Positions 1 through 48,182 of a stretch of 48,182 nt of DNA are shown one piece after another. The position numbers and the translations under genes are program-made. The notes beneath the pieces are model-generated. The model did not search any database, was not told the DNA's origin, and worked only from the letters and a program-made list of their open reading frames with translations. Origin of the DNA: a virus; the IMG/VR virus record IMGVR_UViG_3300031705_000594, positions 1 through 48,182 of that record. One strand, written 5' to 3'. The number at the start of each line of letters is the position of its first letter. The first letter of the stretch is position 1.

Positions 1-18
1 GAAGATGTAGAGCATTTC

Positions 19-522
19 ATGGGCTCTCGTATCTTAGACAATTCAATGCCCAATCGTGCATTGATCGAAGATGCAACTAAGTTGTATTATCTAGAAGAAC
101 AAATCAAACAAGACAAACTAATATTCAAACCGCAACTATTACACGAACCTTGGGCAGATAGATATCGTGTTCATCCTGGTTCGGGTCGTATCGCAGCAAT
201 GTGGAAATGTGATCCCATAAAACCTATAGAAAGCATCTATATTCACTTCAATGAAGACATATTTACTATCCCTCAGAATAGCACCGAAGTGAGGTCCTCA
301 GAGGCTTTCTTAGACGCAATCACGTATAAGGCGACTAATAGCATAGATTGTACAGTGGAACCAGCGTTAAAACGTACGGAACGAGACACCGAATGGAATC
401 CAACAATAGTAAGTACCGTAAATTGGGAATTCATTCGTTATAGTGAAGGGAAATATTTCTTGGAATATAAGCAAGCATGGCGTGACTACGCACTCGACTT
501 ATGGTTACTACTTAATCGCTAG
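19..522 (+). CDS. Unknown protein, convergent to the radical SAM operon
   Basis: A 167-residue protein of no recognised family. The frame is open to the left edge of the window, so a longer upstream start is possible; the ATG used here has a weak AGAG about six bases upstream. The product is rich in aromatic and acidic residues (several W, Y, D/E) and has no membrane segment or signal peptide. It is one of the few plus-strand genes; its last 15 bases overlap the end of the leftward oxygenase gene, so the two transcription units meet tail to tail here without a visible terminator hairpin. Function unknown. Confidence 0.6.
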   Translation: MGSRILDNSMPNRALIEDATKLYYLEEQIKQDKLIFKPQLLHEPWADRYRVHPGSGRIAAMWKCDPIKPIESIYIHFNEDIFTIPQNSTEVRSSEAFLDAITYKATNSIDCTVEPALKRTERDTEWNPTIVSTVNWEFIRYSEGKYFLEYKQAWRDYALDLWLLLNR

Positions 523-1128
523 ATTAGATCTAACCCAGTCATGCATTTCAGGCGTGTTATGCGCATTGATAACTAACCAATAACTATCTTTAGTACTTGC
601 ATTAAATAATGCATGCTCTAATGTAGTGTTCACTGCATATAGTTGGCCCATTTCAAAATAAAGCGGCTTATCTTCTAACATAAATCTAAACCACGGATTT
701 GTAGTATTAGATAACGCCATTATTAATCTAAACGTATCCACATTTTCACCACGACTATCTCGATGTGGTGGGAAATAACCGCCTGGCGATACTCTCAATA
801 TATGCGTTCTACCACATAAATGTAATATATCACCAAGTAACTCTTTCATTGAAGTGAGATCATACACAGGGGTAGTTTTATCAAAATCTTTTTCACTGTA
901 ATCTGTATTATATTTTCTATTCCATTCATACAGACTATTCAATGCGGGACCAGATTGATTTAAACCACTTTCATTTATTACACATAGACCGTCTCGCTTA
1001 ATATGTGGTTTAAATTCATTGTATTGTTCCCATTTATCGTCAAACTGTGATAGTTCTTCCATAAATCTGCTAGTATTAATACTCTTATCTAATAAGATTT
1101 GATTTCCTAAATTAAAAATTACAGACAT
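508..1128 (-). CDS. 2-oxoglutarate/Fe(II) oxygenase-like protein (aspartyl/asparaginyl beta-hydroxylase type)
   Basis: About 206 residues. The start chosen is the ATG at 1128 (reading MSVIFNL), which follows an AAGGA ribosome site and lies just after the stop of the radical SAM gene; an upstream ATG at 1212 would overlap that gene heavily. The C-terminal half carries an H-x-D motif (H122, D124, in GGYFPPHRDSRG) and a distal histidine (H172, in TTLEHALFN), the expected iron facial triad of the cupin-fold hydroxylases. Such enzymes use 2-oxoglutarate and oxygen to hydroxylate peptide side chains or small molecules. It is the last gene of the operon and the second oxygenase in it. The family assignment rests on this motif spacing; the substrate is unknown. 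Confidence 0.72.
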   Translation of the reverse strand: MSVIFNLGNQILLDKSINTSRFMEELSQFDDKWEQYNEFKPHIKRDGLCVINESGLNQSGPALNSLYEWNRKYNTDYSEKDFDKTTPVYDLTSMKELLGDILHLCGRTHILRVSPGGYFPPHRDSRGENVDTFRLIMALSNTTNPWFRFMLEDKPLYFEMGQLYAVNTTLEHALFNASTKDSYWLVINAHNTPEMHDWVRSNLAIK

Positions 1129-1132
1129 ATAA

Positions 1133-2302
1133 CTATTCCTTAAAAGATGTATCGCCGGGAAACAATGGTAATTGTGTACCTGGCGCACGCTTAGGTATCT
1201 TACTATCTGCACTACTCACGCACGCATTAGTCGTACATACTGTGGGTGCATCAAATAACTTGAAACCTGTTTCTATATTTCCTAACGGCTGATCTACGCA
1301 ACTATAACTACGCTTCACACTACCATCTGGTTCTCTGATAATAATACTACGATGACCAGATGAACATTCCCAGCCCTTGAATTTATTAAAACCAAATGCG
1401 TTGAATCGTTCAGCCTGATCCATGAACCAATGCTTGTTATCTTTATCCATGAACTCAACTTGAAAATGCTGAGGCACTGTTACATTCTCTTCCCAATACA
1501 ACGGATCCCCATCTTTCTTAAATGTAGGTGTCGGGCGTGTAACCAACTGAGTCTTTTTCGCTTTATCTTCTGTATAACCACGCTGTGGCATACCGTTGTG
1601 TAATCGCTCCATCTGCTCTGCGGTGTAACCATCTACTATCTTACTAGCAGTAGGATCAGACATAGGCTTTAATGTACAGTTGATTCCCTGATTATGAAAG
1701 AATAACGCATTATCCCAATCTCGCTCAAACCATTCTGGAACCATCACTTGATTGATAGTTACTTGTACATCATGTTCTTGACAGAATATTAACTTATCAG
1801 CAAAGACTTGCATCTTTTCTCTAGTGTCTAAATGCTCTGTGTGCAAACTTGCTGTAATACTTGCTCTATGAAATGGTGCGACATTCTTAACATAAGTCTC
1901 AAACCACTTCATGGGACGTGACATATTAGTTGTCATGTGAACTGATGTGTAATTAGTGTTATCTACATCATCTGCAAGGTGTTTCATTATATCCAAATAT
2001 CCCGGATGGAATGTTGGTTCACCCCCGCTTAAACTAAAGTGAAAACTATTGAAACCATTGTCTCGTGCTTGACGCTTAATCTCGTCAACTGTACGTAAAC
2101 ATAACTCAGTAGGTCTAAAGTCTTTCTTATCACTACGAGCGTAAGGCCAGCAGTAACTACAACGATAGTTACAATAGCGTCCCAGTAACCAACTAATACT
2201 GAATAAATCGCGATGAAGCATTGTGCGTTGCCCTACTCTTACTAAATCATCAAATGGTATTTTAGTAAAATCGTATGTACTGTATTTTAAATCTTCGCTC
2301 AT
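1133..2302 (-). CDS. Radical SAM protein with C-terminal twitch/SPASM-like cysteines
   Basis: About 389 residues from the ATG at 2302, one base after the upstream nuclease stop. Alternative in-frame starts are 2335 (AGAG ribosome site) and 2350. The [4Fe-4S]-binding CX3CX2C motif is in the segment RYCNYRCSYCW (C44, C48, C51 from this start) and the SAM-contacting GGEP follows (SLSGGEPTFHP). The C-terminus has a GWECSSGH segment, DGSVKRSYSC, LGNI, and then CTTNAC, a pattern typical of proteins binding an auxiliary Fe-S cluster. Unlike the other radical SAM proteins of the operon, it has no cysteine-rich segment in front of the core, so it belongs to a different subgroup. Reaction and substrate unknown. 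Confidence 0.87.
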   Translation of the reverse strand: MSEDLKYSTYDFTKIPFDDLVRVGQRTMLHRDLFSISWLLGRYCNYRCSYCWPYARSDKKDFRPTELCLRTVDEIKRQARDNGFNSFHFSLSGGEPTFHPGYLDIMKHLADDVDNTNYTSVHMTTNMSRPMKWFETYVKNVAPFHRASITASLHTEHLDTREKMQVFADKLIFCQEHDVQVTINQVMVPEWFERDWDNALFFHNQGINCTLKPMSDPTASKIVDGYTAEQMERLHNGMPQRGYTEDKAKKTQLVTRPTPTFKKDGDPLYWEENVTVPQHFQVEFMDKDNKHWFMDQAERFNAFGFNKFKGWECSSGHRSIIIREPDGSVKRSYSCVDQPLGNIETGFKLFDAPTVCTTNACVSSADSKIPKRAPGTQLPLFPGDTSFKE

Positions 2303-2303
2303 T

Positions 2304-2741
2304 TTAGATGCACCATGAAATCTTTTTATCGCCATAATATTCTCTAGCAAAGCCTTCTGCTATGAGCATGTGTCTTAAACTCTTGCCATCTATAATGATA
2401 TCACCAAGTACTCGACCACCATACTTGTCCCATTTATAAATGGCTACTTGTATAACCGTTGCTGCATTTAACATATCTTTAGTAAACTGTGACGCTTCTT
2501 CACCCCATGCTGCTTCTTTAGGACATTCTGCTCTCCAACTTTTTTCTGGAGTATCTACACCATATACACGAATACTTAATTCCTGCTTCAATGGTGCTGG
2601 TAAAAAGGTAGCTTCAAATGCAACGGTGTCGCCATCAATCACTCTTGTAATCTTATAATCGTAGATGGTCATCTCTACTTCTTTTGCCATTGCTGGCATT
2701 GTTGATAGTATTGCAATTAATAAAATTATAATCGTTCTCAT
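2304..2741 (-). CDS. Secreted staphylococcal-nuclease-like (thermonuclease) protein
   Basis: A 145-residue SNase-fold nuclease with an N-terminal signal peptide (hydrophobic residues 4-17, likely cleavage after AMA at 19). Catalytic and calcium-binding positions known from Staphylococcus nuclease are all visible: VIDGDT (D38), RVYGVDTPE (R58, D63, T64, E66) and YGGRVLG (R110). It should cleave DNA or RNA outside the cytoplasm, in the periplasm or after lysis. The ATG has a GGAGAG ribosome site. A T4-late-like motif (rc ATAAATAC, 2762-2769) lies 21 bases upstream, inside the end of the preceding gene, at the same distance as for the virion genes, so it may be expressed late as well as with the operon. 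Confidence 0.88.
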   Translation of the reverse strand: MRTIIILLIAILSTMPAMAKEVEMTIYDYKITRVIDGDTVAFEATFLPAPLKQELSIRVYGVDTPEKSWRAECPKEAAWGEEASQFTKDMLNAATVIQVAIYKWDKYGGRVLGDIIIDGKSLRHMLIAEGFAREYYGDKKISWCI

Positions 2742-3676
2742 GCTGTCTCTCCGTTAATGTAGTATTTATTATAAAGTATATCGTATGCGTCTACGACCTG
2801 TTTGTAACGCCTACCATATATCTGTGCTGCTTCTTTTAATATATCACTGTTACTTACACCTAAGTAATCAAGTATAACATCTGTATTTTTAAACCATTCA
2901 ACGTCTACTACTAAATGATCAATTTTATCTTCTTCTATATAGGATAATGACTCATTTTGAACAAACACATCTTCGTAATCGTGTTTTTCTTCAAATAGCC
3001 TATGGAACGAATACTCAAATTCAAAAATACCATCACCAGTGTTATCGTCTATGTGACTTAGCGATTTCTTCAAATCCCAATGTGCAAAATTTAATTGCCA
3101 CATATATTTCAACTTACCATCGTGAAAATCCTCTATACATTTGTCGTGATAATCTCTATACCAAACTTCTTTCCATTTGCCAATAATATCTCCGTCCATT
3201 AGCATGTGATCTTCCCACCACAACTGCGTTTGTTCAATTATCTCATCTTCTGTTAATTCAATAAATGCATATTGCGTTATATAGAACATTGCACTTTGTT
3301 CGGTTGTGACTTGGGTGAATATGAGTTTGTCAGCAATTGGTGCGAACCTTGAATCATATGTAGCACCGAAATAATTACTCCACACTTTATATTGAAAATC
3401 TTCATTAAATTTAAAATATTCGGAAAGGCAATCAATCCCACCATCTGTTTCTGTTTTATTTTCCATCATTCTAAGCGTTTCTTGATGACTATAATATAAA
3501 TCTTGATCAATAAGATGGGTATATCGGTTCTCTTCAACTATGGTTCCAATTGCTAGTCGTTCAGGTGTTGGCTTTAATCCAGAATAGATTTGAGGACCAA
3601 ATCTATGATCTTGTGCAAGCCACCAATGAATCGCAGGTGCATGTGCATTTACTACTTGATATATTCCGATGTTCAT
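2738..3676 (-). CDS. Unknown protein of the radical SAM operon
   Basis: A 312-residue protein, soluble, rich in Tyr, Trp, Asp and Glu. No catalytic motif or known domain was recognised. The C-terminal part (VVDVEWFKNTDVILDYLGVS and the helix after it) faintly resembles the end of sulfotransferases, in which a predicted amphipathic helix follows a short LGV segment, but no PAPS-binding P-loop is visible, so that is not claimed. Its ATG overlaps the stop of the small signal-peptide gene (ATGA) and its end overlaps the start of the nuclease gene by four bases, so it is translated as part of the operon. Confidence 0.75.
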   Translation of the reverse strand: MNIGIYQVVNAHAPAIHWWLAQDHRFGPQIYSGLKPTPERLAIGTIVEENRYTHLIDQDLYYSHQETLRMMENKTETDGGIDCLSEYFKFNEDFQYKVWSNYFGATYDSRFAPIADKLIFTQVTTEQSAMFYITQYAFIELTEDEIIEQTQLWWEDHMLMDGDIIGKWKEVWYRDYHDKCIEDFHDGKLKYMWQLNFAHWDLKKSLSHIDDNTGDGIFEFEYSFHRLFEEKHDYEDVFVQNESLSYIEEDKIDHLVVDVEWFKNTDVILDYLGVSNSDILKEAAQIYGRRYKQVVDAYDILYNKYYINGETA

Positions 3677-3789
3677 AGTGCAAGGTAATTAGGCATAGCC
3701 ATGATAGGCGATGATGTTAAAATTATAGCCAATGTGACTGACGCCACTTTAGCCAATAGCACTACTGCTTGCTTAATATATATTTTCAT
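3673..3789 (-). CDS. Small protein with signal peptide or single membrane segment (38 aa)
   Basis: A 38-residue ORF reading MKIYIKQAVVLLAKVASV at the start and ending in PIMAMPNYLAL. It has two lysines, then a hydrophobic stretch of about 18 residues, then a small-residue site (MAM), so it is either a secreted peptide or a single-pass inner-membrane protein. A strong AAGGA ribosome site sits eight bases before the ATG, and its TGA overlaps the ATG of the next gene (ATGA), which supports it as real. It lies in what otherwise looks like a 120-base gap. Function unknown; a small membrane partner or a peptide substrate of the operon are both possible. Confidence 0.65.
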   Translation of the reverse strand: MKIYIKQAVVLLAKVASVTLAIILTSSPIMAMPNYLAL

Positions 3790-3798
3790 AATTATTCC

Positions 3799-4398
3799 TT
3801 AATTTTTTGAACGGTTAATCCATTCTTCATCTGTCACTTGTATAGGATCAATACTTAATTCATTCAATGACAGATGTTCAGGCAATATCATCGCATATTC
3901 AATACAATCTACCGCTTCTTCAAATGTCATCAACTTGCGTCCTGGATGCTTGTCTGCGTTATTCGGCAATGTACCAAACGTAACATAACTCACCTTTGGG
4001 CCACCTTGCCAGATACTTTTCAATCCCATAGCGTTACTCGCACTACGTAATGCTTTCTTCTCTTGTTGATATGTCCAATCCGACCCTTTTGTAGCCCTGT
4101 CCGTGGTGGACCCGACAGACACTATATGTAGGGATTTCCGGGCACTCTGTGCGGTTTTATATACTACATCTAGTAGCAGTGCCTGATGGTACTGCCATAG
4201 TGCACTACAGTTAATAAAAATGTCGTATTCTAGTGCTTTATTTGCAACAGTTTTTTTCACATGATTCAATGTTAGATCATGGTCACTGATGCTTTGACTA
4301 ATAAAATCTGTCTGTGGATATCGTTTTAATATCTCACTCGCTAGACCAATCTCTGGATTACCTGTACATAATATTTTCTTATTAGTTAAATCAATCAC
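3799..4398 (-). CDS. Short-chain dehydrogenase/reductase (SDR)-like protein
   Basis: About 199 residues from a GTG start at 4398. The GTG overlaps the TGA of the upstream 39-aa gene (GTGA) and has an AAGGA site; an ATG at 4449 also exists but would run through that small gene. Near the N-terminus is an SDR-like dinucleotide-binding turn, TGNPEIG (residues 12-18), one residue shorter than the usual TGxxxGxG. NCSALW stands where NNAG is usual, then a serine cluster (about S94-S97), and YQQEK (Y110, K114), the YxxxK catalytic pair. It probably oxidises or reduces a hydroxyl or keto group with NAD(P). The pathway context suggests a tailoring step on a sugar or small molecule. Confidence 0.75.
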   Translation of the reverse strand: MIDLTNKKILCTGNPEIGLASEILKRYPQTDFISQSISDHDLTLNHVKKTVANKALEYDIFINCSALWQYHQALLLDVVYKTAQSARKSLHIVSVGSTTDRATKGSDWTYQQEKKALRSASNAMGLKSIWQGGPKVSYVTFGTLPNNADKHPGRKLMTFEEAVDCIEYAMILPEHLSLNELSIDPIQVTDEEWINRSKN

Positions 4399-4514
4399 TT
4401 TACTTTCCTTTTTACTACTGGACGCAACGTCCATATTTCTTTTGTACATCGGTGTGGCATATCGTCAACGTAGGTACCACAATATGGGCATAGAATCTGA
4501 TTAGTTATTGTCAT
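4395..4514 (-). CDS. 39-aa zinc-ribbon-like protein
   Basis: A short ORF within the overlap region between the radical SAM gene and the SDR gene. It encodes CPYCG (C9, C12) followed by PHRC (H21, C23), a minimal zinc-binding knuckle, then a basic tail ending KRKVK. The ATG lies inside the end of the upstream radical SAM gene and is preceded by AAAGGA with seven bases of spacing. The TGA overlaps the GTG start of the SDR (GTGA). Both junctions are typical of translational coupling, so this is probably real although very small. Role unknown; a nucleic-acid-binding or protein-binding zinc knuckle is possible. Confidence 0.6.
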   Translation of the reverse strand: MTITNQILCPYCGTYVDDMPHRCTKEIWTLRPVVKRKVK

Positions 4515-5721
4515 TGATTTGTCCTTTAAATTCTGGACATGATTCTACTAACGTACCACGTTGCAATTCATCCATCTTCAAATTATAATCAATAAATTCT
4601 TGCCAGTGTTCAGCATGTGTATTCCCAGCATTTAAATACTTAATCACATCGTCTACCTTAGGCCATGCTTTATGACTTTTTAAATTATACAATGCCAACG
4701 TCTTTAAATGATGTGGCAATACTTGTATATTCATACTACGCGGATGGTTTAATATATTGAAATATAACTGATCATGTTCTAATCCACGTGATTCCGCAAA
4801 CTCGATAACCTCGTGTAGTGCACATACATTCAATGCTTGTACCGTACAATGAATCTGAATATATACATTATCCAATTTAGATAATTCATCAAAATTCTTT
4901 TCTACTATATGCCAATGACTAGGGTAACGAATATATCTGTCACGCGCACCAATTGCATCAATTGAGCAATTTAATTGTACACGCTTGAAATGTGACCAAT
5001 ATTCGATCATCTTCGGTGGCACATTAGTTAGGTTGGTGTTGTACTTTAAACGAATGCCCGATGCAAGATCATTTTCAATACAATAGTCTAACAACTTATA
5101 TTGACTAACTGCCAATGTAGGCTCACCACCAGTTAAATAAATTTCTTCAACCGTATGAGCAATTTCAGTGAATGTAATACCTGTCTTTTCCCAATCTGGC
5201 CATTCAGTCATGGTATTCATGAATTCTAATGTGTCTTCATCCAATTTCTTTGGTGGATCTAAATATGCTGCATCAACTACTTTATTCCAATCTTTAACCC
5301 ACATGCTACTTGCCCACGGATTACACATGCGACATTTTAGGTTACATAAGTTACCCAAGCGTAAGTCAACATATTTCACATCAACTGGAATTTCAACATC
5401 TATCTTCACATCTTCTTTCAGCCACTTTTCATTAAATCCTGCTCGCGCACTACGAATGCCAGCATCTTCTTCTCTGAAACAACGCGCACACATATCTGGT
5501 CGCTCACCATCGATGAACTGTTTTCTGATAGTTGTATAGGTTGGGCTATTCCATACTTCATCTAAATCATGCTTGTAGATTTTATATGGCTTGCCATTCT
5601 CTTGTAATATTGTGTTCTCACCGGGCGTGCTATTACAGCATACTCGATAAGATCCCGCAGCATTAGTTGCTACGTGCATAAAGGGTAAAACACAGAACGT
5701 GTCACTTACTTTTTTTGTCAT
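4501..5721 (-). CDS. Radical SAM protein with N-terminal SPASM/twitch-like segment
   Basis: About 406 residues from the ATG at 5721 (reading MTKKVSD); an ATG at 5763 would overlap the preceding gene. Residues 1-85 form a cysteine-rich segment: C10 (in FCVLPF), C28-C29 (YRVCCN), C78 and C81 (MCARC). The radical SAM core follows with C126, C130, C133 (NLCNLKCRMC) and a TGGEP motif. SPASM-type cysteines normally follow the core; here they precede it. The same permuted layout recurs in four neighbours, which suggests gene duplication within the operon. Family members use SAM to make a 5'-deoxyadenosyl radical and often act on peptides. Substrate unknown. Confidence 0.88.
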   Translation of the reverse strand: MTKKVSDTFCVLPFMHVATNAAGSYRVCCNSTPGENTILQENGKPYKIYKHDLDEVWNSPTYTTIRKQFIDGERPDMCARCFREEDAGIRSARAGFNEKWLKEDVKIDVEIPVDVKYVDLRLGNLCNLKCRMCNPWASSMWVKDWNKVVDAAYLDPPKKLDEDTLEFMNTMTEWPDWEKTGITFTEIAHTVEEIYLTGGEPTLAVSQYKLLDYCIENDLASGIRLKYNTNLTNVPPKMIEYWSHFKRVQLNCSIDAIGARDRYIRYPSHWHIVEKNFDELSKLDNVYIQIHCTVQALNVCALHEVIEFAESRGLEHDQLYFNILNHPRSMNIQVLPHHLKTLALYNLKSHKAWPKVDDVIKYLNAGNTHAEHWQEFIDYNLKMDELQRGTLVESCPEFKGQINDNN

Positions 5722-5725
5722 TGGT

Positions 5726-6658
5726 TTAAATCCATTTTGTATAATCTTTGCCATCACTATCATCTAGTATCATTACATGATCAATCAATTGTTGTTTATT
5801 ATCTTGATCATCCAATGCACCCGGAGCCATGTATGCGGGACTAATCAAATCACTCGCTCTATTGAAGTGAATATCGTGACTTGTCGCCCAATCATTCACT
5901 TCGTGAATGTTATTAATATTTAGTACACTTGGTAAACACGTAATACATATACTCGTATTATCAGGTGAACTCTTGTGTATGTCAATGATATTATTACTTA
6001 CTTGTTCCCAGTTTGCTCCTCGTCTAAGGTATTCAAAACGCTCACCTATGGCATCTACACTTGCAACTATTATAACACGTTTAAACGATTCGAACAAGGG
6101 ATAATATGCATTAATATCTATTGTTCCATTAGTAATGAATTGTAATTCAATCGTAGATGAAACGTCTGCATCGATCAGATATTTAATTATCTTCTTTACT
6201 TGTGGTATCATGAATGGTTCACCACCTGTAAATTTAAGAATCTTTGCAAAATGCAATTGTGGGTATATCTGCTCAATATCTTTGTGCCAACCTGTATTTG
6301 CTTTGCGCTTACCAGTTTTTACTGCCCACGAACTTGAACTATAACTATCACATGAGACGCACGTGAGATTACACGTGTTGTTAATCTTTAAGTCCCATTG
6401 CTCTGTGCCAATGCTATCTGCTAGTACATCATTCATATACATTCGATAACTCTTACCATTTGACTCTTCATCTTGTTGGCACTCTATGCATTCAGGCAAC
6501 CAACCTCGCAATGACTCAACATAGTATTTGTTGTGCAACGATTCCCAATCATCGGTAATTGCAACACCAGATGATGCCGCATTCCAAGCACAGCATGGTC
6601 TAACTTCGCCTGTTACGCCTATCGTTACTGCATGTTTAAACGCCAAGCATTTTGGCAT
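5726..6658 (-). CDS. Radical SAM protein with N-terminal SPASM/twitch-like segment
   Basis: A 310-residue paralogue. The N-terminal cysteines are C4 (KCLAFKH), C22-C23 (VRPCCAW), C57 and C60 (ECIEC), and the core motif is C96, C100, C103 (NTCNLTCVSC) with FTGGEP after it. It is the shortest of the permuted group and ends about 90 residues earlier than its neighbour, so the far C-terminal helix region is missing or reduced. The ATG lies within the last codons of the upstream oxygenase gene and has AGGTG upstream. The downstream radical SAM gene starts five bases after its stop. Confidence 0.87.
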   Translation of the reverse strand: MPKCLAFKHAVTIGVTGEVRPCCAWNAASSGVAITDDWESLHNKYYVESLRGWLPECIECQQDEESNGKSYRMYMNDVLADSIGTEQWDLKINNTCNLTCVSCDSYSSSSWAVKTGKRKANTGWHKDIEQIYPQLHFAKILKFTGGEPFMIPQVKKIIKYLIDADVSSTIELQFITNGTIDINAYYPLFESFKRVIIVASVDAIGERFEYLRRGANWEQVSNNIIDIHKSSPDNTSICITCLPSVLNINNIHEVNDWATSHDIHFNRASDLISPAYMAPGALDDQDNKQQLIDHVMILDDSDGKDYTKWI

Positions 6659-7391
6659 AGCCGCGATTCACCTGTTGTTTAAATTCATCACTAGGACCAC
6701 CATCAAAGATCATATGTATCCTTGGTTCTTCACTTTTATTCCATACAGAATGCTTATATCCTGTATTCAATTTCATCACTGAACCTGCTTCAAATGGAAC
6801 AATACCCATACCTTCAAATACGAATTCGCATCCATCTGGATTGTTTAATGCTACATTAGTTGCACCTACTCCAACTGGATTAGGTCTATCGTTGTGAATG
6901 CCCAACCAACCATCTGGTAACAGTGCCATGAACCTTACACGAGCAAACTGGTTGTACAACATTTCATCTTGCATCCATTGTACTGTTTTAGGGCAAAATT
7001 TAGCAATATCAGTCCAGTCACTATGGGTTTCTTCATAATCATCTGGTAAGTTATAATCTTCTGCACAATTAGTATGTACACTGCTTATTCCATGAATCGA
7101 CAAACTCAACCACCCCGAACTACAAGGACGGTGTGCAGTAAAGCATGACGTATATAACAAATTATTTGCTTCTTCAAACAAATCCTTGTGTGGTACATTA
7201 ATTTCTGGTATCGATATATATGGAAAACGGGTATTGTCCATGATGTAATCAACATCGTGCTCACTTTCTTCTAAAAAATTCCCTGCATCTAATATTTTAA
7301 AATCAGGTTTAATAATTCTATTTTCTTCATGCCATATAATTGATTCATCATCAATTTCTTCCCTATCTAAAGGTGATCCTTCAAACCACAT
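6636..7391 (-). CDS. 2-oxoglutarate/Fe(II) oxygenase-like protein (Asp/Asn beta-hydroxylase type)
   Basis: 251 residues. The C-terminal half carries H166-x-D168 (WLGIHNDRPN), a distal H214 (GYKHSVWNKS) and R224 (EEPRIHMIFD), the expected iron triad and 2-oxoglutarate arginine of the aspartyl/asparaginyl beta-hydroxylase/proline hydroxylase-like cupins. GSVMKLNTGYKHSV is a typical lead-in to the distal histidine. The first 130 residues match nothing I recognise. A clear AGGAG site precedes the ATG. It sits between radical SAM genes, so it may hydroxylate the same substrate. Paired with the similar but divergent oxygenase at 508-1128. Confidence 0.8.
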   Translation of the reverse strand: MWFEGSPLDREEIDDESIIWHEENRIIKPDFKILDAGNFLEESEHDVDYIMDNTRFPYISIPEINVPHKDLFEEANNLLYTSCFTAHRPCSSGWLSLSIHGISSVHTNCAEDYNLPDDYEETHSDWTDIAKFCPKTVQWMQDEMLYNQFARVRFMALLPDGWLGIHNDRPNPVGVGATNVALNNPDGCEFVFEGMGIVPFEAGSVMKLNTGYKHSVWNKSEEPRIHMIFDGGPSDEFKQQVNRGYAKMLGV

Positions 7392-7401
7392 AATTTATCT
7401 C

Positions 7402-8961
7402 CTATTGTTCAAATGTTAATGTTTCATTATTGGTTGTACTTATAATAGCCCTTGATGGACATGTTAAGTCGTTATCGTTTATATCAGTGCCCGAAAACCA
7501 ACAATCATCATGCAATTCATTTAATTTAGTTATTAAACTAATGAAACTCAATTCCATTGCAAACGGTTTACTAAGCATCTTTGGCACAATATAACTATAG
7601 ATATTAGATGTCCACATCAATGTTCTTTTATTTTCTACTGCTTCAAATAATTTATCATGTCCATATATTAAATCACATTCAATTACTTCCCAGTTGCTCT
7701 GTCTGATTCTATCCCATACTGATAACCAATTAGTATCTCCATCAAATTGCTGTATTACGTTTGGCCATCTCTCAAAAGTCAAATCTCTTAAATTTCCATT
7801 TGCATCTGGATGCTGTTCAATCCATGCATCGACAAACTCAGGATAGTTTATACCATCCCATTGTTCTAACATATCTCGTTTGAATTTACAACTCAATGGA
7901 TCAAAATCATATAACACAAATTTCGTGTCTTTTGTAAAACCATACTTGTATGCATAGTAGAATAATTTAAAGCCCGCAGTTGCACCAACATATTGATCAA
8001 ATACCGTTCCTTCAATTTGTTCTGCAATACCAGGCTGACTAGATTCTGTATTTACAAAATATATAGGACTATCTGGTGCGAACATCTCTCTTATCATTCG
8101 ATTTGCTTGAAATGTTAGTTTATCACTGTCAAACGGTAAACCTTGTATAGCCTTCTCAAATTCAATTGAACCAACATGCGGCTTCATCGTGGCTAAACAA
8201 TTCATAAAATCTGCACTCAATCCTGGGACAATTAGTTCTTGTCGCAATGACCATGTCAATAACGGATTGCACAATTTATGATGGTATTGTTCATTAAATT
8301 CTTCGTGTGTTATCCACGTATTCCATGTAGCATGTTTGATATTTAATCGTGCACCACCAAGTTTTACAATACCAAATAAACTATCCTCAAAATCTTCAAC
8401 TATTCCTTGTTTTCTAGTAACCCAATTGTCACTTGGCTTTTCATGTCGTGTACCTTGACGAGAATACCGATCTGCGGGATCTTGATTGTATAATACATCA
8501 GCGGGATCTTGTGCACCTTGCTCATACCACGTATCTAAATTAATCAGTATGATGTTTCTTTCAAAATGAGAATATCTTTCATCATCGGTTTGTAATATAT
8601 TTCCTGCAACTATCCATTTAGTGATATCAAATTCTTCATTAATACGATTTATTTCATCAAGTAATTTTAAGTTAACATCATCAGATGCTGACCAAGTGCC
8701 GTCAAACCACATACATGCATAACGATATCCTAATTTGCGCATAGCGATCATCCAACTAATTTCGGATTGTCCTACAATGTTAACTATGCCTCCCCGAAGA
8801 TGATTATTATGTTCTACCTCTGCTATTTCACGTAACTTTTGCTTTAATATAGGTGTGTCACTTAATTCAATACTATCAGTGTTATTTGAATTGAATGCGT
8901 GAACTATTGGCCATGAATTTTCTCCATGATAATAATTCCACAGGCTCTGTCCTTTCTTCAT
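7402..8961 (-). CDS. Large unknown protein of the radical SAM operon
   Basis: A 519-residue soluble protein, the largest in the operon. The N-terminal 150 residues alternate hydrophobic beta-like strands and loops (for example GGIVNIVGQSE, WIVAGNIL, NIILINLDTW), as in Rossmann-like or glycosyltransferase-like folds, and the middle has KFVLYDFDPLSCKFKRDM. I cannot name a family and see no DxD motif that would settle a glycosyltransferase assignment. A strong AAGGA site precedes the ATG. Its central position in the pathway and its size suggest an enzyme rather than a structural protein, but that is inference. Confidence 0.75.
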   Translation of the reverse strand: MKKGQSLWNYYHGENSWPIVHAFNSNNTDSIELSDTPILKQKLREIAEVEHNNHLRGGIVNIVGQSEISWMIAMRKLGYRYACMWFDGTWSASDDVNLKLLDEINRINEEFDITKWIVAGNILQTDDERYSHFERNIILINLDTWYEQGAQDPADVLYNQDPADRYSRQGTRHEKPSDNWVTRKQGIVEDFEDSLFGIVKLGGARLNIKHATWNTWITHEEFNEQYHHKLCNPLLTWSLRQELIVPGLSADFMNCLATMKPHVGSIEFEKAIQGLPFDSDKLTFQANRMIREMFAPDSPIYFVNTESSQPGIAEQIEGTVFDQYVGATAGFKLFYYAYKYGFTKDTKFVLYDFDPLSCKFKRDMLEQWDGINYPEFVDAWIEQHPDANGNLRDLTFERWPNVIQQFDGDTNWLSVWDRIRQSNWEVIECDLIYGHDKLFEAVENKRTLMWTSNIYSYIVPKMLSKPFAMELSFISLITKLNELHDDCWFSGTDINDNDLTCPSRAIISTTNNETLTFEQ

Positions 8962-8991
8962 TTTTCGTCCTTATCGTCTGATTTCATATGT

Positions 8992-9327
8992 TCATTTATT
9001 CCCACAAAAATAGGAACAAACTGTTGGTGGATTATCACTATCAAATCCTTCATCCCATAGATATGTCCAAAATAAATTATGCTTCGTTACATTTTCGACT
9101 CCATGTACTACAGCATTATTCCAATCAGGATCTTCTTCATTAAGTTTATCCAATACGGTATCAGTAAGATCAACATGACTATTGGAAGACTTTTTTAGTT
9201 CAGTAGCATAATAACAACATGGCCAGACCCTGCCCGCTACAGTTATCTCAAATTGGCGCTTCACTTTATCGTCTTTTGTCTCACATGCGACTATACACTC
9301 AATGTTATTTTTATTAGATTCCTTCAT
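8992..9327 (-). CDS. Stand-alone SPASM-like cysteine-rich protein
   Basis: 111 residues with six cysteines in a SPASM-like arrangement: C11 and C15 (ECIVAC), C37-C38 after AGRVWP (the usual G-x-V-x-P-C-C segment) and C104, C108 (TVCSYFC). No radical SAM core of its own. Its ATG overlaps the last 14 bases of the upstream radical SAM core gene and has its own AGGAG site, so the two look like a radical SAM/SPASM enzyme split into two polypeptides. It should bind one auxiliary Fe-S cluster and associate with the 9314-10012 product. Confidence 0.75.
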   Translation of the reverse strand: MKESNKNNIECIVACETKDDKVKRQFEITVAGRVWPCCYYATELKKSSNSHVDLTDTVLDKLNEEDPDWNNAVVHGVENVTKHNLFWTYLWDEGFDSDNPPTVCSYFCGNK

Positions 9328-10012
9328 ACCGTACTCCTAGATTTTGAAATCGCTGCTTTAATTCTTCTATTACGTGATGCTCGTCGCGTTCACGCAAACG
9401 CATTGCATATTCAAGATCTACTATAAAATTCATCTCGATATCAAGTTCACCTGCGTGTAAATATGCTTCTTCTATTTGATGTATATTCCATTCAAATAAT
9501 ATAAACTGCCATCGCGTCTCACCATCATTATCATTAAACGCTCGCATATTGGCATATGCCTTATCAAATACTACACCCTCTCTATATTTCCAATTAGTAT
9601 CATGATCTAATCCATCAATACCAAATATAATACTCAGTCTTCCAGAATATTTTTTAGCAATTGTTGCATACCAATTAGCATTTCTAAGACCTCCATTGGT
9701 ACTTATAATCATAGATACATCTTTATCTTCATCTGCTAACACATATTCCATCATTTCATTAATATGCGGATTCATCATGGGATCACCATATTGTCCACAT
9801 AACTTAACATATCGTACTTTATTAGATACATTATATTCGCTGGAAAAAATCATTTTAAATGTTTCAAGCGACATATGCTCTTGTACTAACCAATCAACAG
9901 GTTCACCAGTATCAGGATTAGTACGTGGACACCGTCTACATCTTGCATTGCAATATGTAGTTATTTCCATTTCCACTTTATGAGCGTCTACATCGTCGTA
10001 CTTATATATCAT
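9314..10012 (-). CDS. Radical SAM core protein lacking its own SPASM domain
   Basis: A 232-residue protein that starts almost directly with the core: C21, C25, C28 (TYCNARCRRC), then LCGQYGDPMMNP in place of the usual GGEP. It ends where a SPASM domain would normally begin. The next gene supplies such a domain separately. The N-terminus (KVEMEITTYCNARC) is more like classical SPASM peptide-modifying enzymes than like the permuted neighbours, so it is a third radical SAM subtype in this operon. The function is unknown; post-translational peptide chemistry is a family-level possibility only. Confidence 0.85.
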   Translation of the reverse strand: MIYKYDDVDAHKVEMEITTYCNARCRRCPRTNPDTGEPVDWLVQEHMSLETFKMIFSSEYNVSNKVRYVKLCGQYGDPMMNPHINEMMEYVLADEDKDVSMIISTNGGLRNANWYATIAKKYSGRLSIIFGIDGLDHDTNWKYREGVVFDKAYANMRAFNDNDGETRWQFILFEWNIHQIEEAYLHAGELDIEMNFIVDLEYAMRLRERDEHHVIEELKQRFQNLGVRYEGI

Positions 10013-11228
10013 TATTGATGTCTATTAAAAAATCAGTAAGTGGCATATCAAGATATTGTTCTATCATCTCACTTAATTTAATCTTAGGATTGTATCTATT
10101 TTCTAAATCACGTGTGTACTTACGCATCTTAGTATATTGTATATAATCTCGTTGATTATTTTCCATATAAGTAGCAAATGTATCCATCTCTGGATGTTCT
10201 TTTTCATGCTTTCGTAATTTATTAATAATAGCCGATCTATAAGGCTCAGGCCATATCGCTGGGCTTAGTATCTTTGGTGTATGTAATATGTTAGCAGTAA
10301 TGAATGTCAATTCAATGTCACTCTGCTTCCAGTATTCATAAAATTCTGGCATCTGAAATATATTATGTGCTTGTATAGTAATACCCAATGCTAAGTCTAT
10401 ATGCTCTATGTCATTCAATACACTCAGATTAGATTCTACTGTACTCCAATCACCACCTTCACGAATGTAATCATAAACATCATTGACACCATCAAGTGAT
10501 ACTTTGATATTAACATGCTTGAATTGACTCCAAATTTCTAGCAAATTATATTTTTTAAATGTTAGATGACTCAGATTAGTAGCATATCGCAATTTGATCG
10601 TAGATCGTAGATGCTCTGGTATCGATTCAAGTAAGTCGTAATGCTCTTGATTAATGATAGGTTCGCCACCAGTGAATTGTAATACTTTAACTGTATCCCA
10701 GAACCCATCCCATTTGCCTATGCTATCAAACAACGTAGTTGGTCGTAGGAGACGTGTTTCGTGATGCTCTGTACCCATATACTTCTCAATGATGTCTAAG
10801 TCCTGTACGCGCTTGTACGAACTATGTGTACTACACATAATACATTTCAAATTACAGAAGTTAGAAACCTTCAACTCTATCCACAATGGTGGATTATCTA
10901 CAGAGTAATCATCATTGAGTTTGATCAAGTCTTTATAATTATCCCAATCATCGTCAAACCATTGCTGTCTATTTGATACAACACCACTTGCTTCATTATG
11001 CCAACATACATCACACTCTGATGGTATCTCATTGCTAGTGAGTGCCCTACGAAGTTCTTTGTAGTTGTCATTATTCCATGTGTCTTCAATAGCAGCACCC
11101 GGCTCATTGAAAATCTTAGTTTGTGCTTCACAGCAAGGTACTATATCGCCGCCCGCTGATCCGTAAGTATGCATGAATGGTATCATACAAAATGATGTTG
11201 TTTTTGCTAGTTCATTAATATCTTTCAT
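10002..11228 (-). CDS. Radical SAM protein with N-terminal SPASM/twitch-like segment
   Basis: 408 residues, same permuted layout as its neighbours: C14 (SFCMIPFMH), C32-C33 (IVPCCEA), C72 and C75 (ECDVC), then core C125, C129, C132 (NFCNLKCIMC) and FTGGEP. It is closest in pattern to the 4501-5721 protein (both have a C-x-x-P-F-M-H opening), which supports duplication. Its ATG overlaps the end of the upstream radical SAM gene by 14 bases, and its own end overlaps the next gene by 11 bases. Confidence 0.88.
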   Translation of the reverse strand: MKDINELAKTTSFCMIPFMHTYGSAGGDIVPCCEAQTKIFNEPGAAIEDTWNNDNYKELRRALTSNEIPSECDVCWHNEASGVVSNRQQWFDDDWDNYKDLIKLNDDYSVDNPPLWIELKVSNFCNLKCIMCSTHSSYKRVQDLDIIEKYMGTEHHETRLLRPTTLFDSIGKWDGFWDTVKVLQFTGGEPIINQEHYDLLESIPEHLRSTIKLRYATNLSHLTFKKYNLLEIWSQFKHVNIKVSLDGVNDVYDYIREGGDWSTVESNLSVLNDIEHIDLALGITIQAHNIFQMPEFYEYWKQSDIELTFITANILHTPKILSPAIWPEPYRSAIINKLRKHEKEHPEMDTFATYMENNQRDYIQYTKMRKYTRDLENRYNPKIKLSEMIEQYLDMPLTDFLIDINNDI

Positions 11229-12348
11229 TTAATAATTTCTTATATCCTTGTATATATTCTTCTGCATCATTATTACGTAAATCAAACAATTCGTGCATTT
11301 GATCTAAATAAATTTCACTATTATCTGGTGCGTTATTTGTTTTACATAATGAAATTAATAATGTATATGCTTTCTTTAATTTCCAGTGACAGTCTTTGTA
11401 TTGCTCTTCTACTATCGCTCTCAAATTATTCTTATATGTATCTGTCTGATGCGCAATACTCAACCAATCAGGCTCATGTATAGTCTGTAACATTACTGGT
11501 ACACCTATCTCAAATCTTGCCCATCTCATTAGATCTATTAACACTGGTGCATTTAATACACCAACTGTGCAAGCGACAAATACTTCTACCTTGTCGTATT
11601 TAGTTCCCAATTCTGTCCATTGCTTCAGTACAGATTCAATAGCAGGGAATTTGGATGGGTGACGTAATATATCGTTTAATTCGCCAACTGCATCTATACT
11701 ATTCGTAATTCGCAAGTTATTGAATTCTAATAGATAATCTAAGTTCATCTTCGCTGGCCAGTATGTGCAATTCGTAAATATCTCAATATCGATCTGAGGT
11801 GCAATACCACTATCTACCAATCGTTTAATGAATCGTAAAAACTGCTTATGCATGAACGGCTCACCACCTGTCACTTTCATATATTTCAAATGAGATAGTT
11901 GATCCATGGATAGTGCATCTAAATCATATTCTCTATTCTTTGCAAAATGTTCTAATACTTCAACCATCACTAAATCAATCGCTAGTGCGTCTTTATCCCA
12001 TGTATGACTATACTCAGGTCCGCAACCAACACATGCAAGATTACATAGATTGCCCACTGTAATCTCTAGATATTCTAATTGGATTGAATCTGTGAAATCA
12101 TCAAAGAATTCGTCTGCTTCTGTTCGCATACTAGTAAGACCAGTATCTTCATCGGCTTTGCATTTCCAGCAACCCTCATGCCATTCGTTCCTTAACATCG
12201 TCTCGCGAATATCTTTAAACACATACTTGTTATCATCATCAGATAAGTAACGATCATGAAATTTACAACATGGTGTAGCGGGAGTACCGTTTGCAAGCAT
12301 TGCTGCTTTGAACGGATATGCACAAGCGTTACTCGGCAAATTTGCCAT
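11215..12348 (-). CDS. Radical SAM protein with N-terminal SPASM/twitch-like segment
   Basis: 377 residues: C9 (ACAYPFKA), C27-C28 (TPCCKFH), C60 and C63 (GCWKC), then core C102, C106, C109 (NLCNLACVGC) and VTGGEPFMH. The C-terminal third is helical and without cysteines. AGAGG precedes the ATG, which lies within the last codons of the aminotransferase-like gene. Part of the same paralogous set as 4501, 5726, 10002 and 13747. Confidence 0.88.
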   Translation of the reverse strand: MANLPSNACAYPFKAAMLANGTPATPCCKFHDRYLSDDDNKYVFKDIRETMLRNEWHEGCWKCKADEDTGLTSMRTEADEFFDDFTDSIQLEYLEITVGNLCNLACVGCGPEYSHTWDKDALAIDLVMVEVLEHFAKNREYDLDALSMDQLSHLKYMKVTGGEPFMHKQFLRFIKRLVDSGIAPQIDIEIFTNCTYWPAKMNLDYLLEFNNLRITNSIDAVGELNDILRHPSKFPAIESVLKQWTELGTKYDKVEVFVACTVGVLNAPVLIDLMRWARFEIGVPVMLQTIHEPDWLSIAHQTDTYKNNLRAIVEEQYKDCHWKLKKAYTLLISLCKTNNAPDNSEIYLDQMHELFDLRNNDAEEYIQGYKKLLNERY

Positions 12349-13246
12349 TATTTTTATACCTCTTTAGTGCTTTCGCTAAGTTGATGCGATTGTATGCGCG
12401 ATCACGATGGAACATATCCCATTCTGGTGTATCAGGTGCTTGGGCAATATGTATCGTATTAGTCTCTTGCAATCCATAATGTTCACATACAATTTTATGT
12501 GCTTCTCTATATTTGTTAGGCATAGTATCTGGGCTGAACTTTTTCATTAACGCATTAGACAATGCTACATTCAAATGAATACCGTGATTCCATTCTGTCT
12601 GCACTCGCATACCACAACGCTCTTCATCTAAACGACTGAACACAATACCAGCACGCCAGTTACCACCACTTAATCCTTTACCAGTGCTGAATGCAACCAT
12701 CTTAATACAATCATGTGACAAATCAACATCAATATCAAAACAAGTTCCAAACCATGCACAATCTACCAGAATAGGAATATTCTTTGCTGTACACTCTTCA
12801 ATCAACCAATCCCATCGCTCGTGCTTGCGTCCGTTACCACTGAATGGAATACTAACGATAACCGCATCACCTACGGATAACCCAGTATCGTCAATGCTAT
12901 CTGACCAATTCATTTCTGGTCCCAACCATACATCACGGTTATACGGATATTCACCACGGAACACCTTTAAGTTCTGTCCAGTAGCGATGCACCAATACTG
13001 CCACCATTCTAATGCTTGTGTAGTACCTAAACTAACATAACGATCAGGATATGTATCTAACCCAGTAAAGTTATTTAATTTGCTGCTTTGTATCCATTTG
13101 GGATATAATTCTAAGAATTCTGCTGGTGCTGTACCCACTTCTGCCAAATTCATATTTGGCAATACTTCATCTTGTATATAGTCAATAAATGGTTGATTCC
13201 AAATACTGTTGCCTGTCTTACCGAAATCTGGGTTGTTACTCATCAT
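12329..13246 (-). CDS. PLP-dependent fold type I (aminotransferase-like) protein
   Basis: 305 residues. Fold type I features are visible: GTTQAL (residues 74-79) where the PLP-phosphate-binding small-residue turn should be, VDCAWFG with D162 as the likely pyridine-nitrogen aspartate, and FSTGKGLSGG with K190 as the likely Schiff-base lysine, followed by WRAGIVF. It is shorter than typical class I/II or DegT aminotransferases (about 370-400 residues), with the C-terminal small domain reduced. It may transaminate or decarboxylate a pathway intermediate. The ATGATG start overlaps the TGA of the upstream gene and has AAGGA. Confidence 0.77.
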   Translation of the reverse strand: MMSNNPDFGKTGNSIWNQPFIDYIQDEVLPNMNLAEVGTAPAEFLELYPKWIQSSKLNNFTGLDTYPDRYVSLGTTQALEWWQYWCIATGQNLKVFRGEYPYNRDVWLGPEMNWSDSIDDTGLSVGDAVIVSIPFSGNGRKHERWDWLIEECTAKNIPILVDCAWFGTCFDIDVDLSHDCIKMVAFSTGKGLSGGNWRAGIVFSRLDEERCGMRVQTEWNHGIHLNVALSNALMKKFSPDTMPNKYREAHKIVCEHYGLQETNTIHIAQAPDTPEWDMFHRDRAYNRINLAKALKRYKNNGKFAE

Positions 13247-13506
13247 GTATTCCTTGTTAGTCCTAGTGCTATTGCATTATCAAATGTAATAGGATGTGCG
13301 CTTACAACGAGCATAAAGAAATCTCTCGCTTCATCGTAATCATTAAATATAGATTCAAATACTATTTCACTTGTTGTACCACTAAGTGTAACACTATATT
13401 TGTCTGTAATTGTTTCATCCGAATATGTGAGTATAACTAAATCGTTATTAGCACCCATATTGTCTTTGAAGTCTTCTGTCGTTTTTATATATTGTCGTTT
13501 TATCAT
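13243..13506 (-). CDS. Unknown small protein (87 aa)
   Basis: 87 residues, predicted soluble, mixed alpha/beta, no cysteines and no motif recognised. Its ATG overlaps the stop of the preceding gene (TAATG) and its TGA overlaps the next start (ATGA), so it is translationally coupled on both sides. It could be an accessory or a substrate protein for the surrounding enzymes; nothing in the sequence decides this. Confidence 0.65.
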   Translation of the reverse strand: MIKRQYIKTTEDFKDNMGANNDLVILTYSDETITDKYSVTLSGTTSEIVFESIFNDYDEARDFFMLVVSAHPITFDNAIALGLTRNT

Positions 13507-13757
13507 TATAAATATGCCATCTTTAATAAAAATATTTCTTCATCTGGTAGGTCAACTAGAGTAACCCATTCATTGAATGTATAATTAATTCCATCAATCC
13601 ACCATGCAGCGTGACCATCAGGCCATATAACCGCAGGTCCAATCTCATTATGCCATATACACTCATCGTCGTATATGTAGCCGCAATATTCTCTATGATG
13701 TACGATCACGATACCATCGTTTGTTACTACAAATGTGCAAGTTGCACTATCTGACAT
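13506..13757 (-). CDS. Small protein with H-N-E-x-G-P-A / DG...WW repeat-like motif
   Basis: 83 residues. The centre reads WHNEIGPAVIWPDG followed by AAWWIDG, a motif that recurs in many small phage proteins and resembles a single MORN/YwqK-like beta-hairpin unit. No catalytic residues are evident. Its start overlaps the end of the radical SAM gene by 11 bases and its stop overlaps the next ATG (TAATG). Function unknown. Confidence 0.65.
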   Translation of the reverse strand: MSDSATCTFVVTNDGIVIVHHREYCGYIYDDECIWHNEIGPAVIWPDGHAAWWIDGINYTFNEWVTLVDLPDEEIFLLKMAYL

Positions 13758-14997
13758 AACTCTCGATTTCTGGTATATACTGCAATGTTTCTGTTTTTCG
13801 TAATCTATCTAAATCGTCAGTGTACCTTAGAAACCAATTCCATTGCTTATCAGATTCTTGATCATCTTCGTTTGATAACATTAACCCATTACGAATGGAT
13901 TCAATACCTGTCTGATATCCACCTTCATCTGAGTTTGCACTAGTAAGTGGCCACATTTCTAAATTAGGGATATGCTTTATTTTATCATACGCCAATGCTT
14001 TCAACTCTTCTGGCATATTTCCTATATTCAAATAGCCAGGATGAACTACCACGTTACTCATCGAAATACTTGCACGATGCGCATGATGGGTAGCAAACCA
14101 TTCCCAGACTTTATCTAAATTAAATATATTGGTAATCATTACCGTAACAGCAAACACTACCTCTACATTTGGGATATCGTAGAATTTTTCTATGTTCTCG
14201 TTCAATTGATCCCATGTGTAACTAGGACCGCCACGAATAATACTATATAATTCATCAGTTGCTTCTACACTAATTAATAATTCTACATGCTTAAAGTGAC
14301 TGAATAATTCTCTAAATTCTTCTTTGAATACGGTTGCATTTGTACTGATGTCTAATGATACGCTACTTGCAATACCATTGTCTACAAACCATTGCAATAC
14401 TGATAAACAGATTTCATCATACAACGGCTCACCACCACGCAGTGCCACCCATTGCAGATTGCGAAAATACTCTGGATTCTTAAATAGATTATCCATGAAG
14501 TCTATACTTGCACCATGATAACCTATTGGCTGTTTACTCCAATATTCTGGCTTTTCTCTATTAAGAGATTTACCATCTTTAGTCCAGCCTGTACTTACGA
14601 ACGGATCACAATGAATACATGCTAGATTACATTTATTACTAAGAGTAAAATCAAGATACCTAATATCAGGAACAGAATCTACTGTAAGATCTTTACTCGC
14701 AACCTTTGTTTCATGATCAATTCTATCCCAGAAATATAAACGACGACTGCGCCCAACTTTCTCTTTCTTCACGCAACCCTGACATGATTCTGGAATCTCA
14801 CGCTTACGATGTGATTCTCTCAATTCAGTGTATGCATCTCCCTCTAGTATTTCACGCAATGATTGCTTACCAATATTACCTAATTTACCTTTATAGATAA
14901 TGTCTGGGATGACGTTACCACCCCATTTAACAGTTAATGCGTGCCAAGGTGCTAAACAGGTAGGTAGATCTTTTCTATTTACGAATGTGTTTTTCAT
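13747..14997 (-). CDS. Radical SAM protein, N-terminal segment missing the CC pair
   Basis: 416 residues. Core cysteines C123, C127, C130 (NKCNLACIHC) and LRGGEPLYDE are intact. The N-terminal segment keeps C14 (PTCLAPWHA) and C72, C75 (SCQGC), but where the paralogues have V-x-P-C-C this protein reads NVIPDIIYKG, so the paired cysteines are lost and the auxiliary cluster should be absent or differently ligated. It directly abuts the kinase-like gene (stop and start adjacent). It may be a specialised or partly degenerate paralogue. Confidence 0.87.
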   Translation of the reverse strand: MKNTFVNRKDLPTCLAPWHALTVKWGGNVIPDIIYKGKLGNIGKQSLREILEGDAYTELRESHRKREIPESCQGCVKKEKVGRSRRLYFWDRIDHETKVASKDLTVDSVPDIRYLDFTLSNKCNLACIHCDPFVSTGWTKDGKSLNREKPEYWSKQPIGYHGASIDFMDNLFKNPEYFRNLQWVALRGGEPLYDEICLSVLQWFVDNGIASSVSLDISTNATVFKEEFRELFSHFKHVELLISVEATDELYSIIRGGPSYTWDQLNENIEKFYDIPNVEVVFAVTVMITNIFNLDKVWEWFATHHAHRASISMSNVVVHPGYLNIGNMPEELKALAYDKIKHIPNLEMWPLTSANSDEGGYQTGIESIRNGLMLSNEDDQESDKQWNWFLRYTDDLDRLRKTETLQYIPEIESYVR

Positions 14998-15759
14998 TTA
15001 ATTTATAGAACCTATGTTACGCCTGTTTATTTCCTTTAATTTTTCATAAGATATACGTGCTGCTGTTTCTATGTTAATCTCACAATCATCTAATACAGTA
15101 TTATACGTTAATTTTTTATAAACGTCATATGTACTATTATAATACTCAAACAGCAAATTATAGTCAGCGCCAATCTTTGCGGCTTCATACAAAGTTTCTA
15201 CAGCATCTATTACTAGGCATTCACCTATGTATTGTGAATCGTGAATTTGACCAAGAATGCAATCATCCCAATCAATAATAATCCAATCACCAATATCAAA
15301 CTGCAATATATTACTACGTCCGCCGTCAACATTACAATAAGGAAATATCTTCAGATTTGTTTCTATATATTTTGGAAATACGTGTTTATTATACATATCC
15401 ATATCGTTGTATATTGAGGATAATGGGTTAGAGTCATTCTCCAACCAAGATAAATTTTTGTCTAATTCAAACCCGTAAGGAACTCTTGTCATTTTATACT
15501 TAATAAAAGAATTTGAGTTTGACTCATTACCATTCCAAGAATAATCTAGTCTTTCAATAATTTCCCAATCATCATGTATTAGTTTTTTAGGGTGTAATGA
15601 ATTTATTAGATCAATTTGTCCTTGAATACATTCTTCATCAATAGCTGGTATTATTTTTACAATAAAATTACCATCGTCATATGCCCACCTTGGCATATGA
15701 CATGATCTCTCATTAGGATCACCGGGTTCGAACTTATCTGGCATTAATTTCTTATACAT
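14998..15759 (-). CDS. Kinase/phosphotransferase-like protein (APH-type fold) with altered catalytic loop
   Basis: 253 residues. The C-terminal half has NVDGGRSNIL (N143, D145, N150) followed by WIIIDWDDC (D163), which lines up with the H-x-D-x4-N catalytic loop and the metal-binding D-W-[ED] of aminoglycoside/choline-kinase-like phosphotransferases, with His replaced by Asn. An early FIVKII could supply the nucleotide-binding lysine (K35). It probably phosphorylates a small molecule, or is a pseudokinase. The family call rests on these two motifs and their order. Confidence 0.55.
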   Translation of the reverse strand: MYKKLMPDKFEPGDPNERSCHMPRWAYDDGNFIVKIIPAIDEECIQGQIDLINSLHPKKLIHDDWEIIERLDYSWNGNESNSNSFIKYKMTRVPYGFELDKNLSWLENDSNPLSSIYNDMDMYNKHVFPKYIETNLKIFPYCNVDGGRSNILQFDIGDWIIIDWDDCILGQIHDSQYIGECLVIDAVETLYEAAKIGADYNLLFEYYNSTYDVYKKLTYNTVLDDCEINIETAARISYEKLKEINRRNIGSIN

Positions 15760-15761
15760 TA

Positions 15762-15992
15762 TTAAAACAGTTCTCTTAATAATTTCTCTTCTGCTTTCTT
15801 CTTTGTACGACGATTTACGTCTGCTGCTGCAATTTCTCGCTGCATGTAATCTTCAAACATATTTTTCAGTTCATTCTCTTCTAAATTCACAATCTGTGAT
15901 TTAATTGAAGATAACACTTTTGTTACACTCATATCTGTACTTTTATTAATCTCATCTTGGATGATATTTGTTACTACGTCTGCATTAATCAT
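15762..15992 (-). CDS. Unknown 76-aa protein, first gene of the radical SAM operon
   Basis: 76 residues, largely helical and charged, with a basic stretch RRTKKKAEEK near the end; no domain recognised. A GGGGAT ribosome site precedes the ATG. It is the first gene after the consensus promoter at 16044-16073, so it is expected to be the most promoter-proximal product. By position it could be a substrate, scaffold or regulator of the pathway, but its sequence has no leader-peptide or core-peptide hallmark. Confidence 0.7.
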   Translation of the reverse strand: MINADVVTNIIQDEINKSTDMSVTKVLSSIKSQIVNLEENELKNMFEDYMQREIAAADVNRRTKKKAEEKLLRELF

Positions 15993-16043
15993 GGTAATCC
16001 CCTATAAGTTTTATATATATGTATGTATTATAACATTGATACT

Positions 16044-16073
16044 ATTATATACTATGTTTATATGTTCTGTCAA
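16044..16073 (-). promoter_or_regulatory. Consensus sigma70-type promoter of the radical SAM operon
   Basis: On the minus strand TTGACA, 18 bases, then TATAAT. It is the only recognisable promoter for the leftward run of genes from 15992 to 508, apart from the late-like motif before the nuclease. Confidence 0.8.
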
Positions 16074-16078
16074 GGTAT

Positions 16079-17080
16079 TTATTTACGAATTATTACTTCA
16101 AATGGCGTGATACCATCTCTCCAGGTCCCAGCAAAATCTTTTATAATTACATCACAATTATTAGATTCCATAAATTTAGTTACACCATCTAGATCTGCTA
16201 CTACTTCGGATAGTGTAATTAAATAACAAGGATCTGCATTCTTATCTGCTGCTAAGAACATCATATGTTCTATACCATTGTATCGCCAGTTATATCCTAT
16301 ACGGGTATCTTCATGCTGCACAAATCCATCATGTCGTATAGAATCCCATAAGTAGAATCTGATATCTGCTACATCTGCTGACATAATATCATTCATTGTA
16401 GTACCTACTACATTCATATTATCATCTACAACTACTGCACACCCATCAAATACTGTAGTGCCAGACTGTGTCAATATCTTAAACTGATCTGCACATACGT
16501 CAACCGTATGGATGAACTCGCCAGATACACTCCTAAATTCTACCACTTCGCCACGAACAATAATATTCAATCGCACACCGTCCATCATCTGTTGTACCAC
16601 GCAAGGAAACGAGATGTTTTTCATATTCTCTTCCGTGTATTCACTAGCACATTGCACTGGATAACCTTTTATTAAATTATTCCATACAGTGTTGATAGTA
16701 TCTGCATCAAGTCCCCAATCGCATTCGTTTTTCATGATTGCGACAAATATTGGCACTTCTTGATCGTTCATATGTGTCACTGCTAGATTACATGCGAATT
16801 TTGCTTCTGATGTTGTGTATTTGTTATTTAAAATTTCTTCAAATAAATGCATGAATCTTGGGATTCCCATGCCATGCATTTTGCCAGCGTTCAGTGGTGT
16901 CCAATCTTTCATATCAAATTGAAGCATTGGATCATATGCAAAGGTAACTAACATTTTGATCAATGAGTTTTCTTCATATTTTTCTAATATTAATAATTTT
17001 TCTTCTTGAGTTGTCGCTAATGTCAATGCATCTGCGACTCTACGTATTGTTGCTATTCTATTCATAACAGTATTTAGCAT
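16079..17080 (-). CDS. ATP-dependent DNA ligase-like protein lacking the nucleotidyl lysine
   Basis: 333 residues. The N-terminal 150 residues and the order of core motifs match phage ATP-dependent DNA ligases (LIKMLVTFAYDP, then INTVWNNLI, then motif I, DG, VWD and motif V). In motif I (K-x-D-G-x-R) the sequence is M165-M-D-G-V-R, so the AMP-accepting lysine is a methionine (ATG instead of AAG). The later DGE motif reads FDGCAVVV (C214 for Glu). Motif V is CDVIIKDF (K314), but only 19 residues follow, so the C-terminal OB domain is absent. It is likely a catalytically inactive relative, or a protein with a new role. Start may be 17080 or 17065. Confidence 0.75.
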   Translation of the reverse strand: MLNTVMNRIATIRRVADALTLATTQEEKLLILEKYEENSLIKMLVTFAYDPMLQFDMKDWTPLNAGKMHGMGIPRFMHLFEEILNNKYTTSEAKFACNLAVTHMNDQEVPIFVAIMKNECDWGLDADTINTVWNNLIKGYPVQCASEYTEENMKNISFPCVVQQMMDGVRLNIIVRGEVVEFRSVSGEFIHTVDVCADQFKILTQSGTTVFDGCAVVVDDNMNVVGTTMNDIMSADVADIRFYLWDSIRHDGFVQHEDTRIGYNWRYNGIEHMMFLAADKNADPCYLITLSEVVADLDGVTKFMESNNCDVIIKDFAGTWRDGITPFEVIIRK

Positions 17081-17082
17081 GA

Positions 17083-17090
17083 ATAAATAC
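17083..17090 (+). promoter_or_regulatory. T4-late-like promoter motif (ATAAATAC)
   Basis: Plus-strand ATAAATAC 28 bases before the TTG start of the small GIY-YIG-type gene, the same motif and distance as at the virion genes. Confidence 0.4.
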
Positions 17091-17117
17091 CTATATAATT
17101 ATAGGAGATAAACTATA

Positions 17118-17396
17118 TTGAAATATTATATTTTGATTGACCCACACAAACCAGACTACTGTAAATTGGGTATCACGAAAGATCCAGAACAACGCATAAA
17201 GGCATACCGAACGGCTGCGCCAGATTGTTACTTCAAGAAAATATATGACATCCCCGACATTATACATGAGCGTACAATACTAAAACTATTGAAAGAATCA
17301 TTCAAAGTTAATAGAGAGTATGTACATTGTAACCCTATCATCGTACAGAATATAATAGAAGGTTATTTTACCGATGTTGATATAGCATACACTTAA
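17118..17396 (+). CDS. Small GIY-YIG/T5orf172-like protein
   Basis: 92 residues from a TTG start with AGGAG ten bases upstream. The N-terminus YYILIDPH...YCKLGITKDPEQRIKAYRT matches the opening of the T5orf172/MUG113 branch of the GIY-YIG superfamily (Y-I-L ... K-L-G-x-T, then R). A glutamate-containing later segment (HERTILKLLKE) follows. It is short and lacks any DNA-binding tail. It may be a small nuclease or a degenerate domain. It is transcribed rightward, convergent with two small leftward genes, with a hairpin between them. Confidence 0.65.
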   Translation: MKYYILIDPHKPDYCKLGITKDPEQRIKAYRTAAPDCYFKKIYDIPDIIHERTILKLLKESFKVNREYVHCNPIIVQNIIEGYFTDVDIAYT

Positions 17397-17460
17397 TTTA
17401 AAGACGAGAGAATGCACTTAGTAGTTAATCTGATTGATGACAAAAAATAGACAATAAAAA

Positions 17461-17485
17461 AGGCGCAATAAGCACCTATTTTTTA
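17461..17485. terminator. Possible bidirectional terminator
   Basis: GGCGC-AATAA-GCACC (one C-A mismatch) flanked by an A-run on the left and a T-run on the right, between convergent genes. The stem is short. Confidence 0.4.
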
Positions 17486-17497
17486 AATTCGTTTATA

Positions 17498-17665
17498 TCA
17501 GTAATGATTTACACGTTTCTGATATGGCGCAGAACCACGTTGAATGTTTTGCTGTCTATGTTCAAGATTAGATAAACTAGATGCACTTGACAGATACTGC
17601 TCTTCCTGTGTTGGTGTATGTAATTTTTTATTCAATCGCTTCAGTACTCGTTTGATTCTACTCAT
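17498..17665 (-). CDS. Unknown basic 55-aa protein
   Basis: 55 residues starting MSRIKRVLKRLNKKL; strongly basic at the N-terminus, Ser/Gln-rich later, no cysteines and no motif recognised. The ATG overlaps the stop of the preceding small gene (TAATG) and a GAGG-like AGAGGAA lies upstream. Nucleic-acid binding is a possibility from charge only. Confidence 0.6.
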   Translation of the reverse strand: MSRIKRVLKRLNKKLHTPTQEEQYLSSASSLSNLEHRQQNIQRGSAPYQKRVNHY

Positions 17666-17838
17666 TATGATAATTCCTCTTTTGATGGGACTTTGCCCTT
17701 GTTGTTTAACATATGGTTATATACCATTTGCCAATCGTTCTTGTATTCAATTCTCGCCCAGCTTTCCAATTCTCTATTAGCCTTGGTAATAGCAGAGCGT
17801 TTTGCGAATTTTGTTCGCACTCTTTGTAATATTGACAT
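17665..17838 (-). CDS. Unknown basic 57-aa protein
   Basis: 57 residues starting MSILQRVRTKFAKRSAITKA; basic N-terminal helix, then WARIEYKNDWQMVYNHMLNN. A near-ideal GGAGG ribosome site precedes the ATG. Upstream are both an extended -10 (TGCTATAAT) and an exact T4-late-like TATAAATA. It is coupled to the next small basic gene. Function unknown. Confidence 0.65.
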   Translation of the reverse strand: MSILQRVRTKFAKRSAITKANRELESWARIEYKNDWQMVYNHMLNNKGKVPSKEELS

Positions 17839-17875
17839 TGTATGTCCCTCCAGTATGATTTAATAATCAGTACAC

Positions 17876-17884
17876 ATTATAGCA
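17876..17884 (-). promoter_or_regulatory. Extended -10 promoter element
   Basis: Minus-strand TGCTATAAT, 38 bases before the ATG at 17838; no -35 TTGACA at the expected distance. Confidence 0.5.
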
Positions 17885-17896
17885 TACTAACACCTT

Positions 17897-17904
17897 TATT
17901 TATA
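17897..17904 (-). promoter_or_regulatory. T4-late-like promoter motif (TATAAATA)
   Basis: Minus-strand TATAAATA, an exact match to the T4 late promoter core, 59 bases before the start at 17838. Confidence 0.5.
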
Positions 17905-18038
17905 CTAAAGTATTACATAAATGGTAGTTATATAGTATATATTTGTTATTCATACCATTTATATAGACTGAGAATATCATGTTTTTTATTTTACTAAATA
18001 CAAGTGATGATTTAAGAACATGTTTCTAAGAAAATCAG

Positions 18039-18128
18039 ACATCTATGCAAAGCGCAATATAACACCAACTCGGGAGGTGAGAACCGCACGCGCTTTTGTA
18101 GTCACATATGTTGATCTCGCATAGATGT
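18039..18128. other. Nested inverted-repeat element, candidate structured RNA
   Basis: Outer arms ACATCTATGC (18039-18048) and GCATAGATGT (18119-18128) are perfectly complementary. Directly inside, AAAGCGC (18049-18055) pairs with GCGCTTT (18090-18096), and within that CACC (18063-18066) can pair with GGTG (18076-18079). Read on the minus strand it lies just after the stop of the 18141 gene and is followed by a U-rich stretch, so it could be a large terminator, a 3' stability element or a separate RNA. Confidence 0.5.
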
Positions 18129-18140
18129 TATCCCTCTACC

Positions 18141-18575
18141 TCATATCCAACGCAACTTAAATAATAAGGCATCTTTTTCTGACTTGAATGCCATGAACAC
18201 TTCTGGATAAGTATTGTGTAATGCAATCGCCACGGCATCTACATCAGTGCTTATCACGAATTTAGAATTTATAAATTTACCATGTATGCGATCAAGTCTA
18301 AACTCATCTGTACAATGCTCTTTACACCAATCAGTCAATTCATATGGGGTGGATGCAAATGGATGATACCATGATGGGAAATTAGTGATGACAGCCCATC
18401 TTACATGAACAATAGACTTGTATCCAAAATAATAATCTACAAGATTGGGGGCAGATTTATCCCTGCAAGTATCATATACATGATTATATTGTTCCCAACT
18501 TGTACAGTTATGTTTCTTTAGATATCGCTTATCAACCCTGCGTTTATAGCGTGATCGTATGAAATCCAGTATCAT
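18141..18575 (-). CDS. Unknown phage protein with C-terminal D-A-x-x-F-K-L motif
   Basis: About 144 residues from the ATG at 18575, which overlaps the exonuclease stop (ATGA). The N-terminus is basic (RSRYKRRVDKRYLKK). The C-terminus ends KSEKDALLFKLRWI; a similar ending (NQNDAFIFKLLF) occurs in the 19124 gene, suggesting a shared small domain. No catalytic motif recognised. Two genes with this ending flank the DexA-like exonuclease. Confidence 0.65.
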   Translation of the reverse strand: MILDFIRSRYKRRVDKRYLKKHNCTSWEQYNHVYDTCRDKSAPNLVDYYFGYKSIVHVRWAVITNFPSWYHPFASTPYELTDWCKEHCTDEFRLDRIHGKFINSKFVISTDVDAVAIALHNTYPEVFMAFKSEKDALLFKLRWI

Positions 18576-19114
18576 GAATGGTGAACACCAAAATGCTTCA
18601 ATGTGCGCTGTACACACAATGCTTGTACTTTACAATCTTCCATCGCATTATGCGCTTCAAACTCAATCGCCTTACGAGGATCAATTTCCATAAGTCCTAG
18701 CAATGTACGACTATCTCTAATTCGCCAAAAACCAGACCACGGAATATGATGATCATACTGGCGATACATGTTTTCAAGAATACCGAAATCAAACTGCGGA
18801 CCCTGTGCCCAAATATGAGAGGGACCAACTTGCCATTTACACAACGCTTTTAATACATCAATTACAGGCGTACGATTAGGATTGTCAAGTTCTTCAAGTA
18901 ACATTGCGCCATTTGTTTTAGCCCACCATGCAATTGTTTCATCAGTAGTGCTACGAGTATCTAACTGTTCTGCTATATCTAGACTGTAATAGAATTCATC
19001 CCATGTACCACGAGATTCATCGTTGGGATCAAATTTAACCCCACCAATAGTAAGTACCACGGCATCTGTATCAGTGCCCAATGTTTCAATATCAATCATT
19101 GCATGTGTTGTCAT
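18572..19114 (-). CDS. DexA-like DEDD 3'-5' exonuclease
   Basis: 180 residues. The DEDD-fold motifs are complete: Exo I MIDIETLGT (D8, E10), Exo II WAQGPQFDFGIL (D109) and Exo III HNAMEDCK (H155, D160, DEDDh type). The layout matches the T4 DexA/RNase T-like exonucleases, though shorter than T4 DexA (about 227 residues). It should remove nucleotides from 3' ends of DNA in the cytoplasm, in replication, repair or host DNA breakdown. AGGA precedes the ATG. Confidence 0.85.
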   Translation of the reverse strand: MTTHAMIDIETLGTDTDAVVLTIGGVKFDPNDESRGTWDEFYYSLDIAEQLDTRSTTDETIAWWAKTNGAMLLEELDNPNRTPVIDVLKALCKWQVGPSHIWAQGPQFDFGILENMYRQYDHHIPWSGFWRIRDSRTLLGLMEIDPRKAIEFEAHNAMEDCKVQALCVQRTLKHFGVHHS

Positions 19115-19123
19115 GGTATATTC

Positions 19124-19447
19124 CTAAAATAGTAATTTAAATATGAATGCATCATTTTGGTTTTCAAACAAAAACTGATGCTTATTGTTGTCTCCCTCTA
19201 ATCGCTTAATGACATTCCACGATTGTAGATAGATATTATTTGTGCACCATTTCTGCATTTCTTCTGTATTAGTAGCGGTGATTCGAACATCTAATCCTCT
19301 AGAGAACCAACTATGTTTATGGTCAATGCAATGCCAAACTGTCCAATCTTTATGTGCTTTTCCATATAATCGAATGTTCTTACGTTCAGTCGGATTGTAT
19401 TGAGAAAAATCAACTTCGCTTATTTCTTTCTGTTTATCTGTTAACAT
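19124..19447 (-). CDS. Unknown phage protein with C-terminal D-A-x-x-F-K-L motif
   Basis: About 107 residues from the ATG at 19447 with GGA upstream; a TTG at 19459 is an alternative. The ending NQNDAFIFKLLF matches that of the 18141 product. Contains WTVWHCIDHKHSWFSRG in the middle. First gene after a consensus promoter (19476-19504) and followed by the exonuclease. Function unknown. Confidence 0.65.
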   Translation of the reverse strand: MLTDKQKEISEVDFSQYNPTERKNIRLYGKAHKDWTVWHCIDHKHSWFSRGLDVRITATNTEEMQKWCTNNIYLQSWNVIKRLEGDNNKHQFLFENQNDAFIFKLLF

Positions 19448-19475
19448 ATTATATTCCAAATCTAGTATAACAACT

Positions 19476-19504
19476 ATTATAACAGAGTATAATCATCTTG
19501 TCAA
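19476..19504 (-). promoter_or_regulatory. Consensus sigma70-type promoter
   Basis: Minus-strand TTGACA, 17 bases, TATAAT, upstream of the 19124, 18572 and 18141 genes. Confidence 0.8.
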
Positions 19505-19515
19505 CATATAAAAGG

Positions 19516-19523
19516 ATAAATAG
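19516..19523 (+). promoter_or_regulatory. T4-late-like promoter motif (ATAAATAG)
   Basis: Plus-strand GATAAATAG 66 bases before the GIY-YIG gene start; divergent from the sigma70 promoter next to it. Confidence 0.4.
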
Positions 19524-19588
19524 ATATAGAAGTGCGATTCACTGGACGGCAATCCCTAATCGCTTTAATACTAAACAGGAGTATCAAC

Positions 19589-19864
19589 ATGAATATTTAT
19601 CAATCCCAAAATAACATCTACTACGTTTACCAATACCTACGCGAAGACAATACACCCTACTATATCGGCAAGGGCAAAGAAGACCGCGCATGGTCAAATA
19701 ACCCCAATGCTGGTGGATTATCTGATGAACATAAGAAAAATATATCAATAAATGCCAAGAATAGACCAACTGGTAAATGCCCACATTGCGGTAAAAAAGC
19801 AACCAACCAAAATCTTTCACGGTGGCACAATAATAACTGCAAGAAAAAAGGGATTCTGCAATAG
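19589..19864 (+). CDS. GIY-YIG endonuclease remnant with internal deletion
   Basis: 91 residues from an ATG with AGGAG. It opens like a phage GIY-YIG homing endonuclease (NIYYVYQYLREDNTPYYIGKGKEDRAW). It then passes, after NNPNAGG, straight into a NUMOD3-like helix (LSDEHKKNISINAKN) and a C-terminal C2HC-type finger (CPHCGKKA, H, NNC). The middle of the GIY-YIG domain, which carries the catalytic glutamate, and the linker are missing, compared with about 200 residues for intact relatives. The reading frame is open across the deletion, so a small DNA-binding protein may still be made. The stop lies inside a terminator hairpin. Confidence 0.75.
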   Translation: MNIYQSQNNIYYVYQYLREDNTPYYIGKGKEDRAWSNNPNAGGLSDEHKKNISINAKNRPTGKCPHCGKKATNQNLSRWHNNNCKKKGILQ

Positions 19865-19874
19865 AATCCCTTTT
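19846..19874. terminator. Strong bidirectional terminator hairpin
   Basis: Perfect 12-bp stem (AAAAGGGATTCT / AGAATCCCTTTT) with a five-base loop, with A and T runs outside, between the convergent GIY-YIG remnant and MoxR-like genes. Confidence 0.85.
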
Positions 19875-19906
19875 ATAACTTCTTCTAAAAGACGCTAACT
19901 TCTGCG

Positions 19907-21019
19907 TTATGAATCTAAAACCAGCCTTCCGTATTTATCAAAAAAGTCTTGGAAACGAGCAATCTTGCTTTGCTGCGGTACAAGCCCGTAGTTTTTCATC
20001 GCGATTCGTGATGCCATGATAACCATTTCAGTTTCGAAGTTATCCATCATGTAACTAATAAAGTTACTGAATGATTCATCAAAAATAGTTGAATCTTTAG
20101 TCTCTTTGCACTTATCAGAGCGATCCTTCAACTCATAACACATACTAGTAGCAAGTGCATACATCGCTGAAATCTCTTTGGTTTTTAGAGTAGACACTTT
20201 ACCATCTAAAACATCAGACGGATTAGGTAGATCACTAGCAATCTTGCGATGTGCCATGAACTTGATCGCAGTACCTTCGCCAACACAACCTGCTACAATA
20301 TCAGTCTGTAAACCTTCTGGCAATACACCTGCCTCGCCATCAAGGAATTCACCAACATAAGTCCATGAACGAGGTGTTGCAAATCCACGCGACGATGACT
20401 TAGGATCAAACTGATACAAATCGTTCTTTGCAAAGTTCAAGAAACCTACCACATCAGAATTGATTTTTTTATCTACTGCCCAGTTAAACCAATCGTCAAA
20501 GTCTACACGCAACTCAAAGTGAACAAAACGGTTTTCCAACGGCTTAGGCATACGATACGATACACCCTTGTCAGACTCACGGTTGCCTGCTGCCATCACA
20601 ACAACATTTTCTGGTAACACATATTGACCAATCTTACGATCAAGAATCAACTGATATGCTGCTGCCTGTACACTAGGCGCTGCTGAGTTAAGTTCGTCAA
20701 GGAACAAGATAATTGTCTCATACTGTGCAGACAATTCTGCGGTAGGTAGATCAGATGGTGGTAGCCATTGCATAGTACCTGTATCAACATTAGGCACAGG
20801 ATAACCACGAAGATCGGTAGGCTCAAATAATGCCAAACGCATATCAATTACTTTGGTAGTACCAAGTACACCAGAATCAGCAATAGATTTAACCATTTCC
20901 GATTTGCCAATACCAGGAGGTCCCCACATAAAGATAGGACGCTTTTGACGGAATGCAATCGGTAGAATCTGATTTGCTTCTGACATCTTGATAGTACGAG
21001 TTTGCGTTACATTAGACAT
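19907..21019 (-). CDS. MoxR-like AAA+ ATPase
   Basis: 370 residues. Walker A GPPGIGKS (33-40), Walker B ILFLDELNSA (around 103-112), sensor 1 VVMAAGNRE and PLENRFVHFEL give an AAA+ protein of the MoxR/AAA_5 type. These act as chaperones or remodellers, usually with a von Willebrand A domain partner gene. No VWA gene is present in this window. Own consensus promoter and AAGGA site. The role in the phage is unknown. Confidence 0.82.
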   Translation of the reverse strand: MSNVTQTRTIKMSEANQILPIAFRQKRPIFMWGPPGIGKSEMVKSIADSGVLGTTKVIDMRLALFEPTDLRGYPVPNVDTGTMQWLPPSDLPTAELSAQYETIILFLDELNSAAPSVQAAAYQLILDRKIGQYVLPENVVVMAAGNRESDKGVSYRMPKPLENRFVHFELRVDFDDWFNWAVDKKINSDVVGFLNFAKNDLYQFDPKSSSRGFATPRSWTYVGEFLDGEAGVLPEGLQTDIVAGCVGEGTAIKFMAHRKIASDLPNPSDVLDGKVSTLKTKEISAMYALATSMCYELKDRSDKCKETKDSTIFDESFSNFISYMMDNFETEMVIMASRIAMKNYGLVPQQSKIARFQDFFDKYGRLVLDS

Positions 21020-21063
21020 AATACTTTTCCTTTTAGGATTTACTTAATTTAATTTACTTAATA

Positions 21064-21092
21064 ATTATAACAAATAACTGAGAGACTGTCAA
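21064..21092 (-). promoter_or_regulatory. Consensus sigma70-type promoter (MoxR-like gene)
   Basis: Minus-strand TTGACA, 17 bases, TATAAT. Confidence 0.8.
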
Positions 21093-21109
21093 CTCTTTTC
21101 GACAACTAT

Positions 21110-21439
21110 TTAAAGATAACGCGGACCTGTCCATTGAACAGTATAACCACCATCAACAATGTTACCACGAGGCTTATTGCGTGCTGGAGTAGAATAACCT
21201 GCTGCCATTAAGATATCGCCTTTTTTAAATTTAACATCATCATCAACATTAACAACGAAGCCCCATACAGCACGATCAGTCATTACTTTTATGTATTTTT
21301 TACCAACTTTGTAAGACAACCCATCATTGAAGTCTTTAGTCATGCGCTGACGAATTTCAGACTTACCACCAACAAACAAGTAGTCTGCTTTGATGTTGTC
21401 TAACAAGGTATTCATTTCAGTGCTAAGTACAGTATTCAT
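21110..21439 (-). CDS. Unknown protein (109 aa)
   Basis: 109 residues. The C-terminal half (KFKKGDILMAAGYSTPARNKPRGN) suggests a small beta-barrel such as an OB- or SH3-like fold. No catalytic residues recognised. It has its own perfect promoter and precedes the MoxR-like gene, which has a separate one. Function unknown. Confidence 0.7.
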   Translation of the reverse strand: MNTVLSTEMNTLLDNIKADYLFVGGKSEIRQRMTKDFNDGLSYKVGKKYIKVMTDRAVWGFVVNVDDDVKFKKGDILMAAGYSTPARNKPRGNIVDGGYTVQWTGPRYL

Positions 21440-21475
21440 AATCTTTCTCGCTTTGCTTTATTAACTTACTTAATA

Positions 21476-21504
21476 ATTATATCAAGAATCCTTACTTTTG
21501 TCAA
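21476..21504 (-). promoter_or_regulatory. Consensus sigma70-type promoter
   Basis: Minus-strand TTGACA, 17 bases, TATAAT, before the 109-aa gene. Confidence 0.8.
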
Positions 21505-21520
21505 GCGTTTTCAAGTATTT

Positions 21521-22666
21521 TTATGAAAATAAATTACGAGAAATTATTACTTTCATAATCTCGCTCGTGCCTGCATATATACGCTGAACGCGTGAATCAA
21601 GGAATGCTCTCGCCACTGGATATTCCATCATATATCCATAACCACCATGTAATTGTAAACACTCATCAATCACTTTACATTGTAGTTCAGAAGTCATCAA
21701 CTTTACTTTTGCTGCCGTAACATCATCTAACTTACCTTCTACTAACAGTTCAAGACAACGATCAACGAACACTTGTGCTACTGTAATGTCAGTATCCATT
21801 TCTGCTAACTTGAACTGAGTGTTCTGAAAAACTGCAATAGGTTTGCCAAATGCTTTACGCTCTGCTGTATATGCAATAGTCTGCTGTAGAATAGACTGTG
21901 CTGATGCAATAGCACCTACCGATACTGACATACGCTCGGTTGGTAATTCACTCATAAGCATAATGAAACCCATACCTTCACTTCCCAATAGGTTCTCTAC
22001 TGGAACGCGAACATTATCAAAAAATAATTCAGAAGTATCTTGCGAATGTAATCCGATCTTCTTCAAGTTCTGACCACGAGAGAATCCGACACTATCTGCT
22101 TCTACTAAGAATAGAGAAATTCCCTTTGCGCCCGCTGTCGAATCAGTCTTTGCAACTACTAACACTAGATCAGCATGTTGACCATTAGTAATGAATACTT
22201 TAGAACCATTCAATATATAATCGTTGCCATCTTTTACTGCTGTCGTTTTAATACCTTGCAAATCTGATCCTGCTGCTGGTTCTGACATAGCAAGTGCTAA
22301 TACAATATCGCCCGTAATACATCCCGGAAGATATTTTTCTTTTTGTTCTTGTGTACCATAATTCATTATATATGGAACAGTGATATCCGAATGAATACTA
22401 AAACCTACCGCTGGACTAATAAATCCCATCGCTGATAGTTCTTCACCGATGACAGCGTTGACTCGGAAATCTGCTTCCATTCCACCAAACTCTGCTGATA
22501 CATTAGGTGATAATAATCCCGCTTCACCTGCTTTACGCCACATTTCACGATCTACTTGACCATCTTCTTCCCATTGCTCATAGAATGGAGCAATATGCTC
22601 AGTCGCAAAACTACGCACTGCATCTCGGATTAGATTGTGTTCTGTTTCAAAAATTGTTCTTTCCAT
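21521..22666 (-). CDS. Acyl-CoA dehydrogenase
   Basis: 381 residues from the ATG at 22666 (GAGG ribosome site), full length for the family. Residues 1-120 are the N-terminal helical domain, the middle beta domain has ALAMSEPAAGSDLQ and ITNGQHADLVLV (FAD contacts), and the C-terminal domain has RKAFGKPI, LHGGYGYM and IYAGTSEIMK. The usual catalytic Glu of MCAD/SCAD (YEGT) is Ala365 here (YAGT), but E244 precedes R245 in LPTERMS, the position of the catalytic Glu in isovaleryl-CoA and long-chain dehydrogenases. So it is likely active on long-chain or branched acyl-CoA, passing electrons to host ETF. A host-type metabolic gene next to the phage polymerase. Confidence 0.93.
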   Translation of the reverse strand: MERTIFETEHNLIRDAVRSFATEHIAPFYEQWEEDGQVDREMWRKAGEAGLLSPNVSAEFGGMEADFRVNAVIGEELSAMGFISPAVGFSIHSDITVPYIMNYGTQEQKEKYLPGCITGDIVLALAMSEPAAGSDLQGIKTTAVKDGNDYILNGSKVFITNGQHADLVLVVAKTDSTAGAKGISLFLVEADSVGFSRGQNLKKIGLHSQDTSELFFDNVRVPVENLLGSEGMGFIMLMSELPTERMSVSVGAIASAQSILQQTIAYTAERKAFGKPIAVFQNTQFKLAEMDTDITVAQVFVDRCLELLVEGKLDDVTAAKVKLMTSELQCKVIDECLQLHGGYGYMMEYPVARAFLDSRVQRIYAGTSEIMKVIISRNLFS

Positions 22667-22781
22667 TTCTTTACCTCTTGTATTGCATTGTATTTGTATA
22701 ACCAACAAGTAATCTGAATATTCCACCAATGGGAGCGTAGAATATAAAGATACCTATATTGTTCGTGCTTAGGAAACATTA

Positions 22782-25424
22782 TCAAAATTCAAATAAATCA
22801 GAGAATGTGTTATTCGCTGCTGCTGATTGCAAATCCCATTTCAACACACCGATTAGATTTTCAATCTTCTTGGTGATAATAGTTTCTTCCATTAATCCAT
22901 CATCGAATGGTAGTTCTTTAAACCAATCAGGAATACGCTTAGTGTCAGTAGGATAACCAATACTAGTCATACCCATCGGATTCTTCTTCAACTTACACAC
23001 AATCGTTTTCATACCATCAGTGATATCAATACTATATGCATCATCATTGATATGTTTCAAACGATTCCAATTGATTGCTGCCATCGCATGACCAACACCA
23101 CACTTACCAATCTTATTATATTTCTTTGTATGATTAGTCAAGTTGTTTACACGCTTAGGTGTACCCTTCTGCCAACTATCCATTGCCCTGAACTCACTAC
23201 GGAATGCCACAATACGATCTATTACGATAGGCTCGTCAACACTGGTTAGTACCATTTCAAGAATCTCTTTCAAGAACTCTTGCATGAACTTAGGTGTATC
23301 ACTACGCTTCAAGTCAAGTCCCATCGCTTTGATTTTGCCGGGCTTGTCATCTACATCAGTTCGCTTTCCCTCGTCGTCAATCACCATAAGTGCATAACGC
23401 TTCTTTTTTACAAAGAGACCAGAACTCGCAACAACTTCACGACCCGCTGCGATGATCGTTCCTAACGCGTGTGTAGCATGGAATGTGTCTTGCATGAATT
23501 TAGCAAAAGAAGTATCAACCTCTTCGCATACCGCATCGTAATACGCAATCATTGTATCTTTATCCCAGTTAATCGAACCATCTTCGATTTGATCTTTTAG
23601 GATAGGATATGCACTAAAGTACGCAGAGTCAGTATCACCATATACAATAGATTTACCTACGTGATTGTATTCACCAGCAATAACTTCATTCACTTTCGCA
23701 GACATATGTCGAGCAATGCAACGACCTGTCAGTGTAGTCGACTGACCCAATCGCTCATCAAAGAAACGAGATCCAGGGTTTAGTAGGGCACCATACAATG
23801 AGTTAAGCAAGATCTTTTTAACTAACTGTCGTTTATCCCAATATGCAAATTTATCGCCACCTTCATCGCGAGAATCACGTGCTTTTGCTTGTAGTACCTT
23901 TCGTTCTGCATACCAAGTTTCAAGCAATTGTGGAACAATGCCTTTCTTCTCATGTGTGAATAATGTACCGTTTGCTGTAAGTATCCAAGGTTGATCACTT
24001 TCAAATACAAGTTCGTAGATTTCTGCACCAGATAAAGTATGAGCAGTACCATCTTCAAATTCAAGTGTCAGTAATGACGTGGTGTTCTTTTCCATAACCA
24101 TTTCATATTCTATACAAGCAAATCTACCTTCCCAAGCCTTTGGTACGTTTAAGTCATGCTCTTCAAGCATCTGTCTAGTATGTGTGTGCTTTATCTGACC
24201 AATAATTGTCTCGGTAGACATATTACATGCACGCAAGATAGACGGATATAATGAATTCAAGTCAATTGATGCGATGTCTCTATGAACACCCTTCACAGGA
24301 GTTGCTACATACGCTCCTGCTGCTGCAATAGGCTTTTCTCCACGCTTCTTGTCAGGTACAATTAAACCGTTTGCATGTGCTTCATTAATGATTGCCTGAT
24401 CAATCTGTGCAACTGATCCCATTGTTGTTGGTAGTAGAACAGTGTTTGAGTGTGCAATAAGATTTGCCAAATCAATAAATTGAAGTTTCTCATCTAATCG
24501 AACCATCAAGTCAACATCTTGTATACTATACTGAATGAACTTAAAAAAGTCATTATGGTATAATTGATCTAGTGTTCCTTCGTATTCAACCTTTTGATCA
24601 CCTAATTCATATTCACATATAGCATCCAATGAGTATGAGTGCATTTCGTGATATGTATATTTACGATACAATTCAAGATAATCAAGATGTATACGACCAA
24701 TCAAATCATATGTCTGTGTTTCTTTTCCGTATTTAACAACTTCTTTCTGCTTTGGAAACTGATCCCATAAACATAATTGTCGTGTGTGACTCTTACTCAA
24801 TATACGCGCTATACGATTTACTGTATACGGAATATCAAATCCCTCACTGTTCCAACCCGTCAACACATCTGCTTCTTGAATTAACTCCAAGAATGATATC
24901 AACATTGACTCTTCAGTCTCACACAAGATAGCATTGTCAAACCTATCAACAATCGCTTGTGCATCTTCCTCAGTCATTGTACTAGGCTTGATTGCCAAAC
25001 ACACTGTTTGTTTCATCCAACTCATATGCACCGATATAGCAGTAATCGCGTTAAACGGATCATCTGGCGGCGCATAACCTATCTCTTTATTAAAGTCTGT
25101 CTCGATATCGAATAATGCTACGTTGAGTGTGGGTGGTTCAGCATCAAGATAATTATCTGCGAGACATCGAAACACTGGGTTTGTGTCACTCTCAAATAAA
25201 CCTTTACGATGATGCAACTTCTTCTCTGCGGCAAATTTACGACCAGAATTACACACCACTCGCTCTAACGAATCACCAAAGATCGAAGTATATTTTCCCT
25301 TCGGTGACGGATAGTACAATGTATGATGCGCAGGATATTCAAGAAAACGACGGACACCATTCACACGTTCCACCACATGAATGATATCCTTGTCACGATC
25401 AATTAACCCGTCGACATAACTCAT
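22782..25424 (-). CDS. 43: T4 gp43-type family B DNA polymerase
   Basis: 880 residues. The 3'-5' exonuclease motif FDIETD (D106, E108), GWNSEGFDIPY, then polymerase motif A DLNSLYPS, motif B KKILLNSLYGAL and motif C YGDTDS are all present in order. The last residues (SDLFEF) match the sliding-clamp-binding tail of T4 gp43. Length and motif order fit T4-like replicative polymerases. The gene follows directly on the DsbA-like gene (stop then ATG). This is the best single marker of the T4-like lineage in the window. Confidence 0.95.
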   Translation of the reverse strand: MSYVDGLIDRDKDIIHVVERVNGVRRFLEYPAHHTLYYPSPKGKYTSIFGDSLERVVCNSGRKFAAEKKLHHRKGLFESDTNPVFRCLADNYLDAEPPTLNVALFDIETDFNKEIGYAPPDDPFNAITAISVHMSWMKQTVCLAIKPSTMTEEDAQAIVDRFDNAILCETEESMLISFLELIQEADVLTGWNSEGFDIPYTVNRIARILSKSHTRQLCLWDQFPKQKEVVKYGKETQTYDLIGRIHLDYLELYRKYTYHEMHSYSLDAICEYELGDQKVEYEGTLDQLYHNDFFKFIQYSIQDVDLMVRLDEKLQFIDLANLIAHSNTVLLPTTMGSVAQIDQAIINEAHANGLIVPDKKRGEKPIAAAGAYVATPVKGVHRDIASIDLNSLYPSILRACNMSTETIIGQIKHTHTRQMLEEHDLNVPKAWEGRFACIEYEMVMEKNTTSLLTLEFEDGTAHTLSGAEIYELVFESDQPWILTANGTLFTHEKKGIVPQLLETWYAERKVLQAKARDSRDEGGDKFAYWDKRQLVKKILLNSLYGALLNPGSRFFDERLGQSTTLTGRCIARHMSAKVNEVIAGEYNHVGKSIVYGDTDSAYFSAYPILKDQIEDGSINWDKDTMIAYYDAVCEEVDTSFAKFMQDTFHATHALGTIIAAGREVVASSGLFVKKKRYALMVIDDEGKRTDVDDKPGKIKAMGLDLKRSDTPKFMQEFLKEILEMVLTSVDEPIVIDRIVAFRSEFRAMDSWQKGTPKRVNNLTNHTKKYNKIGKCGVGHAMAAINWNRLKHINDDAYSIDITDGMKTIVCKLKKNPMGMTSIGYPTDTKRIPDWFKELPFDDGLMEETIITKKIENLIGVLKWDLQSAAANNTFSDLFEF

Positions 25425-25679
25425 TTACAGAGTGCGTCCAGTGATCTCAAGGATATCTTCCAGTTCACTGAAATCTTCACGGTTCTTTTGAAATTCTGAT
25501 TTATATGCAATACGGATTGCTTTGTTTAGAATTGCAGGTTTTACATCTAGTTCTTCTGCAATTGCTGCTACGGTATCCTTTAGACCTTCTTTTAACACAT
25601 TCACTTCTTCTGTGATATGCATGCCTTCAGTGATAATTTGCTTTAGTTTTTTTACGTCTTCTGGTGAAAAATGAGCCAT
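25425..25679 (-). CDS. DsbA-like small dsDNA-binding protein (tentative)
   Basis: 84 residues, helical and acidic. The pattern of a hydrophobic helix, a stretch like LKEGLKDTVAAIAEEL, then KPAILNKAIRIAYKSEF and an acidic C-terminus resembles T4 DsbA, a small protein that binds DNA near late promoters. In T4, dsbA lies among replication and late-transcription genes, which agrees with the place next to the polymerase. The similarity is by pattern, not clear identity. It has its own promoter. Confidence 0.5.
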   Translation of the reverse strand: MAHFSPEDVKKLKQIITEGMHITEEVNVLKEGLKDTVAAIAEELDVKPAILNKAIRIAYKSEFQKNREDFSELEDILEITGRTL

Positions 25680-25732
25680 TTTGATATTCTCTTTAAATTA
25701 ATGAATATGCATATTAGTCAATGCATTACACT

Positions 25733-25761
25733 ATAATACACTATAAACACAGAGTTGTCAA
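25733..25761 (-). promoter_or_regulatory. Sigma70-type promoter of the DsbA-like/polymerase genes
   Basis: Minus-strand TTGACA, 17 bases, TATTAT. Confidence 0.7.
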
Positions 25762-25796
25762 TTGATTTTTTAGGTTATTTACAAAGAGAATGATAA

Positions 25797-25814
25797 TTGC
25801 ACTGAGTAGTGCAA
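25797..25814 (-). terminator. Hairpin after the 350-residue gene
   Basis: TTGCACT-GAGT-AGTGCAA, perfect seven-base-pair stem just beyond the stop at 25825; no long T-run follows on the minus strand. Confidence 0.4.
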
Positions 25815-25824
25815 TCAAGGGATA

Positions 25825-26826
25825 CTACAAGTCTAATACAACTCCAGTGGAAAATGGTGCATTAGTAACCACTAGTCTTAAATTGTTTTTATGCGTTTCT
25901 GGATTCTTTAATAACTTAGACAAGCCTAATGTATTTTTTTCATCATATGCTACTTGAACTGTCTGGTTATCTGCTAAGTCACGCTTACGCATTCTAAAAT
26001 AGAAATTACCTATTTTATTAATATACTCTTCTACTGTATAGAATTTTCCATTTAAATTCAATATATTATTATCACCAACTTCACCAATAGCATTCATAGG
26101 ACCCACATACATATAATCAATAGGACCGCCCATTTCTTCGTTACCTCTCATGATGCTTTCTACATAATCATCTGGTACACGAACAAATATTTCTGGAATA
26201 TGCTTTGCTGCGATAATATCACCATTGCTTAATCCCAATTCATTCTTCATAAACTCTTCAATTCTTGCGAATATCTTTTTGAATAAATCTGGGGCTACTG
26301 AATTAATGCCCGCTGCACCACCACCACCTAATGAAGGAGCAGTTGTTCCTTTCATTGAGATACCATAATCTTTACCAGTACTATCAGTTATGAATATATC
26401 AATGTATCGTTCTTTGTTCATTGCATTCATTCCCTCATTACTACGGGATGACTGCGCTGTAATACCCATTGTGTCAATAACACTGCCTGGGTTATTATTG
26501 ATAATGTTTATTAAACCATATTCTTGCTTTTCAGAAGTTTCTTTTTTACTACCAATACCACCGAATTCTTTTGTTTTCAGTAATTGAGTGAGTCGTATTG
26601 AACCACCATCTACCAACTCAAATATCGCTGGTATATCATTCTTCTGCAAACGCTCAATCACATCTGAATCATTAACTAACACAATAGATGGCTCAGTCTC
26701 TCCAACTTTTACAAATGGAGAACCCGATTGGATTTTTGCTATGAATGTTTCCAAACGTTTGCCTCCATATTTGCGTAACTCTTGTTGAGTTAGCGATGCT
26801 TCTTGTAAAAATTGTATTGCTTTCAT
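25825..26826 (-). CDS. Candidate capsid-targeted protein (333 aa), function unknown
   Basis: 333 residues from the ATG at 26826. The N-terminus MKAIQFLQEASL strongly recalls the T4 capsid-targeting sequence MKTYQEFIAE-A, with a gp21-type L-x-E cleavage site after residue 9. The rest has Gly-rich and Asn-rich stretches (YGISMKGTTAPSLGGGGAAG) and several beta-like segments, with no enzyme motif recognised. First of a block of genes with similar leaders. If the leader works as in T4, the protein is packed in the prohead, trimmed by the phage protease and injected with the DNA. Confidence 0.7.
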   Translation of the reverse strand: MKAIQFLQEASLTQQELRKYGGKRLETFIAKIQSGSPFVKVGETEPSIVLVNDSDVIERLQKNDIPAIFELVDGGSIRLTQLLKTKEFGGIGSKKETSEKQEYGLINIINNNPGSVIDTMGITAQSSRSNEGMNAMNKERYIDIFITDSTGKDYGISMKGTTAPSLGGGGAAGINSVAPDLFKKIFARIEEFMKNELGLSNGDIIAAKHIPEIFVRVPDDYVESIMRGNEEMGGPIDYMYVGPMNAIGEVGDNNILNLNGKFYTVEEYINKIGNFYFRMRKRDLADNQTVQVAYDEKNTLGLSKLLKNPETHKNNLRLVVTNAPFSTGVVLDL

Positions 26827-26839
26827 AATAGTTCTCTTA

Positions 26840-27001
26840 TTAAGATGGTATGCACTTATTGCACTGACATGAATCACACACTTTAATTCGTCTAGGCGGT
26901 TCGCCCAAGATGGTTAGTGTGCGATATTTTGCGGCGTGTCCATGACAGATTCCACCACATTGCTTGCATTCTGTCTTACTTTCCAGTGAGGGTTCAAACA
27001 T
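26840..27001 (-). CDS. 53-aa cysteine-rich zinc-finger-like protein
   Basis: 53 residues in an apparent gap between two larger genes. Seven cysteines and two histidines: CKQCGGICHGH near the start and CDSCQCNKC near the end, enough for two zinc sites. Its ATG overlaps the stop of the preceding gene (TAATG); there is only a weak A-rich ribosome site. A small DNA- or protein-binding zinc protein is likely, partner unknown. Confidence 0.6.
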   Translation of the reverse strand: MFEPSLESKTECKQCGGICHGHAAKYRTLTILGEPPRRIKVCDSCQCNKCIPS

Positions 27002-28038
27002 TACTTTTTCGCGTTTAATTTTGCTTTCTTTCTAGCAGATTCAAACATAGATGATGCCTGTTCTGCAACATGTACAGTATCTAGCAAATATGCTGATACA
27101 CCAGCCGTTGATTTTAATTTCCAAATCGCTGCTGCTTTGGTTGCTGCTTCATAACTAGTAGATGCTTTAACTTCAATTGGTTGCTTCTTTACATGAAGCA
27201 CTTTATACGGACGCAATGCTTCTTCTTCTGTAACACCTACTACAGTTGGTGCTAGTGGTAGATTTTCAAGAGATTTAACTGCATCGTAACCTGTCTTGAT
27301 CTCAGTAATGATCTCGTACGCTGCGCGTAACTTATCAAGCACTTCTTGTGATACTTCTTCTTCATCTTGTACCATTTTGTGTAGACGTGTTGCACTTTTT
27401 GCAAGCATGTACAATGTGTACTTAGCCATTACACCAGTGTCTTCTTCTTCACTTAATACGCCTTCGTTAATTTTTTTGTTTGTCATGGGGATTTCCTGTT
27501 TGGTTGATTCTTCAATTTTACGAATTACGTTGTAGCCTTGGCTATCATCAATTCTGTATGTGTCGTTATGTACTGGGATAGATTTTCTAGATTTACCAAA
27601 TCCTACAATTACTGTTCGCTTATCTTTATCAAGATTGACTCCTACTATTTCTGCTACATTAGTATCATCAATTTCAATATAAACTGTATCACCACGTCCA
27701 ATCAAGTTAGAAACTTCTTGTGATAACGGTAATGTTGAGTTTTTACCAGATTCATCAAATTGGCTGCCATGCTTTATTGATTTACCTGACATCTTGCGCC
27801 ACCATTTTTTCATCTTACTTGATAACTTCTTACGATCCGCTGGATCTCGTATATCAAATTCATCAGTATATGAATCAATAATTTCTATAATAAACTGCTG
27901 CTCACTAGAATCGTGTATATTATATAGATTTATAATCTCAGTTCCATATTCTATTGCATCTGCGCCGTACATGTGATTCCAATTCGCAAGGTCTTTTTTC
28001 TTTATTTTTGTGTTTTCACTTAATTGATTAAATCTCAT
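27001..28038 (-). CDS. Candidate capsid-targeted protein (345 aa) with an internal start
   Basis: The N-terminus MRFNQLSENT fits the leader pattern of the block (L-S-E at 6-8). Residues 110-165 look like a beta-rich SH3/KOW-type domain (RGDTVYIEIDD, EIVGVNLDKD). From M185 the sequence restarts as MTNKKINEGVLSEEED with an AGGA ribosome site (ATG at 27486), so a 161-residue C-terminal protein with its own leader-like start may also be made. The C-terminal part is Ala/Lys-rich and helical. Function unknown. Confidence 0.65.
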   Translation of the reverse strand: MRFNQLSENTKIKKKDLANWNHMYGADAIEYGTEIINLYNIHDSSEQQFIIEIIDSYTDEFDIRDPADRKKLSSKMKKWWRKMSGKSIKHGSQFDESGKNSTLPLSQEVSNLIGRGDTVYIEIDDTNVAEIVGVNLDKDKRTVIVGFGKSRKSIPVHNDTYRIDDSQGYNVIRKIEESTKQEIPMTNKKINEGVLSEEEDTGVMAKYTLYMLAKSATRLHKMVQDEEEVSQEVLDKLRAAYEIITEIKTGYDAVKSLENLPLAPTVVGVTEEEALRPYKVLHVKKQPIEVKASTSYEAATKAAAIWKLKSTAGVSAYLLDTVHVAEQASSMFESARKKAKLNAKK

Positions 28039-28040
28039 TT

Positions 28041-28244
28041 CTATTTCTTATCCAGTTTGTATTGCCTAAAGCCTTTAAATGATTTATTTGATTTTCCTGA
28101 ACCTAAATGTCCTTTCGGATCAACTGCCTTTCTAGAAGCCATTTTGGTAGTTCCGGGAGTCATTGGAAACGAAACACTGGCTATATTGCCTGCCATTGTA
28201 TCACCTGCTGCTGCCTCTTCACTTATAATTTCATTAATTTTCAT
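28041..28244 (-). CDS. Small candidate capsid-targeted protein (67 aa)
   Basis: 67 residues from the ATG at 28244: MKINEIISEEAAAG, with I-S-E then a small-residue stretch, like a cleavable T4-type capsid leader. The rest is Gly/Lys-rich and basic (HLGSGKSNKSFKGFRQYKLDKK), compatible with packing against DNA, as T4 internal proteins do. There is no Shine-Dalgarno sequence before the ATG, only AT-rich sequence. Confidence 0.6.
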   Translation of the reverse strand: MKINEIISEEAAAGDTMAGNIASVSFPMTPGTTKMASRKAVDPKGHLGSGKSNKSFKGFRQYKLDKK

Positions 28245-28269
28245 AATATTATTTATGCAATAATGCACT

Positions 28270-28503
28270 TTACTCCTTATCTGTTTGCTTAACTAATTGC
28301 TTCGATATACGTCTATCTTGCTTTTTGCTAGACTTCTTCGCTTTCTGTTTCTTTGCAACTACTGTCCTATGTTCATATAATTCATAATCTTCTTCGTCTT
28401 TATGTTCTAGTCCTGTCCATATTTTTGCATCTTCTTTTGCAACACTATTCATAGGACCATGTAAATCTTCGATGTCATGGTGTTCTACTTTCTTGTTAGC
28501 CAT
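28270..28503 (-). CDS. Unknown charged protein (77 aa)
   Basis: 77 residues, starting MANKKVEHHDIEDLHGP and ending in a strongly basic Lys/Ser-rich tail (KKQKAKKSSKKQDRR). No domain recognised. A GGGAGA ribosome site and a late-like motif (28523-28530) precede it. Could be a DNA-binding internal protein, judging from charge and neighbours only. Confidence 0.6.
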   Translation of the reverse strand: MANKKVEHHDIEDLHGPMNSVAKEDAKIWTGLEHKDEEDYELYEHRTVVAKKQKAKKSSKKQDRRISKQLVKQTDKE

Positions 28504-28522
28504 AAATTGTCTCCCTACATAA

Positions 28523-28530
28523 CTATTTAT
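28523..28530 (-). promoter_or_regulatory. T4-late-like promoter motif (ATAAATAG)
   Basis: Minus-strand GATAAATAG about 20 bases before the 28503 start; overlaps the end of the GNAT gene. Confidence 0.45.
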
Positions 28531-28907
28531 CTATAAAATTGAACTCTCATCTTTGCATTATTTGCAACTTTTAAACTCGCTTTATTATCTGGGTTAATCA
28601 TGCACCACAATTGTCTATCGTAAAATATTTCTTTTATTTCCTTAATCGCTGCGGTCGCTATACCATTATTTTGATATATACTTGCAACCAAATATGCAGT
28701 CTCGTGTGTATCTTTTATCTCTATTGCACCTGCAAGTATACCACCGTTAATCCAAATACCCCATGTATTATACTCAGTAATAAATGATAACGCTACTTCT
28801 TTTGTAAATGGCCACGTGATGTATGCTGCTTCTGCTATATCTTTCTTTACGATGGCTTGCAGTTTATATACATCAGTAGCCTTTAATCTACATACAGTAA
28901 TATTCAT
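28527..28907 (-). CDS. GNAT-family N-acetyltransferase-like protein
   Basis: 126 residues, short for a GNAT. The acetyl-CoA-binding segment reads YQNNGIATAAIKEI (Q/R-x-x-G-x-A/G), preceded by TAYLVASIY and followed by INPDNKASLKVANNAKM, the standard RimJ/RimI-like C-terminal motif (N-x-x-S-x-x-x-x-x-x-x-M). It should transfer an acetyl group to an amine of a protein or small molecule. It lies within the capsid-leader gene block but has no leader of its own. Its ATG overlaps the stop of the upstream gene (TAATG). Confidence 0.75.
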   Translation of the reverse strand: MNITVCRLKATDVYKLQAIVKKDIAEAAYITWPFTKEVALSFITEYNTWGIWINGGILAGAIEIKDTHETAYLVASIYQNNGIATAAIKEIKEIFYDRQLWCMINPDNKASLKVANNAKMRVQFYR

Positions 28908-29413
28908 TATTTCTCTATATCTTGTTCACTTATGGTTACATTTGGATACTGCTTATTAAATACCTTCACCAATGCTCGTCTGTCAAAATCATGTGCAGTA
29001 CGCCTTGATACTAACGCTGCTAGTTTGTTTAAACCATACGATGGGAATTCCACATGAAAACTAGACATCATTTCTGCTGCTTTATTATACATCTTTGCAT
29101 GTGATGGAAGCACCATACCCATTAATGCTCCTATAGACTCGTCTAAGACATTATCTGTGGTTGCGGCGAGTCTAATGTCATTGGTGTACTCAATTTCGTT
29201 AACAATGCCATTAGCGATACGTACACTTGCTCTATCCATCATACGCTTCACTTTCATGATGCCTTTACCAGTTTTAAACAATCCTTTCAACACTGGAACT
29301 GTCATAGTCAATGCTGCGCTTAATGCTACTATCTCTTCACCAGACAATGACATCAATGTCTTTGCTATTTCCATAGCGTCTTCTTTAATGGTAACTACTT
29401 CATTAATTTTCAT
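28907..29413 (-). CDS. Candidate capsid-targeted protein (168 aa), function unknown
   Basis: 168 residues with the leader MKINEVVTIKEDAMEI (I-K-E at 9-11). A hydrophobic stretch IVALSAALTMTVPVLKGLF (about 29-47) could be an amphipathic or membrane-inserting helix. The rest is helical and basic in places. No enzyme motif recognised. AGGAG precedes the ATG. If injected, a membrane-active helix would suit a role at DNA entry, but that is speculation. Confidence 0.65.
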   Translation of the reverse strand: MKINEVVTIKEDAMEIAKTLMSLSGEEIVALSAALTMTVPVLKGLFKTGKGIMKVKRMMDRASVRIANGIVNEIEYTNDIRLAATTDNVLDESIGALMGMVLPSHAKMYNKAAEMMSSFHVEFPSYGLNKLAALVSRRTAHDFDRRALVKVFNKQYPNVTISEQDIEK

Positions 29414-29415
29414 TC

Positions 29416-30414
29416 TTATTCTCCTAGTCCCATATTAAATAATTTATGAGATGAACTGCCGCCCAATATAGGCGGACCCTTCTTTGTTATTTTGTTTCCG
29501 AACTTTGCTGCTTGTCGCTCAGTTTCACCCGGCTTTACATCTACTGTGGTATTAACGCCCTGTACAATCTTTCCATCTTCTACTATTGATTCGTTTACTT
29601 TAAACTCCCAAGAGTCAATTTTGCTAGGAACAATAACACCACGAGGCGCTGAATATCTACTTACATCTAGCGTATCTTGCCACCATACTCCATCAAGTCC
29701 TGCTTGCTCTGCATATAAGGGTAGAACAAAATCTAGTACACCAGTTGCTTCCATGCGTTTCTGTCTTGCTGCTTTTTTCAGTTTATCAGTTGGAACAATC
29801 CCACCCTTGTCTACTTCAACGTCATAGTGTTCTAATTCACCATCATATTCATATTCTGCATCTGCCATTGAGGTGAATGTTTGACATAAAGTATCTTCCA
29901 TTTCATCATCGTAAGCACATACTGTAACCGTTTCTTGCTGGGCTAAGTATTCATTTTCAATTGCCCATTGTTTGATTACTTCGTCATGCGAATCTGTAAG
30001 TGCATGTGCATTTAGGAATCTGTTTCCATTTTTGATAGCACTATATGTATCCCCAGTTACATGTCCTCTAGCAATCTTTTTCCAATCTTCTGGATGGGTA
30101 CTCACGCTCAACCCTGCGCCCTCATATCCATCACGCTTCTTTGACGCATCTAATGTGCCAACATGATATAAATCTTTCACTGATGTAACTGGCAATGCCG
30201 GCGATTGGTCTTCTTGTACCAACTTACTATGACGATCCTTAAATACTTTCTTGTCACCTTTCGTCGTCTTCATAACAGGATGATTATTCTTGTCTTTAGT
30301 GAATCCCTTTACTACCGCTTTACTATTCTTGAATTTACCAACCAATACCTCATCGCCTACTTCTATATCAGGCAATTCTAATTTTGCTGGTTCTACTATT
30401 TCGTTTATTTTCAT
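29416..30414 (-). CDS. Candidate injected ADP-ribosyltransferase-like protein
   Basis: 332 residues. Leader MKINEIVEPA (I-V-E at 6-8), then a small KOW/SH3-like domain (residues 18-65, VGDEVLVGKFKN ... VFKDRHSKL) found in many phage proteins. The main part has LYHVGTLD (H84) and GAGLSVSTHPEDW, which resembles the first half of H-Y-E-type ADP-ribosyltransferases. It ends with DGVWWQDTLDVSRYSAPRGV, as in some phage ART-like proteins. The parallel is T4 Alt, an ADP-ribosyltransferase carried in the capsid. The ART assignment is tentative; no full catalytic triad can be proven by eye. Confidence 0.5.
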   Translation of the reverse strand: MKINEIVEPAKLELPDIEVGDEVLVGKFKNSKAVVKGFTKDKNNHPVMKTTKGDKKVFKDRHSKLVQEDQSPALPVTSVKDLYHVGTLDASKKRDGYEGAGLSVSTHPEDWKKIARGHVTGDTYSAIKNGNRFLNAHALTDSHDEVIKQWAIENEYLAQQETVTVCAYDDEMEDTLCQTFTSMADAEYEYDGELEHYDVEVDKGGIVPTDKLKKAARQKRMEATGVLDFVLPLYAEQAGLDGVWWQDTLDVSRYSAPRGVIVPSKIDSWEFKVNESIVEDGKIVQGVNTTVDVKPGETERQAAKFGNKITKKGPPILGGSSSHKLFNMGLGE

Positions 30415-31277
30415 ACGTGATCCTTTAGTTCATCTGGAATACCAACTGCACCTACTTGTGCATTATTTGCAAAATTTGCAAATATCGTATTTTTATCTTC
30501 ATCTGTGAAATTCTGTGTTACCGCATCTACCAATGTCTCAAGACTATACAACACATCACTATCACCTAGGTTTAATACATCTGCAATCTGCTCATCTGTC
30601 TTCCAAGGTCCAGCAATTATTGTGTTCTTGTTTTTTGCTGTGAATCCATTACCATCTTTTCTTGGTACTGGTGTACGATTAACACGAACTAATCCATCTC
30701 TTGGGCTAAACATAAACATTTCTGTTTCTTCATATCGTCCGTCTGGTAGTTGATTACCACGATTTTCTCTATTAAATACTGCTGCAATTGACGCAACCAT
30801 AATGTTACGATGCATACCTTTGTACTTACTTGAACGACCATCATCTGACATTCCTGCTTCATGTGGTGAATGATAATACACCTTCATCCAATCAGGATCG
30901 CCTGGCATAAAATCAACTTGGACAAAACCAGTTCTATCTTTTCCATCAACTTCTTTACTGTCATCATAATCTTGTATTTTTACTTTTGTCATGATAACAC
31001 TACTCTTTGACGTATCAATTATTTCTGGAATAGTCTTTAATTTTTCATAGAAGGCTGGGATATCTTCTGCTGGGATATTTAATGCTACATCAATATCACC
31101 TGAAAATTGCTTCTTACCCACTGAACCTAATACATTGTTAAGCAAATCAATACCTAACACTTTCTCTAATGATTGCAATGTGGGAGTTATTTCGGATACA
31201 TGGATTGCACCAACTCCTGGGAACGCGCCCTTACCTTCTGTGATTCTCATTGAACCATCAAATTCATTTAATCTCAT
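30411..31277 (-). CDS. Nucleotidyltransferase-fold protein, candidate capsid cargo
   Basis: 288 residues. Leader-like start MRLNEFDGSMRITEGKG (I-T-E at 12-14). The nucleotidyltransferase signature follows: G51-S-V-G-K-K-Q-F-S-G-D61-I-D63, then a third acidic residue in GFVQVDFM (D122). These are the two-metal carboxylates of the Pol beta/MNT superfamily. The C-terminal half is unlike known tRNA or antibiotic nucleotidyltransferases. It may transfer a nucleotide to a protein or RNA of the host. Ribosome site AAGGA. Confidence 0.7.
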   Translation of the reverse strand: MRLNEFDGSMRITEGKGAFPGVGAIHVSEITPTLQSLEKVLGIDLLNNVLGSVGKKQFSGDIDVALNIPAEDIPAFYEKLKTIPEIIDTSKSSVIMTKVKIQDYDDSKEVDGKDRTGFVQVDFMPGDPDWMKVYYHSPHEAGMSDDGRSSKYKGMHRNIMVASIAAVFNRENRGNQLPDGRYEETEMFMFSPRDGLVRVNRTPVPRKDGNGFTAKNKNTIIAGPWKTDEQIADVLNLGDSDVLYSLETLVDAVTQNFTDEDKNTIFANFANNAQVGAVGIPDELKDHV

Positions 31278-31280
31278 AAT

Positions 31281-31520
31281 CTAATCCTTTTCATACGGCT
31301 TTTCGCCTGTCATTTTTGGCAACGAAAACCATAGTTTAAACCATTCGGGCGTGCCAGGCTTGATGTCATGCTCTCGTTCAAGTTTACGTTTTTCTGAACC
31401 CGTAATTGATATATTAGATTCATCATCTCCGTCTACAATATCCTTATCGGTATTGTACGGTTGATAAATTCCTGCTAATATTTTTAGTTGTTTAATTTCT
31501 TCTTCTAAAGACATGGACAT
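31281..31520 (-). CDS. Unknown small phage protein (79 aa)
   Basis: 79 residues. The C-terminus has PEWFKLWFSLPKMTGEKPYEK, a segment I have seen in short proteins of marine phages, without known function. AGAGG and a late-like motif (31548-31555) stand upstream. Translation may start at the first or third codon (MSMS). Confidence 0.6.
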   Translation of the reverse strand: MSMSLEEEIKQLKILAGIYQPYNTDKDIVDGDDESNISITGSEKRKLEREHDIKPGTPEWFKLWFSLPKMTGEKPYEKD

Positions 31521-31547
31521 GACATAATACCTCTATTAATTATAGTA

Positions 31548-31555
31548 GTATTTAT
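31548..31555 (-). promoter_or_regulatory. T4-late-like promoter motif (ATAAATAC)
   Basis: Minus-strand ATAAATAC 28 bases before the 31520 start. Confidence 0.5.
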
Positions 31556-31590
31556 GCTGTTGTTTAATTTACTGAGAGTTTTAAAGTACA

Positions 31591-31992
31591 CTAACTTCTG
31601 CACAATGCTTCAAGCATCTTGAAATAATCCCAAGCATCTTGAACTGCGGGTGTCATATGTTCTTCTAACGGTATAATGTTGTACCAATAATTTGGCAAAC
31701 TACTTATTGAATCTAGCACGTGTGTGCGTTCTCGTTTTACTAATTTTCCATCAAATAACAAATCATCTATCAAATTGTGAACATCTTCTTTATCGTAGAA
31801 ATTCAATTTATGTCTGTTATTTCCCATCATCAAATGAATAGGATCAATCGTATTCTTCCAGAATATATTCCATTGGTCGTCATCTCTGAAATCAATTTCA
31901 ACGCAAGTTACTATTAGTAACACATCGCTATAATCTACTTTCTTTTCTAGAATATCGCTCAAGCAACGGACTAAATCAAATCCAAGTAACAT
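31591..31992 (-). CDS. Unknown protein (133 aa)
   Basis: 133 residues, acidic, helical, no motif recognised. Its ATG overlaps the stop of the preceding gene (TAATG). It lies in a group of three unknown genes transcribed from the sigma70-like promoter at 32579-32607. Confidence 0.6.
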   Translation of the reverse strand: MLLGFDLVRCLSDILEKKVDYSDVLLIVTCVEIDFRDDDQWNIFWKNTIDPIHLMMGNNRHKLNFYDKEDVHNLIDDLLFDGKLVKRERTHVLDSISSLPNYWYNIIPLEEHMTPAVQDAWDYFKMLEALCRS

Positions 31993-32258
31993 TACTTATT
32001 TTGTAACAACTTTATGTTTAATATGAAATTTTCAACAATCAATTTTGTGACCGTTGCAAGTAACACTACTTCGTGATCATCTGGGCTTCGCATCATATGA
32101 TCAGACAATACCTGATTCGCTATGAGGTTATATGCTGACTCTTCACTCACATTTAACTCTTCCCAATTAATGGGATCTTCAATTTCTACTTCTCTTGCGA
32201 TTTCTACTAATTGCTCTACTGTGGGTATTTTATTATTCATACTTATATTTAGTATCAT
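31992..32258 (-). CDS. Unknown protein (82-88 aa)
   Basis: 82 or 88 residues depending on whether the ATG at 32240 or 32258 is used; neither has a good ribosome site. Acidic and helical (VEQLVEIAREVEIEDPINWE). Overlaps both neighbours. Function unknown. Confidence 0.55.
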   Translation of the reverse strand: MILNISMNNKIPTVEQLVEIAREVEIEDPINWEELNVSEESAYNLIANQVLSDHMMRSPDDHEVVLLATVTKLIVENFILNIKLLQNK

Positions 32259-32571
32259 TACGAGAATTTATTCGGGGTAGGTTAATAAAGAACGCTGTTT
32301 CAATCTTATCAATATCGGTTGTAGACAACCATGCGGTGATAGCAAGACGATAGCAATCAGATGCATGATCTAACTCAAATCTTATATCAAGATTATTAGG
32401 GTCTTCTATATTACATAGATGTTTACCTAAAGCATCATTCACATACCAATCAGATAGATATGGGTAATATCCCATCTTCTCACGTGGTGGTGTTTCTGCG
32501 TGTATCTGATATTCGTAACGTGAGATGGTTATTACATGTACGGTAACGTGTAGCATTTCTATTATTTTCAT
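32233..32571 (-). CDS. Unknown protein, possibly translated from a leaderless mRNA
   Basis: 112 residues, mixed alpha/beta, no known motif. The ATG at 32571 lies only eight bases after the TATAAT of the promoter, so the transcript should begin at about the A or one base before, leaving no room for a ribosome site; none is visible. The next in-frame ATG (32556) also lacks one. Function unknown. Confidence 0.6.
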   Translation of the reverse strand: MKIIEMLHVTVHVITISRYEYQIHAETPPREKMGYYPYLSDWYVNDALGKHLCNIEDPNNLDIRFELDHASDCYRLAITAWLSTTDIDKIETAFFINLPRINSRNDTKYKYE

Positions 32572-32578
32572 AAAGAAT

Positions 32579-32607
32579 ATTATAACACAATAATGATACT
32601 ACGTCAA
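32579..32607 (-). promoter_or_regulatory. Sigma70-type promoter (TTGACG, 17, TATAAT)
   Basis: Minus strand; one mismatch in the -35. It adjoins the stop of the 32608 gene and serves the three unknown genes to its left. Confidence 0.75.
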
Positions 32608-33174
32608 CTAGATTATTCCGCGTCTTTCTAACCATTCCAATATTTCATTATTATCAAACTCTGGTGCGCGACGATGCGTTTCTGTAAGACTATCCCAATC
32701 TCGCAATGCTGGATGCGTTTTTTCTGATGAATTGAAATAAGATCCATGTCTCCAACCTTCAGACACTTTCTCACTAACCCAGCGATTATGATGCCACTTC
32801 TTCATATCAAACACTGCTTGATTTTTTACATCTTCATCAATATGAACTGAACTATCCATACTTCCCATTATACCAGCATCATATTGACTAGACAATTCAA
32901 TATCAAAATCACCATCAAATTGATAATCCCAGACATTAACAATAAACAATGCTTCTTCTGCTGTGATATCACGTGTTAACGGGACAACATATGTATGAGG
33001 GAAATCGCAATCTGCACAATGACCATACTCCATGCCTATTAGATCTTCACCTAACTGATACTTTAATACTGTTTCAATTGGTGAAAATTCCTTAACTGCC
33101 TTATACCAAGTTAATGCTTGTACTTGTGTTAACGGCTCTGCTGTTTTTAATTGAATGTGATGCTGATAATACAT
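32608..33174 (-). CDS. Unknown protein (188 aa)
   Basis: 188 residues from the ATG at 33174 (AGGA site); the longer frame from 33237 overlaps the membrane protein gene. It contains HCADCDFPHTYVVPL, a C-x-x-C near residue 57 that could bind metal, and several Trp-rich segments. No family recognised. Ends in ILEWLERRGII. Confidence 0.6.
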   Translation of the reverse strand: MYYQHHIQLKTAEPLTQVQALTWYKAVKEFSPIETVLKYQLGEDLIGMEYGHCADCDFPHTYVVPLTRDITAEEALFIVNVWDYQFDGDFDIELSSQYDAGIMGSMDSSVHIDEDVKNQAVFDMKKWHHNRWVSEKVSEGWRHGSYFNSSEKTHPALRDWDSLTETHRRAPEFDNNEILEWLERRGII

Positions 33175-33194
33175 TTTACTTAATCCTTTTGTTT

Positions 33195-33446
33195 TTATGT
33201 TTTTTGTGAATCTGAACTCACATACAGACCAAACCATGCTGCGCCTGCACCCACTATGACTGATACTAATCCCGCTTGTGCCATGTTAGGATCTTCTAGT
33301 AGCATGAACCATTGCGATACATCATATAACAAATAGATATATACACTAATGAATGCTCTTGGAAACAATCTCAATCTATCAAACCAATATGGAAATGCTT
33401 CTAGCATACTTACTTTACCGTCTTCATTTAAATCTGTATTTGACAT
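33195..33446 (-). CDS. Small membrane protein with EF-hand-like loop (candidate holin)
   Basis: 83 residues from the ATG at 33446. The start has DLNEDGKVSM, which fits an EF-hand calcium loop (D-x-N-x-D-G-x-V). Then come two likely membrane helices: FPRAFISVYIYLLYDVSQWF and AGLVSVIVGAGAAWFGLYV. Size and two-helix topology suit a holin, but the spanins are some 9 kb away and no endolysin is present in the window. A late-like motif lies 25 bases upstream, so late expression is likely. Confidence 0.6.
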   Translation of the reverse strand: MSNTDLNEDGKVSMLEAFPYWFDRLRLFPRAFISVYIYLLYDVSQWFMLLEDPNMAQAGLVSVIVGAGAAWFGLYVSSDSQKT

Positions 33447-33470
33447 ATTTACTTCCTCTATTATATGATA

Positions 33471-33478
33471 GTATTTAT
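33471..33478 (-). promoter_or_regulatory. T4-late-like promoter motif (ATAAATAC)
   Basis: Minus-strand TATAAATAC 25 bases before the 33446 start. Confidence 0.55.
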
Positions 33479-33493
33479 ATAAAGTCAAGCCGT

Positions 33494-33532
33494 AAAAAAA
33501 CCGAGCATGCAGGAAAACATACTCGGTTTTTT
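33494..33532 (-). terminator. Terminator after the 101-residue virion-type gene
   Basis: AAAAAACCGAG ... CTCGGTTTTTT stem with a T-run on both strands, just beyond the stop of 33554-33859. Confidence 0.8.
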
Positions 33533-33553
33533 AATTAACTTAAAACGTTAGTC

Positions 33554-33859
33554 TTATAGTCCGCCGTCAGTAACAGTTGCTGCTGCGAAAACGCCGCCAG
33601 TTGCCTGTACTGCTGTTTGTAGGTCTGCTGCTGTCCAAGATGAACCTTCAACATAAACGTTGAATGCGCCTGATGCAAATACGCCAAGTCCCAATGATGT
33701 GCCTTTCATCTGTACTGCTTCGATGAATGCTTCCATGTCTTCGCCTGGTGCTACTTGTGCGTCTGCACCTGTTGCGCCTGCTATTGCAAAAATTGATACT
33801 GTTGCACCAAAGTTAACTACGTTAAATTCGATTTCGTTTGCTGGATTACGTGTTGCCAT
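33554..33859 (-). CDS. Small Ala/Gly-rich virion-type protein
   Basis: 101 residues, Ala/Gly/Val-rich beta-type sequence. The C-terminus SSWTAADLQTAVQATGG is shared with the next gene (GAWTAADLEAAL), so the two are paralogues. AAGGAG precedes the ATG, a late-like motif lies 43 bases upstream, and a strong terminator follows, so it is an independent late unit, as expected of an abundant capsid or decoration protein. Its exact place in the virion is unknown. Confidence 0.7.
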   Translation of the reverse strand: MATRNPANEIEFNVVNFGATVSIFAIAGATGADAQVAPGEDMEAFIEAVQMKGTSLGLGVFASGAFNVYVEGSSWTAADLQTAVQATGGVFAAATVTDGGL

Positions 33860-33901
33860 GTTTATGACTCCTTTTTAATTATCTGTGCTTTTGCACTATA
33901 T

Positions 33902-33909
33902 GTATTTAT
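33902..33909 (-). promoter_or_regulatory. T4-late-like promoter motif (ATAAATAC)
   Basis: Minus-strand GATAAATACA, 43 bases before the 33859 start; nearly the same sequence precedes the paralogue. Confidence 0.55.
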
Positions 33910-33934
33910 CTTTTTAATTATTTCTGGCCAATAA

Positions 33935-33956
33935 AAAACCACCCGAAGGTGGTTTT
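33935..33956 (-). terminator. Terminator after the 88-residue virion-type gene
   Basis: AAAACCACC-CGAA-GGTGGTTTT, perfect nine-base-pair stem; the minus-strand copy is followed by T-rich sequence. Confidence 0.8.
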
Positions 33957-33979
33957 AAAATTGTTAATTTCAACTTAGA

Positions 33980-34246
33980 TTAGTATGCAAGAACTGCTAC
34001 TGTGTAACCTGTCAATGCTGCTTCTAGGTCTGCTGCTGTCCAAGCGCCGTCATTTTCGATTGCGATGTTAAGAGTAGTATCACCAAGTGCACCGATTAAA
34101 ACGATTGTTGCTTTTTGTGCTACTGCCACGGTGATTGCTTCTAGGTCTGTTGCAACGATTGCCCCGCCTGCTGTTAGTGTGAAGTGATCTACAGATCCTG
34201 TTACGAATTGTCCTACTGCCCATGTGTTGTTTACTTTAGTTGTCAT
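33980..34246 (-). CDS. Small Ala/Thr-rich virion-type protein, paralogue of 33554-33859
   Basis: 88 residues, beta-rich, Ala/Thr/Val-rich, with GAWTAADLEAALTG near the end as in its neighbour. AAAGGAG precedes the ATG, a late-like motif lies 46 bases upstream and a terminator follows. Probably a minor or major small virion protein that arose by tandem duplication. Confidence 0.7.
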   Translation of the reverse strand: MTTKVNNTWAVGQFVTGSVDHFTLTAGGAIVATDLEAITVAVAQKATIVLIGALGDTTLNIAIENDGAWTAADLEAALTGYTVAVLAY

Positions 34247-34291
34247 AATTTGACTCCTTTAATTTTAATTTTGTGTGCTTTTGCACTAATT

Positions 34292-34299
34292 GTATTTAT
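34292..34299 (-). promoter_or_regulatory. T4-late-like promoter motif (ATAAATAC)
   Basis: Minus-strand GATAAATACA, 46 bases before the 34246 start. Confidence 0.55.
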
Positions 34300-34315
34300 C
34301 TTTTATTGAAAATAA

Positions 34316-36757
34316 TTATCGTGTTACTTCTGTTAGTTCAACAAATACAACCCAGTCTACAGTAGTAGCGGCTGCGCCTTGAACTGTAACTGTCATTCTA
34401 TCGTTAACGCTATCGACTGATACTACACCAGTGAATCCAGAATCACTATCTTGTGTTACTTCATAACTATTATTTCCGATTGCAACCAAATTACCTGCCA
34501 TCTTGTGAACAATTCCAGTAACTTTAAAACTATCATGTACAGTGCCACTAGTAGCAACATAGGTAGCAGTAAATTTAGCAGTTGTATTATCAGATAATGT
34601 AATATAAGTACTATCACTAAATGATACTTCTGTTTCTATTGCATCAGTAGTTTGTATTGCAAATACCAAGTCACGTTTCTGTGCAGTAGTTGATACCCCA
34701 CTTGCTACTTGTCTAATGTCTGCTCTAAACTCAACATTATGAGTGAAGTTTCTATCACCAGTAATATCTGGTTCTGCCCATCGGTTATTAACAAAATCTT
34801 CAGTTGCTAACCCGGCAATACTCGGAATATAAGGCTTATTGGCTAGGTCTAAATAATTACCACTAAACAGTACTGGTAAATTTATTAGCGCATTGTAATC
34901 GCCAGTAAACAATGTCGGCGAGTTTGTAAAGTTGTTATAATCTAATGCAAGATCACCTAAGTCAATCTGGTTTCCGTTACTTAATGCTAATACATTGTCG
35001 ACTAATGTAAGTGACAACGATGCAGATTGTTCTGTTGGAGTATTGTATAAATCATTATAATCACCACTAAACAATATAGGACGATTCACTAAATCATTAT
35101 AGTTTCCACTAAAGTGGTTTCCGCGTTCTACTAATTTCTGTATTGTCCAACTTTCTCTAGCATATCCTTCTAAATCAATTGTGCCATCTGTACTAAATGA
35201 TGATAATTGCGATGTGACATAATCTTTACTTGCCCAGTTTTCTGATAAGTCTACATTCTCCCACATTGAACTCAATGCATTGTACATAAGAGTATGTGTA
35301 TTTGCTTCTGTACCGTCTATTGCAACATCATTTAAGTCATTTATTGAACTAATGGCAGCGATACTTGCACTGCTAATTGCATTAGTCACATATGTTTCTG
35401 TTGCCAATCCTGCAATACTTGGGATTGTCGGCGTGTTAGTTAAATCGTTATAATTGGTCGTTCCACCACCGCCTAACAAACTTGTGGTATCCGTTAAGTC
35501 ACGTACGTCTGTTGGTATAGTTGGGTGTACGATTGCTGAAATAGCAGTGTTTAGTGAAGTAGTAGTTGCATATGAACTTAAATCAACTGTTGGTTGATAA
35601 TCTGCCAATGATGTTGCTAACTCTGCATCTGTTACATAACTAGACAAATCAATAATACCACCACCAGCGACATTTGCAATTTGTTGATCTACATATGAAA
35701 TCGTTGATAATCCAGCAATACTTGGAATAATTGGCTGATCTGTCAAATCAGTATAACTACCACTGAATATGATAGGTGTACCGATCAAATCAGCAAAATT
35801 GCCACTGAATACTGTAGGCTTGTTAGTTAAATCTGTATAGTCACCACTGAATAAAGAAGTCGTTAATGCATACCCACTTAAATCAATAGATGGCTGATAA
35901 CTTGCTAATGTATTCGCAAGATAACCCGTTGTTACCAAATCTTGTGGTACATTAGTTAGATCAGTATAACTACCACCGAACACAGACGATGTCAATGCAT
36001 ATCCTGCAAGCGAACTAGTTAATGAAGTTGAAGTTACATAATCACTAAGATCAGTACCACTTACATTTGCAATTTGCTGATCAACGTATGCTATGGTTGA
36101 ATGCGCAGATAAATCCGTCGTAAGTAGCCCAGTTGTGTCTGTTAATTCATTTACATCAGTTGGCAAACTACTTATCAATGCATGTGCAGATAAATCAGTT
36201 GCTGGATGTGTTACTGCTGCAATTTGTTGATCTACATACGCAATCGTAGATAATCCATCAATACTTGGAATAATTGGTACATTGAGTAAATCACTATAAC
36301 TACCACTGAATATTGTAGGTGTGCCAACCAAATCAGCAAAATTTCCACTGAATACAGCAACTGCTGCTACTTGTTGATCTACGTATGCACTAGTTGCATA
36401 TGATGCCAATGATGGTGTGTTTGTTACATTGGTATAATCTACAACTGGTACATATGCAGCGAATAATGATTGTACTTGCGCATCGGTTGCATATGATGAC
36501 AAATCAATAGCGTCGCCATTGCTTGCACCTGCTATTGCATGGGCATCAATTGCTGAATTAACATCCGCAAGTGAAATGACATCAAGGTCATTGAAAAACT
36601 CACTTAGTGCAAACGTATTACCAGATGCTGGTACATACATTTTCTTTGTTGCGTCATACTTTAATAAATCACCATGCGTTACTCGCATTTCGGTATCAAC
36701 GATACCTGATTGTGATCCATCAGTGACTGCACGTGGCCTTGCTGCGTTAATTGCCAT
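34316..36757 (-). CDS. Long tail fibre protein with repeated FSGxYxDLxNxP units
   Basis: 813 residues. From about residue 130 to 650 it is built of repeats of the type F-S-G-x-[YF]-x-D-L-x-N/G-x-P-x-I, interleaved with Y-V-D-Q-Q-I-A and A-G-L-S/A-T units, the usual form of phage tail fibre shafts. The N-terminal 100 residues (ARPRAVTDGSQSGIVDTEMRV) would attach to the tail or to another fibre part. The last 150 residues (after EFRADIRQ) form a distinct beta-rich tip, probably the receptor-binding end. AAGGAG precedes the ATG. Internal repeats make recombination and length change likely. Confidence 0.88.
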   Translation of the reverse strand: MAINAARPRAVTDGSQSGIVDTEMRVTHGDLLKYDATKKMYVPASGNTFALSEFFNDLDVISLADVNSAIDAHAIAGASNGDAIDLSSYATDAQVQSLFAAYVPVVDYTNVTNTPSLASYATSAYVDQQVAAVAVFSGNFADLVGTPTIFSGSYSDLLNVPIIPSIDGLSTIAYVDQQIAAVTHPATDLSAHALISSLPTDVNELTDTTGLLTTDLSAHSTIAYVDQQIANVSGTDLSDYVTSTSLTSSLAGYALTSSVFGGSYTDLTNVPQDLVTTGYLANTLASYQPSIDLSGYALTTSLFSGDYTDLTNKPTVFSGNFADLIGTPIIFSGSYTDLTDQPIIPSIAGLSTISYVDQQIANVAGGGIIDLSSYVTDAELATSLADYQPTVDLSSYATTTSLNTAISAIVHPTIPTDVRDLTDTTSLLGGGGTTNYNDLTNTPTIPSIAGLATETYVTNAISSASIAAISSINDLNDVAIDGTEANTHTLMYNALSSMWENVDLSENWASKDYVTSQLSSFSTDGTIDLEGYARESWTIQKLVERGNHFSGNYNDLVNRPILFSGDYNDLYNTPTEQSASLSLTLVDNVLALSNGNQIDLGDLALDYNNFTNSPTLFTGDYNALINLPVLFSGNYLDLANKPYIPSIAGLATEDFVNNRWAEPDITGDRNFTHNVEFRADIRQVASGVSTTAQKRDLVFAIQTTDAIETEVSFSDSTYITLSDNTTAKFTATYVATSGTVHDSFKVTGIVHKMAGNLVAIGNNSYEVTQDSDSGFTGVVSVDSVNDRMTVTVQGAAATTVDWVVFVELTEVTR

Positions 36758-36768
36758 TTTTTAACTCC

Positions 36769-37140
36769 TTAAATCATTAATACTATTTTGTTTACCGAGC
36801 CATGCACTGATGGATCATATGTCTGATCAACCAAATACGTTCTGTCTATTTTTGCACGTACATATACAAAATTACCAACAAATGTGACACCTTCTGTTGC
36901 CGATGTGCCATCTATCTGCAAATATTCAGTTGCTGTTGCTAATGCAATATTGAACCAATCGGCTTCTGTTGGAGAATCAAGCAATGTTGCTTGTAACCAA
37001 ATACGACCCGTGAAATTATTTACATGAAAACTAACGGTATGTAAACCATCACTGTATCCATAAAATCCATCACCTCTGGCTTTATCGCCTGTGTATGACA
37101 TTTCTGCCTTGTTTGTTAAAATTACTGTTGAACTAGCCAT
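36769..37140 (-). CDS. Virion-associated protein (tail or fibre region)
   Basis: 123 residues, beta-rich. GRIWLQATLLDSPTEADWFNI is characteristic of a small structural protein found beside phage fibre genes; its role there is not known to me. It starts just after the stop of the 58-residue gene and is followed directly by the fibre gene, so the three are cotranscribed from the late-like motif at 37342-37349. Confidence 0.65.
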   Translation of the reverse strand: MASSTVILTNKAEMSYTGDKARGDGFYGYSDGLHTVSFHVNNFTGRIWLQATLLDSPTEADWFNIALATATEYLQIDGTSATEGVTFVGNFVYVRAKIDRTYLVDQTYDPSVHGSVNKIVLMI

Positions 37141-37141
37141 T

Positions 37142-37318
37142 TTATTCTTGTCCGTCTAATGTTTCAATTTCAATCAATACACCAACACCAGCCAATTCTT
37201 CAATTACTGCTGTAAGTTGGGCGATTGCTTCGCTATCTAATACTTCTATTGATTCTTCACCATCTTTTAACAATTTACTTGCTTTAATCACGATGACTGT
37301 TTCTGCTATCTTAGCCAT
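37142..37318 (-). CDS. Unknown 58-aa protein in the late fibre operon
   Basis: 58 residues, MAKIAETVIVIKASKLLKDG at the start; acidic, beta-alpha type, no cysteines. It has an AGGAG site and a late-like motif 24 bases upstream. The next ATG follows its stop after one base. Probably a small virion or assembly protein. Confidence 0.65.
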   Translation of the reverse strand: MAKIAETVIVIKASKLLKDGEESIEVLDSEAIAQLTAVIEELAGVGVLIEIETLDGQE

Positions 37319-37341
37319 AAGATACTCCTATTCTAATAATA

Positions 37342-37349
37342 GTATTTAT
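37342..37349 (-). promoter_or_regulatory. T4-late-like promoter motif (ATAAATAC)
   Basis: Minus-strand TGATAAATACTATTA, 24 bases before the 37318 start. Confidence 0.6.
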
Positions 37350-37380
37350 CATTAAAGAGATAGCGTTAACTATGTTGTGA

Positions 37381-37854
37381 TTATGGCGTAGCTGGTACGA
37401 ATGTAGCGGGGATTAGTTGTATCCATGATGTTCCGTCATATCCTTCAAACATTTTGGTTTCTGTATTGAAAAACATCTGTGCTTCTACGGGGTTGGTAGG
37501 ACGTTGTGCTTCTGTACCTTTTGGTAGTACGAACTCAGTCGTGCTTATATTCATGACATCTGTGTTGATAACAGACGCATTGATTGTACCAACGTCTAGT
37601 GTACCTTTTACCAGACTTGCGTCCATTGCACTGACATCATTGTTAGTCTGTGAACTTAACGTAATCGAATCAATTAGAATGAATTTTCCAGAATCGGAAT
37701 CTTTTATCAGTCCAGCATAAGATGATGCACCGATTCTTCCTAAGAATCCCACATCTTCTGGGGTAGTTCCTGATTTATTTAATATAAGTAAAGAATCATC
37801 AAATGCTGTGTCTGTACTTATTAAATTTGTTGTTTGTATGCCTCTAAATGCCAT
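37381..37854 (-). CDS. Fibre-type virion protein
   Basis: 157 residues. The C-terminal segment LPKGTEAQRP ... AQMFFNTETKMFEGYDGTSW is the common phage fibre/adhesin element (a beta-hairpin unit ending in F-E-G-Y-D-G-T-x-W). The N-terminal part (RIGASSYAGLIKDSDSGKF) is like a baseplate or fibre head. GAGAG precedes the ATG and a late-like motif lies 27 bases upstream. Confidence 0.75.
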   Translation of the reverse strand: MAFRGIQTTNLISTDTAFDDSLLILNKSGTTPEDVGFLGRIGASSYAGLIKDSDSGKFILIDSITLSSQTNNDVSAMDASLVKGTLDVGTINASVINTDVMNISTTEFVLPKGTEAQRPTNPVEAQMFFNTETKMFEGYDGTSWIQLIPATFVPATP

Positions 37855-37880
37855 TGGATTAATCTCTCTTTATAATAATA

Positions 37881-37888
37881 GTATTTAT
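37881..37888 (-). promoter_or_regulatory. T4-late-like promoter motif (ATAAATAC)
   Basis: Minus-strand TGATAAATACTATTA, identical over 15 bases to the copy at 37342, 27 bases before the 37854 start. Confidence 0.6.
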
Positions 37889-37912
37889 CATTATAAAGAG
37901 AGTACTTAATGA

Positions 37913-39334
37913 TTAGTATTGCATATCTGGATCAATCGCCCAGTGAGTCGTTGGTTGGTCGTGGGTTAACCCACAAGCGATATCGTACAGGGTACGCACG
38001 CCAAATCCTACTGCACCTTTTGGTGTTGTATCTTTAGGACTATCAGTCCATGCCATTCCAGCAATATCCAAATGCGCCCATGGAGTATCACTATCAACGA
38101 AACGATATAAGAACTCTGCTGCTGTGGTAGAACCACCATACGGACCACCAATGTTCTGCATATCTGCAATAGGCGAATCAATCATCTTATTCCATACTTT
38201 GCCCATCGGCATACGGAAATAATTCTCTCCCGCATCTGAACCAACTGATGCAATATGACTAGCGAAACCAGTAGAATTACTAAACAAGCCTGCTGCTTCG
38301 TGACCCAGTGTTACCAAAATAGCACCAGTTAATGTTGCCAAATCAATGATCTCTGATGGCTTGTATTCATTTTGTACATATGTTAGAATATCAGCAAGTA
38401 CTAAGCGACCTTCTGCATCTGTATTCAAGTTCTCAACTGTTTGACCATTCAATGACCCAATCACATCTCCTGGACGGGTTGCACCACCAGACGGCATGTT
38501 TTCTACAAGTCCTACGATTCCTACTACATTGGCTTTTACATTCTGTGAAGCAATTGCATGCATAGCACCAACCACTGCTGCTGAACCACCCATGTCAGTC
38601 TTCATATCACCCATACCCTTTCCAGGCTTTAGTGAGATACCACCAGAATCAAATGTAACACCTTTTCCTACTAGAGCAAGTGGTGCTGCATCTGTACCAG
38701 CATTCATGTATTCCATCACAACAACATAACTGTCACGATCAGAACCTTCACCAACACTCAATAGTAGATCAAATCCTAGTTTACGTAGAAACTTCTCATG
38801 CATGACCTTTACCGTTACACCTAACGGTGTTAACATTTGGTTGATACGATCCGCGTACTCTTCTGGATACAGTTCGTTACCCGGCTCAGTAACTAGGTCA
38901 CGTGCTAAGAATACACTTTCTTCAATGGTTTTTATTGAATCTGTACCGTGAATATATGTAAACGCATCACTTGCGTAATCTGTCTTGTACTTGCTGAATG
39001 AGTATGCAGCAAGACGTGCACCTTCGATGATAGACGCAGAGGTCTTATCATTAAACTCAAAATAAACATGACTGCGCTTTTTATTATATTTGGAAAAACA
39101 TTTACCACCAAGATTACGGAATTCGTCATCTGTCGCTGCTGTTGTTTTTACAATAAGCACTGCGTGTACAGACAATCCAGATGGATATGATACTTCAATC
39201 ATATCATCATCTTTACTGGAATTGTTCATATCCCATGCTGCTTGTAACTGTCCCTTAGTTGCTTTGTCTAATACTTTGTAATACTTTGATTTATATTCAA
39301 CTACGATTGCTGAATTATTTTCATATTCGCTCAC
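37913..39334 (-). CDS. pepA: Leucyl aminopeptidase (M17 family)
   Basis: 473 residues from a GTG start that overlaps the ClpA stop (GTGA) and has GGAGG. All catalytic and zinc-binding residues of E. coli PepA are present at a constant offset of 46: K224, D229, K236, D247, D306, E308, R310 (in GKGVTFDSGG, LKPGKGMGDMKTD and NTDAEGR). It should release N-terminal residues from peptides in the cytoplasm. Slightly shorter than E. coli PepA (503) because the N-terminal domain is reduced. Coupling with ClpA suggests it finishes the breakdown of proteins unfolded by ClpA. Confidence 0.93.
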   Translation of the reverse strand: MSEYENNSAIVVEYKSKYYKVLDKATKGQLQAAWDMNNSSKDDDMIEVSYPSGLSVHAVLIVKTTAATDDEFRNLGGKCFSKYNKKRSHVYFEFNDKTSASIIEGARLAAYSFSKYKTDYASDAFTYIHGTDSIKTIEESVFLARDLVTEPGNELYPEEYADRINQMLTPLGVTVKVMHEKFLRKLGFDLLLSVGEGSDRDSYVVVMEYMNAGTDAAPLALVGKGVTFDSGGISLKPGKGMGDMKTDMGGSAAVVGAMHAIASQNVKANVVGIVGLVENMPSGGATRPGDVIGSLNGQTVENLNTDAEGRLVLADILTYVQNEYKPSEIIDLATLTGAILVTLGHEAAGLFSNSTGFASHIASVGSDAGENYFRMPMGKVWNKMIDSPIADMQNIGGPYGGSTTAAEFLYRFVDSDTPWAHLDIAGMAWTDSPKDTTPKGAVGFGVRTLYDIACGLTHDQPTTHWAIDPDMQY

Positions 39335-41607
39335 ACTGCCTCCAGTTCTTTATTTGTTATTAACACTTCACCGTCTGTATAACTGATCATCAGTTTTTCA
39401 GAGATGGTGTCATTCATAATATGCTTTGCTAATGGTAATTTAATACGCTCGTTAATTAGTCGTGACAGCGGTCGTGCACCCATCGCTGGATCATAACCTT
39501 CTGTTTCAAGGAATACTAATACACTTTCATCCCATTCAATCTCAACACCACGTGCTGCGATATAACCTTCTAATTGTCCCAAGAACTTTAGTACGATACT
39601 GCGCATATATTTTAATTTTAATGCATTAAATTGTACAATACCATCTAAGCGATTTCGGAATTCTGGTGCAAAGAATTTGTTGATTGCTTCATTAACTGCT
39701 AACGCGTTATATGCTTGATCACCAAATCCAATCGCTTTCTTTGAACCTTCACGTGCACCTAAGTTAGATGTCATAATGATGATTGAATTCTTACCCGATA
39801 CCTTTTTACCTGTACTAGACGTGATTACACCATCATCCAATAATGCTAATAATACTGACATAATATCTGGATGTGCTTTTTCTACTTCGTCTAACAACAA
39901 TACGCAATTTGGTGAATCTTCCAATGCAGTGATCAACAAACCATCTCCCGCTTTGCCGTCACCATGTCCGACATAACCAGGAGGTGAACCGATTAACTTA
40001 GATACTGAATGTGCTTCTTGATACTCACTCATATCAAATCGTACAAGTTTCATATCCATCGATTCTGATAATCGCTTCGCTGTTTCAGTTTTACCAACAC
40101 CAGTGGGACCAGTGAATAGATAACTTGCGATAGGCTTGTTTGGTTCTTTTAATCCTGCTAAACTAATGGTAATTGAATTGATTACACGATTGATCGCTTC
40201 TTCTTGTCCAAATACATTGTTTCGTAGGAATGTCTCTACTTGAGTATGTTTATTACTTGTTTGTTCTTCTGCTTTAGTTCCCAAATGCTCTGCTGGGATA
40301 CCAGTATAGCGAGATAATTCTGCACGAATTGCTTCGTCAGTTATCAATGTAACTTGATCGTCGCTAGGTTGAATCTTATTGAATGCACATGCGCGATCAA
40401 TTACATCAAATGCCTTATCTGGTAATTTCTTATTAAATACATACTCTGCACTTAAATCAACTGCCAAATCACACGCAGATGGTTCAATCTCAAACCCATA
40501 ATGAATTTCATATGACATTGCTGCATTACGCAGAATCACTTTTGCTTCTTCTACAGATGGTTCTTCAATATTAATCTTAGTGAATCGTCGTGCCAATGCT
40601 GCTTCTTTTTCAAATAATTTACGATATTCTTGATCTGTGGTTGCACCAATTACTTTTAATTTGCCGCTAGATAATGATGGTTTTAGTAAATTACCTGCGT
40701 CCATTCCACCTGACCCGCCACTCGTAGATCCTGCTCCGATCACCATATGAATTTCATCAATGAACAATATGACATCGTCGCGCTTTTCTAATTCTTCTAC
40801 AAGTAATTTCATGCGTTCTTCAAAATCACCACGATACTTAGTACCTGCAACCAATTTTGCCATATCGAGCATCAATACTGTTTTGCCTTTAATAACATCT
40901 GGTACTTCATCTTCTACGATAAGTTTTGCTAATCCTTCTACAATAGCAGTTTTACCAACACCACTACCACCTACCAATACTGCATTGGATTTCTTCTTAC
41001 GTGCTAATGTTTGTACAAGATCTCGCAACTCATCACGACGACCAACTACATCATCATAATTACTCGATTCTTCATTCATATTAACAGTGAATTGCTCAAG
41101 CGCAGTTGGTGCTGCTGCTTGACGTGATGGTGCACTAGTGGTGCGGGCGCCCGTGCCATCGGACAACGCATCGCCAACTGCCATATTCACGTCATGTAAC
41201 CATGCTGACAATGAATGCTTATCTAACCCACACTCGTATGCGTAGTGTGCAGTTACTGATTGCTCTTCTGACAAGATGCTCAACAGTAAATCAACATTGT
41301 TGATTGATTTCTTTCCGTAAAATACAGCCTGTGTCATAGCACGATTGAATACTCGCTCTAACATCTGTGTCTTACGTGGTGTGACCTCTTCATCTGATGA
41401 CATAACCAATTCATCGCATTCTGCTGCTAGATAATCTTCAATCGCTATTTGGATACTCTCACAATCTGCTTGTATTTCATAACACATAATACGTACTGCT
41501 GTGTCATCTAAAATGACCAAAGCCAAATGCTCTAGCGTCACATATTCATGCTTGTGACTTTTCGCTAGATCAATTGCGCGAACTACAATGTTTTCAATTT
41601 CTGACAT
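39331..41607 (-). CDS. clpA: ClpA-type AAA+ unfoldase
   Basis: 758 residues, equal in length to E. coli ClpA. An N-terminal Clp-repeat domain (about 1-140), first AAA+ module with GGSGVGKT and LFIDEIHMV, second with GPTGVGKT and LLLDEVEKAHPD, and arginine-finger segments are all present. SKKAIGFGDQ (I-G-F at 626-628) is the loop by which ClpA docks on ClpP, so it should work with host ClpP to degrade proteins. The gene overlaps the J-domain gene upstream and the aminopeptidase downstream, giving an unfoldase-peptidase operon. Confidence 0.93.
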   Translation of the reverse strand: MSEIENIVVRAIDLAKSHKHEYVTLEHLALVILDDTAVRIMCYEIQADCESIQIAIEDYLAAECDELVMSSDEEVTPRKTQMLERVFNRAMTQAVFYGKKSINNVDLLLSILSEEQSVTAHYAYECGLDKHSLSAWLHDVNMAVGDALSDGTGARTTSAPSRQAAAPTALEQFTVNMNEESSNYDDVVGRRDELRDLVQTLARKKKSNAVLVGGSGVGKTAIVEGLAKLIVEDEVPDVIKGKTVLMLDMAKLVAGTKYRGDFEERMKLLVEELEKRDDVILFIDEIHMVIGAGSTSGGSGGMDAGNLLKPSLSSGKLKVIGATTDQEYRKLFEKEAALARRFTKINIEEPSVEEAKVILRNAAMSYEIHYGFEIEPSACDLAVDLSAEYVFNKKLPDKAFDVIDRACAFNKIQPSDDQVTLITDEAIRAELSRYTGIPAEHLGTKAEEQTSNKHTQVETFLRNNVFGQEEAINRVINSITISLAGLKEPNKPIASYLFTGPTGVGKTETAKRLSESMDMKLVRFDMSEYQEAHSVSKLIGSPPGYVGHGDGKAGDGLLITALEDSPNCVLLLDEVEKAHPDIMSVLLALLDDGVITSSTGKKVSGKNSIIIMTSNLGAREGSKKAIGFGDQAYNALAVNEAINKFFAPEFRNRLDGIVQFNALKLKYMRSIVLKFLGQLEGYIAARGVEIEWDESVLVFLETEGYDPAMGARPLSRLINERIKLPLAKHIMNDTISEKLMISYTDGEVLITNKELEAV

Positions 41608-42278
41608 TCTCTTAACCTTAATATAAATTGATCGATACTAGTATCAGTATCTAATGTTGGGATTTTTGTATTTACAATAATGTGCAAAGCTGCACGCTTC
41701 TTTGTTAGTTTATTCATCAATCCCTTTTGTGGAACAACAATAACTTTACCATCTGACGTTCCCGCTGGAATTTCTATTTCTAAATGTTCATCACACGGAC
41801 CTACTACTGGAATTACACTGCCTCGCATTGCATCTACAATATCAATTGTGATATTCATTATAAGCGATAAACCGTGTCTTGTCAATGCTTTATGTGATAA
41901 TTCTTTGATATTAACAATATATTTGTCAATAGGTGTGTTCACTTTATACTTATCATCTAACTTAGATCCTGCTGGTATTGTTACTTTTAATATCTCGCCA
42001 GTATCTGTCTCAATGTAATCATCTACACCTTCTATCTGCTGCTTGATTGTTAATTTTACATTTACCAAATGTGTATGTGGAGTTACAATAATAGGTACAA
42101 TAGTACTCTTTCGTAATTGCTCGTATGCTACCGCAATACGATTGAAATCAACCGCTTTACCACCACGATCTGGATGATGCTTCATTGCAAGTTGCTTAAA
42201 TGCGTGTTTTATCTCTTCCTGGGACGAAGTTGTCGCGATGTTTAGTATATCCCAAGGATTGCTGTTTGTTTGTTTCAT
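41583..42278 (-). CDS. DnaJ/CbpA-like J-domain co-chaperone
   Basis: 231 residues. Residues 8-55 form a J domain (NPWDILNIATTSSQEEIKHA) with the HPD motif at 35-37, which stimulates DnaK ATPase. After a short linker comes a CbpA-like C-terminal substrate-binding domain made of two beta units (TVTIPAGSKLDD and EIEIPAGTSDGK), with no zinc finger. It should deliver host or phage proteins to host DnaK. First gene of the J-domain/ClpA/aminopeptidase operon. The ribosome site is weak. Confidence 0.88.
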   Translation of the reverse strand: MKQTNSNPWDILNIATTSSQEEIKHAFKQLAMKHHPDRGGKAVDFNRIAVAYEQLRKSTIVPIIVTPHTHLVNVKLTIKQQIEGVDDYIETDTGEILKVTIPAGSKLDDKYKVNTPIDKYIVNIKELSHKALTRHGLSLIMNITIDIVDAMRGSVIPVVGPCDEHLEIEIPAGTSDGKVIVVPQKGLMNKLTKKRAALHIIVNTKIPTLDTDTSIDQFILRLRECQKLKTL

Positions 42279-42293
42279 AGTGTTTCTTATTGT

Positions 42294-42323
42294 CGAAATA
42301 GTGTGTTCCTATAAACTATTTCG
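42294..42323. repeat. Inverted repeat upstream of the J-domain/ClpA/PepA operon
   Basis: CGAAATAGT and ACTATTTCG, perfect nine-base arms around a 12-base spacer. On the minus strand it overlaps a TTGACG-like -35, so it could be an operator. The rest of the 161-base gap (42279-42439) has two more short palindromes and no ORF. Confidence 0.4.
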
Positions 42324-42439
42324 TCAACGTTGCCATATATCTCATTGCTCAACAATGAACAATCACACTTCTAGTGTAACTGTATTTAACTAGGTTTCTA
42401 CATGAGTTATACATCACTATATATAAACTGCGTTTTTTA

Positions 42440-42907
42440 CTAGTCATTAAATATCTTTAGCACTTTGTCAGCAATATCTGCTTCAACGGGAACTGGAATA
42501 GTTACATCGCGATTATCGTTGTAATCATCGACATTAGTATTTATACCCTCGTAGTACGATTTGTATGCTGCTATGATTGATTTTTGCTCTGCTACTAATT
42601 TTAATATATCGGCATTATTCAGACTTAAATTTTCGTACCCAATATCAGTTAATGCAAATAAGGCAATATTACTGTTTACTTTTTGTAACTCTAACATCAC
42701 TTCATCCATATTAGCAAGCGTCACTATCACGAAATCTACATCACGCAATTCCAACACAGTAGCATCTGGTAATATTAAATTAGGCTTGTCAATGGGTGCT
42801 GATTGGTATGTAACTGTCTTTGGTACAGATGAACAACTACTTAGGAATATAGTTGGGATTAGCAATGTCAGGACAACTGCTATTCGTTTGACTTTTCTTA
42901 ACTGCAT
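42440..42907 (-). CDS. Outer-membrane lipoprotein, Rz1-like o-spanin
   Basis: 155 residues with a lipoprotein signal: basic start, hydrophobic stretch, then LSSC with the lipidated cysteine at about residue 25. The mature part is acidic and helical, with no long membrane segment. Its start overlaps the end of the Rz-like gene by 71 bases in another frame, the usual spanin arrangement. Together they should fuse inner and outer membrane at lysis. Confidence 0.75.
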   Translation of the reverse strand: MQLRKVKRIAVVLTLLIPTIFLSSCSSVPKTVTYQSAPIDKPNLILPDATVLELRDVDFVIVTLANMDEVMLELQKVNSNIALFALTDIGYENLSLNNADILKLVAEQKSIIAAYKSYYEGINTNVDDYNDNRDVTIPVPVEADIADKVLKIFND

Positions 42908-43307
42908 TTAATTCTTCCTTTGTTAGTGGTGAACCACTTACTATCTCAAAACATCTTAGCACATCTTTAGTGCCATTGTCAACAATCTTCTCTACTAATC
43001 CAGGCTTTGCTTCTGCTAATGCACCTAGTTCATGTCTACTTAATTTAGCCTGTAGATCTTTAACTCGTAGGTTCGCTTGTTGAAATTTAGTAGTCACAAC
43101 CGAAAACTGTGCTTTAACATTTATCAAATCAACTTGTACTGCTTTCAATGCCGTATCAGTGGATTGTCGTGCTTGTTCCGATTGTGCTGCACTGACTGCA
43201 TATGCTTGAATTTGTGCTTGGGTATATTTATAATATTGCCATGCACCATAACCAACTGCGCCGAAGATCACTGCTGCTATTAGATATATTTTAATACGTG
43301 AAAACAT
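42837..43307 (-). CDS. Rz-like i-spanin
   Basis: 156 residues. An N-terminal membrane anchor (IYLIAAVIFGAVGYGAWQYY, about 7-26) is followed by a long helical, coiled-coil-type periplasmic part (SEQARQSTDTALKAVQVDL ... VKDLQAKLSRHELG) and a Cys/Pro-containing end. The pairing with the lipoprotein gene downstream supports the spanin call. TAATG overlap with the infA gene. Confidence 0.75.
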   Translation of the reverse strand: MFSRIKIYLIAAVIFGAVGYGAWQYYKYTQAQIQAYAVSAAQSEQARQSTDTALKAVQVDLINVKAQFSVVTTKFQQANLRVKDLQAKLSRHELGALAEAKPGLVEKIVDNGTKDVLRCFEIVSGSPLTKEELNAVKKSQTNSSCPDIANPNYIPK

Positions 43308-43528
43308 TATTTGTTCCTATATACGATTCTACATTTTGTCAAATCATATGGTGATATTTCTACTTCAACGTTATCATCTAGAAGTACATTGATATTCATT
43401 TTTCGCATCTTACCACTCAAGTGTGCTAGAAGAATATGTTGATTCGCTTCTAACTTAACTCTAAATTGGGCATTTGGTAGGCACTCGGTTACAGTGCCCG
43501 TTACTCTTATTGTTTCTTCCTTAGCCAT
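43307..43528 (-). CDS. infA: Translation initiation factor IF-1
   Basis: 73 residues, the normal length of IF-1 (72 in E. coli). It opens [20 protein letters not shown] and has [11 protein letters not shown] and [15 protein letters not shown], aligning end to end with E. coli IF-1 without gaps. The single OB-fold protein binds the A site of the 30S subunit during initiation and acts with IF-2 and IF-3. Complete, with the RNA-contacting basic residues (R/K of SGKMRK) kept. TAATG overlaps with both neighbours. A host-derived factor in a phage. Confidence 0.95.
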
Positions 43529-44028
43529 TAGTAATTAGTTAGAAACTTAATTCGTTCTGATATTACTTTTGCATCTGCATCAGTTGCAATAACATATTCA
43601 TAACTTGAGGTGTGTACTGCTTCTTCAAACTCTTCATGTGTCCATTCTTTTGGAATAGTGTCTTTGTAAGAAACAAATTGCCAATAAGCAACTTCATTGT
43701 CAACATTGAGAATGTCTTGCAACATCACATCAATTAACTTGAATAGGAAACTGTTACGATTGTATTCAACAAATACCGTGTATTTTCCTTCTGGTGTAGG
43801 ACCCACTGATACATCAACATCTATTGCATCTTTGTGCCCAGTCTCTATGAACTGACTAAGATCTGAGGCTGCTTCAATATGATCAACTTCAAGTGCGACT
43901 ACAACAATGTTCTTGTCATCTCCAATCTTACTTTTGTATTGATCAATACTAACCACATTGCTTACAAGACCACGTAGATCATTGTACTGCATTGCTTCAT
44001 TAAGTGTCGTCTGATATGATTGCATCAT
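43528..44028 (-). CDS. Unknown protein (165-166 aa) with capsid-leader-like start
   Basis: The second Met gives [13 protein letters not shown], which recalls the T4 capsid leader (M-K-T-Y-Q-x-x-x-x-E-A) and has an L-x-E site. The middle ([16 protein letters not shown]) and the rest have no known motif. AGGAG precedes the double ATG. Function unknown; capsid targeting is a guess based on the leader. Confidence 0.65.
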
Positions 44029-44521
44029 CGTCTCCTAAATTTTGATCATATGCTTGCTCGACTGAATGACTATCAAACTGCATATCATCTACTTTCACAC
44101 GACTTGTCTCAACTGTATCGATTAAACCACGTGGTACTTCAAGCGTAACCAACCATACTGGACGTTCAATCTTCTTTGCTCTACGCTTGTTCGAATGATT
44201 TGGGTCTATCTCAGTATCTTCTGGCTCGATTAATTTTGCTGCTGTAGTAAGTGTATCTTTTGTATAGAATACCTTACAACCATTGTTAAGCAATCGTTCT
44301 GCTCCAGTAGGATCTGGCATCATCTTATGCGGATATAACAAAGTCACTGTTACCCAATAACGCTCGATATGCGGACCGTCTACGATTTCGCCTTCAATCC
44401 AGTTCTTATATGCATACACATTTAATGACTCTAATACACCATCAATTTGCATTAATGTTTCTAATGCCGAATTTCGCTTGATGTTCTTACCCAACTGGGC
44501 AATGATGTCTGTTTGTTCCAT
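44000..44521 (-). CDS. Unknown protein (173 aa)
   Basis: 173 residues, soluble, beta-rich centre (RYWVTVTLLYPHKMMPDPTG, RPVWLVTLEVPRGLID) with an acidic tail. AGGAG precedes the ATG and a late-like motif lies 28 bases upstream (44549-44556). First gene of a unit with the IF-1 and spanin genes, which are therefore probably expressed late. Possibly a virion or assembly protein. Confidence 0.65.
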   Translation of the reverse strand: MEQTDIIAQLGKNIKRNSALETLMQIDGVLESLNVYAYKNWIEGEIVDGPHIERYWVTVTLLYPHKMMPDPTGAERLLNNGCKVFYTKDTLTTAAKLIEPEDTEIDPNHSNKRRAKKIERPVWLVTLEVPRGLIDTVETSRVKVDDMQFDSHSVEQAYDQNLGDDDAIISDDT

Positions 44522-44548
44522 AGTATTCTCCTAACTATTAATATAACA

Positions 44549-44556
44549 GTATTTAG
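44549..44556 (-). promoter_or_regulatory. T4-late-like promoter motif (CTAAATAC)
   Basis: Minus-strand ACTAAATACTGTTA, 28 bases before the 44521 start. Confidence 0.45.
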
Positions 44557-44569
44557 TCTTTTTTATTAA

Positions 44570-44597
44570 TTGACTTACTGTATATTAATTATATATG
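44570..44597 (+). promoter_or_regulatory. Possible phoH promoter
   Basis: Plus-strand TTGACT, 16 bases, TATATG; weaker than the minus-strand promoters. A CTAAATA motif at 44624 is an alternative late-type element. Confidence 0.35.
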
Positions 44598-44684
44598 TTG
44601 TTAATGTGAGCATTAAAAAAATGCTAAATAATAGTGTACGAGCAAGTATGAGGCACACTCACTAAAACTTAAAAGGAGTTTTTA

Positions 44685-45425
44685 ATGGCCAGACGAGCAA
44701 GAAAAACAAAAAACCAACAACGTCAAGATCACGATGTTAAACAGGACGTTATTCAACTTAATGGAATGAAGCGCAGAGAGCGATTCGTTACCATGATTCC
44801 AAAAAACCGCAGACAAGAAGACTACATCGAATTACTCGATGACAACAATAGACACATAGTATTCGCAATGGGACCAGCGGGAACAGGAAAAACCATGCTA
44901 GCAGTTTTAGCCGCTATTCGAGCATTCAAAGCAGGCACATGTGAAAAAATAGTCATTACACGACCCGCAGTTAGTGTAGACGAACAACACGGCTTTCTTC
45001 CAGGCAGTCTAGTAGAAAAAATGGCTCCATGGACTCGACCAATATTCGACGTATTTGAAGAATATTGGACACCACAAGAAATCGAAAGTATGGTAGAAGA
45101 TGGCGTTATCGAAGTCGCACCACTCGCATACATGAGAGGACGCACATTTAAAAATGCATGGATCATCGGAGATGAAATGCAAAACGCCACACCAAGTCAA
45201 ATGAAAATGCTTCTAACACGTATCGGCACAAATAGTCGCATCTTCGTAACAGGCGATCTCGCACAGCACGATAGAGGGTTTGAAGCGAACGGTCTAAAAG
45301 ACTTTTTAATCCGACTTAAAGAACAAAAAAGTGATATGATCGGTGTCATTGAATTCGAAAAACAAGACATAGAACGACATATCGTAGTACAAGCCATATT
45401 AACAATTTATGGTGATGAAGACTAA
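44685..45425 (+). CDS. phoH: PhoH-like P-loop ATPase
   Basis: 246 residues with Walker A GPAGTGKT (63-70), TRPAVSVDEQHGFLPG, Walker B WIIGDEMQNAT (D163, E164) and GTNSRIFVTGD. It is the PhoH core common in marine phages; it lacks extra domains. Role in infection not established; an RNA-linked ATPase role is suggested for the family. It is on the plus strand, divergent from the 44521 gene, with AAGGAG before the ATG. Confidence 0.93.
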   Translation: MARRARKTKNQQRQDHDVKQDVIQLNGMKRRERFVTMIPKNRRQEDYIELLDDNNRHIVFAMGPAGTGKTMLAVLAAIRAFKAGTCEKIVITRPAVSVDEQHGFLPGSLVEKMAPWTRPIFDVFEEYWTPQEIESMVEDGVIEVAPLAYMRGRTFKNAWIIGDEMQNATPSQMKMLLTRIGTNSRIFVTGDLAQHDRGFEANGLKDFLIRLKEQKSDMIGVIEFEKQDIERHIVVQAILTIYGDED

Positions 45426-45998
45426 TTAACCGAGGATTTCCTCGACTATATCTGCCCAAGTACTCGCTCGTACTATTCTTTCATCACTATATGCAGCATT
45501 ATGAGGATGGTCAATTAAAATTGATTTCAATCCCAAATCTGCGCCCAACACAGCATTAGACCACTTATCCTCAATCCAATACATTTCACTACCGCGATAG
45601 TGTTCTAGTTCTTCATCTTTATCAGCACCCGTATCAAGGCAGATTACATCAACAAATGCATCACCGTATAACTCTTTCAAGTTGCGAACACGCAATGCTT
45701 TTGACTTTAGATCTAAACTTAAACTAGTGATTGCAACAAACTTGTAGCCCGCTTCAACCAACTTCGCAATACCAGAACGTGAATCACGCATCGCTGGTAA
45801 AGATGCCATCCAACCACAGTTGTTAAACTCATGTATTAAACGCTTTCCTTCTGCTTTCTCAATACCATACATAACGGAAATGTCATATACTGCAAACTGT
45901 TGTTGTACATATCCTTTAGTAGCCATCCATTCTTGGAAAGATGCTTCCCAATCTAGACACACTCCGTCGCAATCTGTCAATATAATTTTATCTTTCAT
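45426..45998 (-). CDS. HAD-family phosphatase
   Basis: 190 residues. Motif I is DCDGVCLDW (D9, D11), motif II AITSLS, and motif III WIEDKWSNA near residue 140, as in HAD phosphohydrolases of the 5'(3')-nucleotidase type found in phages. It should remove phosphate from a nucleotide or another small substrate. It has GAGAG before the ATG and one of the two duplicated promoters upstream. It ends one base past the stop of phoH, tail to tail. Confidence 0.8.
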   Translation of the reverse strand: MKDKIILTDCDGVCLDWEASFQEWMATKGYVQQQFAVYDISVMYGIEKAEGKRLIHEFNNCGWMASLPAMRDSRSGIAKLVEAGYKFVAITSLSLDLKSKALRVRNLKELYGDAFVDVICLDTGADKDEELEHYRGSEMYWIEDKWSNAVLGADLGLKSILIDHPHNAAYSDERIVRASTWADIVEEILG

Positions 45999-46062
45999 AG
46001 TCTTGCTCTCTTTATTAACTTATGTAACTATTATATAACAATGAGCCTTACTTGTCAACACT
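45995..46062. repeat. 68-bp promoter repeat, copy 1
   Basis: Identical over 68 bases to 47597-47664. It includes the ATG, leader, -10 and -35 of the HAD gene. Confidence 0.85.
46030..46058 (-). promoter_or_regulatory. Consensus sigma70-type promoter (HAD gene)
   Basis: Minus-strand TTGACA, 17 bases, TATAAT; expected leader about 25 bases. Confidence 0.85.
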
Positions 46063-46075
46063 AATTATAATAAGT

Positions 46076-46702
46076 TTACAAATTCTCATTCTTTATTTGC
46101 TCTTCTTGATCACTCTTAATTGCTTCAAGCCATTCACCAACAAGCCCGGCTTGAGTATTATTAATTGTTTCCCATACTTCTTCATCGAACACATCTGCTG
46201 CTTCATCAACCCATTCATCATCAACATAAGATTCTTCTGTCAACTGTTCAGATTCATTAATGACAAGATGAATGATTTCTTCAGAAACATATTCAATCCA
46301 ATCAGACATGTCATCGCCTTCATATATATCTGCGCCAAAGAAGTTTGGTGCTTCATCCTCATACATAATAGATGTAATAATTTTAGGATCATATTCTACA
46401 AGAATACCTAGTAGTTTCTGCAACCCCTGTGCTGGCGCTGACCAAGCAGATTCTCCTACGAAATATACATCACCCTCTTCGACAGAGTAGTCCTCAAAAT
46501 AACTCCACTTAGGACCTATGTTATTGGTAGTCCACTCATACTTTTCTGTCTCTTCATATGTCAGGTCATCCTCAACAAAGATATCAGAAAACCATTTGTG
46601 TGGTGCATCCTCGCGAATACGCCCAAACATCTCTTTCAGTTTTGTTCGTGCATCATCATTGATTTGATGGAATTGCACATAAAAGTGTACATGATTTGCC
46701 AT
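46076..46702 (-). CDS. Acidic unknown protein, YubB/DUF1281-like start
   Basis: 208 residues, very acidic (many D/E pairs). The start MANHVHFYVQF and the following HQINDDARTKLKEMF resemble the ferredoxin-like YubB/DUF1281 phage proteins, though the fit is weak. AAGGA precedes the ATG and a perfect promoter lies upstream. Its charge suggests a nucleic-acid mimic or a binding partner of a basic protein; unknown. Confidence 0.6.
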   Translation of the reverse strand: MANHVHFYVQFHQINDDARTKLKEMFGRIREDAPHKWFSDIFVEDDLTYEETEKYEWTTNNIGPKWSYFEDYSVEEGDVYFVGESAWSAPAQGLQKLLGILVEYDPKIITSIMYEDEAPNFFGADIYEGDDMSDWIEYVSEEIIHLVINESEQLTEESYVDDEWVDEAADVFDEEVWETINNTQAGLVGEWLEAIKSDQEEQIKNENL

Positions 46703-46731
46703 TTTTAAATTCCTTTAACTTATATATAAAT

Positions 46732-46760
46732 ATTATACAACAATAAGCATTGCCTGTCAA
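46732..46760 (-). promoter_or_regulatory. Consensus sigma70-type promoter
   Basis: Minus-strand TTGACA, 17 bases, TATAAT; similar to, but not identical with, the duplicated promoter. Confidence 0.85.
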
Positions 46761-46773
46761 CACTTATTACAGA

Positions 46774-47097
46774 TTAAATACACTCAGTTGGACATTGCAT
46801 AACGTAGTTATTAAAACCACCTATAACAACGTATACTTCGTCGTATCCAGTGCTTACAAGTTGGGATGCTACTTGACGTGCACTAATACCTTTGTAACAA
46901 CACACGATGATTGGAAGGGTTTTGTCAATATTATTGAAATATGACGACATGTTATCTTTATCAAGATGGTGACTATTCTTGATTTTAGATTGATTGAAAT
47001 CTGCTTCATTACGTATATCTAGTAATTTAGCACCTGCTTCTACTTTGGATTGTACATCAATTGGTGCAATTAATATAGCGGGATGTTCGTTGGTCAT
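46774..47097 (-). CDS. Rhodanese-domain sulfurtransferase (GlpE-like)
   Basis: 107 residues, single rhodanese domain. LLDIRNEADFNQSKIKNSHH is the first motif and the active-site loop reads C67-Y-K-G-I-S-A-R, in the pattern C-x-x-G-x-S of GlpE. It should accept sulfur on C67 and pass it to thiols or cyanide. Possible links are Fe-S or thiolation chemistry, of interest since this phage makes many Fe-S proteins, but no partner is evident. Third gene after the promoter at 47632-47660. Confidence 0.88.
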   Translation of the reverse strand: MTNEHPAILIAPIDVQSKVEAGAKLLDIRNEADFNQSKIKNSHHLDKDNMSSYFNNIDKTLPIIVCCYKGISARQVASQLVSTGYDEVYVVIGGFNNYVMQCPTECI

Positions 47098-47111
47098 TAA
47101 TATTTTTCCGT

Positions 47112-47324
47112 TTAGGTGGGCGCAGTTAACGTAACGATATCACTAAAGTGTTCGTCAAATACATTAACTAAATGCTCGTAATCACCACTATTCATATCTC
47201 TTACGATATCTGCATGATCAGGACGAGCGAGGCTAGTTGCCAATGCGATTAAGTTAGCAGGTGTACCACCTTCACCAGTGATATCTACTACAATGGATTC
47301 TTTGAAATGATTAGAGTTAATCAT
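47112..47324 (-). CDS. Unknown protein (70 aa)
   Basis: 70 residues, VDITGEGGTPANLIALATSLARP in the first half, acidic end. No family recognised. Ribosome site weak; it follows the 47328 gene at a distance of three bases. Function unknown. Confidence 0.6.
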   Translation of the reverse strand: MINSNHFKESIVVDITGEGGTPANLIALATSLARPDHADIVRDMNSGDYEHLVNVFDEHFSDIVTLTAPT

Positions 47325-47327
47325 GAT

Positions 47328-47600
47328 TTAAAACCGATTAGCGTTGCGTTCAAATAACTGCTCACGCGTAGGCTTGCTACTAAAGAAACTTTCTAACGCT
47401 TCGTTATCTTGTGCTGCTTTTGCTACAACAGTGTTATCATACGATAACTGACTAATGTAACCGAATGCTAGGAAATCACCTAACACATCCTCAAACGGAC
47501 TACGATCATTAGACTTCCATAATACGACACCGTCGTGGTCACGCACGTATGCTTTAGACCATTGCTCGTAAACCTTTGCGCCCTTTGCTGTTTTAATCAT
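47328..47600 (-). CDS. Unknown protein (90 aa)
   Basis: 90 residues, MIKTAKGAKVYEQWSKAYVR at the start, basic then mixed. No motif recognised. It is the first gene after the second copy of the duplicated promoter, with the same leader sequence as the HAD gene. Function unknown. Confidence 0.65.
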   Translation of the reverse strand: MIKTAKGAKVYEQWSKAYVRDHDGVVLWKSNDRSPFEDVLGDFLAFGYISQLSYDNTVVAKAAQDNEALESFFSSKPTREQLFERNANRF

Positions 47601-47664
47601 AGTCTTGCTCTCTTTATTAACTTATGTAACTATTATATAACAATGAGCCTTACTTGTCAACACT
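47597..47664. repeat. 68-bp promoter repeat, copy 2
   Basis: Identical to 45995-46062, same orientation, 1602 bases apart. It includes the start codon, ribosome site, -10 and -35. Confidence 0.85.
47632..47660 (-). promoter_or_regulatory. Consensus sigma70-type promoter
   Basis: Minus-strand TTGACA, 17 bases, TATAAT, before the 47600, 47324 and 47097 genes. Confidence 0.85.
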
Positions 47665-48173
47665 TAAATAGGAGTAATTGAAGTAATATTCTTTAGCGTC
47701 TTATACAGAAACTTATCGTGAAGCACATTGTTAAGTGGTTTTAATTGTCCTCTACCATCTAATCTCACACTACCTGTCATACCAAACAATGCATCAAATG
47801 CGGATGCCGTACTAATCATGTCAGACACAGTAGAATCACCATCGCGTCTTTTTGAAATAGATAATTCATATACCTTATTATGATTATCTGCCAACCTATA
47901 TATGAATGACTTCTCACGTACTGTGTCATGTCTATATTTTTCGATAAGACGTAACTGTAATCCCTCAAATTCACAATGAGAGTGATGATTATAATCATGA
48001 GACACATATTTGTCAGCAATAGCATCAGTGCGTTTTTCATACGAAGTGATTCGCGGCAACGTAATTAACATCTTCTTGTACGATTCCATCATTGGTGTAT
48101 TTCGATTACTACACATATGAAGCAGTTTTTTTCGCCAAGACGTAAGTGTAATATCATCACTTAATTTCGCCAT
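47664..48173 (-). CDS. Unknown protein (169 aa, start near window edge)
   Basis: 169 residues from the ATG at 48173; the frame is open to the window edge, so it could be longer. Contains SFIYRLADNHNKVYELSISKRRDG and several His-rich parts (HDYNHHSHCEFEG). No domain recognised. Its stop overlaps the end of the promoter repeat by one base. Confidence 0.6.
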   Translation of the reverse strand: MAKLSDDITLTSWRKKLLHMCSNRNTPMMESYKKMLITLPRITSYEKRTDAIADKYVSHDYNHHSHCEFEGLQLRLIEKYRHDTVREKSFIYRLADNHNKVYELSISKRRDGDSTVSDMISTASAFDALFGMTGSVRLDGRGQLKPLNNVLHDKFLYKTLKNITSITPI

Positions 48174-48182
48174 GAAGAACTT

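Follow-up and report, generated by a model that had tools for sequence, protein, structure and literature searches.

Organization of the radical SAM operon

The presence of seven radical SAM (rSAM) genes in one stretch of phage DNA raises the question of whether they serve a single pathway and, if so, what that pathway makes. The window analyzed here is the whole stretch of 48,182 nucleotides (positions 1 to 48,182 of virus record IMGVR_UViG_3300031705_000594), in which a reading of the sequence alone had described a 15-kb head-to-tail operon behind one consensus promoter. Both parts of this description were borne out. The open reading frames were found where that reading had placed them, with the seven rSAM genes head to tail between 508 and 15992, all on the minus strand, and intergenic distances of -38 to +51 nt with refined starts; the promoter matched the consensus at 12 of 12 bases and was the best of 69 sites. 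Comparison with orthologs indicated that the gene of the 405-aa protein R405 probably starts at 2302 instead of 2350, and the 234-aa gene at 1128 instead of 1212. A megablast search of the operon against GenBank phages returned no match. From the promoter onwards, the features are as follows.

16073..16044, minus strand: sigma-70 consensus promoter, TTGACA-18-TATAAT
15762..15992, minus strand: 76-aa gene, the operon's first, conserved only among close relatives
14998..15759, minus strand: 253-aa protein, kinase-like by motif, in this phage alone (1 of 16 contigs)
13747..14997, minus strand: R416, N-terminal-twitch (N-twitch) rSAM, core; NF033640 252.8 bits; 16 orthologs
13243..13757, minus strand: 87- and 83-aa genes, conserved only among close relatives
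12329..13246, minus strand: PLP enzyme, fold-type-I aminotransferase-like, core; 16 of 16 contigs
11215..12348, minus strand: R377, N-twitch rSAM, core; NF033640 226 bits; own clade, support 100
10002..11228, minus strand: R408, N-twitch rSAM, core; NF033640 313 bits; own clade, support 99
9314..10012, minus strand: R232, rSAM half of a split rSAM/SPASM enzyme, accessory; PF04055 31 bits
8992..9327, minus strand: 111-aa SPASM-like partner of R232 in the split enzyme; PF13186 at 16.6 bits, under its cut-off
7402..8961, minus strand: U519, core, without family match; 15 orthologs
6636..7391, minus strand: AspH-type 2-oxoglutarate/Fe(II) oxygenase (251 aa), core; Asp_Arg_Hydrox PF05118 44.2 bits, above cut-off
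5726..6658, minus strand: R310, N-twitch rSAM, core; NF033640 186 bits; own clade, support 99
4501..5763, minus strand: R420, N-twitch rSAM, core; NF033640 375 bits; own clade, support 100
3799..4449, minus strand: SDR-like oxidoreductase, core in most relatives
2738..3676, minus strand: 312-aa protein
2304..2741, minus strand: NUC, secreted SNase-like nuclease, outside the conserved unit; PF00565 50.4 bits
1133..2302, minus strand: R405, MoaA-like rSAM with C-terminal SPASM-like cysteines, core; PF04055 50.3 bits
508..1128, minus strand: second AspH/cupin-like 2OG enzyme (234-aa gene), accessory; PF05118 19.6 bits against a cut-off of 22.6

Conservation across related phages

Ten genes form a core, R416-PLP-R377-R408-U519-AspH-R310-R420-SDR-R405, whose order and strand recur in 15 IMG/VR contigs, apart from the loss of single genes or truncation by a contig end. 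The core proteins share 50-75% identity among these contigs, and their genes are under purifying selection (dN/dS 0.04-0.39). Because the gene order is conserved in 15 contigs, chance is excluded, and the operon core is a single, old, conserved multistep biosynthetic unit. The multistep pathway proposed by the sequence-only reading is thus strongly supported by the retention of its genes, of their order and of their strand; the check that it had suggested, a search of related phages for the same set and order, was run, the co-occurrence proved to be conserved, and the attempted refutation failed.

In the rSAM tree, which was built by a quick method and whose bacterial rows carry long branches, each rSAM position formed its own orthologous clade with a long stem. 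These separate old clades, combined with the purifying selection, suggest that each rSAM probably performs its own step. Recent tandem duplication was also considered as the origin of the seven rSAMs and was ruled out by the long-separated clades of the tree. When one operon rSAM was searched by tblastn against 50,697 phage records, a relative was detected in only 30 of them, at no more than two places in each; R405 gave no match to phages by tblastn.

Of the operon's 20 genes, not every one belongs to the pathway: NUC, the 312-aa gene, the 38-, 76-, 83- and 87-residue genes and the kinase-like gene lie outside the conserved unit. NUC is on the opposite strand in three relatives (G005, G006 and G018), and the 312-aa gene accompanies NUC, not the pathway; in G014 the two are side by side at the far end. 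The 253-aa protein is kinase-like by motif reading alone, with no family match and no match among PDB sequences. Orthologs of the second AspH/cupin-like enzyme were found on three other contigs. Accessory genes thus come and go among the relatives (NUC, a lipase, SGNH and R392-R432), which would fit a hot spot that gathers unrelated auxiliary metabolic genes. For the ten core genes, however, this explanation is refuted by their common order, strand and level of identity, and we consider it hardly credible.

The radical SAM proteins

All seven proteins match Radical_SAM PF04055 and show the CX3CX2C motif, in agreement with the initial assignment; six score at or above the family cut-off, and R416 reaches 26.4 bits versus 29.5. 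The three cysteines of the motif are invariant in all six rSAM families with one-to-one orthologs, including C123/C127/C130 across the 16 orthologs of R416. The 170-bit cut-off of N_Twi_rSAM (NF033640) is exceeded by five proteins (R420, R310, R408, R377 and R416), and R405 and R232 fall below it with about 42 bits each. The N-terminal auxiliary-cluster cysteines, C...CC...CxxC, are present in R420, R310, R408 and R377. R416 is without the CC pair (GGNVIPDIIYKG), a loss common to three aligned orthologs, so its auxiliary cluster keeps at most three of the usual cysteines. In R405, C60/C64/C67 and the additional C329, C351, C372 and C377 are invariant in 11 orthologs.

The separate SPASM-like protein that had been noted adjoins R232 both here and in relatives, where orthologs of the two genes are neighbors, although its family score is below the cut-off. 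In many relatives the rSAM and SPASM halves are fused into a protein of 335-360 aa.

In profile comparisons with the PDB, the best single match of the rSAM profile was the peptide maturase SkfB (5e-14). The twitch profile matched cytosylglucuronate decarboxylase, a sugar-nucleoside enzyme (2e-7), and BtrN, which acts in aminocyclitol oxidation (5.8e-7). BtrN (2-deoxy-scyllo-inosamine dehydrogenase) is likewise a twitch-domain rSAM, but its twitch domain is C-terminal, whereas it is N-terminal here.

The SPASM/twitch maturases are numerous and the operon holds short ORFs of 38-87 aa, both of which could be taken to indicate RiPP-type maturation of a peptide, with the precursor gene inside the operon or close by. 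Across the 15 clusters, however, conservation extends to none of the short ORFs, the 76-, 83- and 87-aa genes being confined to close relatives; Pfam scans of 20 window proteins revealed no RRE/PqqD domain, and neither a protease nor an exporter was found among the operon genes. We therefore regard this explanation as highly improbable.

Partner enzymes of the core

The PLP enzyme carries K190 and a GNWRxG motif, with a weak match to PF00155. Its resemblance is to class I and not to DegT, the usual class of sugar aminotransferases, and the conserved arginine of its GNWRxG motif suits a carboxylate. A pattern scan of 84,980 bacterial and archaeal genomes for its relatives gave 83 pattern matches, none of them a relative, and its profile matched no PDB sequence. 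One contig, G021, holds a PLP relative only (39%), without the cluster. The SDR shows TGNPxxGxA and YQQEK motifs, with Y127 and K131 invariant in 11 orthologs, and has no Pfam match. Both earlier identifications therefore hold by motif (K190; YxxxK) but not by family score.

Two 2OG/Fe(II) oxygenase-like proteins had also been proposed. The 251-aa AspH-type protein was confirmed by its PF05118 score, with H166, D168, H214 and R224 invariant in 14 orthologs, and had no match among PDB sequences; the 234-aa protein is below the cut-off but keeps HxD...H.

U519 is predicted to consist of a GT-A-like N-domain, of GT25 type, and a Rossmann methyltransferase-like C-domain (AlphaFold2, pLDDT 77.8, pTM 0.73). 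This fold was computed from 26 sequences; with seven, the prediction had reached a pLDDT of just 52. The Foldseek matches, NNMT-type methyltransferases, the PBCV-1 capsid glycosyltransferase and viral GT25, were all weak (best PDB E 1e-3), and U519 has no proven catalytic motif and no Pfam GT match. Relatives carry a paralog, U493, which is absent from the window's phage; neither U519 nor U493 was found in phages by tblastn.

Supply genes and additional enzymes

The window's own phage is represented by the incomplete 117-kb contig G003, which is 99.992% identical to the window. An acyl-CoA dehydrogenase gene was considered as a host marker, and its best matches, at 61-64% to marine gammaproteobacteria, were too weak to name a host.

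To function, rSAM enzymes depend on Fe-S clusters, on electrons of low potential and on plentiful SAM. Positions 115119-117470 of G003, which lie some 4-7 kb outside the window on the side of its base 1 and start about 5 kb from the operon, encode a ferredoxin-NADP reductase (FNR), IscU (220 bits, cut-off 192) and an IscS cut by the contig end. A second relative, G014, encodes IscS, IscU, an A-type carrier and a reductase. Additionally, the MTA/SAH-nucleosidase family PF01048 occurs in 12 of 16 contigs and lies inside the cluster in relatives. A phage that keeps a dozen rSAMs and parts of their supply system must gain much from the product.

An amidinotransferase, matching the structures of HsvA, SxtG, StrB1 and AGAT, is found in 13 of 16 contigs, and the combination of five or more rSAMs with this enzyme in 13 of 16 relatives. 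Amidinotransferase, nucleosidase and U493 are absent from the 117 kb known of the window's phage. The SxtG/HsvA/StrB1 grouping of the amidinotransferase would also suit a diffusible or intracellular small molecule of amino-acid, guanidine or aminocyclitol type, directed for example against rival phages or host defences, as would the PLP enzyme, SDR and oxygenases of the cluster and a bacterial N-twitch gene found in a PKS cluster. AMP-binding adenylating enzymes, which occur elsewhere in the phage genomes, could be counted on the same side but are unlinked and not all homologous, and the operon contains no exporter, self-resistance gene or carrier protein. Such a molecule is, in our view, distinctly unlikely.

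The window's phage also encodes QueC, which scores above the TIGR00364 cut-off, and a class II glutamine amidotransferase; both would be consistent with hypermodified bases in the phage DNA (7-deazaguanine or thymidine type) as a protection from restriction. Hypermodification of thymidine is known to involve PLP and rSAM enzymes, and QueD is carried by the Campylobacter phage CPt10, which has an rSAM and amidinotransferase module. Against this, QueC was found in this phage only among those compared, the Que genes are about 50 kb from the operon, and the core cluster is without a DNA-targeting enzyme. PF01702 (TGT) matched 0 of 16 contigs, and a 497-aa protein of six contigs with a TGT-like DSGG[YF]Q motif matched nothing in Pfam, PHROGs or NCBIfam. 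Because the DpdA/TGT scans and these searches gave nothing, DNA modification is kept as a weak rival only, and an improbable one.

Proposed product

The sequence-only reading had left open a peptide (RiPP-like), sugar or virion/DNA product. We tentatively favor the sugar, on the strength of the bacterial gene context of N-twitch rSAMs, of one fusion protein and of the fold predicted for U519; the peptide was not supported. An acidobacterial protein fuses an N-twitch rSAM to a methyltransferase and a WbsX glycosyltransferase, which provides a link to glycans. An alphaproteobacterial N-twitch rSAM has a methyltransferase, an NAD-sugar epimerase and GT2 as neighbors; those of an acidobacterial one are GT4 and Gfo/Idh. 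The twitch-profile matches to BtrN and cytosylglucuronate decarboxylase point in the same direction, as do the two nucleotide-diphospho-sugar transferases found with five rSAMs and an amidinotransferase in Campylobacter phage CP220. The bacterial contexts are few (five to seven loci), one being the polyketide cluster. Counted against the sugar are the SkfB match, the class I PLP enzyme, the weak Foldseek results for U519 and the lack of amidinotransferase, nucleosidase and U493 in the known 117 kb of the window's phage. Pfam scans revealed no nucleotide-sugar synthesis, flippase or polymerase genes in the window's operon, which the host could supply. Our best guess, offered tentatively, is that a glycan receives an unusual sugar modification of amino/guanidino type.

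Under this proposal, the operon would be transcribed early from its host-type promoter, and the phage would provide its rSAMs with Fe-S clusters and electrons, while relatives would in addition clear away 5'-deoxyadenosine. The enzymes may work in succession on a sugar or cyclitol: the N-twitch rSAMs and SDR would carry out C-H oxidation or rearrangement, the PLP enzyme would transfer an amine, AspH would hydroxylate and, where present, the amidinotransferase would guanidinylate. U519, with U493 in relatives, would then transfer or methylate the product. Aminoglycoside pathways combine rSAM oxidation, an aminotransferase and an amidinotransferase in a logic to which the cluster can be likened; unlike in aminocyclitol pathways, no cyclitol synthase was found in the operon. 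As target we would expect a glycan, most probably one on the envelope of the infected cell (with a role in controlling adsorption or superinfection) and with lower probability one on a virion protein.

The enzymes might instead modify a virion or host protein, such as a tail fibre or capsid protein whose gene lies elsewhere in the phage, by AspH/JmjC-type hydroxylation, rSAM C-H chemistry and GT25-like glycosylation. SPASM/twitch rSAMs are mostly peptide-acting, in line with SkfB as the top match, proteins are often substrates of AspH and JmjC-like oxygenases, U519 resembles GT25-type and PBCV-1 capsid glycosyltransferases, and an AspH/MoaA/aminotransferase region of the pelagiphage Mosig adjoins tail fibres. 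The window's operon, however, does not adjoin tail genes, the cluster is without a conserved substrate gene, and the bacterial N-twitch contexts hold sugar genes, not peptides; protein modification thus seems unlikely.

Returning to the glycan reading, it is possible, if doubtful, that 7-25 diverged rSAM paralogs, each an old fixed step and served by phage-borne supply genes, build a chemically novel guanidino/amino sugar (or another scaffold) by which the surface of the infected cell is altered. The same joint reading would give this T4-related marine phage lineage the virus world's largest known dedicated rSAM pathway, a claim that we put forward with equal reserve.

Comparison with known systems

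The locus had been suggested to be an undescribed system. This applies only in part, as phages with multiple rSAMs and an rSAM plus amidinotransferase module have been noted before (PMC2853527, PMC5332604, PMC7029224); what appears to be undescribed is the conserved pathway together with its supply genes. In the T4-like Campylobacter phages CP220 and CPt10, five rSAM genes and a glycine-amidinotransferase-like gene occur in one stretch, to which CP220 adds two nucleotide-diphospho-sugar transferases and CPt10 a threonine-phosphate-decarboxylase-like gene, and the module was treated as interchangeable and non-essential (Timms 2010, PMC2853527). It shows little sequence similarity to the cluster here (amidinotransferase 20-26%), includes the amidinotransferase that the known 117 kb of the window's phage lack, and is annotated without the N-twitch gene order, AspH, U519 or nearby Isc/FNR genes.

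According to Nishimura 2017 (PMC5332604), the 183-kb T4-like marine genome TARA_ERS488813_N000010 carries 12 rSAM genes, an A-type Fe-S carrier, grx and paaD, and the authors tied viral Fe-S assembly proteins to viral Fe-S enzymes; their text gives the rSAMs as a gene count and does not describe a pathway, the order of the genes, partner enzymes or a product. Pelagimyophage hypervariable regions contain rSAM cassettes with LPS genes (PMC7029224), and in Pelagibacter phage Mosig EXVC030M MoaA-like, AspH-like and aminotransferase genes are side by side. Those regions adjoin tail fibres and are highly variable, unlike the present cluster, and the sole sequence link found was a 22% match of the PLP enzyme.

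These three reports (Campylobacter phages, TARA T4-like genomes and pelagimyophage islands), treated as separate gene lists, are now linked, and the role of the many rSAMs of marine phages becomes directly testable, as the conserved ten-gene order is a defined set for joint expression with orthologs at 50-75% identity for each step. In sampled bacteria, N_Twi_rSAM is rare (1/369, 1/385 and 3/396 genomes) and present in one or two copies at most, with two tandem copies in 2/162, whereas cluster-bearing phage contigs of useful length have 7-25 rSAM hits each.

Operon layout and phage identity

The window, which is an IMG/VR virus record, comes from a T4-related phage. Sequence reading identified a family-B DNA polymerase, a ligase, PhoH and ClpA/B-like proteins in it, and the phage's terminase is nearest to those of PA5oct-like jumbo phages, at 54% identity. 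The region analyzed consisted of the following:

508-15992, minus strand: operon of 20 genes, all on this strand, with intergenic distances of -38 to +51 nt
16073..16044: perfect sigma-70 consensus promoter

Radical SAM (rSAM) proteins are encoded by seven of the 20 operon genes, and five of these seven passed the NF033640 N_Twi_rSAM cut-off. The strand, spacing, seven rSAM proteins and promoter described in the sequence-only reading were confirmed on re-examination; its gene calls held overall, except for two start codons, which were moved from 2350 to 2302 and from 1212 to 1128 because of ortholog comparison. The G+C content of the operon (35.7%) was similar to that of the rest of the window (37.0%).

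A conserved ten-gene unit

Relatives with 54-100% identity were gathered by scanning IMG/VR with the core rSAM protein R408 and with an alignment of the partner enzyme PLP. Amongst these, contig G003 (117,470 bases) represents the same phage as the window, with 4 mismatches in 48,182 positions compared. In the 15 cluster-bearing contigs, every core gene present kept its strand and the order R416-PLP-R377-R408-U519-(U493)-AspH-R310-R420-SDR-R405, where R denotes rSAM proteins named by length, U519 a 519-residue protein without family match, U493 its paralog in relatives, AspH a 2-oxoglutarate/Fe(II) oxygenase and SDR a further partner enzyme. Contig G021, carrying a distant PLP gene only, was left out of this count.

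Most relatives have an upstream extension, SULT-R474-MTAN-R418-JMJ278-AMT, and some a downstream one, R392-R239-R435-R432. Contigs of useful length had 7 to 25 N_Twi matches each, and dN/dS was 0.04-0.39. Each operon position formed its own group (support 99-100) on a long stem in a tree of 70 rSAMs, and these are therefore old, distinct enzymes. The cluster very probably encodes one pathway of some kind, as had been proposed from the sequence. The nuclease gene NUC, a 312-aa gene, a kinase-like gene and the 38-, 76-, 83- and 87-aa genes lie outside the conserved unit.

Dense rSAM genes in phages have been reported previously. Campylobacter phages CP220 and CPt10 have 11-12, and five rSAMs with a glycine amidinotransferase were described as an interchangeable module (Timms 2010, PMC2853527). 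Nishimura 2017 (PMC5332604) describes a T4-like genome of 183 kb that carries Fe-S genes in addition to 12 rSAMs; pelagimyophage islands carry rSAM cassettes (PMC7029224), and rSAM, Fe-S and glycosyltransferase genes are jointly enriched in Tasman Sea phages (PMC7150976). No description of the conserved gene order, the partner enzymes or the linked supply genes was found in the open-access papers searched.

Nature of the product

A canonical RiPP is unlikely, because no short ORF common to the clusters was found and no RRE domain was reported. With the evidence for and against weighed together, a modified sugar on a glycan is the favoured but tentative reading, somewhat less likely than not. 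N_Twi rSAMs are rare in sampled bacteria (1/369, 1/385 and 3/396), where the loci examined had the following settings.

Bacterial loci with N_Twi rSAM genes
Locus: fusion protein of N_Twi rSAM, methyltransferase and WbsX glycosyltransferase
Locus: neighbours GT2, epimerase and methyltransferase
Group of loci: neighbours GT4, GT1-like and PKS genes
Locus: adjoins an rSAM and a PfkB kinase
Locus: adjoins a methyltransferase

The predicted structure of U519 (pLDDT 77.8) combines GT-A-like and methyltransferase-like parts, with weak but consistent Foldseek matches. The twitch domain matches BtrN, and StrB1 is amongst the homologs of the relatives' amidinotransferase. In Campylobacter phage CP220, an amidinotransferase and two nucleotide-diphospho-sugar transferases occur along with five rSAMs. 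As for AspH, the lipid A hydroxylase LpxO also belongs to PF05118. Against the sugar reading, the best PDB match was the peptide maturase SkfB, the PLP enzyme is class-I-like and nucleotide-sugar genes are absent.

The window's version lacks counterparts of the amidinotransferase, nucleosidase, U493, R474, R418, JMJ278 and SULT present in most relatives. Unless the missing genes sit in a stretch of the genome beyond the available sequence, the expected product is a less elaborate one that lacks the guanidino group. In 3/3 orthologs aligned, R416 has no CC pair for its auxiliary cluster, and an iron site may thereby stay open to the substrate.

Putative supply genes

About 4-7 kb beyond window base 1, G003 has genes for a ferredoxin-NADP-reductase-like protein, for IscU, which scored above cut-off, and for IscS, which is interrupted by the contig end; the 184-kb relative G014 carries both IscS and IscU as well as an A-type carrier and a reductase. 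An MTA/SAH-type nucleosidase lies within the cluster in 12 of 16 contigs, and members of this family can clear 5'-deoxyadenosine, the by-product of rSAM reactions. Proximity and chemistry suggest that these supply genes are functionally tied to the rSAM enzymes.

Other genes of the phage and its relatives

Window 2304-3676, minus strand: secreted SNase-like nuclease with a 312-336-aa protein
Window 21521-22729, minus strand: full-length acyl-CoA dehydrogenase
Window 37913-39334, minus strand: leucyl-aminopeptidase-like gene, by sequence reading
G003 L045 18370-19702 (record 58370-59702): QueC, scoring higher than its NCBIfam cut-off; overlaps a class II glutamine amidotransferase
G003 L045:14948-17063; G014 L104:1768-3251 and L099:4431-5864: AMP-binding (adenylate-forming) enzymes
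G007 L053:6852-7934: Rieske-type ring-hydroxylating dioxygenase-like gene, scoring below the Pfam cut-off
G014 L100:5351-6844: 497-aa protein
G014 L099:724-2603 and 9198-11807: glycine-betaine-type ABC transporter genes and a TctA/TctC-like transporter pair, by sequence reading only

The nuclease pair recurs in G014 (L107:20730-20000/L108 region, record 180730-182201) and moves together, independently of the rSAM pathway. The Rieske-type gene lies beside the cluster in two relatives. The dehydrogenase is nearest to those of marine gammaproteobacteria (61-64%) and was not seen in the relatives examined. In G014, a relative of the aminopeptidase-like gene adjoins ClpA/B and DnaJ-like genes.

The QueC pair, from the window's own phage, looks as if it were a split Gat-QueC, and 7-deazaguanine DNA modification is possible. 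The 497-aa protein and its five orthologs are 68-86% conserved with a TGT/DpdA-like DSGG[YF]Q motif; searches of Pfam, PHROGs and NCBIfam gave no match for it, and it is possibly an unrecognised DNA or tRNA transglycosylase. The AMP-binding enzymes would provide an activation step; the one in G003, like one of those in G014, is followed by a distantly related, uncharacterised protein.
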